DNA from: Rhodocyclaceae bacterium
Lineage (GTDB): Bacteria > Pseudomonadota > Gammaproteobacteria > Burkholderiales > Rhodocyclaceae
Length of the DNA: 37,251 nt
Assembly (NCBI GenBank): GCA_013426785.1
Contig: JACDZI010000027.1
Location: 1 to 37,251 of the forward strand
Direction of reading: 5' to 3'
Shown here: piece after piece, positions 1 through 37,251 of the stretch
Numbering within the stretch: the first letter of the stretch is position 1
Layout: every line of letters starts with the position of its first letter
Program-made: the position numbers and the translations under genes
Notes under the pieces: generated by a model
Seen by the model: the letters and a program-made list of their open reading frames with translations, nothing else
Told to the model about the DNA's origin: nothing
Databases searched by the model: none

Positions 1-50
1 CGCCTGCGGCATCATCACTTGGCGTGCAACTGGCCTACTGAAATAGGCTC

Positions 51-233
51 TTACTGGCCGGAAGCGAAAGGCGCGTCACCGGGAATCGCGTCAACCACCG
101 GGACCGAGTGCCCCTCGCCATCTCCAACAGACAGCGTCTTGCCCGCCTCCTTCTGCCGGCGTTTCTCTTCCTTCTTGTTCTTTTTCGCTAACTCTTTCTG
201 GCGTTTTTCGAACTGGTAGTTTGGTTTGGCCAA
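51..233 (-). CDS. small highly charged hypothetical protein (60 aa)
   Basis: I read a 60-residue protein that begins MAKPNYQFEKRQKELAKK. Its first half is almost entirely Lys, Glu, Arg and Gln and is predicted to be one long helix; the second half is low-complexity with Gly and Asp. Short proteins with this MAKPNY-FEKRQ-ELAKK opening are, from memory, conserved hypotheticals in betaproteobacteria with no known function. The start codon is TTG at 233-231, supported by an AAGGGTGAG ribosome-binding site about six bases upstream; no ATG is available in frame. The stop is TAA at 53-51. Codon use cannot be judged at this length. A function is not proposed. Confidence 0.6.
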   Translation of the reverse strand: MAKPNYQFEKRQKELAKKNKKEEKRRQKEAGKTLSVGDGEGHSVPVVDAIPGDAPFASGQ

Positions 234-289
234 AAGCTCACCCTTGGTTCAAGTTAACTCAAAATGAAATGGCTGTTGCCGAACCCGAA

Positions 290-508
290 CTACTGCCCGA
301 CATTAAGGGTGATCCTTGCCCTGCTTTGCGACTCAGCCTTGTTGATTTCACTGATTTTCTTGCCGAAGGCATCGCGCGTCTCCCGATTCGCCTTGGTAGC
401 CTCTATCGACTTGATGCAGCGCCAACGTTTGCCAGTCTTCGTAACCAGTTGACGCATTTCCTCGATGGGATGATGTTTGCCGCAGTGGTAGCAGTACGCT
501 GTGCTCAT
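290..508 (-). CDS. small Cys-containing hypothetical protein (zinc-ribbon-like N-terminus)
   Basis: The 72-residue protein starts MSTAYCYHCGKHHPIEEM. It has a C-x2-C pair followed by two His (residues about 6-13) and a further Cys near residue 30 (the WRCIKSIEA stretch), so a small zinc-binding knuckle is plausible although the fourth ligand is not obvious. The rest is basic and helical. I chose the ATG at 508 rather than the upstream in-frame ATG at 529 because GAGAG lies about eight bases before it and because the Cys motif then begins the protein in the usual way. It is transcribed in the same direction as its small neighbours but is not tightly linked to them. Function unknown. Confidence 0.55.
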   Translation of the reverse strand: MSTAYCYHCGKHHPIEEMRQLVTKTGKRWRCIKSIEATKANRETRDAFGKKISEINKAESQSRARITLNVGQ

Positions 509-589
509 CGTAACTCTCGCCATTAACAAATAAAGATCGGATCGTGAATTGGAGCCACATCGCTGTAGCAGCCAGAAACTGCCTTCAAT

Positions 590-862
590 CTATGCACCCG
601 CCTTGGCGCCCGGTTTCCTGCCGGGCGTACTGGGTGGAATCGAACCGGCAACACGACAAAGAATGCCTTCGACCGGCTTGCCGTCGTTATAGCGAGTCAC
701 GCTGCACTGGGAGATTTCCCCCCTGGAGGAAAGATCGGAAATCGAAGCACGCACCTTTTGCAGGGAGATGCCGGTTGCCAAGGCGATTTCCGAGTCCAGA
801 TGCTGGCCATACTTCTTCAGGTACTGGAGAATGGGTTCAACATGTATCGAGCTTGTTTGCAT
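590..862 (-). CDS. small winged-helix-like DNA-binding protein
   Basis: The 90-residue protein begins MQTSSIHVEPILQYLKKYGQ. Residues about 8-60 read as a small winged-helix fold: a first helix (EPILQYLKKYGQHLDSEIAL), then TGISLQKVRASISDLSSRGE, which resembles a turn and recognition helix, and a short wing. The tail (residues 75-90) is Pro/Gly/Lys/Ala-rich and probably disordered. The ATG at 862 is chosen over an upstream ATG at 928 because AGGAAAA lies eight bases before it and the upstream extension looks non-coding. It resembles small stand-alone regulators rather than a named family. Fold assignment is inference from the sequence pattern only. Confidence 0.55.
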   Translation of the reverse strand: MQTSSIHVEPILQYLKKYGQHLDSEIALATGISLQKVRASISDLSSRGEISQCSVTRYNDGKPVEGILCRVAGSIPPSTPGRKPGAKAGA

Positions 863-1011
863 GATATTTTCCTGAAGACTTGGATCTGGAGAGTGCTGCC
901 CCGGAAAGGGCAAAGCTCCGCAGATCAAAGGACATACGGAGCGTTTTTCTTGCCGCCTCAGCGATGAGATGCCGAGCGCAAGGGGGGCGGATTATACACA
1001 GATCCGAACTA

Positions 1012-1227
1012 TCAACCCTGGTCGTCTCGTTGCGCGCGCGCGCGGCGGTTACGGACCAGTACCAGCCGCAAGACTTGCGCAAAAACATAAACGGCCAACA
1101 ACATGTATCCGAGGATATTGAAGGGGGCGGGGAGGAAAAGGATCAGCAGCCCGATCGGCAGCAATACCTCAACCCATAACGAGCGACGCGCGAACGCGCT
1201 GGTCTCAAGAGAACGAAGGTTGGTCAA
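1012..1227 (-). CDS. possible small two-helix membrane protein
   Basis: An open frame encodes a protein with two hydrophobic stretches, around VLLPIGLLILFLPAPFNILG and YMLLAVYVFAQVLRLVLV, followed by an Arg-rich tail, as expected for a small inner-membrane protein with the tail in the cytoplasm. No ATG precedes the first helix at a sensible distance. TTG at 1227 is proposed because GGAG lies about eight bases upstream; a longer version from an ATG at 1299 is possible but its extra residues look non-coding. Small size, non-ATG start and no recognised family make this tentative. Confidence 0.35.
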   Translation of the reverse strand: MTNLRSLETSAFARRSLWVEVLLPIGLLILFLPAPFNILGYMLLAVYVFAQVLRLVLVRNRRARAQRDDQG

Positions 1228-1299
1228 TGCTTGGCACTCCAAGTTGGCGGATTCACTGCGAAGAGTATACCTGTTACACCGTACTCCTCCGGGAGACAA

Positions 1300-1548
1300 T
1301 CACATCCCGATCCTGAACTTCTCCATAATCAGCGGGTTAGCTTCCCTGCCGTCCCAGTCTTTCGCACCGTAGTATTTGCCGAGAATACGACCTTGTGCAT
1401 CGATCAGAACGGTCAACGGCAATCGGTCAGCGCCAAGCATATTCTCGATGACCAGATTCCTGTCAATGAAGTTGTCAAAGGATGTCCCGGTCCGCTCCAG
1501 AAAAACATAGGCAGCTTCACTATTGTCGTCAGTGGAGATACACTCGCA
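1300..1548 (-). pseudogene. remnant of a TlpA-type thioredoxin-like protein (C-terminal part only)
   Basis: The frame reads ECISTDDNSEAAYVFLERTG, then a segment ending GADRLPLTVLIDAQGRILGK and YYGAKDWDG, to a stop at 1300. This is the C-terminal half of a TlpA/ResA-type periplasmic thiol-disulfide oxidoreductase: the strand and helix after the active site, the cis-Pro loop (LPLTVLID) and the closing GRI-G---GAKDW segment. The N-terminal half, with signal peptide and the WCxxC active site, is missing: a stop codon lies directly upstream (1551-1549) and no start codon precedes the conserved part. It is therefore a decayed fragment. The 143 bases between it and the next gene hold nothing I recognise apart from a run of eight C near 1669-1676. 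Confidence 0.6.
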
Positions 1549-1691
1549 TCACAACGCTGTTGCACTTCAGACTTGAATCCGCCGGGCGAGAAAAAGTGGT
1601 TTGCAGTTCATATGGGCTGGTCATTATGCAGCGGGGGTGAGCATGATTGCATAGGCCGTTTGTTACCGCCCCCCCCGTGTCAGGCCGCTGG

Positions 1692-2573
1692 CTACCGACT
1701 GACCAGTCCAATCCCGGCAATCACCAGCGCCGCCCCGACCAACTGGGCCAGCGACATTGGCTCGGCCAGCAGCCAGCCGGCGAAGGCGATGGTGGCAAGC
1801 GGGCCGAGCATGGAGACCAGTGCCACCCGCGAGCTGCCCAGACGGCGGATGGCGGCGGACTGAGCAAACACTGGCATCGCGGTGGAAAAGATGCCCATCG
1901 CCAGCGCATAGCCATACACCGGCCAGGGCTGGACCAGCGCCGAAACGGGTTGTACGGCCAGGAAGTGGCCGAACACTGCGGCCGTCGAGACGAGCGTCGC
2001 CAGCGCAGCAAAGCGGGCCGTGCCGAGCCGAGCGATCAGCGGTGCACTACCGGTCAGGTAGACGGCATAGCAGACGGCCGAGCCGAATACCAGCCCGCTA
2101 CCAAGCCAGATGGTCGTGGCATCGGCGGCGAATTCGAGGTCGCTCCAGAAAGCGGCACCGATGCCTACATAGCAAAGCAGCAGGGCACCAACTTCGCGCC
2201 GACTGGCGACGCGCCGCGCCAGGAACATGCCGAACAGCAGGGTGAGCGTCGGGTAGGTGAACAGGATCAGCCGTTCGAGGCCGGCAGAGATGTATTGCAG
2301 GCCGAGGAAATCGAAGATGCTGGCGCCGTAATAGCCGGCCAGCCCCATGACGCCGACTCCAAGCCAATCACGTGCCGACAGGCCGGGCGCGCCACGCGAG
2401 GCTGTGAGGCCAACCCAGAGGAACACCGGCAGGGCGAAGGCCATGCGCAGTGCCAGCAGGGTGATGGCGTCCACGCCATAGGGATAGGCCAGTTTGACGA
2501 GGATGGCCTTGAACGAAAAACCGAAGGCAGCCAGGATCGCCAGCGCGAGGCCGGCACGATGACCGCTCGGCAT
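1692..2573 (-). CDS. EamA (DMT superfamily) transporter
   Basis: The 293-residue protein is hydrophobic throughout, with about ten predicted membrane helices in two five-helix halves, the layout of EamA/RhaT drug-metabolite transporters. The N-terminus (GLALAILAAFGFSFKAILVK) and the second-half entry (GLVFGSAVCYAVYLTGSAPL) show the usual small-residue helix starts with Lys or charged loops between. The length is typical. The start ATG at 2573 lies three bases after the stop of the upstream yjgR-like gene, so the two are probably one transcript. The substrate cannot be read from the sequence; family members export amino acids, nucleotides or other small metabolites. Another EamA protein at 27813-28697 is in the same superfamily. 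Confidence 0.85.
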   Translation of the reverse strand: MPSGHRAGLALAILAAFGFSFKAILVKLAYPYGVDAITLLALRMAFALPVFLWVGLTASRGAPGLSARDWLGVGVMGLAGYYGASIFDFLGLQYISAGLERLILFTYPTLTLLFGMFLARRVASRREVGALLLCYVGIGAAFWSDLEFAADATTIWLGSGLVFGSAVCYAVYLTGSAPLIARLGTARFAALATLVSTAAVFGHFLAVQPVSALVQPWPVYGYALAMGIFSTAMPVFAQSAAIRRLGSSRVALVSMLGPLATIAFAGWLLAEPMSLAQLVGAALVIAGIGLVSR

Positions 2574-2576
2574 GAT

Positions 2577-4085
2577 CTAGCGGCGGCGTCCGCCCAGCAG
2601 CGAACCAAGCACACCACGCATGATCTCGCGACCGACCTGTGAGCCGATGGTGCGCACCACGGTCTTGGCCATCGTCTGAGCCAACCCGTCGGTACGTCCG
2701 CCACGCGGGCCGGTACGTCCGAACAGCAAGTCATTGATCATGCTGCCATCTTCCTGTGCCGTCCCACCAGCGCCGACTTTTTGTGGGGGCGCTTCAGCCG
2801 CCGTTTCGGCGACGCGCGCATTGAGTCTTTCGTAGGCGGATTCACGATTGACGGTTTTCTCGTAGTGGCCGTACAGCACCGAGGACCGGATCGCCACCCC
2901 TCGTTCTGGCGGCGTCAGCGGCCCGAGGCGCGAGGCTGGCGGCAGCACAAAGGCACGCTCGACCACCGCCGGCCGGCCCTTGTCATCGAGAAAGGACACC
3001 AGCGCCTCGCCGACGCCCAGTTCGGTGATGGCCGCAGCGGCATCGAAGGCCGGATTGGCGCGCATCGTCTCGGCCGCCGCCTTGACGGCCTTCTGGTCGC
3101 GCGGCGTGAAGGCACGCAACGCGTGCTGCACGCGGTTGCCGAGTTGGCCGAGCACCTTGTCGGGCACGTCGAGGGGATTCTGCGTGACGAAATAGACGCC
3201 CACGCCCTTGGAACGGATCAGCCGCACCACCCGCTCGACCTTATCGACCAACGCGGCCGGCGCATCGGCAAACAGCAGGTGCGCCTCGTCGAAGAAGAAC
3301 ACCAGCTTGGGTTTTTCGAGGTCGCCCGCCTCGGGCAGTTGCTCGAACAGTTCAGCCAGCAGCCACAGCAGGAAGGTCGCGTAAAGCTTGGGCGAGTTCA
3401 TCAACTGGTCGGCGGCGAGGATGTTCACCACACCACGCCCACCGTCGGCGGTCTGCATCAGGTCGGCGATGTCGAGCATCGGCTCGCCGAAAAACTTGTC
3501 GCCGCCCTGCTCTTCGAGCGTCAGCAATCCCCGCTGGATGGCGCCGATCGAAGCTGCCGAAATATTGCCATATTGCGTCTTGAAGCTCGCCGCGTTGTCG
3601 CCGACGTGCTGCACCATGGCGCGCAGGTCCTTGAGATCGAGCAGCAGCAGGCCATTGTCGTCGGCAACACGGAAGACGATCTGTAGCACGCCTTCCTGCG
3701 TTTCGTTCAGCCCCAGCAAACGTGCCAGCAGCAGCGGCCCCATGTCGGAGACCGTCGCCCGCACCGGATGACCCGATGCACTCAGGACATCCCAGAACAC
3801 CACGGGATTCGCGCGCGGCAGCCAGTCGGTCACGCCAAGATTGTCGAGCCGCTTTTGCAGTTTGTCGGAGGCGACACCCGCCGCGCCCAAGCCGGAAAGG
3901 TCGCCCTTTACATCGGCGATGAACACCGGCACACCGATGGCGGAAAACTGCTCGACCAGCCGTTGCAGGGTGATGGTCTTGCCGGTGCCGGTGGCGCCGG
4001 TAATCAGGCCGTGGCGGTTGGCAAGGGCCGGCAGGAGGAAAAGTTCGTCGTTGCCTGATCGGGCGATGGGAAGAGGGTTGCTCAT
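2577..4085 (-). CDS. yjgR: YjgR/HerA-like P-loop ATPase (DUF853 family)
   Basis: The 502-residue protein matches the DUF853 helicase-HerA-like family in length and order. Walker A is GATGTGKT at residues 30-37. Walker B is [10 protein letters not shown] at about 261-270, followed by a sensor-like FVTQNP at 299-304 and the family's [19 protein letters not shown] segment near 326-343. The biological role of YjgR is not well established; related HerA/FtsK ATPases move DNA. Residues 436-443 are KVGAGGTA, encoded by a copy of the dispersed 24-bp repeat, in a Glu/Ala/Pro-rich linker before the conserved C-terminal segment ([17 protein letters not shown]). The start ATG at 4085 faces the divergent adenylate cyclase 115 bases away; the EamA gene follows after three bases. 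Confidence 0.88.
2758..2781 (-). repeat. 24-bp dispersed repeat, copy 1 (in yjgR)
   Basis: One mismatch to the consensus, whose ends on the coding strand are AAAAGTCGGCG and CGGGACGGC separated by four bases. It is in frame in yjgR and encodes KVGAGGTA. Confidence 0.9.
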
Positions 4086-4200
4086 GGACGGTCTGCCTGA
4101 ATTTCAACAGCCATAAGGATAGCGTATCCATAAGCCGCCTTGACCGGCAGGCCCGGTTCCTGCGAAACTACTCCACCATGCATTCAGCAGTTGACCCGGT

Positions 4201-5499
4201 ATGACATCACCCCCACATAACTTCAGCCAATGCGATTATCTCGATCGCCTGCGCAATGCCGGCATCGAGCCAGGAGACAGCGAGGAAACCCGCCTCAACA
4301 AGCAGTTGTTGATGTTCGCCACGGGCCTGGTAAGTGTCGCCTCGATGGCCTGGCTTTCCATCTACTGGGTCCTCGGGCCACAGTTTCCGATCACCTACCC
4401 CTATCTATACCAGTTGGCACTGGCAGCCAACGTGCTGGCCTACATTGCCACGCGCAATTTCAATTTTTTTCGCGTCACACAACTGGGTCTGTTTCTGTTC
4501 GCCCCCTTCGCCATCCAGTGGAGCATCGGCAACTTCATCAGTTCCAGTGGCATCATCCTGTGGGGACTGCTTGCACCGGTCGGCGCCATCCTGTGTTTTG
4601 GCGTGCGCGACTCACTGGCCTGGTTTTTTGCCTGGGTGGTGTTCACGATGATGTCAGGCTTCTTCGATTACCTGCTACTCGACCCCACCTCCGCAGGTAA
4701 ACTGGCCGCTCCATTGAGTACCAGCGTAATTTTCTTCGAGCTCAATTTCATCTCCGTCGCGAGCATCATCTACGCCATGCTGCGCTTCTCGATCCAGGAA
4801 AAGAACAAAGCGCAGACCCGGCTCGTCGATGCTCACAAATCCCTCCAGCACGAACAGGATCGTTCCGAAAAGCTTCTACTCAACATCCTGCCGGCCCCCG
4901 TCGCCTTGCGACTGAAGAACTCCGAGCAAACCATCGCCGACGGCGTTGCCGATGCCTCGGTGATGTTCGCCGATATTGTCAACTTCACGCATGTCGCCGC
5001 CAACATGACGCCGAGCCAGGTGTTCGCGATGCTCAACAGCATCTTTTCAGCCTTCGACGATCTGGCGGAAAAATACGGCCTCGAAAAGATCAAAACCATC
5101 GGCGACGCCTATATGGTGGCGGGCGGCATCAATACTGCGAACGACGACTACTCGGCCGCCATCGCCGATCTGGCTCTGGACATGCACGCGTTACTGCATC
5201 AGGATTTCGTCGTCAACGCCTCTCATCTCGAAATGCGCATGGGCATTGGCACCGGCCCGGTGGTCGCGGGTGTCGTTGGTAAAAAGAAATTCATCTACGA
5301 CTTGTGGGGCGATACGGTCAATCTCGCCAGCCGCATCACCAGCGAAGGGGGCCCCGACATGATCCAGTGCGATACAGCCACCTACCGCCGCCTTGCCGAT
5401 CGCTTCGACTTTCACGAACCGCAAACGATCTACCTCAAGGGCAAGGGCAATATGACGGTCTATCGCCTGATCGGACGCAAAGGCGTCGCTGTCGTTTAG
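4201..5499 (+). CDS. membrane-bound class III adenylate cyclase
   Basis: The 432-residue protein has an N-terminal membrane region (about residues 33-195, five or six helices), a short coiled-coil linker with the NILPAPVALRLK motif (228-239), and a CYCc catalytic domain (about 250-425). Both metal-binding Asp are visible: D258 in FADIVNFT and D302 in TIGDAYMV. Lys298 and Asp367 (IYDLWGDTVN) are the pair expected for ATP rather than GTP, and N374 and R378 occupy the transition-state positions, so the enzyme should be an active adenylate cyclase making cAMP. The domain is expected to work as a homodimer at the inner membrane. No obvious ribosome-binding site precedes the ATG at 4201. The gene converges on the histidine kinase downstream and overlaps its stop by four bases. 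Confidence 0.9.
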   Translation: MTSPPHNFSQCDYLDRLRNAGIEPGDSEETRLNKQLLMFATGLVSVASMAWLSIYWVLGPQFPITYPYLYQLALAANVLAYIATRNFNFFRVTQLGLFLFAPFAIQWSIGNFISSSGIILWGLLAPVGAILCFGVRDSLAWFFAWVVFTMMSGFFDYLLLDPTSAGKLAAPLSTSVIFFELNFISVASIIYAMLRFSIQEKNKAQTRLVDAHKSLQHEQDRSEKLLLNILPAPVALRLKNSEQTIADGVADASVMFADIVNFTHVAANMTPSQVFAMLNSIFSAFDDLAEKYGLEKIKTIGDAYMVAGGINTANDDYSAAIADLALDMHALLHQDFVVNASHLEMRMGIGTGPVVAGVVGKKKFIYDLWGDTVNLASRITSEGGPDMIQCDTATYRRLADRFDFHEPQTIYLKGKGNMTVYRLIGRKGVAVV

Positions 5500-7205
5500 C
5501 TTTCCTGCGGCGCCAGTCTGAAGCAGACGCAACCGGTTCGATTTTTCGCCAGGCTGAGCCGGTAGCCGGCTGCGGTGGCCAGCCGCGCACACTGGTACAG
5601 CCCCACCCCCAGGCCGTTTTCGGAGGGTACCCGCTGGTAGAACAACTGCCCAGTTAGTTCGTCCGGAATGGCAGCCCCACTATCTTGTACTTCGAGCACG
5701 GGCCGTTCGTCCATCACCTCAATCCGAACCTCCGCCGCGATACCTGTTTGAATGCGCCGCTTGGCGACAATGTTTTGCAACAAGTTTTCGGCAATACTCG
5801 AAAAAACAGCCGAATCGGCAATCTCCACCCCACCCAGATTCTCCACCGCAATGAAACTGACTCCACTGTCGGCGTAGCGATTTTGCAAAGCCGCCAGCCA
5901 TACAACCGCCTCCATCGGTAAGGGGGGTTCGGGCCGCCCTGGGGCGGAAAGTTTTTCCAAGGTTTGCCTCAGCCGGACCGAAATCTCCGGTAACTGGCGA
6001 CGCAACAGGGCATTGAAGCGGAGAGAGGGCGTGGCACCCTCCTGCTCCGCTGCCAGACACAAGGTATCCAGCGTCTGCAACAGGTTCTTGACGTCATGGG
6101 TCAGGCGCGCACCGGTCTCATGAATCGCTTCGATATAAGAGAGACGCCGCAGTTCCTGCGCACGCCATTTGCCCAGGTAATACTCAGCCAACAGGCGGGT
6201 GGCCAGATCGTAATGCCACCGCAAGCTTGGGCTGGGCTGCGTCTGTGTCTCCAGTTCCAAGCTTAGATAGCCGTGCGTAAACTGCAAACGGTGTTTACCC
6301 GTCTCACCGAATCTCGCCTGTCCAGCCAGCGCCGACCACTCGCCACCGACTACCCCCGGCAGGCGCTCCGGCAGTTCCGCGCAGGCCAAGGAAAGGAAGC
6401 GTTCGGGGGTGGCCTCCTGCTTGCTCAGTTCCGCCATCGACTCGAGCCAATCCTCGATGGGCAGGCCCAGCGACATGACGTGCTGCGCCACCGCGCTGCC
6501 CAGGCCACCAAAACCCGAACGCGGATCCCAGATCAGTCCCAGCACCAGTAACAGCATTGAGACCACCGCAAGAGCGACCAGCAGCGACTCGAAATAGGGG
6601 ACATTGAACAGCAAGGCAAAGCTGATGCTGCCCAGCGCGATCACCGCCTGCAACAGGAATACCAGCACACCGTAAACGTAATCGACGATCTCGGCCCGTT
6701 CGAAGGTTTTCACCGAACCCACCGGTAATACCGCCATGAACAGGAAGACTACGGGCGACAGATACAGCACCATATTACTCAGTATGGGTTCGGCCAAGCG
6801 AGAAGCTGCCAGAGAATGCGGCAGCAACAGAGCGAACGACGCTGTCGTCAGGTAGCCCAGGCCGATCAGATGAAACAGCCGCTCCGAACGATTCGGAAAA
6901 AGAAACACCTTGCCGCCTACCACGCCGGTCAGCAGCATGGTCCAGAGGACCAGCAGTCCCCAGTTGAGGGAGTAGGAGAGCAAACCGGCAAACGCGACCA
7001 CCATGGCGGAACCAACAAATCCGAGTTGCCTGCCTGGCTGGATGAAGGGCTGCCAGAGCAGGCCCACGCCAATATGAACAAGAAAGAGGAGGCGACCGAA
7101 CTGCGAATCCGGTCCGAGCAGGAAGCTCAGGTGCAATACCACCAGGAATCCGAGAAAGATCCAGCGGCGGGCACGCAGCGAGGGATTGAGGTGGATGGCC
7201 GGCAT
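5496..7205 (-). CDS. membrane sensor histidine kinase
   Basis: The 569-residue protein has about seven or eight membrane helices in residues 13-225, a linker of about 120 residues, then a kinase core. The phospho-acceptor is H370 in the atypical H-box THDVKNLLQ; the N-box is ENLLQN (about 473-478), the G1 box VQDSGAAIP (506-514) and the G2 box GLGVGLYQ (about 531-538). The N-terminal region resembles the large membrane sensors of PrsK-type kinases more than PilS, but I do not assign either. No response regulator gene adjoins it. Its start at 7205 is divergent from the pilin gene about 220 bases away, so regulation of that gene is possible but unproven. The stop overlaps the adenylate cyclase stop by four bases. 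Confidence 0.85.
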   Translation of the reverse strand: MPAIHLNPSLRARRWIFLGFLVVLHLSFLLGPDSQFGRLLFLVHIGVGLLWQPFIQPGRQLGFVGSAMVVAFAGLLSYSLNWGLLVLWTMLLTGVVGGKVFLFPNRSERLFHLIGLGYLTTASFALLLPHSLAASRLAEPILSNMVLYLSPVVFLFMAVLPVGSVKTFERAEIVDYVYGVLVFLLQAVIALGSISFALLFNVPYFESLLVALAVVSMLLLVLGLIWDPRSGFGGLGSAVAQHVMSLGLPIEDWLESMAELSKQEATPERFLSLACAELPERLPGVVGGEWSALAGQARFGETGKHRLQFTHGYLSLELETQTQPSPSLRWHYDLATRLLAEYYLGKWRAQELRRLSYIEAIHETGARLTHDVKNLLQTLDTLCLAAEQEGATPSLRFNALLRRQLPEISVRLRQTLEKLSAPGRPEPPLPMEAVVWLAALQNRYADSGVSFIAVENLGGVEIADSAVFSSIAENLLQNIVAKRRIQTGIAAEVRIEVMDERPVLEVQDSGAAIPDELTGQLFYQRVPSENGLGVGLYQCARLATAAGYRLSLAKNRTGCVCFRLAPQES

Positions 7206-7248
7206 AGCGAAGTTGGGCGAGGATTCTAGACCCTGAGTGACCGAACCC

Positions 7249-7272
7249 CGACAAACTGTCGAAATCCAGACA
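7249..7272 (+). promoter_or_regulatory. possible enhancer (PilR/NtrC-like) half-sites upstream of the pilin promoter
   Basis: The stretch contains CGACA-AAC-TGTCG (7249-7261), overlapped by TGTC-N8-GACA (7257-7272), giving three TGTC/GACA half-sites. It lies about 100 bases upstream of the sigma-54 promoter at 7368, the usual distance for an enhancer-binding activator. PilR sites in Pseudomonas contain TGTC elements, so a PilR-type activator is a reasonable inference. Confidence 0.4.
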
Positions 7273-7367
7273 CATCAAGGAGCAAGTAATTTTCTGTATT
7301 GGCAACTTTGGGGCCAAGCCCCTCCAAAAAGAACGAAATTACCGGCTGAAGTGGCTCAATCAAGAAA

Positions 7368-7383
7368 TGGCACAATAAATGCT
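7368..7383 (+). promoter_or_regulatory. sigma-54 (RpoN) promoter of the pilin gene
   Basis: TGGCACAATAAATGCT matches the -24/-12 consensus TGGCACRNNNNTTGCW at every fixed position except one (A for the first T of TTGCW). GG and GC have the required spacing. The expected transcription start is near 7394, giving a leader of about 29 bases to the ATG at 7423. Pilin genes in many proteobacteria are RpoN-dependent, which agrees. Confidence 0.8.
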
Positions 7384-7422
7384 ATTATTTCTGCGAGTTA
7401 TATCTTTCGGTGGAGAAAAAAA

Positions 7423-8112
7423 ATGAAAAAACAAGCTGGTTTTACCCTCGTCGAAATCGCCATCGTGCTGGTCATCATCGGCCTGCTGCTGGGCGGCGTG
7501 CTGAAGGGGCAGGAACTGATCAATAGTGCGAAAGTGAAGAATTTCGCGACTGACTTCCGCAATATTCCGCTGTTTATCTATGGTTATCAGGACAAGTTCA
7601 AGGCATTGCCGGGTGATGATGCGGCGGTTGCCACTACTCACCTTGGCTCTGCGGTCGGCGGGGTAACCGTGGTTCCCGCAACTGGTGCGAGCGTTGGCAA
7701 CGGCGTTATCAACGGGGCGTGGAACTCAACGTCCATAACGGCTGAGTCGGTGTTGTTCTGGCAACACGTTCGCTTGGCCGGTCTTGCAGCAGGAGCTACT
7801 TCGGCACCAACTGACGCTAATGCTGTTAAGACTTTTGTACCGCAAAATGCGGATGGTGGACATGTCGGGATCACAAGCGGCACGAATACACCAGTAGCAG
7901 GTTTGACCGGTACTTACATCGTTTGCTCAACCAACATACTTGGAAAATTTGCCAAACAGCTTGACCTCACAATGGATGATGGGGCTCCTGCTACGGGTTC
8001 AGTTCGTATAATTGATAACCAATCCTGGGATCAAACAGCGGCAGTCATTGCAAAAGCAAACGTTGCAGCCGTGGATGACGCATCGTCTTACACAGTCTGC
8101 ATGGCTCTCTAA
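7423..8112 (+). CDS. type IV pilin-like protein (class III signal peptide)
   Basis: The 229-residue product begins MKKQAGFTLVEIAIVLVIIG. This is a six-residue basic leader ending in Gly, cut by PilD before Phe, with Glu at +5 and a hydrophobic helix. The protein would assemble into a type IV pilus or a pseudopilus at the inner membrane. The C-terminal half has two Cys, in IVCSTN and at the extreme end (YTVCMAL), consistent with the disulfide-bonded D-region of pilins. An open frame extends upstream to 7237, but the start at 7423 is fixed by the leader peptide and by GGAG eight bases before it. It is longer than a typical PilA (about 150 residues), so it may be a variant or minor pilin. A sigma-54 promoter precedes it and a terminator follows. 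Confidence 0.85.
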   Translation: MKKQAGFTLVEIAIVLVIIGLLLGGVLKGQELINSAKVKNFATDFRNIPLFIYGYQDKFKALPGDDAAVATTHLGSAVGGVTVVPATGASVGNGVINGAWNSTSITAESVLFWQHVRLAGLAAGATSAPTDANAVKTFVPQNADGGHVGITSGTNTPVAGLTGTYIVCSTNILGKFAKQLDLTMDDGAPATGSVRIIDNQSWDQTAAVIAKANVAAVDDASSYTVCMAL

Positions 8113-8133
8113 CAGGACCTTGGCACCGCTCAC

Positions 8134-8160
8134 AAAGCCCGCTTCGGCGGGTTTTTTCTT
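8134..8160 (+). terminator. rho-independent terminator after the pilin gene
   Basis: CCCGC-TTCG-GCGGG (8138-8151) is a five-pair stem with a stable TTCG tetraloop, followed by six T. It starts 25 bases after the pilin stop and would largely separate pilin expression from the downstream gene. Confidence 0.9.
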
Positions 8161-8178
8161 TTCGGCGGATAGCATTCA

Positions 8179-9894
8179 ATGAGAAATTCTCTTGGCCTGA
8201 AATTCCAGTACTTGGTCACAACCTTGTTTGGCCTGATACTTTTTCGGCTATACATGCTTGGAATTCATGGGCCGTTTCTCGTTGATGATACCGGGACGAT
8301 CCTCAACAACCAGGCCATCCAACTCCCCAACATCACCATTGATGAGCTACTTCAAGCGGCATTTTCAAGCCAAGCGGGGCCACTGGGGCGACCGCTTGCA
8401 ATGGCCAGCTTCGCCGCTGACTATGCTGTGGGCGGACTGCGGCCCGAATCTTTCAAGTTCACCAATATCCTGATTCATGTCGCCATCACGATGCTGGTCT
8501 TTTTTGTCAGCCGCGCTTTGATGGCGCGCCTGTCGCTGTGGCAGGGTAAAACTGCGAATTGCGGCTGGCAGGGCCCATTACTGATCACCGCCATTTGGGC
8601 GCTACACCCCCAGCACGTCTCTACTGTCCTCTATGCCGTACAACGCATGAGCCAACTGGCCATGCTGTTCGTGATGGCAGCCGTCTGGGTCTATATCAAT
8701 TTACGTAACCGCCTGCTGGCCGGCGATGCCCGCGGCAGCGCATGGCGCGCCGCATTGCTGCTGCCCCTGCTCGCTGGCGCCCTGCTCAGCAAAGAAAATG
8801 GCGCGCTGTTGCCTGTATTGCTGCTGGTTGTGGAAGTCGTTTTCTTTCGCTTTGCCATGCCAGCAAAGATGAGGACAGCCCGCCTGCTCTTGGCGACATC
8901 ACTGATAGTACCAACGCTAGCGCTGCTCGGCTATCTGATCTCCCTCGGCCTGGGACTGAACAGCATCGGCAGCGTCAGAGACTTTACTCCCGCCGAGCGG
9001 ATGCTCACCGAGCCACGCCTGCTCTTTACTTATCTCGTCCAGTTCGCTTGGCCGGACCCAGCGGGCATGCCGTTTTATTACGACAATATCCTTGCCTCAC
9101 GCAGCCTGCTCGACCCGCCAGCCACGCTCGGCGCAATCGCTTTCTGGCTCGTGCTGCTTGGCGCAGCAGTTGCATGTGTGTGGCGTAATCGCGCACCCCT
9201 ATTTGCCTTTGCGGTGTTCTGGTTCCTCGGTGGTCATCTGCTTGAATCGACCACCATCCCGTTAGAACTCGGTTTTGAACACCGCAACTACCTCCCCGCC
9301 TTCGGTCTCACCTTCGGCGTCGGCGCGCAACTTTGGCAGTTCGCACAGCAACCGGGACGTGGGGCGAACATCAGCAAAGCATTGCTCATCGGCATTCCCC
9401 TCGTTCTTGCCTGGCCACTGCACGAGCGCGTCACCGCCTGGTCTTCCGCCAACAATTTCTTTGCACATACCCTGAACAACGTACCGACCTCGGCTCGGGC
9501 CTGGGGGGATTACTCGAATTACCTAACGACGCAAGGCATGCTTCGAGAAGCAATTCCGCCCCTGATGAAGGCGAGCACATTAAACACGCGCGAGGCAGGC
9601 TATCTGATGGTCGTTCTTAACTTGAAAGTCAACGCCTTTGGGGAGGAGCCCGACCCGGCATTGCTACAGGATGTGCTGACCCGACTGAAGACCTATCCGC
9701 TGTCGGCCTATGGTCACAACATCCTGAGCGTTTTGATGAACCCACTGATTGAGGGAACCATTACCCCGACGGGGAAACGCGTGCTGAAGCAATTGCTTGA
9801 AGCTGCGGCTGGCAATGCCAGCCTGAAACCGGGGCATCGCAAGCTCATTGGATTGGCGCTCGTCGTGCTTGCCAAGAATTCCCCCACCCATTGA
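8179..9894 (+). CDS. multi-spanning GT-C-like membrane protein, candidate pilin glycosyltransferase
   Basis: The 571-residue protein has about ten to twelve membrane helices up to residue 420 and a soluble, helical C-terminal region. Near the N-terminus a first helix is followed by a loop with Asp36-Asp37 (FLVDD) and then GRPLAMASF near residue 70. This order (acidic pair in the first extracytoplasmic loop, then a R-P-L element) is what I expect of GT-C-fold polyprenyl-sugar transferases and TMTC-like proteins. The C-terminal part (about 430-560) may hold degenerate TPR-like helices. Pilin glycosyltransferases (TfpO/PilO, TfpW) are often encoded just downstream of the pilin, as here, so pilin modification is the leading inference. 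No sugar or acceptor can be named. Confidence 0.6.
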   Translation: MRNSLGLKFQYLVTTLFGLILFRLYMLGIHGPFLVDDTGTILNNQAIQLPNITIDELLQAAFSSQAGPLGRPLAMASFAADYAVGGLRPESFKFTNILIHVAITMLVFFVSRALMARLSLWQGKTANCGWQGPLLITAIWALHPQHVSTVLYAVQRMSQLAMLFVMAAVWVYINLRNRLLAGDARGSAWRAALLLPLLAGALLSKENGALLPVLLLVVEVVFFRFAMPAKMRTARLLLATSLIVPTLALLGYLISLGLGLNSIGSVRDFTPAERMLTEPRLLFTYLVQFAWPDPAGMPFYYDNILASRSLLDPPATLGAIAFWLVLLGAAVACVWRNRAPLFAFAVFWFLGGHLLESTTIPLELGFEHRNYLPAFGLTFGVGAQLWQFAQQPGRGANISKALLIGIPLVLAWPLHERVTAWSSANNFFAHTLNNVPTSARAWGDYSNYLTTQGMLREAIPPLMKASTLNTREAGYLMVVLNLKVNAFGEEPDPALLQDVLTRLKTYPLSAYGHNILSVLMNPLIEGTITPTGKRVLKQLLEAAAGNASLKPGHRKLIGLALVVLAKNSPTH

Positions 9895-9897
9895 GCA

Positions 9898-11913
9898 TCA
9901 CGGGGACTGCAACAACCGTTCTTCGCCGGTCGCCACGGCTTTTGCACTTCCCCGAATCACGACCACATCACCCGCCTGCAGGCGGGTATCCGGCGCTAAC
10001 GCGACTATTGGCTGCGAACGCCGCCGGATCGCCGTCACGCCAGCGCCGACTTTTTCCAGATTGATCTCTTCGAGGCTGTGACCTACAGCCCATGCCCCGG
10101 CATCGAGCGTCACGGCATGCAGACGCGGTTGATCGGCATCGGCGACGCCTTCGCCGGCATCCGTAGCCCCGTGGAAGAAGCCACGCAATAGCGCATAGTG
10201 CTGTTCGCGCAACTCGCGCAGGCGACGGATGACGCGGTGCATCGGCACGCCCACCAGCGCCAGGGCATGCGTGGCGAGCATCACCGAGGACTCCAGCGCC
10301 TCGGGCACCACTTCCGCCACCCCGGCCTCGAAGAGCTTTTCGGCGTCCTCTTCCTCGCGTGACCGGGCGACGATCGGCAGATCGGGCCGCAGTTCGCGCA
10401 CCCGCTGCACCAGCCGCAGCGTTGTCGCCAGGTCGGCAAAGGTGACGACCAGCACGCTGGCGCGGACGATTCCCGCTGCCATCAGATTCTCGCGCCGCGT
10501 GCAATCGCCCCAGGCGACCGGCTCGCCGGCACTGGCCGCCTCGCGCACGCGCTCGGAATCAAGGTCGAGGGCCATGAAGCCGATCTGCTCGGACTCCAGA
10601 AAACGCGCCAGATGCTGGCCGGTCTTGCCGTAGCCGCAAAGGATGGCGTGCTTTTCGGTCGCTACCGTCCGCACCGCTATCTGCGTCAGCTGCATCGAAC
10701 GGGTCAGCCACTCCGAGGCCACCAAGCGCAAGACGAGGCGGTCGGACACCTGCACGATCAGCGGTGCCAACATCATCGACAGCACCATTGCCGCGAGAAC
10801 CGGCTGGAGCAGGTCGCGATCGACCAGGGCGGTATCGGTGGCGAGCGCCAGCAGGACAAAACCGAATTCACCTGCGGCGCACAACCACAGCCCGGAACGC
10901 AGCGCCGTACCTGGGCTGGCGCCCATCCGCCGTGAAGCCGCAGCGACAACGGCCAGCTTGGCAGAAAACAACAGCAGGAGGACCGCCAGCACCTGTCCGG
11001 CATTGCGCCAGATCGCGACCGGATCGAGCATCATGCCGGTAGAGATGAAGAACAGGCCCAACAGCACGTCACGGAAGGGCTTGATGTCCTCCTCGACCTG
11101 ATAGCGGTATTCGGTTTCGGAAATCAGCATGCCGGCGATAAATGCGCCCAGTGCCGGCGACAGGCCAGCCAGTTCGGTCGCCGTGGCGAAACCGAGCGTG
11201 ACCAGCAGGACATTGAGCATGAACAATTCGCCCGATTTGCGGCGGGCCACCAAGCCGAACCAGGCATGCATCAGCCTCTGACCGACAAAGAGCACCAGGC
11301 CAAGCAATACGGCGGCTTTTGTCAGCGCCACGCCCAACTCGCCGGCAAGCGCATCGACCGGTTGCGACAGGGCGGGAATCAGCACCAGCAGCGGCACAAC
11401 GGCCAGATCCTGGAACAGCAACACGCCCATCACCTCGCGGCCATGAGCGACATCGAACTCGCGCCGCTCGGCCAGCAGCTTCGACAGGATGGCGGTGGAT
11501 GACATCGCCAGTGCCCCGCCCAGGGCGATGCTGGCCTGCCAGGACACCCCCCAGATCAGCGCACCAGTTGCCACGGTGACCAGCGTACCAAGTACCTGGA
11601 TCAGGCCGAGGCCGAAGACAATGCGCTTCATGGCAAACAGGCGCGGCAGAGAAAATTCCAGGCCGATCGTGAACATCAGGAACACCACGCCGAATTCGGC
11701 GAGGCGGTGCGCGCTGTCACTGTCCGGCAACAGCGCCAGTGCATTTGGCCCGGCCAGCGCACCGACCAGCAGATAGCCGAGGATCGGCGGCAGGCCAAGG
11801 CTGCGGCAGAGTGCCACCGCCAGGACGGCGGCAGCAAGCAGGATGAGGATCAGATAAAGCGTCAAGGGAAGAGCCGGCCTCTCGGGGGGAACGATATAAT
11901 TTCCGGTAATCAT
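9898..11913 (-). CDS. Kef-type monovalent cation:proton antiporter (CPA2) with RCK domains
   Basis: The 671-residue protein has an N-terminal Na+/H+-exchanger-type domain of about 12 helices (residues 15-395; GLPPILGYLLVGALAGP at about 33-49), a RCK_N/TrkA-N nucleotide-binding domain (about 415-535; LCGYGKTGQHLARFL is the Rossmann loop, GKTG in place of GxGxxG) and a RCK_C domain at the end. This is the KefB/KefC/YbaL layout for potassium efflux or proton exchange gated by a cytosolic ligand. The start is the ATG at 11913; the frame is open to 12141, but that part is antisense to kdsD. Residues about 620-627 (KVGAGVTA) come from a copy of the 24-bp repeat, in the first part of RCK_C. The gene is divergent from kdsD. 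Confidence 0.85.
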   Translation of the reverse strand: MITGNYIVPPERPALPLTLYLILILLAAAVLAVALCRSLGLPPILGYLLVGALAGPNALALLPDSDSAHRLAEFGVVFLMFTIGLEFSLPRLFAMKRIVFGLGLIQVLGTLVTVATGALIWGVSWQASIALGGALAMSSTAILSKLLAERREFDVAHGREVMGVLLFQDLAVVPLLVLIPALSQPVDALAGELGVALTKAAVLLGLVLFVGQRLMHAWFGLVARRKSGELFMLNVLLVTLGFATATELAGLSPALGAFIAGMLISETEYRYQVEEDIKPFRDVLLGLFFISTGMMLDPVAIWRNAGQVLAVLLLLFSAKLAVVAAASRRMGASPGTALRSGLWLCAAGEFGFVLLALATDTALVDRDLLQPVLAAMVLSMMLAPLIVQVSDRLVLRLVASEWLTRSMQLTQIAVRTVATEKHAILCGYGKTGQHLARFLESEQIGFMALDLDSERVREAASAGEPVAWGDCTRRENLMAAGIVRASVLVVTFADLATTLRLVQRVRELRPDLPIVARSREEEDAEKLFEAGVAEVVPEALESSVMLATHALALVGVPMHRVIRRLRELREQHYALLRGFFHGATDAGEGVADADQPRLHAVTLDAGAWAVGHSLEEINLEKVGAGVTAIRRRSQPIVALAPDTRLQAGDVVVIRGSAKAVATGEERLLQSP
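10031..10054 (-). repeat. 24-bp dispersed repeat, copy 2 (in kef)
   Basis: One mismatch to the consensus. It is in frame with the antiporter gene and encodes KVGAGVTA in the RCK_C domain. Confidence 0.85.
11895..11900 (+). promoter_or_regulatory. candidate -10 box for the kdsD-kdsC-lptCA operon
   Basis: A perfect TATAAT lies 26 bases before the kdsD ATG, in the short divergent gap with the kef gene. No good -35 box lies at the right distance (about 11872-11877), so the promoter is only a candidate. Confidence 0.4.
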
Positions 11914-11926
11914 AACCGCCCGTCCC

Positions 11927-12910
11927 ATGACCACCCCTAACGCCTCCGAACAAATCCTCGAACTGGCCCGTCGCGTCCTCGCGATCGAAGCAGGGGCAGT
12001 CAATAAAATTGCCGATCGATTGGGTGATGAATTTGTAAGGGCAGTCGCATTGATCCTCGCCTGCCAGGGCCGGGTCATCGTCAGCGGCATCGGCAAATCG
12101 GGGCACATCGGCCGAAAAATCGCCGCCACCATGGCAAGCACTGGAACGCCGGCCTACTTCGTCCATGCCGCCGAAGCCGTGCACGGCGATCTCGGCATGA
12201 TCACGCACGACGACGTGCTGATCGTGATTTCCAATTCCGGCGAAAACGACGAACTGCTGACGATCGTACCGCTGGTACGGCGCCGCGGCGGCAAGTTGAT
12301 CGCCATTACCGGCAACGCGCAGTCCTCGTTGGCGAGGGAAGTCGACATCCACCTCGATGCCCGCGTCGACGAAGAGGCCTGCCCGCTCAATCTCGCCCCC
12401 ACCGCCAGCACGACGGCCGCCCTGGCACTCGGCGACGCGCTCGCCGTCGCCCTGCTGGATGCGCGCGGTTTTGGTGCAGACGATTTCGCCCGCTCCCACC
12501 CCGGCGGCACCCTCGGACGAAAACTGCTGACCCATGTACGCGATGTGATGCAATCGGCCGAACGCATTGCCGTTGTCATGGTCGCCACCTCCATACCGGA
12601 AGCGTTGATTGTCATGTCGCGGGGTTCGATGGGCATGACGGCCGTTCAAAATGGCGCAGGCCCACTGGTCGGCATCTTCACCGATGGCGACCTGCGCCGG
12701 GCGATGGAAAAGCTCGGCGATCTGCGCCAGGTTGCGGTTGGGGAAGTGATGACACGCAACCCACTCACCATCGCTCCGGAACAGCTGGCGGTCGAGGCCG
12801 TCGAGATGATGGAGCGCCACAAGGTGAACCAGTTACTGGTCATCGATGCCGGCGGACAACTCGTCGGAGCCCTCAACATGCACGACCTGTTCCGCGCCAA
12901 GGTAGTCTGA
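11927..12910 (+). CDS. kdsD: D-arabinose 5-phosphate isomerase (KdsD/KpsF)
   Basis: The 327-residue protein has the family's order: SIS sugar-isomerase domain (about 30-170, with GRVIVSGIGKSGHIGRKIAA and VISNSGENDELL), the SHPGGTLGRKLL segment (about 188-199), and two CBS domains (about 205-262 and 272-325; VMTRNPLTIAPEQLAVEAVE begins the second). It converts D-ribulose 5-phosphate to D-arabinose 5-phosphate, the first committed step to Kdo for lipopolysaccharide. Length matches E. coli KdsD (328). The stop overlaps the kdsC start by one base (TGATG), so translation is probably coupled. Confidence 0.95.
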   Translation: MTTPNASEQILELARRVLAIEAGAVNKIADRLGDEFVRAVALILACQGRVIVSGIGKSGHIGRKIAATMASTGTPAYFVHAAEAVHGDLGMITHDDVLIVISNSGENDELLTIVPLVRRRGGKLIAITGNAQSSLAREVDIHLDARVDEEACPLNLAPTASTTAALALGDALAVALLDARGFGADDFARSHPGGTLGRKLLTHVRDVMQSAERIAVVMVATSIPEALIVMSRGSMGMTAVQNGAGPLVGIFTDGDLRRAMEKLGDLRQVAVGEVMTRNPLTIAPEQLAVEAVEMMERHKVNQLLVIDAGGQLVGALNMHDLFRAKVV

Positions 12911-13431
12911 TGGACGCACTGCAGCGGGCTGCCGGCATCCGTCTGATGGGCTTCGACATCGATGGTGTGCTGACCGACGGTCGCCTCTATTTCGGCCCCG
13001 AAGGCGACCACATGAAAGCCTTTTTCAGCCGCGATGGCCTCGGCCTCAAGTTCCTGGCGAAATCCGGCGTGACGCTCGCCATCATCACCGGTCGCGACTC
13101 GCCCATCGTTACCCGGCGCGCCGCCAACCTGGGTATCGAGATCGTCATGCAGGGCGTCGGGGACAAGCGCGCGGCGATGACCAGCCTGCTGGCCCGGGAA
13201 AACCTGACGTTCGAGCAATGCGGCTACATGGGCGACGATGTCGTCGATCTGCCACTGCTAAGGGCCTGCGGATTTTCCGCCACGGTGCCCGATGGCCACG
13301 ACCTGGTCAGGCAACATGCTGACTACATTGCCGCCGCGCCAGCGGGCGGCGGCGCAGTGCGCGAAGTCTGCGAACTGATCCTGCGCGCCCAGGGCAGTTG
13401 GGTACGCATCATGGCCCCCTATCTCGACTAG
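12910..13431 (+). CDS. kdsC: Kdo-8-phosphate phosphatase (KdsC)
   Basis: The 173-residue protein is a C0-type HAD phosphatase with no cap domain. The nucleophile motif is GFDIDGVLTDG (about residues 14-24, Asp16 and Asp18). Motif II is IITGRDS (about 57-63), the conserved Lys lies in GVGDKR, and the acidic motif is YMGDDVVDLP (about 103-112). It removes phosphate from Kdo-8-phosphate. KdsC works as a tetramer, which suits the small size. It lies between kdsD and lptC, the usual order in betaproteobacteria. Confidence 0.95.
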   Translation: MDALQRAAGIRLMGFDIDGVLTDGRLYFGPEGDHMKAFFSRDGLGLKFLAKSGVTLAIITGRDSPIVTRRAANLGIEIVMQGVGDKRAAMTSLLARENLTFEQCGYMGDDVVDLPLLRACGFSATVPDGHDLVRQHADYIAAAPAGGGAVREVCELILRAQGSWVRIMAPYLD

Positions 13432-13438
13432 GTTCATC

Positions 13439-14158
13439 GTGTCGTCCAGGGCCCATCCGGTCGCCACGCTGTTCCCCCTGGTTCTGGCCGGCCTGCTTGC
13501 CGCGCTGAGCTTCTGGCTCGACATCGCCTCCCGGCCGCAAAAAATCGGGGGCGATGCCAAGCTGCGGCATGACCCCGATTACATGGTCGAGAATTTCCGG
13601 CTGCGGCGCTTCGATACCGAGGGCGCCCTGCAGCACACCGTACTCGGCGACCACTTGCGCCATTACCCGGATGACGACAGCACGGTGGTGCTTGCCCCGC
13701 GCCTGACATTCCACCGCGCCCCGCCGACCAACATCACGGCCCGTAAAGCCCTGCTCGACAGCGGCGCCAAGCATGTCGAGTTTTTAGGCAATGTACGGGT
13801 AACGCGCAGTGGCATAGCCGGCAAGCCCAACTCGGTTTTGCTCACCGAACATCTGCACACCTATCCGGATGACGAGATTGCCACCACGACGGTTCCTGCG
13901 ACGATCACGCAGGGACTGTCGAACATAACCGGCAACAGGATGAACACCAACAACAAGACCGCTATTTACGAGCTTGAAGGCGCGGTTCATGGCGTATTCT
14001 TCAAAAACCGCGGCAAGGCAGTTGCTCCACCCGCCGCTGCCCCGATCGTCGCTCCGCCACCGGCCACGCCCAAGCCGGCGGCAAAACCGAAGCCCAAGCC
14101 AAAAGCCAAGCCAAAATCCAGCCCCGCTGCCAAGCCCAAACCGAAACCTGTGCGCTGA
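13439..14158 (+). CDS. lptC: LPS export protein LptC with a Pro/Lys/Ala-rich C-terminal tail
   Basis: The 239-residue protein has one N-terminal membrane anchor (LFPLVLAGLLAALSFWLDIA), then the LptC beta-jellyroll (about residues 40-185; DYMVENFRLRRFDTEGALQH is characteristic). It would link LptB2FG in the inner membrane to LptA in the periplasm. LptC is usually about 190 residues; here about 45 more follow (roughly 195-239), almost only Pro, Lys and Ala in repeated KPKPK and APPPA units. The GTG start at 13439 fits the short gap after kdsC (seven bases); the ribosome-binding site is weak. It runs into lptA with a one-base gap. The tail's role is unknown; a flexible, basic periplasmic extension is the likeliest reading. 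Confidence 0.85.
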   Translation: MSSRAHPVATLFPLVLAGLLAALSFWLDIASRPQKIGGDAKLRHDPDYMVENFRLRRFDTEGALQHTVLGDHLRHYPDDDSTVVLAPRLTFHRAPPTNITARKALLDSGAKHVEFLGNVRVTRSGIAGKPNSVLLTEHLHTYPDDEIATTTVPATITQGLSNITGNRMNTNNKTAIYELEGAVHGVFFKNRGKAVAPPAAAPIVAPPPATPKPAAKPKPKPKAKPKSSPAAKPKPKPVR

Positions 14159-14159
14159 C

Positions 14160-14735
14160 ATGAAACCACTCTCCCGTCCTCTGTCCTTGATCCTCGCTCT
14201 CGGCCTGTTCGCTGTCAGCACGGCGCAGGCTGAAAAAGCTGACCGTGACAAGCCCGTCCAGCTGGAAGCGGCCAAGGTCACCGTCGATGACGTCAAGCGG
14301 GTGCATGTCTTCGAGGGCAATGTCATCCTCAGCCAGGGCACCCTGATGATCCGAAGCGCCAAATTGGTCGTTACGCAGGATGCGGAAGGCTTCCAGAAGG
14401 GCGTAGCCTCGGGGGGGGAAGGTGGCCTGGCCCGCTTCCGCCAGAAACGCGAAGGCAAGGACGATTACATCGAGGGCGAAGGCGAACGCATCGAATATGA
14501 GTCGCGTGCCGAAAAAGCAGAGTTTTTCGTGCGTGCCTACGTCAAGAGCGGCATGGACGAGGTGCGTGGCAACCACATCGTCTATGACGGCCGGACCGAG
14601 CAGTACCAGGTTAGCTCGACGCCCGGGGCAAGTCCGAGCAGCAAGGAAGGTCGCGTTACCGCAGTCATCCAGCCGAAGAACGTCAAGAGCGCGCCACCCT
14701 CCCCCACTGCACCCGTTCCCGCCGCTCCGAAATAA
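14160..14735 (+). CDS. lptA: LPS transport periplasmic protein LptA
   Basis: The 191-residue protein has a signal peptide (MKPLSRPLSLILALGLFAVS then TAQA, cut before EKAD) and an OstA/LptA beta-jellyroll (about residues 30-160; VFEGNVILSQGTLMIRSAKL and RAEKAEFFVRAYVKSGMDEV are the typical segments). It forms the periplasmic bridge that passes LPS from LptC to LptD. The C-terminus is Pro/Ala/Ser-rich, echoing the tail of LptC. An open frame extends upstream into lptC, but the start at 14160 is set by the signal peptide and lptC stop. In many betaproteobacteria lptB and rpoN follow; here the operon stops and a 317-base regulatory region leads to a phasin gene. Confidence 0.92.
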   Translation: MKPLSRPLSLILALGLFAVSTAQAEKADRDKPVQLEAAKVTVDDVKRVHVFEGNVILSQGTLMIRSAKLVVTQDAEGFQKGVASGGEGGLARFRQKREGKDDYIEGEGERIEYESRAEKAEFFVRAYVKSGMDEVRGNHIVYDGRTEQYQVSSTPGASPSSKEGRVTAVIQPKNVKSAPPSPTAPVPAAPK

Positions 14736-14802
14736 TTTCCACTGTTGTTACCTGCCTGCCGGCGAATGGCTCCGGGGTGGAAAGTCACGCTTTGGCGCCG
14801 GA

Positions 14803-14817
14803 TATTGCAATGCAGCA
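14803..14817 (+). promoter_or_regulatory. degenerate PhaR-like box (upstream)
   Basis: TATTGCAATGCAGCA matches 12 of 15 positions of the perfect box at 14905. It lies about 150 bases before the phasin transcription start and could be an auxiliary site or chance. Confidence 0.35.
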
Positions 14818-14904
14818 AATCAACTGGATCATGCGTATCCACCGAAAAATAATACATATCCAACGCCATGTTTATAGGTAGATAAGTGACATTCATAAAA
14901 AATA

Positions 14905-14919
14905 TGTTGCACTGCAACA
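14905..14919 (+). promoter_or_regulatory. candidate PhaR operator 1 of the phasin gene
   Basis: TGTTGCACTGCAACA is a perfect palindrome (seven bases, one spacer, seven bases) just upstream of the -35 box. PhaR, the PHA-responsive repressor of phasin genes, is known to bind TGC/GCA dyads near phasin promoters, so this is the likely ligand; no phaR gene is in the window. Confidence 0.6.
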
Positions 14920-14926
14920 AAAACCC

Positions 14927-14954
14927 TTGACATCGAGGCTTCCGTCCCTATAAT
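14927..14954 (+). promoter_or_regulatory. sigma-70 promoter of the phasin gene
   Basis: TTGACA (14927-14932) and TATAAT (14949-14954), both perfect, are 16 bases apart. The start is expected near 14961, giving a leader of about 90 bases. Such a strong promoter fits an abundant granule protein held in check by a repressor. Confidence 0.85.
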
Positions 14955-14962
14955 TGGACTCA

Positions 14963-14977
14963 TGATGCACTGCAACA
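14963..14977 (+). promoter_or_regulatory. candidate PhaR operator 2 of the phasin gene
   Basis: TGATGCACTGCAACA matches the upstream palindrome in 14 of 15 positions and begins at about +2, a position from which a bound repressor would block initiation or early elongation. Confidence 0.6.
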
Positions 14978-15052
14978 TAAGCAACCGATAACGCTGACCA
15001 TAACCTCAAATTGTTTTCAAACCCTTAGCAAACCTCAATTCAGGAGATCACC

Positions 15053-15616
15053 ATGAACACTTACATGAACCCCGATCAACTCGTCGGCGCCAACAAAGCC
15101 AACGTCGAGACCATGCTGACCATGGCGAACACTGCCTTCGCCAGCGCGGAACGCTTCGCTGCCCTCAACCTGAACACTGCCCGCACCCTGCTGGAAGACA
15201 GCGTCAACAACGCCAAGCACCTGCTGGCCGTCAAGGATGTTCAGGAACTAATGAGCCTCCAGACCGCCCTGGCCCAGCCCGCTTTCGAGAAGGCCATCGC
15301 CTACTCCCGTAGCGTTTACGAAATCGCCGCCCAGACTCAGGACGAGTTCGCCAAGATCCTCGACAGCCAGTATGTCGAAATCAACAAGAACGTTGCCAGC
15401 GCCCTGGACAAGGCGGTCAAGAACGCCCCCGCCGGTTCCGACGTTGCCGTCGCCGCCGTCAAGTCCGCCCTGGCTGCCGCCAACTCGGCCTACGAGACCA
15501 TGAACAAGGCCGCCAAGCAGGTTGCCGAGATGGCCGAAGCGAACGTCGCTGCCGCGACCACCGCGACCGTGAAGGCCGTTGGCGCCTCCTCCCCGAAGGC
15601 CAAGAAGGCTGCCTAA
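15053..15616 (+). CDS. phaP: phasin family protein (PHA granule coat)
   Basis: The 187-residue protein is nearly all amphipathic helix with the phasin_2 pattern: an N-terminal segment MNPDQLVGANKANVETMLTM, a middle LLAVKDVQELMSLQTALAQP (about residues 58-77) and a Lys/Ala-rich C-terminus ending SPKAKKAA. It coats polyhydroxyalkanoate granules and controls their size. The start has a strong AGGAGA five bases upstream. Codon use is highly biased (GCC, AAG, AAC), as in strongly expressed genes. The two palindromes around the promoter suggest PHA-dependent derepression. It is monocistronic, closed by a strong terminator. Confidence 0.92.
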   Translation: MNTYMNPDQLVGANKANVETMLTMANTAFASAERFAALNLNTARTLLEDSVNNAKHLLAVKDVQELMSLQTALAQPAFEKAIAYSRSVYEIAAQTQDEFAKILDSQYVEINKNVASALDKAVKNAPAGSDVAVAAVKSALAAANSAYETMNKAAKQVAEMAEANVAAATTATVKAVGASSPKAKKAA

Positions 15617-15643
15617 GCTTCAACCAATTTACGTCTCCTCCTC

Positions 15644-15697
15644 CGGTTCCGCAAAGGAACCGTTTCAGCCCCGACCTCACGGTCGGGGCTTTTTTTT
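15644..15697 (+). terminator. hairpin followed by strong rho-independent terminator after phaP
   Basis: A first hairpin, CGGTTCC-GCAAA-GGAACCG (15644-15662), is followed by a ten-pair stem AGCCCCGACC-TCAC-GGTCGGGGCT (15667-15690) and a run of T. The second is the terminator. Confidence 0.92.
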
Positions 15698-15709
15698 GCC
15701 GCTCATTGA

Positions 15710-15733
15710 GCCGTCCCGCCAGCGCCGACTGTT
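15710..15733 (-). repeat. 24-bp dispersed repeat, copy 3 (3' end of cinA-like gene)
   Basis: One mismatch to the consensus. On the minus strand it starts at the last base of the cinA-like TAA stop and runs downstream in the sense direction. Confidence 0.88.
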
Positions 15734-16491
15734 TACTTGCTGTCGTAGTTGTAGCCCAGCGCAGCGACACCACTCTTCAAAACGTCAATGGCTACGGCAA
15801 CCGCTTCCGGAGCACCCCGCACGCCGAGTTCGACATGGCGCCGCATTGTCTCGCTGCCGAAGCTCGGCAGACTGAACACGACGATGCCGGGAAAATCCGC
15901 CTCGGTCTGGCGCATCAGCTCGAGCATATTGCCTTCCAGCCCTTCCCAGACGAGGATGACGGCTTCGGTTTCCGCGTTCTGGCGGAAATCGTCGGCGTAG
16001 TAAGTGTCGAGTACCCACTCGGCCATCGGCCAGGCCATCTGCGGGAAGCCCGGCAGGAAATGATGGTCGCCGCACGAAAAGCCGGGAATGCGATTGAAGG
16101 GGTTGGGAATGATGCGGCTGCCCTGCGGATAGGTGCCCAGTTCCAGCCGCGCCGGGGTGACCGGCTGGCCCATCTCGGCCATGCGCGCGCGAATTTCGCG
16201 TTCAGCATCAGGATGCAATTCAAGCGGCACAGCGGCCGCAGCCGCAGCCGCCTGCCGGGTATGGTCGTCGGGCGTAACACCGATGCCGCCGCAACTGAAC
16301 ACCACGTCGCCGCCCGCCAGTGTGCGCCGCAGGGTTTCGATCAGGCGCGGGCGTTCGTCGCCGAGGTATTCCACCCACGACAGGTGCAAGCCGCGTTCGG
16401 CAAAAATTTCGATGAACTTCGCCAGATGCTTGTCCTGGCGCTTGCCGCGCATGATCTCGTCGCCGATGATGATCAGGCCGTAGGTCCTCAT
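15733..16491 (-). CDS. CinA N-terminal / MoaB-like molybdopterin-binding domain protein
   Basis: The 252-residue protein is a stand-alone MoCF_biosynth domain: TYGLIIIGDEIMRGKRQDKH (about residues 3-22) and GGDVVFSCGGIGVTPDDHTR (about 60-79) are the family's hallmark segments. It lacks the C-terminal deamidase domain of full CinA (about 400 residues). Short proteins of this kind are annotated as competence/damage-inducible protein A homologues; the actual reaction is unclear, and nucleotide or pterin binding is inferred from the fold. Its ATG overlaps the stop of the EI24 gene by three bases (ATGA), placing it last in the long minus-strand transcription unit. Confidence 0.82.
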   Translation of the reverse strand: MRTYGLIIIGDEIMRGKRQDKHLAKFIEIFAERGLHLSWVEYLGDERPRLIETLRRTLAGGDVVFSCGGIGVTPDDHTRQAAAAAAAVPLELHPDAEREIRARMAEMGQPVTPARLELGTYPQGSRIIPNPFNRIPGFSCGDHHFLPGFPQMAWPMAEWVLDTYYADDFRQNAETEAVILVWEGLEGNMLELMRQTEADFPGIVVFSLPSFGSETMRRHVELGVRGAPEAVAVAIDVLKSGVAALGYNYDSK

Positions 16492-17216
16492 AGGGCAATT
16501 CCTTGTTCCGCACGCAGTTGGCGCAATCCGCCGAGGCAGAGGTGGACAAACAGCACAGCGGTAAATGCCAGTGCCAGCAGGTTCAGCAGCGGGATATAGG
16601 AAGCCAATGCCCCCACCAGTCCGCCCAGATACAGGCTGCTGCGCTCGCGGGCGATCACGGCGGCACGCTCCTGCGGTTGCGCGTGTTCGGCCAAAGCATC
16701 GAAACGGAAGGCGCGCTGGTTGAGCCAGGCCGCCCAGAACAGCGGCAGGAAGATCACCGCACCGGGAATCAACAGCAGCGGCAGGGTGAGCAGCCAGCCG
16801 ATGACGAAGATCGCCCCGGCGGCCACCGTATTGACCACGCTGCCGAGCAGGGCCGCCTGCGCCGAGCCATAGGCGCTAACGTCCGGATAGTCGCGCGCGG
16901 CGATCACGGCCATGATGCGTGGCAGGGCAAACACGGCGACCAGCAGTAGGACCGTCACGTAGATCAGTGGCGCAAGCAGGAAGAACACGGCGATGTGGGC
17001 CAGCGAGGGGCCGATCCAGTCCAGCCAGGTGAAGATCTGCCAATCGGGCAAGGTGGTGACGATCCACGCGGCCAGCGGTTGCCAGGCGAACCAGGCGATC
17101 ACCGACCAGATGACAAAAGCCACCAGCGGCGGCCATAGGGCATGCACGAGGATGGATGGCCGCAGGAGATCGCGCGCGGCGCGCAAGACGGTACGAAAAA
17201 ACGCAGTAGTGTCCAT
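16488..17216 (-). CDS. EI24/CysZ-like membrane protein
   Basis: The 242-residue protein has four to six hydrophobic helices and the EI24 signature, including a conserved charged loop with LNQRAFRFDALAEHAQ (about residues 167-182). The family includes the sulfate permease CysZ; similarity to CysZ itself is only general, and no sulfur genes lie nearby, so a substrate is not assigned. The start is the ATG at 17216 (MDTTAFFRTV), which overlaps the hrpA stop by one base; an in-frame ATG at 17240 would lie inside hrpA and has less support. Confidence 0.78.
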   Translation of the reverse strand: MDTTAFFRTVLRAARDLLRPSILVHALWPPLVAFVIWSVIAWFAWQPLAAWIVTTLPDWQIFTWLDWIGPSLAHIAVFFLLAPLIYVTVLLLVAVFALPRIMAVIAARDYPDVSAYGSAQAALLGSVVNTVAAGAIFVIGWLLTLPLLLIPGAVIFLPLFWAAWLNQRAFRFDALAEHAQPQERAAVIARERSSLYLGGLVGALASYIPLLNLLALAFTAVLFVHLCLGGLRQLRAEQGIAL

Positions 17217-20200
17217 CAGTGTCTCTCCCGGCCTTCCCACATTTTTTGCAGGCGCTTCACCGAGACAGGGCTCGGCGTGCGCAGTTCCTGGGCGAACTGC
17301 GCGACGCGCAGTTCTTCCAGCAGCCAGCGGTATTCTTGCAGAAAAGAATCATCCACCCCGGCCTTGCGCATGGCCAGCCACTCGCGCTCCCAGGTCTGCG
17401 CGACGCCCCGCCAGTCGGCCAGCAGTCGTGCATCGCGCGCGCTGTCGTTCTTCAGCTTGTCGAGGCGCAGCCCGATGGCTTTCAGGTAACGGGGAAAGTG
17501 TTGCAGCCGCTCGTAGGGGGTCGCAACAATGAAGCCCTTGGGCAGCAGCGCCGCCAGTTGTGCGGCGATATCCGCACCCGCCTGTGGAAAGGTTTTCTGC
17601 ATGGCAACGAGCTTTTTCTGCACGAATACATGCTCGGCGAGGATCGACCCGACCTGCCGCGCCACTTCCTGTGCGACCAACCCGACCCGGCCCTTGGCCT
17701 GGGTGACGCGCGCATCGAAGGCGGCCGAATCTTCCGCCAGCGGCTCGGCGAGGCAGGTACGCTCCAGCGCGACCGCGGCGACCTGCTCCTTCAACTCGGC
17801 CTCGCTGCCGAAAGGCAGAAACTGCAAGCCGAGTTCGCGCGGCAGGCTCTTCTCGGCGAACTTCAACTGTGGGTTCAGGGCCAAGGCAAAACGGCCACGC
17901 AGGTCGAGGCGCTGGCTTTCTGCTTCCTTTTCTTCGGAGGGGGCCGCGAAGTCGCCGTAGTCGGCACGCAATTCGGCGAGGTTGCGCGACATCGCCAGCG
18001 TGCCGCCATGCTCGTCGAGCAGGCGGAAGTTCATCAGCAGGTGCGGCCGCAACTCGCCGGGGCGCAGGGCGTCCAGCGGCAGCTTGAGGGCGATCTTTTC
18101 CTCAATGGCGCGGGTCAGCGACTTCGCCAAGGAGTCACTGCGATCATGCTCGTCATCACAAAACGCTTCAGCAAAGGCATCGACTGGCTGCACGCGATGG
18201 CGATATTTCTGCGGCAAGGTCTTCAGCAACGCAACGACCTTCTCCTTGCGCAGGCCGGGCACCAGCCACTCCATCACGGTAGCCGACAGGCGATTAAGCT
18301 CCGCGAGCGGCAACGACAAGGTTACGCCATCGTCCGTCGCGCCGGGGTCATGCTTGTAGACGAGCGGCAGGGGCTGGCCGAGATGATCGTAGGCGGACGG
18401 AAAGGCGTCGGTGGTAATGCCCGCCGCTTCATGGCGCATCAACTGGTCTTTCTCGAGGAACAGCAGCTTGGGATTTCCTTGCTCGGCGTCGCGCCGCCAC
18501 TTGTCGAAGGCGACCAGCGTGGTGATGCCTTCAGGAACCACGGCATCGAAGCAGGCGTACACCAGCGCGTCATCCACCAGCACGTCGGGCCGGCGCGCCT
18601 TGTGTTCGAGCCGCTCGATCTCGGTTTTCAGTTGTTGGTAGTGCTGGAGGAAGCGCCACTTCTTCAACCAATCCTCGCCGACCTCGCCCTCGACCAGCGC
18701 GCCGCGGATGAACAGTTCGCGCCCCAGCTTCGGGTCCAGCGGACCGTAATTGACTCTGCGTTTCGCATGCAAGGTCAGACCATGCAGGGTGACGCGCTCC
18801 CAGGCCACGACCTGCCCCGGCCCTTTTTCCCAGTGCGGCTCATAGACATGGCGGCGAATCAGGTGCGCGCCGACCTGCTCCAGCCATTCCGGCTCGATCT
18901 TCGCGATGCAACGGGCGAACAGGCGCGAGGTCTCGACCAGTTCGGCGGCGACGATCCAGCGGCCGGCTTTCTTGACCAGGTTTGAACCGGGATGGATGAA
19001 GAACTTGATGCCGCGCGCGCCAAAGTAGTTCTTGTCCTCCTCGTTGATCAGGCCGATGTGGCCGAGCAGGCCAGTCAGCAGCGCCTTGTGGATCGCGTCA
19101 TGGCTGCCGGGCAGCTGGTTTTCCTTCCAGCCATGTTCGTGGCACAGCGTCATCAACTGGCCATGCACATCACGCAGTTCACGTAACCTCAGCCAGTTGA
19201 TGAAGTGCTGGCGGCACCAATTTTTCTGCTTGCTCGAACTCTCGTGCTTCCATACTTCGTCGGCCGCCTGCCACAGCTTCAGGTACGACAGGAATTCGGA
19301 TTTCTCGTCCTTCCATTGCGCGTGTGCCTGGTCGGCCGCCGCAGCCTGCTCCTGCGGCCGGTCGCGCGGGTCCTGCGTGCCCAGTGCGGCGGCGATCACC
19401 AGCATTTCCTGCAGGCAACCGAACTCCCGTGCGGCAAGGATCATGCGGCCGATCTTCGGGTCGAGCGGCAATTTCGCCAGCTCCTTGCCGACGGCGGTCA
19501 GTTCCTTGCTGGTCTCGTCGATGGCACCCAGTTCGGCCAGCAGGGTATAGCCGTCGGCGATCATGCGCGGCGCCGGCCGTTCGAGGAAAGGAAAATCCTC
19601 GACATCGCCCAGGTGCAGCGACTTCATGCGCAGGATCACGCCGGCCAGCGAGGAACGCAGAATCTCCGGGGCGGTATAGGGCGCGCGCTTTTGAAAATCG
19701 TCCTCGGCGTACAGACGGAAGCAGACGCCGGAGGCCACCCGCCCGCAGCGGCCGGCGCGCTGGTTGGCCGCCGCCCGCGAAATCGCTTCGACTTGCAATT
19801 GCTCGACCTTGTTGCGATGCGAGTAACGCTTGACGCGCGCCACCCCGGTGTCGATGACATAGCGGATGCCCGGCACCGTCAGCGAAGTCTCTGCGACGTT
19901 GGTCGCCAACACCACACGACGGCCCTGATGCGGCGCGAACACGCGCGATTGCTCCTGCACGGTCTGGCGCGCGAACAGCGGCAATACTTCCAGGCCGGGG
20001 GGATGGTGTTTTCTGAGTGCTTCGGCCGCCTCGCGAATCTCGCGCTCGCCGGGCAGGAACACCAGTACGTCGCCCGGCCCTTCGCGATGGGCCTCGCTGA
20101 CGGCATCGACAATGGCATCGTTCAGATCGGCATCCTTGCGCTCGTCGAAAGGCCGGTAACGTGTCTCGATCGGATAGAGCCGGCCCGACACCTCGATGAC

Positions 20201-20779
20201 CGGTGCACCGTCAAAATGCTTTGAGAATCGTTCGGCATCCAGCGTCGCGGAAGTGACGATGAGCTTCAAATCGTGCCGCTCATTGTTTCTTTTGACCAGC
20301 ACCGACTTTAGGTAGCCCAGCAGGAAATCAATGTTGAGCGAGCGCTCGTGCGCCTCGTCGATGATCAGTGTGTCGTACTGGCGTAGCAGGGGATCGGTCT
20401 GCGTCTCGGCCAGCAGGATGCCGTCGGTCATCAGCTTGATGTAGCTCGCGGGCGAGCTGCGGTCGGTAAAACGAATCTTGTAGCCGACGTGCTTGCCGAG
20501 TTCCGATTTCAGTTCCTGGGAGATGCGCCCGGCCGTGGCGCGCGCGGCAATACGACGCGGCTGGGTGTGGCCGATCAGCCCCTTCAGGCCGCGGCCGAGT
20601 TCGAGGCAGATCTTCGGCAACTGCGTCGTCTTGCCCGAGCCGGTTTCGCCGCAGACGACAATGACCTGATGCTTCTGGATCGCGGCGGCGATCTCGTCCC
20701 GCCGCGCGCTGACGGGCAACGCCTCGTCATACGTAATGACCGGACGCGCGGCCCGGCGGGCTTCGGCATCGAACTTCAC
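17216..20779 (-). CDS. hrpA: ATP-dependent RNA helicase HrpA (DEAH box)
   Basis: The 1187-residue protein carries Walker A GETGSGKT (44-51), DEAH (141-144) and SATLD, then motif VI as QRAGRCGRV, a helicase-associated domain, an OB-fold region and the long C-terminal DUF3418 domain special to HrpA. It is somewhat shorter than E. coli HrpA (about 1300), mainly because the N-terminal lead is short. HrpA resolves stalled ribosomes and remodels RNA in the cytoplasm. Its ATG overlaps the hsdM stop by four bases (ATGA), so a housekeeping helicase is translationally coupled to a restriction-modification gene. Confidence 0.95.
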   Translation of the reverse strand: MKFDAEARRAARPVITYDEALPVSARRDEIAAAIQKHQVIVVCGETGSGKTTQLPKICLELGRGLKGLIGHTQPRRIAARATAGRISQELKSELGKHVGYKIRFTDRSSPASYIKLMTDGILLAETQTDPLLRQYDTLIIDEAHERSLNIDFLLGYLKSVLVKRNNERHDLKLIVTSATLDAERFSKHFDGAPVIEVSGRLYPIETRYRPFDERKDADLNDAIVDAVSEAHREGPGDVLVFLPGEREIREAAEALRKHHPPGLEVLPLFARQTVQEQSRVFAPHQGRRVVLATNVAETSLTVPGIRYVIDTGVARVKRYSHRNKVEQLQVEAISRAAANQRAGRCGRVASGVCFRLYAEDDFQKRAPYTAPEILRSSLAGVILRMKSLHLGDVEDFPFLERPAPRMIADGYTLLAELGAIDETSKELTAVGKELAKLPLDPKIGRMILAAREFGCLQEMLVIAAALGTQDPRDRPQEQAAAADQAHAQWKDEKSEFLSYLKLWQAADEVWKHESSSKQKNWCRQHFINWLRLRELRDVHGQLMTLCHEHGWKENQLPGSHDAIHKALLTGLLGHIGLINEEDKNYFGARGIKFFIHPGSNLVKKAGRWIVAAELVETSRLFARCIAKIEPEWLEQVGAHLIRRHVYEPHWEKGPGQVVAWERVTLHGLTLHAKRRVNYGPLDPKLGRELFIRGALVEGEVGEDWLKKWRFLQHYQQLKTEIERLEHKARRPDVLVDDALVYACFDAVVPEGITTLVAFDKWRRDAEQGNPKLLFLEKDQLMRHEAAGITTDAFPSAYDHLGQPLPLVYKHDPGATDDGVTLSLPLAELNRLSATVMEWLVPGLRKEKVVALLKTLPQKYRHRVQPVDAFAEAFCDDEHDRSDSLAKSLTRAIEEKIALKLPLDALRPGELRPHLLMNFRLLDEHGGTLAMSRNLAELRADYGDFAAPSEEKEAESQRLDLRGRFALALNPQLKFAEKSLPRELGLQFLPFGSEAELKEQVAAVALERTCLAEPLAEDSAAFDARVTQAKGRVGLVAQEVARQVGSILAEHVFVQKKLVAMQKTFPQAGADIAAQLAALLPKGFIVATPYERLQHFPRYLKAIGLRLDKLKNDSARDARLLADWRGVAQTWEREWLAMRKAGVDDSFLQEYRWLLEELRVAQFAQELRTPSPVSVKRLQKMWEGRERH

Positions 20780-22011
20780 GCCGGCTCCAGCAATCCCGCA
20801 AGCCTGGCCAGCGCCGCCTTGTCCACGGCGGCAAGGCGCTCGCGCAACGCCACAATTGCCGTCTCGCCAGCGCCGACTTTCTTCAATGCGGCCAGTTCGT
20901 CTTTCAGTGCAATGACTTCAGCCTTGCGGGTTTCCGCCTCGGCGCCGAGGATGTGCTGCACGAACAGCACCTGCGTTGAACTGGTCTCGAAGCTGTAATT
21001 CTTCTGCGCGTCCTTGCCCTCCTTGCCACCGAAAGGCGGATTGGTCAGGATCACGTCGAAGGTCGCGGGCGCATCCTCGAACAGGGCGTCGTAGGTCGGC
21101 GCGTCGGTCAGCGTGTTGCCATGCCACAGGTTGGGCTGGTCGATGCCGTGCAGCACCAGATTCGCCAGCGCGATCGGCAACACCAGGTTTTCCTTCTCGC
21201 GGCCGAAGAGGGTGCGCGTCTTCAACCGTTCCAGATCGGTGCTCGACGCCACATCACCCAGCGTGTGCGCCATCAGTTCATACGCCTGGGCGAGGAAGCC
21301 GCCGGTGCCGCAGCAGGGGTCGTAGACGGTTTCTCCCGGTTGGGGTGCGATGGCGCGCACCATCGCGCGGATCACTTCGCGCGGCGTGAAGAACTGGCCG
21401 CCGTCGGAATTCTTCTCGCCCATCTTCAGCAGCAGGTCTTCATACACCTGCGACAGCGTGAAGAAATGCCTGTCGTCGATGTGATCGATGCTGATCTCGT
21501 GCACCCGGTCGAGGATGTCGCATAGATTGGTTTCCGAATCCACGCGCACCCGTTCCACCGCCGTCATGATGCGGCCGATGATGCGTTGCTTGGGGCTGGC
21601 CGAATGGTTGGGCCGGCCATCGGGCAGCACATCGAGCCGGTGCAGATAGGGCAGCAGTTCCTTGTTGATGAAGGCGAACAGATCGCCCACGCGCGTTTTC
21701 AGCGCCGCGCGCTGCGCTCCGCCCGGCGCGGCCCAGTCCTGCCAGCGATAAGGCGCGGCGAGGGCTGGCGCGAACGGCTTGCCTACGGCTTCCGCCGTCT
21801 CGCGTGCGCGCTCCTCCTGGGCATCGAGAATGCGCAGGAAGAGAATCCAGGTCAGCTCCGGCACATACTGCCAGGCGCTCGCGCAGTTCGAGCGGCGCAT
21901 GATGTCACAGATCGACTTGACGAAGGAGGACAGGGACTGGGTGGAGGCGATGCTTCTCGGCGTGGTCGCCTTCGTCGCCGTCCGGCCAGCGCCGACTTTT
22001 GCTTTTCTCAT
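20776..22011 (-). CDS. hsdM: type I restriction-modification N6-adenine methylase HsdM, internally deleted
   Basis: The 411-residue protein has the N-terminal HsdM helical domain (about 25-165), then the methylase domain with motif I DPCCGTGGF (231-239) and catalytic motif IV NPPF (324-327). After VLFVQHIL (348-355), where homologues continue with about 100-150 residues of the methylase fold, the sequence jumps to a charged helical tail (356-411; RKAEVIALKDELAALKKVGA). The AdoMet site and NPPF remain, but the fold downstream is missing, so activity is doubtful. Two repeat copies lie in frame: KVGAGRTA at residues 5-12 and KVGAGETA at 378-385. It starts two bases after dinD and overlaps hrpA by four. 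Homologue lengths are from memory. Confidence 0.8.
   Translation of the reverse strand: MRKAKVGAGRTATKATTPRSIASTQSLSSFVKSICDIMRRSNCASAWQYVPELTWILFLRILDAQEERARETAEAVGKPFAPALAAPYRWQDWAAPGGAQRAALKTRVGDLFAFINKELLPYLHRLDVLPDGRPNHSASPKQRIIGRIMTAVERVRVDSETNLCDILDRVHEISIDHIDDRHFFTLSQVYEDLLLKMGEKNSDGGQFFTPREVIRAMVRAIAPQPGETVYDPCCGTGGFLAQAYELMAHTLGDVASSTDLERLKTRTLFGREKENLVLPIALANLVLHGIDQPNLWHGNTLTDAPTYDALFEDAPATFDVILTNPPFGGKEGKDAQKNYSFETSSTQVLFVQHILGAEAETRKAEVIALKDELAALKKVGAGETAIVALRERLAAVDKAALARLAGLLEPA
20858..20881 (-). repeat. 24-bp dispersed repeat, copy 4 (C-terminal part of hsdM)
   Basis: Two mismatches to the consensus. In frame in hsdM, encoding KVGAGETA in the charged tail. Confidence 0.85.
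21977..22000 (-). repeat. 24-bp dispersed repeat, copy 5 (N-terminus of hsdM)
   Basis: One mismatch to the consensus. In frame four codons after the hsdM ATG, encoding KVGAGRTA. Confidence 0.88.
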
Positions 22012-22013
22012 AT

Positions 22014-22856
22014 CTACTTTTTCGCCAGTTTCTTTTTGGCGCTCTCGATCTGCTTGATGCTTGCCTCCGGAGTCGGCAAGGCTTCGGGCATGGTGCCGCC
22101 GATCTCCTTGATGGTCTGTCGAACCTTCTTCCCCACCTCGAAATGCGTCTGGTTGGCGCGCTGTTTGCCGCTGACCTTGTCGCGCTTCAGCTTCTCCTCG
22201 GTCTGCGTGGCACGGAACAAATTGGCGGCGAGTTCCGTACTGCCCATGTGATCCAGAATCTTCTGGCTCTTCTTCAAGCCCTTGCGGGCATGGATTTCCT
22301 TGTTGCCCAGGTCGCCATACAAGCCCTTGTAGCCGTGATCCTGAAAGATGGCGTAATCAAGGCTGGTCTCGACGCCGGCCTCCTTGGCTGCCGCGGCCAG
22401 GTGCTTGTTGTGCCGAGCCATCTCATTGCGAATCGCCAGACGCTTGTCGTCTTCGGATAGTCGAGCGAACTTCTCATCGTCGGCCAGTTCCTGTCGCCGC
22501 GTCTGCATCGCGAAGTAAGTCTGGCCATTGGCGATTACCGGCTTGGAAGGATCGCCGTTTTGTACGATCAGATAACAGGCATATCGAGACAGCCGGCAGT
22601 CCTCGACCTGACGCTTCGCCCCAGAGCCGATGTCGACCATTGTGAGGACATCCTCAATATGGTCTTCGGCGGGTTGCCCGCTGTTCTGGCAAGCCTCCCT
22701 GGCGCGCTCGAGCACGGGCTGGAAATGTCGGTACTGCGAGTAATCGAGTACATCGGCCAATTGCCGTGCCAACCAGTATTCGTTGCCATCCGCATCGAGA
22801 TGACGAATGCTCTCGAAGGTAGCGTGATGCTGATCGGCGATATTTTTGTCAGGCAT
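22014..22856 (-). CDS. dinD: DNA damage-inducible protein D (DinD)
   Basis: The 280-residue protein has a BRO-N-like domain at the N-terminus (FESIRHLDADGNEYWLARQL then ADVLDYSQYRHF, about residues 14-45) and the DinD middle (KGLYGDLGNKEIHARKGLKK, about 179-198). Length matches E. coli DinD (274), and no damage is visible. DinD is an SOS-induced protein reported to inhibit RecA filaments in E. coli. It sits between hsdS and hsdM, overlapping the hsdS end by eight bases; no LexA box was seen directly upstream, as expected for an internal operon gene. DinD-like genes inside type I restriction operons are known. Confidence 0.88.
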   Translation of the reverse strand: MPDKNIADQHHATFESIRHLDADGNEYWLARQLADVLDYSQYRHFQPVLERAREACQNSGQPAEDHIEDVLTMVDIGSGAKRQVEDCRLSRYACYLIVQNGDPSKPVIANGQTYFAMQTRRQELADDEKFARLSEDDKRLAIRNEMARHNKHLAAAAKEAGVETSLDYAIFQDHGYKGLYGDLGNKEIHARKGLKKSQKILDHMGSTELAANLFRATQTEEKLKRDKVSGKQRANQTHFEVGKKVRQTIKEIGGTMPEALPTPEASIKQIESAKKKLAKK

Positions 22857-23433
22857 GCATCTCTCCAGAATTATTGAAGGCTTGTGCCAGCAGGCGCGAA
22901 GGCAGCAGTTCGATTTCTCGTAACTGCGCCAGCGCCGCCTGCCTCGCTTCCTCGACAGCAGCGAGTTGGTCTTTCAGGTGGTCGGCGATGCGACGTTGTT
23001 CATCGAGCGCAGGCAAACTGACGGGTATCGAGGCAATTACGCCTTGCGCGATATTGCGCATCGAATCGCTGGTCCCCGTGGCAAAGTGCTCAATATGCGC
23101 ACGTGCTGCTGCAGATCGTAGCGCATACAGCAAATAAGCTTTGTCTGAGAGCAGCCGAAATGGGTAGCCCTTCTCGACGAGAACAACTGCTCCGACAAGC
23201 TCTTTGGTGTTAGCCCGTGAAATCAACAGGTCGCCACAACAAACACGGTGATGCTCTTCCGGCTCGTGGCCAACAACAGCCTTGGCTTCATCGGGACGAA
23301 ATGCAGACCAAGTAACTGCACTGACCTTGAGGACCCCAAGCTGATTCTCGCGCGCAAGCGTCTCGTTTGTTTGAAAGCTCTTCCCAGCCTCGATGCCCGT
23401 CAATACAGACCCAAGCGTCACATGCTGGCTCAT
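22849..23433 (-). CDS. hsdS: half-length type I specificity subunit HsdS (single TRD)
   Basis: The 194-residue protein begins MSQHVTLGSVLTGIEAGKSF and ends with the HsdS conserved helix region: SIPVSLPALDEQRRIADHLK (about 132-151) then a long coiled coil and LLPSRLLAQAFNNSGE. Full HsdS has about 400 residues with two target-recognition domains and two such helices; here there is one of each. It could be a truncated relic or a half-subunit able to pair with a second copy, as half-HsdS proteins can. The start at 23433 overlaps the end of hsdR by three bases (ATGA). Given the damage in hsdR and hsdM, deletion is more likely. Confidence 0.75.
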   Translation of the reverse strand: MSQHVTLGSVLTGIEAGKSFQTNETLARENQLGVLKVSAVTWSAFRPDEAKAVVGHEPEEHHRVCCGDLLISRANTKELVGAVVLVEKGYPFRLLSDKAYLLYALRSAAARAHIEHFATGTSDSMRNIAQGVIASIPVSLPALDEQRRIADHLKDQLAAVEEARQAALAQLREIELLPSRLLAQAFNNSGEMHA

Positions 23434-24870
23434 ACCCCAAACAACCTCGTCTTCGCCTCGCGCATCACATCCGCCGGCCGGCCCAGCAGCCGCAGTGCAT
23501 CCAGCCCGCCGACGCGGCGGATTTCGGGCACGTCCCACAGCAGTTCCGATTCCAGCGCTTCGGTACCGCCCGCGCCAAACTGGTGGCCGAGGCCGCGCAG
23601 GACAATAGCGGCTTTGTCATCGACCGAGGCGAACCACGGCGCTTCGTGCGTGAGATAGGCCGCTTCCCGCTCGACGCGCTTCATGGCTTTTTCGCGGTAG
23701 CCGAAGTGGGCGAACAGGTCGAAGTGGTCGCAGTCGACCATGTGCATCAGTTCGCGCACGGTGTCGGGCGAGTAGTGCTCGCCGAGCAGGTGATTGATTA
23801 GGGTGCGGCGCTTCTGCGTCTCGACCCAGAGACCACGAAAATCGTGGAGGGTGGCCGCCTCGCGCAGCACGCGGGCAATCATTTCCTGGCAGTAGTCCTC
23901 GACCGGAATCGCCACGTCGCGCCCTTCGCGCCGTTGCAGGATGAAACGCCCTTGCGGCGTGATGCTGACCGACTGGCCACCGACGATCTCGGGCAGGGGC
24001 AGCGGATCGCCGGAGCCGTGCATCTGCTCGATCAGGTCCGACCCGCCCTCGGCGGTGCATTTGAAGGCGTAATGTTCCTTGGGGGTAACGCCTCGCTTCC
24101 TGGCACCAGGCGGCATAGCGCCGCTGCAAGGCCATTTGCACTCGATCGGCGTGCAGATCGCGGGTGCAGAAGACGATGACTTTCTGCTCCGGCCCGCCGT
24201 TGTCGCGGGTGAACGTCTGCCAATCGACCGAGGGTTTGAGGCGGACGATTTCGCAGGCGGCGATATAGCCGTCCTCCTGCGCCTGGATCAGGGTGTATTC
24301 ATAGACCGGCTCGCCGAAGTAGCCAAGGTTGTTGGCGGTGATCTCGGCGTCGTCCGCAGTCTGGTGCTTCGATTCGCGCAACTGACGTGGGGTGGCGGTG
24401 AGGCCGATATGGATGGCGGCGGGTTGCGTGATGTCGATGCCGCTATCAAGCGCATAGCGGGCGGTCAGCGCGTCGTGGCTGGGAAAATCGGCAAAGGGAA
24501 ACGGCCCGCCCGGCATCTGCATACCGAGATCGAATTCGCCATAGCGATGGCCATTGGTGGCGAAGACGTGGCGCACCTTGAAACGGGTGCAGTCGGCGTA
24601 ACCCCGGGCCTGCTGCATCCCCTTCAAGGGGTCTTCGCTTTCGACCTTGGCTTCGATCACGCCGACCGGCAACGCCGTCCCGCCAGCGCCGACTTTTACG
24701 CAGAGCAGGTAATCGGTGCGGCCAGCCCCCTTGCGGCGGCGTCCCTTGTGCCCGGTCGGCTCGACCGGGGCGGGTGTTTCGAGCTTGAGCTTCCAGGGAT
24801 CGTCATAACCCTTGACCCGCAGCACCGGGTTGATCAGGTGGTACTTGGTTTCTTCCTCGTTCAGGCTCAT
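23430..24870 (-). pseudogene. hsdR: type I restriction endonuclease subunit HsdR (EcoEI type), eroded
   Basis: The N-terminus (MSLNEEETKYHLINPVLRVKG) carries the nuclease motif, Asp53 and Glu73-x-Lys75, interrupted by repeat-encoded KVGAGGTA (59-66). At about residue 151 the frame jumps from DSGIDITQPAA to IHIGLTATPRQ, so the ATP-binding GKT loop and the DEAH-like motif of the motor are absent. Further apparent gaps are at about residue 223 (TFTRD/NGGPEQ) and after MHGSG in the second frame, where motifs V-VI should be. The frame changes near 24081-24105: the rest (KEHYAFKC onward to ADVMREAKTRLFGV) is in a second frame ending at 23430. Ends are well conserved. It cannot be a working restriction motor. 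Gap positions rely on my memory of EcoEI-family sequences. Confidence 0.82.
24674..24697 (-). repeat. 24-bp dispersed repeat, copy 6 (in hsdR)
   Basis: Perfect match to the consensus. In frame in hsdR, encoding KVGAGGTA between the Asp and the Glu-x-Lys of the nuclease motif. Confidence 0.92.
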
Positions 24871-24878
24871 TGCGCCAC

Positions 24879-25262
24879 TCAGTTGGCCAACTTGTGAATC
24901 GTGAAGATACCCAGCCCGGTCATCGCCAGCGAACCAAACAGGTGCAGACTGGCCGCCCCCGCCGCCCAGCCGTAGCGGGCGTTCTGGATCAGGTGCACCA
25001 CTTCGGCGGAGAAGGTCGAAAAGGTGGTCAGCGCACCGAGGAAGCCGGTGACGACGAACAGTTTCAGCTCGGGCGACAACTCGGCATTAAGGTGAAACAC
25101 GGCGACGGTTGCGCCTACAAGGTAGCCGCCGACGAGGTTGGCGGCCAGCGTGCCGAGCGGCACGGTCGCGAACACCGGATTGAGCCACAGCCCGAGGCCG
25201 TAGCGCAGCCAGGCACCCAGGACGGCGCCGATGCCGATGGCGAGAAAAGCGGTCGCTTGCAT
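24879..25262 (-). CDS. crcB: fluoride ion channel CrcB/Fluc
   Basis: The 127-residue protein has four membrane helices and the Fluc signatures: GIGAVLGAWLRYGLG (about residues 8-22), TLAANLVGGYLVG (40-52, with the pore Asn) and GALTTFSTFSAEV (about 74-86, with the Phe/Thr/Ser polarity track). It exports fluoride as a dual-topology dimer. The start MQATAF at 25262 is preferred; an ATG three codons upstream is possible. It heads the minus-strand gene run, with the hsdR ATG nine bases after its stop. Only about 60 bases separate it from divergent glnS, too few for a fluoride riboswitch plus promoter. Confidence 0.92.
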   Translation of the reverse strand: MQATAFLAIGIGAVLGAWLRYGLGLWLNPVFATVPLGTLAANLVGGYLVGATVAVFHLNAELSPELKLFVVTGFLGALTTFSTFSAEVVHLIQNARYGWAAGAASLHLFGSLAMTGLGIFTIHKLAN

Positions 25263-25321
25263 GGTCCGCATTCTACGTCGCGACGGTAGAATCGGGCTTT
25301 TGGTTCAACCCCTTGCAGAAC

Positions 25322-26995
25322 ATGGCCGACGCAGAAATCAAAGTTACCAACTTCATCCGCAACATCATCGACGCCGACCTCGCCGCCGGCAGGCATGCGA
25401 TTGTCCGCACCCGTTTCCCGCCGGAACCCAACGGCTACCTGCATTTCGGCCACGCCAAGTCGATCTGCCTCAACTTCGGTCTCGCCCGCGACTACAGTGG
25501 CGCCTGCCACCTGCGTTTCGACGACACCAACCCGGAGAAGGAAGAGCAGGAGTACGTCGATTCCATCATCGACGCCGTGCATTGGCTCGGCTGGGACTGG
25601 AACGACAAGCTCTTCTATGCCTCGAACTACTTTCAGTCGATGTACGACTTCGCCGAAAAGCTGATCGAGGCCGGCCATGCCTATGTCGACTCGCAAAGCG
25701 CCGAAGAGATGCGCGCCAGCCGCGGCACCCTGACCGAAGCCGGCAAGCCGTCGCCCTATCGCGACCGCACGCCGGCCGAAAACCTGGAATTGTTCCGCCG
25801 CATGAAGTCCGGCGCGTTTCCCGATGGCACCCATGTGCTGCGCGCGAAAATCGACATGGCCAGCGGCAACATCAACCTGCGCGACCCGGCGATCTACCGC
25901 ATCCGCCACGCCGAACACCACAACACCGGCAACCAGTGGTGTCTTTATCCGATGTACACCTACGCCCACCCGATCGAGGACGCGCTGGAGAACATCACCC
26001 ACTCGATCTGCACGCTGGAATTCGAGGATCAGCGCCCGTTCTACGACTGGCTGCTGCAACGACTCGCCGAGTTGGGCTGCGTGAGCACGCCGCTGCCGCA
26101 GCAGATCGAATTCGCGCGCCTCAACCTCACCTATGTCGTGCTGTCGAAGCGCAAACTGATCCAGCTCGTCGACGAGAAGCATGTGAACGGTTGGGACGAC
26201 CCACGGCTGCCGACCCTCGTCGGCGCGCGCCGGCGCGGCTATACGCCGGCAGGCTTCCGCAAGTTCGCCGAGATGATCGGCGTCACCAAGTCCGACTCGC
26301 TGATCGACTACAGCATCTTCGAGGAATGCCAGCGCGACGTGCTCAACGAAACCGCGCCGCGCCGCATCGCCGTGCTCGATCCGTTGAAGCTCGTCATCGA
26401 CAACTATCCGGCAGGCCAGGAAGAAGAATGCCTCGCCCCCAACCACCCGCAACAGCCGGAACTGGGCAAGCGCGCGGTGCCATTCTCCCGCGAACTGTGG
26501 ATCGAGCGCGAAGACTTCATGGAAGTGCCGCCGAAGGGCTATTTCCGCCTCTTTCCCGGCAACAAGGTGCGCCTGCGCTACGGCTTCGTCGTCGTATGTA
26601 CCGGCTGCGACAAGGATGATGCCGGCAATATCGTCGCCGTGCATTGCAACTACTTCGCCGATTCCCAGTCCGGCACGCCGGGCGCCGACACCTACAAGGT
26701 CAAGGGCAATATCCACTGGCTGTCCGCACAACATGCCCATCCCGCCGAGGTGCGCCTCTACGACCGGCTGTTCAAGGTGCCGAATCCCGGTGCCGAAAGA
26801 GATTTACTCGAAGACATCAACCCGGATTCGGTCAAGACCATCACCGCCCAGCTCGAACCGGCCCTCCGGGATGTCGCGCCTGAAGAGCACTTTCAGTTCG
26901 AGCGCCACGGCTACTTTGTCGCCGACCGCGTGGAATCCAAAGCGGGCTGCCCGGTGTTCAACCGCACCGTCACCTTGAAGGACGCCTGGAAATGA
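25322..26995 (+). CDS. glnS: glutaminyl-tRNA synthetase
   Basis: The 557-residue class I synthetase has [14 protein letters not shown] (HIGH motif at 41-44), the tRNA and Gln-pocket region with [15 protein letters not shown] (about 65-79), the KMSKS equivalent VLSKRK (273-278), and the two C-terminal anticodon-binding beta barrels. Length matches E. coli GlnRS (554). It charges tRNA-Gln in the cytoplasm. The ATG at 25322 is preferred to an in-frame TTG nine bases upstream. The stop overlaps the pyrF start by four bases (ATGA). Confidence 0.97.
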
Positions 26996-27801
26996 CCTTC
27001 ACAGGGATGCTCGCCAGCGCCTGGGTAAAGAACCATTCGCTGCTGTGCGTCGGCCTCGACCCCGATCCGGCCAGGTTCCCCGCGCATCTGCAGGGCGACA
27101 TCTTCCGCTTCTGCGCCGAAATCGTCGACGCCACCGCCGACTTCGCCTGCGCCTTCAAGCCGCAGATCGCCTACTTCGCCGCCCACCGCGCCGAGGACCA
27201 GCTCGAAGCCCTGATCGCCCATATCCATGCGAAACATCCGGGCGTGCCGGTGATCCTCGACGCCAAGCGCGGCGACATCGGCAGCACGGCCGAGCAATAC
27301 GCCATCGAAGCCTTCGAGCGCTACCGGGCCGACGCCGTGACGGTGAATCCCTACATGGGCCGCGACTCGGTTGAGCCCTGGCTGGCCTACCAGGACAAGG
27401 GCGTGATCCTGCTCTGCCGCACCTCGAACCCCGGTGGCAGCGACCTCCAGTTTCAAAAAATCGGCGCTGGCGGGACGGCACTCTATGAACTGGTCGCCGA
27501 AAAAATCGCCAGGGAATGGAACACGACAGGTCAATGTGCCCTCGTCGTCGGCGCCACCTTCCCCGGCGAGATAGCGCGCGTGCGCCAGATCGTCGGCGAT
27601 CTGCCGCTGCTGGTGCCCGGCATCGGCGCCCAGGGCGGCGACATCGAAGCAACGGTGAAGGCCGGCAAAACCGCCGCCGGCACCGGCCTGATGATCAATT
27701 CCTCGCGCGCCATCCTCTACGCCGGCAAAGGCGAAGACTACGCCAGCGCCGCGCGGCGGGTCGCGCAGGACACCCGCGACGCGATCAATCGCTGGCGGTA
27801 G
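26992..27801 (+). CDS. pyrF: orotidine 5'-phosphate decarboxylase, type 2
   Basis: The 269-residue protein is the long type 2 form of OMP decarboxylase. The catalytic Lys lies in [13 protein letters not shown] (about 88-100); [11 protein letters not shown] begins the barrel, and [11 protein letters not shown] and [12 protein letters not shown] (phosphate-binding end) are intact. It makes UMP, the last step of pyrimidine synthesis. Residues 156-163 (KIGAGGTA) derive from a 24-bp repeat copy and fall in a loop after [10 protein letters not shown], away from the catalytic residues, so the enzyme should work. It overlaps glnS by four bases. Confidence 0.95.
27456..27479 (+). repeat. 24-bp dispersed repeat, copy 8 (in pyrF)
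   Basis: One mismatch to the consensus. In frame in pyrF, encoding KIGAGGTA. With the copy at 32481 it is one of two full copies on the plus strand, both following plus-strand genes. Confidence 0.88.
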
Positions 27802-27812
27802 CCCCGCGCCCC

Positions 27813-28697
27813 ATGCGTCCCGCCGACCTCGCCCTCGCCTTGATCGTGGTGCTGGTCTGGGGCGCGAATTTCGTCGTCATCAAGGCGGGCGTCGCCGAGG
27901 TGCCGCCGCTGCTGCTCGGCGCGCTGCGCTTCATGCTCGCCGCTTTTCCCGCGCTCCTGCTGCTGCGCCCGCCGCGCGTGCCGCTGCGTTTCTATCTCGC
28001 CTACGGCCTGACGATTTCGGTCGGGCAGTTCGCCTTCCTGTTCTCGGCCATCCACCTCGGCATGCCGTCCGGGCTCGCCTCGCTCGTGCTGCAATCGCAG
28101 GCTTTCTTCACCCTGGTGTTCGCCGCGTTCTGGCTCAAGGAAGGCTGGCACGGCCACCAGCTCGCCGGGCTGGCGCTGGCGGGCGGCGGCCTTGCGCTGA
28201 TCGCTTCCGCGCATGGCGCGAGCATGCCGCTCGTCGGTTTCGCCCTCACCGTGATGGCGGCGCTGATGTGGGCGGCCGGCAACATCGTCACGCGCGCCCT
28301 CGGCCGGCACGGCCCGATCAACCAGCTCGCCTTCGTCGTCTGGGCCAGCCTGGTGCCGCCGCTGCCCTTCCTCGCCCTGTCGTACTTCATCGAAGGCCCG
28401 GCGGCCATCGCCGCCGCCCTGGAAAATTTCAGCCCGCGCGCCGCCGCCGCCGTCGCCTACCTCGCCTGGGCCGCCACTCTGCTCGGCTACGGCCTATGGA
28501 CCCGCCTGTTCTCCCGCTATCCCGCCAACCAGGTCGCACCTTTCAGCCTGCTGGTCCCCGTCGTCGGCCTCGCCGCCGGCTGGCTGGTATACGACGAACG
28601 CCCGCAAGCCAGCCACTTCGTCGGCGGCGCGCTGCTGATGTGTGGGTTGGCGTTCAATCTGTTCGGCGGGAAATTGCTGGCGCGCTTGCGGGCGTGA
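27813..28697 (+). CDS. EamA (DMT superfamily) transporter
   Basis: The 294-residue protein has ten predicted membrane helices in two repeats, starting DLALALIVVLVWGANFVVIK, the usual EamA opening with the WG-NF motif, and a second half with MAALMWAAGNIVTRALG. It differs clearly from the EamA protein at 1692-2573. YdeD/EamA-like members export cysteine derivatives or other metabolites, but the substrate here is unknown. The start lies 11 bases after pyrF, probably in the same transcript. The expanded repeat begins 11 bases after its stop. Confidence 0.88.
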   Translation: MRPADLALALIVVLVWGANFVVIKAGVAEVPPLLLGALRFMLAAFPALLLLRPPRVPLRFYLAYGLTISVGQFAFLFSAIHLGMPSGLASLVLQSQAFFTLVFAAFWLKEGWHGHQLAGLALAGGGLALIASAHGASMPLVGFALTVMAALMWAAGNIVTRALGRHGPINQLAFVVWASLVPPLPFLALSYFIEGPAAIAAALENFSPRAAAAVAYLAWAATLLGYGLWTRLFSRYPANQVAPFSLLVPVVGLAAGWLVYDERPQASHFVGGALLMCGLAFNLFGGKLLARLRA

Positions 28698-28708
28698 AAC
28701 CGCCCTTG

Positions 28709-28759
28709 AAAAGTCGGCGTGACCGAAGGGAATCCCCTTCTTGGGACTGACGGGACGGC
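28709..28759 (+). repeat. expanded form of the dispersed repeat with a hairpin core
   Basis: The first 11 bases (AAAAGTCGGCG) and last nine (CGGGACGGC) equal the two ends of the 24-bp repeat exactly, but 31 bases replace the four-base centre. The core includes GAAGGG-AATC-CCCTTC (28725-28740), a perfect six-pair hairpin. It lies just after the EamA stop and 18 bases before the higBA -35 box. Confidence 0.75.
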
Positions 28760-28777
28760 GAGAACCATCGCTATCGC

Positions 28778-28807
28778 TTGACGCTCTATAACGCACAGCG
28801 TTATAGT
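28778..28807 (+). promoter_or_regulatory. higBA promoter with a 19-nt palindromic operator
   Basis: TTGACG (28778-28783) and TATAGT (28802-28807) are 18 bases apart. The spacer and the start of the -10 hold TATAACGC-ACA-GCGTTATA (28787-28805), a perfect palindrome and the expected binding site for the HigA repressor. The predicted start of transcription falls at or within two bases of the higB ATG, and no ribosome-binding site is present, so higB may be read from a leaderless mRNA. Confidence 0.75.
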
Positions 28808-28812
28808 CAGCC

Positions 28813-29094
28813 ATGATTCTGGATTTCAAATGCGCGGAGACGGAAGCCATCTGGCAAGGCCGGATGTCCCGCCGACTTCCCGGCGAAATTCAGGCCATCG
28901 CCCGCCGCAAGCTGCGCATGCTGAACAATGCCGCTGCCCTCGCCGACTTGCGCATTCCGCCCGCCAACCGGCTGGAAGCGCTCAAGGGTGATCGCAAGGG
29001 GCAGCACAGTATCCGCATCAACGACCAGTGGCACATCTGCTTCGTCTGGAGCGCAAGCGGCGCGGCGGCGGTCGAAATTGTCGATTACCACTGA
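28813..29094 (+). CDS. higB: HigB toxin (RelE-fold mRNA interferase)
   Basis: The 93-residue protein matches the HigB family in length and motifs: ILDFKCAETEAIW at the start, ARRKLRMLNNAAALADLRIP (about 31-50), NRLEALKGDRKGQHSIRIND (about 53-72) and QWHICFVW, ending VEIVDYH. These basic and aromatic residues form the ribosome-dependent RNase site. HigB cuts mRNA in translating ribosomes when not held by HigA. Toxin precedes antitoxin, as usual for higBA. HigA follows after 12 bases. Confidence 0.95.
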   Translation: MILDFKCAETEAIWQGRMSRRLPGEIQAIARRKLRMLNNAAALADLRIPPANRLEALKGDRKGQHSIRINDQWHICFVWSASGAAAVEIVDYH

Positions 29095-29106
29095 CGGAGG
29101 CCCGTC

Positions 29107-29397
29107 ATGAAGAAACTGCCCAACATCCACCCCGGCGAAGTGTTGCTGGAAGAGTTCCTGTTGCCGCTGGGCGTCAGCCAGAACGCGCTCGCCCGCGCCA
29201 TCGGCGTGCCGCCGCGCCGTATCAACGAGATCGTCCTCGGCAAGCGTGCCATCACCGCCGACACGGCCTTGCGGCTTGCCAGAACCTTTGGCACCTCCGC
29301 ATCGTTCTGGATGGGCTTGCAGGCGGATTACGATTTGGAAGAAGCCCGTTCGGGGCTGGCGGCCACGCTGGATCGGGTGCAGCAATTGGCGGCGTGA
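29107..29397 (+). CDS. higA: HigA antitoxin (XRE-type HTH)
   Basis: The 96-residue protein starts MKKLPNIHPGEVLLEEFLLP, the standard HigA opening. Its helix-turn-helix is VSQNALARAIGVPPRRINEI (about residues 23-42), followed by LARTFGTSASFWMGLQ, typical of the family. It neutralises HigB and represses the operon, probably at the palindrome at 28787-28805. GGAGG precedes the ATG. The 94 bases after its stop hold nothing I recognise. Confidence 0.95.
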   Translation: MKKLPNIHPGEVLLEEFLLPLGVSQNALARAIGVPPRRINEIVLGKRAITADTALRLARTFGTSASFWMGLQADYDLEEARSGLAATLDRVQQLAA

Positions 29398-29491
29398 CGG
29401 TTATGACGAACTTATCCGGCCTTCACTCTATCCATCTGGCGCCGCACTTAGCCATGGTAAGCTTTCGCCTCCTTTGCACAGAACTCGCATC

Positions 29492-29698
29492 ATGGCCGGC
29501 GGCTGGGGTTGTCCCCACGAAGTCAACGATACCTGCACGAAGATCAACCACCTGCCCTGCGATCCGGGCATGAAGGGTTGCGTGCTGGCTGGACGTTTCG
29601 TCTTTGCCAACGAGGACAAGAATGTCCGCCTGCGCGAGAAGCAGGCGCGCGCGGAAAGCAAGCCCGAAGAGGACGACAGTTCCGGGATGCATCCGTAG
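29492..29698 (+). CDS. small Cys-rich conserved hypothetical protein
   Basis: The 68-residue protein starts MAGGWGCPHEVNDTCTKINH and continues LPCDPGMKGCVLAGRF. Five Cys (residues about 7, 15, 23, 30 and none later except as part of C-D-P-G-M-K-G-C) and one His cluster in the first 30 residues, suggesting metal binding; I count four clear Cys: 7, 15, 23 and 30. The second half is charged helix. I have a general memory of similar proteins in Rhodocyclales but know no function. Its stop TAG is directly followed by the ATG of the KTSC gene. Confidence 0.6.
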   Translation: MAGGWGCPHEVNDTCTKINHLPCDPGMKGCVLAGRFVFANEDKNVRLREKQARAESKPEEDDSSGMHP

Positions 29699-29965
29699 AT
29701 GGAGATGAAGAAGGTCAGCTCCGGCCGGCTGCGCGCCATCGGCTACGACGAGAAGGCGCGCTGTCTGCGCATCGAACTCGACAACGGCGAATTGCTCGAA
29801 TACGACCGGATCACGCTCGAAATGTGGCGCCGCTTCTCTGAATCGGCTTCGCCGTGGAGCTATTACCTCGACAATATCCAGGAAGAACTGACGCCGCGCC
29901 GTCTCGCCAGCGCCGAGTCTTCCAAGCCGCAACAACGCAACCCTCTCGACGATTTGTTTTCCTAG
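29699..29965 (+). CDS. KTSC domain protein
   Basis: The 88-residue protein begins MEMKKVSSGRLRAIGYDEKA. The pattern V-SS-L-AIGYD---L-IEL-NGELLEYDRI-LEMW--F-ESASPWSYYLDNI (residues 5-60) matches the KTSC domain, found alone or next to Lys-tRNA synthetases and nucleases, function unproven. The start follows the previous stop with no gap; a second ATG two codons later is possible. A stretch at 29898-29921 resembles the 24-bp repeat in 21 of 24 positions but in the opposite orientation to the gene. Confidence 0.75.
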   Translation: MEMKKVSSGRLRAIGYDEKARCLRIELDNGELLEYDRITLEMWRRFSESASPWSYYLDNIQEELTPRRLASAESSKPQQRNPLDDLFS

Positions 29966-29975
29966 GAAGCGCGCC

Positions 29976-31103
29976 ATGACCACGCCCAAGACACCCGCCC
30001 CCAAGACCGCCGCAACCACCGCCGCCAAGCCGCGCGCGCCGCGCCGTGCGCCGGCCAAGCCCCGCTCCGCCAGCGCCGGTGACATAGGCCCGACCGGTTC
30101 GCCCGAGAAAATCGAGGCGAATGTCGTCGGCCAGGCGGTCGATGCCGCCCAGCAGGCGCGCCTCGCCGCGATGCGCGACATCGTTTCTGGCACCACGTCC
30201 GAAGAAGCACGCCGCCTGTTGCGCGGCCTGCTCAAGGAACAGCAGCAGACTGTCGAACAAGCCGGCGTCAATCCCGATCACGAACTGGCAACAGGTTGGC
30301 GCGACGGCGGTTATCCCTACAAGAACCTGATGACGCGTGGTAACTACGAGCGACAGAAATACCGCCTGCAGGTCGAACTACTCAAGTTGCAGGCCTGGGT
30401 GAAGGAAACCGGCCAGCGTGTCGTCATCATCTTCGAAGGACGCGATGCCGCCGGCAAGGGCGGCACCATCAAGCGTTTCATGGAACACGTCAATCCGCGG
30501 GGCGCGCGGGTGGTCGCGCTGGAAAAGCCTTCCGAGCTGGAGCGCGGCCAGTGGTATTTCCAGCGCTACGTGCAGCACCTGCCGTCTGCCGGCGAGATCG
30601 TGCTGTTCGACCGCTCCTGGTACAACCGCGCCGGCGTCGAGCGCGTGATGGGCTTCTGTTCGGATGCCGAGTACTCGGAATTCATGCGCCAGGCACCGGA
30701 ATTCGAGCGCATGATGGTGCGCAACGGCACCCACCTGATCAAATTCTGGTTCTCGGTCTCGCGGAATGAGCAGCGCCGCCGCTTCAAGGAGCGGCGCGTG
30801 CACCCGCTCAAGCAATGGAAGCTGTCGCCGATCGACCTCGCCTCGCTCGACAAGTGGGATGACTACACCAAGGCCAAGGAGGCGATGTTCTTCTACACCG
30901 ACACGGCCGACGCCCCCTGGACGGTGATCAAGTCGGACTGCAAGAAGCGCGCACGGCTGAACGCCATGCGCTACATCCTGCATCGTCTGCCCTATGCCAA
31001 CAAGGATACCGAACGCATCGGCCCGCTCGACCCACTGATCGTCGGCCGCGCCAACGTGGTCTATGAGCAGGGCGAGCACCAACTCAATATTCCGATCCTC
31101 TAG
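29976..31103 (+). CDS. ppk2: polyphosphate kinase 2 (PPK2)
   Basis: The 375-residue protein has the PPK2 core with Walker A GRDAAGKGG (155-163), the motif DRSWYNRAGVERVMGF (212-227) and the Arg-rich lid (RNEQRRRFKERRVHPLKQWK, about 257-276), ending with ARLNAMRYILHRLPY. It moves phosphate between polyphosphate and nucleotides, in family members mostly from polyphosphate to NDP. The first 35 residues are Lys/Ala/Pro/Thr-rich and not part of the fold; the region 50-100 is helical. AGGAAG precedes the ATG. Polyphosphate metabolism and the phasin point to a storage-polymer lifestyle. Confidence 0.93.
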   Translation: MTTPKTPAPKTAATTAAKPRAPRRAPAKPRSASAGDIGPTGSPEKIEANVVGQAVDAAQQARLAAMRDIVSGTTSEEARRLLRGLLKEQQQTVEQAGVNPDHELATGWRDGGYPYKNLMTRGNYERQKYRLQVELLKLQAWVKETGQRVVIIFEGRDAAGKGGTIKRFMEHVNPRGARVVALEKPSELERGQWYFQRYVQHLPSAGEIVLFDRSWYNRAGVERVMGFCSDAEYSEFMRQAPEFERMMVRNGTHLIKFWFSVSRNEQRRRFKERRVHPLKQWKLSPIDLASLDKWDDYTKAKEAMFFYTDTADAPWTVIKSDCKKRARLNAMRYILHRLPYANKDTERIGPLDPLIVGRANVVYEQGEHQLNIPIL

Positions 31104-31118
31104 CCGGAGGAGCACACG

Positions 31119-32222
31119 ATGGCCGACCTGATCGACCTGCTGCAACCGCGGATTCTCGATCGCGAAAGCTTCCAGGAATTCATGGAAGCCCTGGAAGACC
31201 AGGTGCCGAGCATTGAACGCAACATCGCGGCCCTGCGTCTGGCCCCGGCCGATCGCAACCTGATTGCCCGCCTGTTCCGCTCGTTGCACACCATCAAGGG
31301 TGACGCGGCCATTTGCAAGGTGCCGGTCGGCGTGGCGATCTGCCATCCGATCGAAAGCCTGCTGTCGCGCTGCCGCGATGGCGAGATCGCCTTCACCCCG
31401 CTGCTGGCTGAAATGATCCTGCTCGCCCTCGACCGGCTCGAACTGACCATTGAAGCTCTCAACACCGGGCACGATATCGGACACCTGAACCTCACCCAGC
31501 TGGTCGGCGGCATGGAGAGCATGGTCAGTGCGCCGGGTGGCGAAATCGCCACGCGCGCCGCCAGCACCATCGAAACCGTCACCGGCTTCAAGCCCATGCT
31601 GGCCGGACACAGCCTGCCTCCCTTCGCCCCGTTCGCCGCCCCGCCGACCGACCGGGGTGCCGATCTGGCCTTTTTCCGCAGCCTTGCCCTGCAACTCGAA
31701 ACGCGCTCACCACTGTTCAAGGGCCGCACCGACCGCATCCTGCGGCTGGCCCTCGACACCCATGCGGCGGCCGGTTCATCCATGGACGCCACCCAACTGG
31801 AAGCAGCGATTTACCTGCACGATATCGGCATGATGTTCACGCCGGAATCCGTCTGGCTCAAGGGCGGCAAGCTGGCGGCAGAAGACCGGCAGCAACTGCA
31901 CGAACACCCGACCCAGTCAGCCGCTCTGCTCGCGCGCATGCCCGGCTGGGAAGAGGCCGCGCGGATCGTTGCCCAACATCACGAAATGCCCGATGGCGGA
32001 GGCTACCCGGCAGGTTTGACCGCAGAGGCCATCTGCCCCGGCGCCAAGTTGCTCGCCATCGTCGACGCCTTCGAAGCCGTCATGCTAAAGCACAGCGACC
32101 GCGGCCAAACCCGTTCGCTGTTGCGCGCTATCGCCGAGATCAATGCCTGCGACAACCAGTTCGCCGCCGAATGGATCGAGCCTTTCAACCGCGTGATCCG
32201 CCGGACGGTCGAGACGGGATGA
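31119..32222 (+). CDS. Hpt and HD-GYP fusion, probable c-di-GMP phosphodiesterase
   Basis: The 367-residue protein has an N-terminal histidine phosphotransfer domain (about 1-115) with His57 in RSLHTIKGDAA, the Hpt signature, and a C-terminal HD-GYP domain (about 185-350). HD-GYP residues visible are HD at 234-235 (YLHDIGM), Lys in LKGGKL, His261 and His263 (LHEHP), and HHE-x2-DGGGYP at 287-297. An Hpt feeding directly into an HD-GYP suggests c-di-GMP hydrolysis controlled by phosphorylation from an external kinase. GGAGGAG precedes the ATG, 15 bases after ppk2. It overlaps the next gene by four bases. The regulator that phosphorylates it is not in the window or is unlinked. Confidence 0.88.
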   Translation: MADLIDLLQPRILDRESFQEFMEALEDQVPSIERNIAALRLAPADRNLIARLFRSLHTIKGDAAICKVPVGVAICHPIESLLSRCRDGEIAFTPLLAEMILLALDRLELTIEALNTGHDIGHLNLTQLVGGMESMVSAPGGEIATRAASTIETVTGFKPMLAGHSLPPFAPFAAPPTDRGADLAFFRSLALQLETRSPLFKGRTDRILRLALDTHAAAGSSMDATQLEAAIYLHDIGMMFTPESVWLKGGKLAAEDRQQLHEHPTQSAALLARMPGWEEAARIVAQHHEMPDGGGYPAGLTAEAICPGAKLLAIVDAFEAVMLKHSDRGQTRSLLRAIAEINACDNQFAAEWIEPFNRVIRRTVETG

Positions 32223-32479
32223 TCGACGTTCGCGTGCCGAAGTTTCCCGACTGTTGGGAAACCTGCGGCAACTGCGGACAGGGGGAAGTACAGGTGCTGG
32301 AAGTGCATGTCGAACCCGGCGACGTGATCCGTCACGACGACAATCTGATCACCCTCGAAACCGGCAAGGTTGCCCTCGACATCCCTTCACCACACGCCGG
32401 GCGGGTTGTCGAAATTTGTGTAAGCGAAGGCAACATGATCGGCGAGGGCGCGCTGATTGCGCGTATCGAACCCGGCTGA
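32219..32479 (+). CDS. stand-alone biotinyl/lipoyl-domain protein with a Cys cluster
   Basis: The 86-residue protein is a single lipoyl-type domain: GDVIRHDDNLITLETGKVAL then DIPSPHAGRVVEI. Lys50 in ETGKV is at the position of the lipoylated or biotinylated Lys (ETDKA in dehydrogenase E2), and both Gly near the turn are kept. Unusually, the first strand-turn is CWETCGNCGQGE with Cys12, Cys16 and Cys19, plus Cys67 later, which could bind metal or form a redox pair. No dehydrogenase, carboxylase, lipoyl synthase or ligase lies nearby. It starts inside the previous stop (ATGA), so it is co-translated with the Hpt/HD-GYP gene. Confidence 0.72.
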   Translation: MIDVRVPKFPDCWETCGNCGQGEVQVLEVHVEPGDVIRHDDNLITLETGKVALDIPSPHAGRVVEICVSEGNMIGEGALIARIEPG

Positions 32480-32480
32480 G

Positions 32481-32504
32481 AAAAGTCGGCGCCGGCGGGA
32501 CGGC
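32481..32504 (+). repeat. 24-bp dispersed repeat, copy 9 (after the lipoyl gene)
   Basis: One mismatch to the consensus. It starts one base after the stop of the lipoyl-domain gene, in the sense direction. Confidence 0.88.
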
Positions 32505-32869
32505 TTTCGACCCCGAAAAGACAGTCGGGTTTCCACCCTCATCGGCAATGCAGCGGGAGCGGTCATTGGCGTTTGGGATTCCTATTTCGACAGTCGTCCC
32601 GCAAGGGACGCTCGGAAATTTTCTCAGCGGTCATTCAGCCTCCGCCGTTCCCCCTACGGGATCACAAATTGCCGACCAACCAGACATTAACGTGAAATAA
32701 CCCGTCATTGCAAGCGCAGCGAAGCAATCCATGAACTCCGAAGGCCTGGATTGCCACGGCGCTGGCGCGCCTCGCAATGACGAGGGGTTTTCATGATTGG
32801 GGGGTGACTTCGAAGCCATGAAAGTTAGCGGACCGTTCCCAACCATTTCCGATGAGGTAGCATCGAAGA
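32505..32869. other. non-coding, repeat-rich spacer
   Basis: These 365 bases hold no convincing gene. Visible structure: AGCGGTCATT twice (32558-32567 and 32626-32635), a six-pair hairpin CGTCCC-GCAA-GGGACG (32595-32610) without a T tract, and the 80-bp inverted-repeat element at 32703-32782. The frames open here look like shadows. Confidence 0.6.
32703..32782 (+). repeat. 80-bp MITE-like element with terminal inverted repeats
   Basis: CGTCATTGC at 32703-32711 and GCAATGACG at 32774-32782 are exact inverse complements. Inside them, AGCGAAGCAATCC on the left faces GGATTGCCACGGCGCT on the right, giving a longer imperfect hairpin. Short elements beginning CGTCATTGCGAG and ending in its complement occur in many bacterial genomes. 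No target duplication could be confirmed. Confidence 0.6.
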
Positions 32870-33145
32870 ATGAAATTCCTAATCCCCACTCTTCTGTTGA
32901 TCTCCGTTCTAGTCTCTGGTTGCGCGTCGGTGGATAAATTCGCCGAACTTGGTGATGGGTCGTTCTGGTTGTATCGAAGTTCGACCGGAAACGGGGACGA
33001 GGTCGCTGCGAAAGTTTTCGACGACGCTCGGAGCCGGTGCGAGTCTCACGGCAAAACGCTGTCGGTGATTAGCGGGTCGTCTACGGCAGGGATTTTTGGG
33101 CCATCCTCTGCAGTCATGACGTTCCGGTGTGACCCGCCTAAATAG
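32870..33145 (+). CDS. small outer-membrane or periplasmic lipoprotein, hypothetical
   Basis: The 91-residue protein has a lipoprotein signal (MKFLIPTLLLISVLVSGCAS) with lipobox LVSGC and lipidated Cys18; Ala-Ser after it favours the outer membrane. The mature part of about 73 residues has two Cys (RCESHG and FRCDPPK) that could form a disulfide. I recognise no family. Ribosome binding is weak (GAAG five bases upstream). Base composition is lower in GC than neighbouring genes, and it is flanked by repeats on both sides, so recent acquisition is possible. Confidence 0.65.
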   Translation: MKFLIPTLLLISVLVSGCASVDKFAELGDGSFWLYRSSTGNGDEVAAKVFDDARSRCESHGKTLSVISGSSTAGIFGPSSAVMTFRCDPPK

Positions 33146-33274
33146 AAATAGCCTGGAAATTTTCCACGATTGGTGCTCGGCACTGCGCGATCGGCTGAAA
33201 AACTGTAGGTCAGCAACCAGTCTGAAACGGACGTGGCCTTCGGCAATCCCACTAGCCGGTCGTGGCCGAACTCT

Positions 33275-33298
33275 GCCGTCCCGCCAGCGCCGACTTTT
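33275..33298 (-). repeat. 24-bp dispersed repeat, copy 7 (upstream of ccdAB)
   Basis: Perfect match to the consensus, on the minus strand. It ends two bases before the ccdAB -35 box. It is the only copy not in the sense direction of the gene before it. The 129 bases between the lipoprotein stop and this copy hold no recognised feature. Confidence 0.92.
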
Positions 33299-33300
33299 AA

Positions 33301-33329
33301 TTGACGCGCATCAGTCATGCGCATAAAAT
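33301..33329 (+). promoter_or_regulatory. ccdAB promoter with a palindromic operator
   Basis: TTGACG (33301-33306) and TAAAAT (33324-33329) are 17 bases apart. GCGCAT-CAGTC-ATGCGC (33306-33322), a six-pair inverted repeat, fills the spacer and is a good candidate for CcdA or CcdAB autorepression; another CGCGCAT follows at 33331. Confidence 0.7.
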
Positions 33330-33357
33330 CCGCGCATTTTTCGTGAGGGAGATTGCC

Positions 33358-33585
33358 TTGTCTGCGCCCAAGAAAGCCGCCAATCTCAGCATCCGTGCCG
33401 ATCTGCTCGCCGAAGCCCGCGAACTCGGCATCAACCTCTCGCAGACGCTCGAAACCGCCTTGGCCGATATCGTCAAGAAGGAAAAGGAGCGCCGCTGGCT
33501 GGAAGAAAACCGTGCCGCGATTGACGCCTACAACCGCCATATCGAACGCGACGGTTTGTGGAGCGACGGGATGCGTCTGCTCTGA
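33358..33585 (+). CDS. ccdA: CcdA-type antitoxin
   Basis: The 75-residue protein (MSAPKKAANLSIRADLLAEA) matches CcdA: an N-terminal ribbon-helix-helix (KKAANLSIRADLLAEAREL, about residues 5-25) for operator binding, a dimer helix, and a C-terminal toxin-binding tail ending NRHIERDGLWSDGMRLL. The start is TTG at 33358, set by GAGGGA seven bases upstream and by the family's N-terminus; the longer frame from 33301 would run through the promoter. It overlaps ccdB by one base (TGATG). Confidence 0.9.
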   Translation: MSAPKKAANLSIRADLLAEARELGINLSQTLETALADIVKKEKERRWLEENRAAIDAYNRHIERDGLWSDGMRLL

Positions 33586-33899
33586 TGGCTCATCTGGACG
33601 TTTACCCGAATCCCAATACCGCCGCCAAGGGATTCCCTTACCTGTTGGAGTTGCAGGCCGGCCTGCTCGGCGACATGCCGACCACGGCCGTCGCGCCGCT
33701 CGGCTTGCCGAAAGTGATCGACCAGATTCCCGTGTTGCGCCTGAATCCCAGCGTCACCGTTGATGGCCAGCACCTCGTGGTCATGACCCAGGAACTCGCG
33801 GCCATCAAACGCCAGCAGTTGAAAGCCCCCGTCGCCAACCTCTCCCCCCAACGCGAGGAAATCCTCGCCGCCCTCGATTTTCTTTTTTCTGGATTCTGA
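33585..33899 (+). CDS. ccdB: CcdB-type toxin (DNA gyrase poison)
   Basis: The 104-residue protein begins MAHLDVYPNPNTAAKGFPYL, a clear CcdB start, and continues YLLELQAGLLGDMPTTAVAP and IPVLRLNPSVTVDGQHLVVM, ending ILAALDFLFSGF. The C-terminal residues, especially the last Trp-Gly-Ile of the F-plasmid toxin, contact gyrase; here the end is FSGF, so the final Trp and Ile are not conserved though the helix is. Length is about that of F CcdB (101). CcdA overlaps its start; the ettA ATG follows two bases after its stop. Confidence 0.92.
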   Translation: MAHLDVYPNPNTAAKGFPYLLELQAGLLGDMPTTAVAPLGLPKVIDQIPVLRLNPSVTVDGQHLVVMTQELAAIKRQQLKAPVANLSPQREEILAALDFLFSGF

Positions 33900-33901
33900 A
33901 T

Positions 33902-35566
<1,665 letters not shown>

Positions 35567-35574
35567 GCACACCG

Positions 35575-37203
35575 ATGGACGTCCGTCCGGATCTCCGCGC
35601 CAAGCGCGGGCTGCTGATCGACGATGTCGCCGACTTGCCCGCCGCCATCCGCATCCAGCTGTCGGACCTCGGCCTCGAGCATTGCGACATGGCGCGCAAC
35701 GTCAGGGAGGCGGTCACCCTGCTCGGCCAGAACCGCTACGACCTGATCGTTTGCGACTACAACCTCGGCCCGGGGGCGGACGGCCAGCAGTTCCTCGAAC
35801 TCGTGCGGCGCCGGCAGCTCCTGCCGCTGTCCTCCGCCTTTCTGATGGTCACGGGCGAGACCGGTTACGAGCAGGTGGCCACCGCCGCCGAATACACCCC
35901 CGACGACTACCTGATCAAGCCGTTCACCGCAGAAATCCTCGGCACCCGCATCGGCCGCATTTTCGAAAAGAAGACCGCCCTGTTTCCCATCCACCGCCAC
36001 ATGGGCGTAAATGGCAACCGGGCGCTGGCCCTCGCCGCCTGCGAAAAGATGATCGCCGCCGCCGGCCACCATACGCTCGACGCCCAGCGGCACAAGGGCG
36101 AACTGCTCCTCGCCGCCGGCAAGCCGGAAGAAGCACGCAGCTTTTACGAGAGCATCCTGCAGCAACGCTCCCCCCCCTGGGCCGTGGTCGGCCTCGCGCG
36201 GGCCGAGCTGGCCACCGGTCACGACCAGAAGGCGCGCCAGATGTTCGAAGAAGCCCTGGTGGCCTACCCGAACTACCTGGCCGCCTATGACTCGCTCGCC
36301 GGCCTGCTGGCGAGGACCGACAAGGAAGCCGCCCAACAGGTGGTCGAGCAGGCGCTCAAGGTGGCGCCCTCGACCCAGCGCAACCGCGAACTGGGCAACC
36401 TGGCAATGGAAAACCGCGACTTTGAGCGCGCCGAGAGCGCCTTCAAGCGCGTGGTGGAAAAGGATCGCAGCGGCTTCTTCAAAAGCCAAGACGACTATTC
36501 CAGCCTCGCCAAGAGTTGTGTCGCGCAGGGCAAGACCACCGAGGCACTCGCCGCCGTGAAGGAGATGGGCACGGCCTTCACCCGCACCCCGGCGCTGGAA
36601 GCACGCCAGGCGGCAGTCGAATGCCAGGTGTATGCCAAAGCCGGCAACCCGGTGGCGGCCATGGCCGCCCTCGACAAGGCGATAAAGATTCAGGAATCGG
36701 CGCAACTCGACGTATCGGCTACCCTTGAGGTCGCCCAGGCCTGTTTCGCCGGCGGCCAGCCAGACATGGCGAAGTCGATCATCCAGGCCGTCGCCGAGAA
36801 CCATCACGAAAACGACGAGGTGCTGGCCCAGGCGCAGGGCGTGTTTGCCGCAGCCGGTCTGACCGACGAGGGCACCGTTTTCATCGAGGCCACCCGCAAA
36901 CGCATGATCAAGCTCAACAACGACGCCGTGGCACTGGCCAGGGCCGGCCAGCTCGACCAAGCCATCGCCATGCTCACCGAGGCGGCCGACCGCCTGACCA
37001 ATAATGCTCAGATCGCCCTCAACGCCGCGCTCGCCCTGCTGATGCATGTGCATCGCAACGGCATGGACCTGGACGCGGTCGGACGCGCTCATGGCTACAT
37101 CCAGCAGGCGCGCCGGGCCAACGCCACGCACCCCAAGCTGGCCGAGCTGGTCCCCCTGTATCGCAAACTGGCACCCGCCGGCGCGCCCGAACTGGAGGAA
37201 TGA
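35575..37203 (+). CDS. response regulator with TPR-like C-terminal region
   Basis: The 542-residue protein has a receiver domain (about 8-130) with Asp16-Asp17, phospho-acceptor Asp61 (LIVCDYNLG), the Thr of MVTGETG and Lys in YLIKPF. From about 145 to 535 it is all helical with repeated A-A-L-A and Y-----A spacing, such as GHHTLDAQRHKGELLLAAGK and AYPNYLAAYDSLAGLLARTD, which I read as six to eight TPR units. There is no DNA-binding or enzyme domain, so output is probably by protein contact. The start ATG at 35575 is eight bases after ettA; a longer frame upstream is inside ettA. No kinase gene adjoins. The 48 bases after the stop hold nothing. Confidence 0.88.
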   Translation: MDVRPDLRAKRGLLIDDVADLPAAIRIQLSDLGLEHCDMARNVREAVTLLGQNRYDLIVCDYNLGPGADGQQFLELVRRRQLLPLSSAFLMVTGETGYEQVATAAEYTPDDYLIKPFTAEILGTRIGRIFEKKTALFPIHRHMGVNGNRALALAACEKMIAAAGHHTLDAQRHKGELLLAAGKPEEARSFYESILQQRSPPWAVVGLARAELATGHDQKARQMFEEALVAYPNYLAAYDSLAGLLARTDKEAAQQVVEQALKVAPSTQRNRELGNLAMENRDFERAESAFKRVVEKDRSGFFKSQDDYSSLAKSCVAQGKTTEALAAVKEMGTAFTRTPALEARQAAVECQVYAKAGNPVAAMAALDKAIKIQESAQLDVSATLEVAQACFAGGQPDMAKSIIQAVAENHHENDEVLAQAQGVFAAAGLTDEGTVFIEATRKRMIKLNNDAVALARAGQLDQAIAMLTEAADRLTNNAQIALNAALALLMHVHRNGMDLDAVGRAHGYIQQARRANATHPKLAELVPLYRKLAPAGAPELEE

Positions 37204-37251
37204 TCCTATTTTCCTCAGTTAGCAGCATGAGCCGGAAATTTCAGTGGGCCC

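Follow-up and report, generated by a model that had tools for sequence, protein, structure and literature searches.

We predict that a 24-bp word dispersed throughout this genome, with the consensus AAAAGTCGGCGCTGGCGGGACGGC, probably serves as a self tag of a Rhodocyclaceae lineage in the manner of a DNA uptake sequence, and that sister genera use dialects of it. A sequence-only reading of the window, which is the whole 37,251-nucleotide stretch of DNA analyzed (positions 1-37,251), had proposed three candidate explanations for the word, namely an uptake word, an in-frame mobile element, and a protein linker. The first of these gains support from the abundance of the word, its similar frequency on the two strands, copies that diverge from it by increasing numbers of mutations, an origin by substitution, and dialects elsewhere; the other two are not supported. 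Judged from the genomic evidence, the best explanation is that the word belongs to a third DNA uptake sequence family, besides DUS and USS.

All nine copies previously listed in the window are present where they had been placed, each with zero to two mismatches to the consensus, and a tenth copy had been missed (Table 1). In 100 shuffles, there were 0 matches to the search pattern, which was one base off AAAAGTCGGCGCTGGCGGGACGGC. The copy at 24674 is ambiguous. It lies in a 417-aa ORF with a match to HSDR_N below the cut-off, the opposite overlapping ORF has no Pfam match, and its placement depends on the gene call, being antisense in the first call and ambiguous in the second.

Table 1. Copies of the 24-bp word in the window and the genes around them.
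Feature	Position	Strand	Context
Word, 1 mismatch; frame KVGAGGTA	2758..2781	-	Within HerA_C helicase gene (yjgR-like), 2577-4085 -
Word, 1 mismatch; frame KVGAGVTA	10031..10054	-	Within Na_H_Exchanger/TrkA gene (kef-like), 9898-11934 -
Word, 1 mismatch	15710..15733	-	Between called genes (next 15733-16491 -); weak alternative ORF over word
Word, 2 mismatches; frame KVGAGETA	20858..20881	-	Within N6_Mtase/HsdM gene, 20776-22011 -
Word, 1 mismatch; frame KVGAGRTA	21977..22000	-	N-terminal end of HsdM gene, 20776-22011 -
Word, exact	24674..24697	-	Within ORF 23617-24870 - (HSDR_N below cut-off); overlapping + ORF competes
Word, 1 mismatch; frame KIGAGGTA	27456..27479	+	Within OMPdecase (pyrF) gene, 26992-27801 +
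Tenth word, 3 mismatches	29898..29921	-	Antisense inside small called ORF
Word, 1 mismatch	32481..32504	+	Intergenic; called gene ends just before, 32479
Word, exact	33275..33298	-	Intergenic; called gene starts just after, 33301; weak alternative ORF over word

Across the genome, a count of both strands found 706 copies with three or fewer mismatches, divided similarly between the strands (363/343), compared to 0 for the reversed word used as a control. In 424 kb, 30 copies were exact and 44, 19, 15, 4, and 2 copies carried one, two, three, four, and five mismatches, respectively, forming a graded series of mutated copies. The sharp ends described from the window were borne out by the 24 informative columns obtained from 108 copies in the 424 kb; the sole signals outside these columns are a purine directly 3' of the word in 96/106 cases and a weak preference (0.24 bit) just 5' of it, with the remaining flank columns to 30 bp at 0.12 bit or less. 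The copies are evenly spaced, with a coefficient of variation of 0.72 compared to 0.83-1.18 under random placing. Word-free stretches of 22-28 kb exist; among five contigs, the longest two correspond to a gene cluster for ribosomal proteins and EF-Tu and to one for surface polysaccharide. The gene comEC itself carries three words. Genome G002 has 104 and 114 copies on its two strands, and in 380 kb of it the leading and lagging strands, assigned by local GC skew, carry 29 and 26 copies (raw strands, 20/35), which is no bias; a replication-oriented site was rejected on these counts. Chi-type recombination sites are short and oriented with replication, unlike this 24-bp word. HIP1 of cyanobacteria, a palindromic octamer whose function is debated, is similarly over-represented genome-wide, whereas the word described here is a non-palindrome with dialects.

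Among the 108 copies, 66 are in coding sequence, on both strands, and 42 are outside called genes or straddle them. Fully noncoding copies number 36, compared to 6.1 expected (p 1e-18). Antisense copies account for 31/66 intragenic copies in the first gene call and for 31/69 confidently placed copies in the later frame analysis. It had been claimed that the word always occupies the same reading frame, with a chance of 1 in 7,800 that its intragenic copies would agree. The six copies named in support are in the KVGAGGTA frame, with the one at 24674 ambiguous, but the claim does not extend to the genome and reflects a small sample of six: the 69 confident intragenic copies in the 424 kb use all six frames, four of them preferentially (KVGAGGTA 24, AVPPAPTF 15, RRPASADF 14, and KSALAGR 12, with 2 copies in each of the remaining two). 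Selection for KVGAGGTA as a protein motif or linker might explain why this is the commonest frame; the intergenic and antisense copies and the use of six frames refute it, and we assign this explanation virtually no probability. Intergenic words between co-directional genes also show a pattern, as 17/21 read GCCGTC...CTTTT in the transcript, which would fit a transcription terminator or an RNA element whose repeats have spread for regulatory reasons. However, a stem of at least 7 pairs ahead of the T run was found in 0/17 of these words and in 5/66 coding words, and most copies lie within coding sequence on both strands. A terminator was rejected for lack of a hairpin at the 17 co-directional words, and a role of this kind is highly improbable.

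Rickettsia palindromic elements are found as in-frame copies inside unrelated genes, as are copies of the word described here. A self-spreading miniature element, either inserted in frame like these elements or copied by a transposase, would be compatible with a length of eight codons, sharp ends, and a favored frame that encodes a small flexible peptide. However, a clean 24-bp insertion was seen in 0/54 alignments, covering 14 sites at which relatives have homologous DNA. The word was absent without any gap in 11/54 alignments, in which the aligned sequences were 5-13 mismatches from it, and gaps were present in others (1-9 in 19/54 and 10 or more in 4/54). The word also differs from the Rickettsia elements in having no single frame. 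Because no clean insertion was found, the alignments indicate that the word is a product of substitution rather than a mobile insert; the mobile candidate was rejected and a miniature element, largely refuted, is very unlikely. Substitution through mutated intermediates, to which both the 54 alignments and the graded mismatch spectrum point, is also characteristic of DUS and USS.

The Neisseriaceae are betaproteobacterial, their DUS is 10-12 bp long, and its inverted pairs are associated with terminators, while the Pasteurellaceae USS has a 9-bp core with AT-rich flanks. A published account of DUS describes many copies on both strands, genic and intergenic locations, dialects, and foreign-dialect copies (PMC3630211). 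Our word resembles DUS in its copies on both strands, its locations in and between genes, its dialects, and the copies of foreign dialects, as well as in a betaproteobacterial host with a ComP_DUS-family pilin; it differs in being 24-25 bp long, bipartite, of another sequence (sharing the trinucleotide CTG), and from another family. Inverted pairs occur in high numbers for DUS according to the same account (PMC3630211), whereas close inverted pairs are nearly absent here (1 among 100 neighbor pairs), and no hairpins were found at the 17 co-directional words. For the known DUS and USS, a noncoding excess, large shares in ORFs, and no orientation bias have been described (PMC1939737), and we likewise observed over-representation on both strands, a noncoding excess, and no chromosomal orientation bias. 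Approximately 60% of copies are in ORFs here, compared to 65% for the USS of Haemophilus influenzae as reported there (PMC1939737), and the absence of orientation bias and the molecular-drive pattern are also USS-like. In contrast, the sequence is unrelated to USS, the bacterial class is different, and both ends are fixed around a variable middle. The even spacing, intergenic excess, and absence of replication-strand bias resemble the properties of known uptake words.

We propose that competent cells bind double-stranded, word-bearing DNA through the type IV pilus, import it, and then recombine it. Alleles that have mutated closer to the word would be taken up more often, and the word would therefore spread through unconstrained DNA by molecular drive. 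Pilins are present, and ComEC and DprA were found in 20/21 and 19/21 word-bearing genomes, respectively; both are also present in most word-free genomes and therefore do not discriminate. A ComP_DUS-type minor pilin (36.8 bits; cut-off, 27.3) encoded at G000:C211:27435-27857, clustered with GspH, PilW, and PilY1, is a candidate receptor for the word. A PDB sequence search with this pilin gave 16 sequences; these are type IV pilins of a general kind, and none carries the name ComP. No receptor tracking the word was found, since ComP_DUS (184/199 genomes) and homologues of the pilin (195/199) extend to word-free genera. ComEA is a usual component of transformation. Unlike in Neisseriaceae, ComEA (TIGR00426) was above the cut-off in 0/21 word-bearing genomes, compared to 18/40 others, and the genome analyzed here has no match whatsoever. 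The ComEA shortfall, the lack of a receptor that tracks the word, the few inverted pairs, and the lack of hairpins count against an uptake word.

Within the family, 24/199 genomes, from ten genera, carry 22-639 copies (reversed control, at most 7). In related genera, dialects share the boxes AAAGTC and ACGGC, 12 bp apart, around a lineage-specific middle, while whole genera lack the word. Alternatively, an intracellular chromosome protein may bind the word for nucleoid organization, segregation, or recombination control, with weak selection at each site. Even spacing, a sharp site of 24-25 bp, the intergenic excess, and the ComEA shortfall are consistent with such a DNA-binding protein. The absence of strand polarity, the 22-28 kb without a word, the genus-specific middle, and the genera without any word argue against it, and near-exact 24-bp copies within proteins would be costly for a structural role. 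We consider this explanation unlikely, although it is the most plausible of the alternatives.

DUS and USS are considered to have arisen independently of each other (PMC12616744). Returning to uptake, we tentatively suggest, with less confidence than for the self tag itself, that self-DNA recognition could have originated independently a third time, in Rhodocyclaceae, through a bipartite word of 24-25 bp in which two fixed outer boxes flank an exchangeable middle specific to each lineage; a pilus receptor would read this word in hosts seemingly without the canonical periplasmic DNA-binding protein ComEA. If true, a third uptake-word family in environmental betaproteobacteria would allow a test of repeated origin by molecular drive, make it possible to study the recognition of a long bipartite word by its receptor, and show how gene pools become divided by dialects in bacteria that are not host-associated. 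A direct literature search found no prior report of the word. An exact 20-mer of it is present in the record of Sulfurisoma sediminicola BSN1, which is a named isolate. Gene flow could be traced from stray copies in other genera, and stray copies also occur in other families. An exact 20-mer of the word was also seen in viral contigs (54 stretches).

All nine copies of the 24-bp word listed by the sequence-only reading are present in the window, and a tenth, with 3 mismatches, lies at 29898. The consensus is AAAAGTCGGCGCTGGCGGGACGGC, and a pattern near-identical to it had zero matches in 100 shuffles of the window. On the other strand the word starts GCCGTC, six bases that also occur in the Neisseria DNA uptake word (DUS), possibly by chance. 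Across the 241 contigs of the genome (3.24 Mb), 706 copies have up to 3 mismatches, 363 and 343 on the two strands, compared to 0 copies of the reversed word, the control. In a detailed sample of 424 kb (the window and 20 stretches), 30, 44, 19, 15, 4, 2 and 7 copies had 0, 1, 2, 3, 4, 5 and 6 mismatches, respectively; reversed and scrambled controls gave 3 and 2 matches, each at six mismatches. The sharp 24-base ends described earlier hold for the 108 copies with up to 3 mismatches: information stops abruptly after 24 columns, except that the base which follows is mostly a purine (96 of 106). A is tolerated at word positions 17 (26 of 108) and 18 (18 of 108).

Among 61 genomes surveyed first (the source genome and 60 relatives), 18 of the 19 in its genus carry 181-706 copies. 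The exception, G005, holds no word and its DNA resembles the query stretch little; its placement in the genus may be wrong, or the word may have been lost. Two further genera of the family are rich in the word (G019, 438 copies; G026, 730), the remaining 16 family genomes have 0-5 copies, and of 24 genomes examined from other families only G047 has the word (4 copies). Among the matches listed, an exact 20-mer of the word occurs in at least 115 stretches of named records, mostly Rhodocyclaceae, Rhodocyclales, Sulfuritalea and Sulfurisoma. Several of the stretches come from one Propionivibrio and from one record labelled Gammaproteobacteria, and records of Thiobacillus, Azonexus, Casimicrobiaceae and Lysobacterales contribute one each. 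The 20-mer was also seen in 54 viral-contig stretches (L402-L455), as a single copy in 52; these are possibly proviral or host DNA.

Related words, or dialects, share the outer boxes AAAGTC and ACGGC, 12 bp apart. Surveying k-mers in 20-60 kb of each of eight word-poor or word-free genomes revealed such a word in one, G028, where it starts AAAGTCAGTC. In another, G036, GGAAAAGTCATGACCGT occurs three times in 60 kb and is a further repeated word or repeat element. Counted in 199 family genomes, the pattern AAAGTC-N12-ACGGCG is abundant in 24 (22-639 copies), which belong to ten genera (g1, g2, g9, g11, g47, g62, g69, g70, g88 and g90), compared to at most 9 copies in the other 175 and at most 7 per genome for the reversed control. 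Pattern-rich members make up 3 of 4 genomes in g11, 1 of 2 in g47, 1 of 4 in g90 and 3 of 6 sampled in g1; G002, a g1 genome low by this count, mostly has A after the word, where the pattern demands G. Dialect words numbered 0 in 60 kb from each of three control genera, and likewise 0 in one 20-kb stretch of word-bearing G110. In 291 genomes from other families of the order, only G292 stood out, with 14 copies that include both dialect types and a control count of 0; no other genome exceeded 5 copies, and the reversed control reached 12 in one of them. At the level of sequence, both the word and its dialects are established.

Middle segments of the word and its dialects, by genus of Rhodocyclaceae
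Genus	Middle	Remark
g1	GGCGCTGGCrGG	
g11	AGTC, then a loose stretch	
g47 and g90	AGC/AGT types	g47 from 4 copies
g69	GACGCTGG	
g88	GGCGCTGryrAn	
g70	GGCGCTGGCGGn	

A few copies, sometimes clustered, occur in the otherwise word-free G123, G168, G097, G036, G047 and G292; in G123, 4 of 5 lie within 41 kb (1461265-1502266). These stray copies are as expected of DNA from word-bearing donors.

The word had been described as always lying in one reading frame. Allowing overlapping open reading frames (ORFs), 77 of the 108 copies have a host ORF (69 confident, 8 ambiguous) and 31 have none. The 69 confident copies use six frames: KVGAGGTA (24), AVPPAPTF (15), RRPASADF (14), KSALAGR (12), PSRQRRL (2) and KSRRWRDG (2), the two rare ones giving arginine-rich peptides. 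Because six frames are in use, the pattern in the window reflects a preferred frame in a small sample. By a first gene call, made with a simple custom hexamer gene finder whose gene borders are approximate, 66 copies lie within genes, 36 are fully noncoding and 6 straddle a border; the 36 compare with 6.1 expected (p 1e-18), an excess that may be overstated, as the finder labels 94% of bases coding. Between co-directional genes, 17 of 21 intergenic words would give a transcript reading GCCGTC...CTTTT, 11 of them no more than 30 bp from the called upstream stop codon. No hairpin of 7 pairs formed at these 17 words.

Homologous DNA of relatives gave 54 distinct alignments at 14 sites, counting those whose flanks are at least 0.6 identical; 39 come from a single 20-kb stretch (L197). 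The relative also had the word in 20, lacked it without a gap in 11, and showed gaps of 1-9 bases in 19 and of 10 or more in 4. A mobile in-frame element, one of the candidates raised earlier, would insert the word into host DNA; against it are the absence of any clean deletion of at least 20 bases in the 54 alignments and the 11 gap-free word-less alignments. The latter differ from the consensus at 5, 5, 6, 6, 6, 6, 6, 7, 7, 10 and 13 bases, with a mean flank divergence of 24%. Protein alignments were broadly concordant: among the 18 word-bearing proteins that had a match, several show residue replacement with no gap, and others carry the word in loops with gaps of variable size. As read from these alignments, the word arises through substitution, not insertion.

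Spacing between neighbouring words is more regular than random (coefficient of variation 0.72 over 100 intervals; random 95% range 0.83-1.18), and the four neighbour orientations are near equal (27, 26, 25 and 22). In G002, a 380-kb sample has 20 plus-strand and 35 minus-strand copies, but 29 vs 26 when scored against local GC skew; over the full G002 genome the two strands hold 104 and 114. Close inverted pairs are rare, with 1 among 100 neighbour pairs and 2 distinct pairs under 80 bp across all loci collected. The two longest word-free stretches in five contigs of the source genome are gene clusters, one of 28.6 kb (54% GC) for ribosomal proteins and elongation factors and one of 22 kb (53% GC) for surface polysaccharide, both named by eye from protein starts within the initial 20 kb of each.

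Excerpts of PMC1939737 place 65% of uptake-word copies inside ORFs in H. influenzae and 35% in N. gonorrhoeae, and describe a non-coding excess, no orientation bias, about 10% of copies as inverted repeats, and molecular drive as an explanation; even spacing is cited there, yet also qualified. Excerpts of PMC3630211 report dialects, many inverted pairs and foreign-dialect copies for DUS, and a portion of PMC12616744 treats DUS and USS, the Pasteurellaceae word, as independently evolved. On the traits given in those parts of PMC1939737 and PMC3630211, our word agrees with DUS and USS except for inverted pairs and terminators. Among open PMC papers, we found no report of an uptake sequence in Rhodocyclaceae or Sulfuritalea, and none of such a word in Rhodocyclaceae by title or start of abstract among the matches listed. 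The best inference is that the word and its dialects are putative uptake sequences, a reading that we favour with moderate confidence; it is held back because ComEA is missing and no receptor tracks the word.

Word-bearing genomes number 21 of the 61: 18 from the source genus plus G019, G026 and G028. ComEC occurs in 55 of the 61 and 20 of the 21, and DprA exceeds the cut-off in 57 and 19, respectively; the comEC of the source genome itself contains three words. ComEA (TIGR00426) exceeds the cut-off in 18 of the 61 and in 0 of the 21, the single-contig G017 and G028 included, and had no match of any strength in the source genome. Word-bearing genomes also give weaker matches, in long frames of 620-1723 aa (for the most part near 800), which may represent a different helix-hairpin-helix protein. 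Neither ComP_DUS (184 of 199 family genomes) nor homologues of the source genome's own pilin (195 of 199) separate carriers from non-carriers. At E of at most 0.1, seven pilin-type N-termini were recognised in that genome, six of them over the cut-off. Four of the seven lie in a cluster on its contig C211, with a ComP_DUS pilin, the candidate receptor (36.8 bits, cut-off 27.3), a GspH-family pilin, PilW and PilY1; a gene between cluster members looks, by its place, like PilV. In the window, a protein of 229 aa (7423-8109, plus strand) has an N-terminus of the type IV pilin type and adjoins an apparent membrane protein, and a similar pair lies near 59 kb on contig C76, where the pilin matches PF00114.
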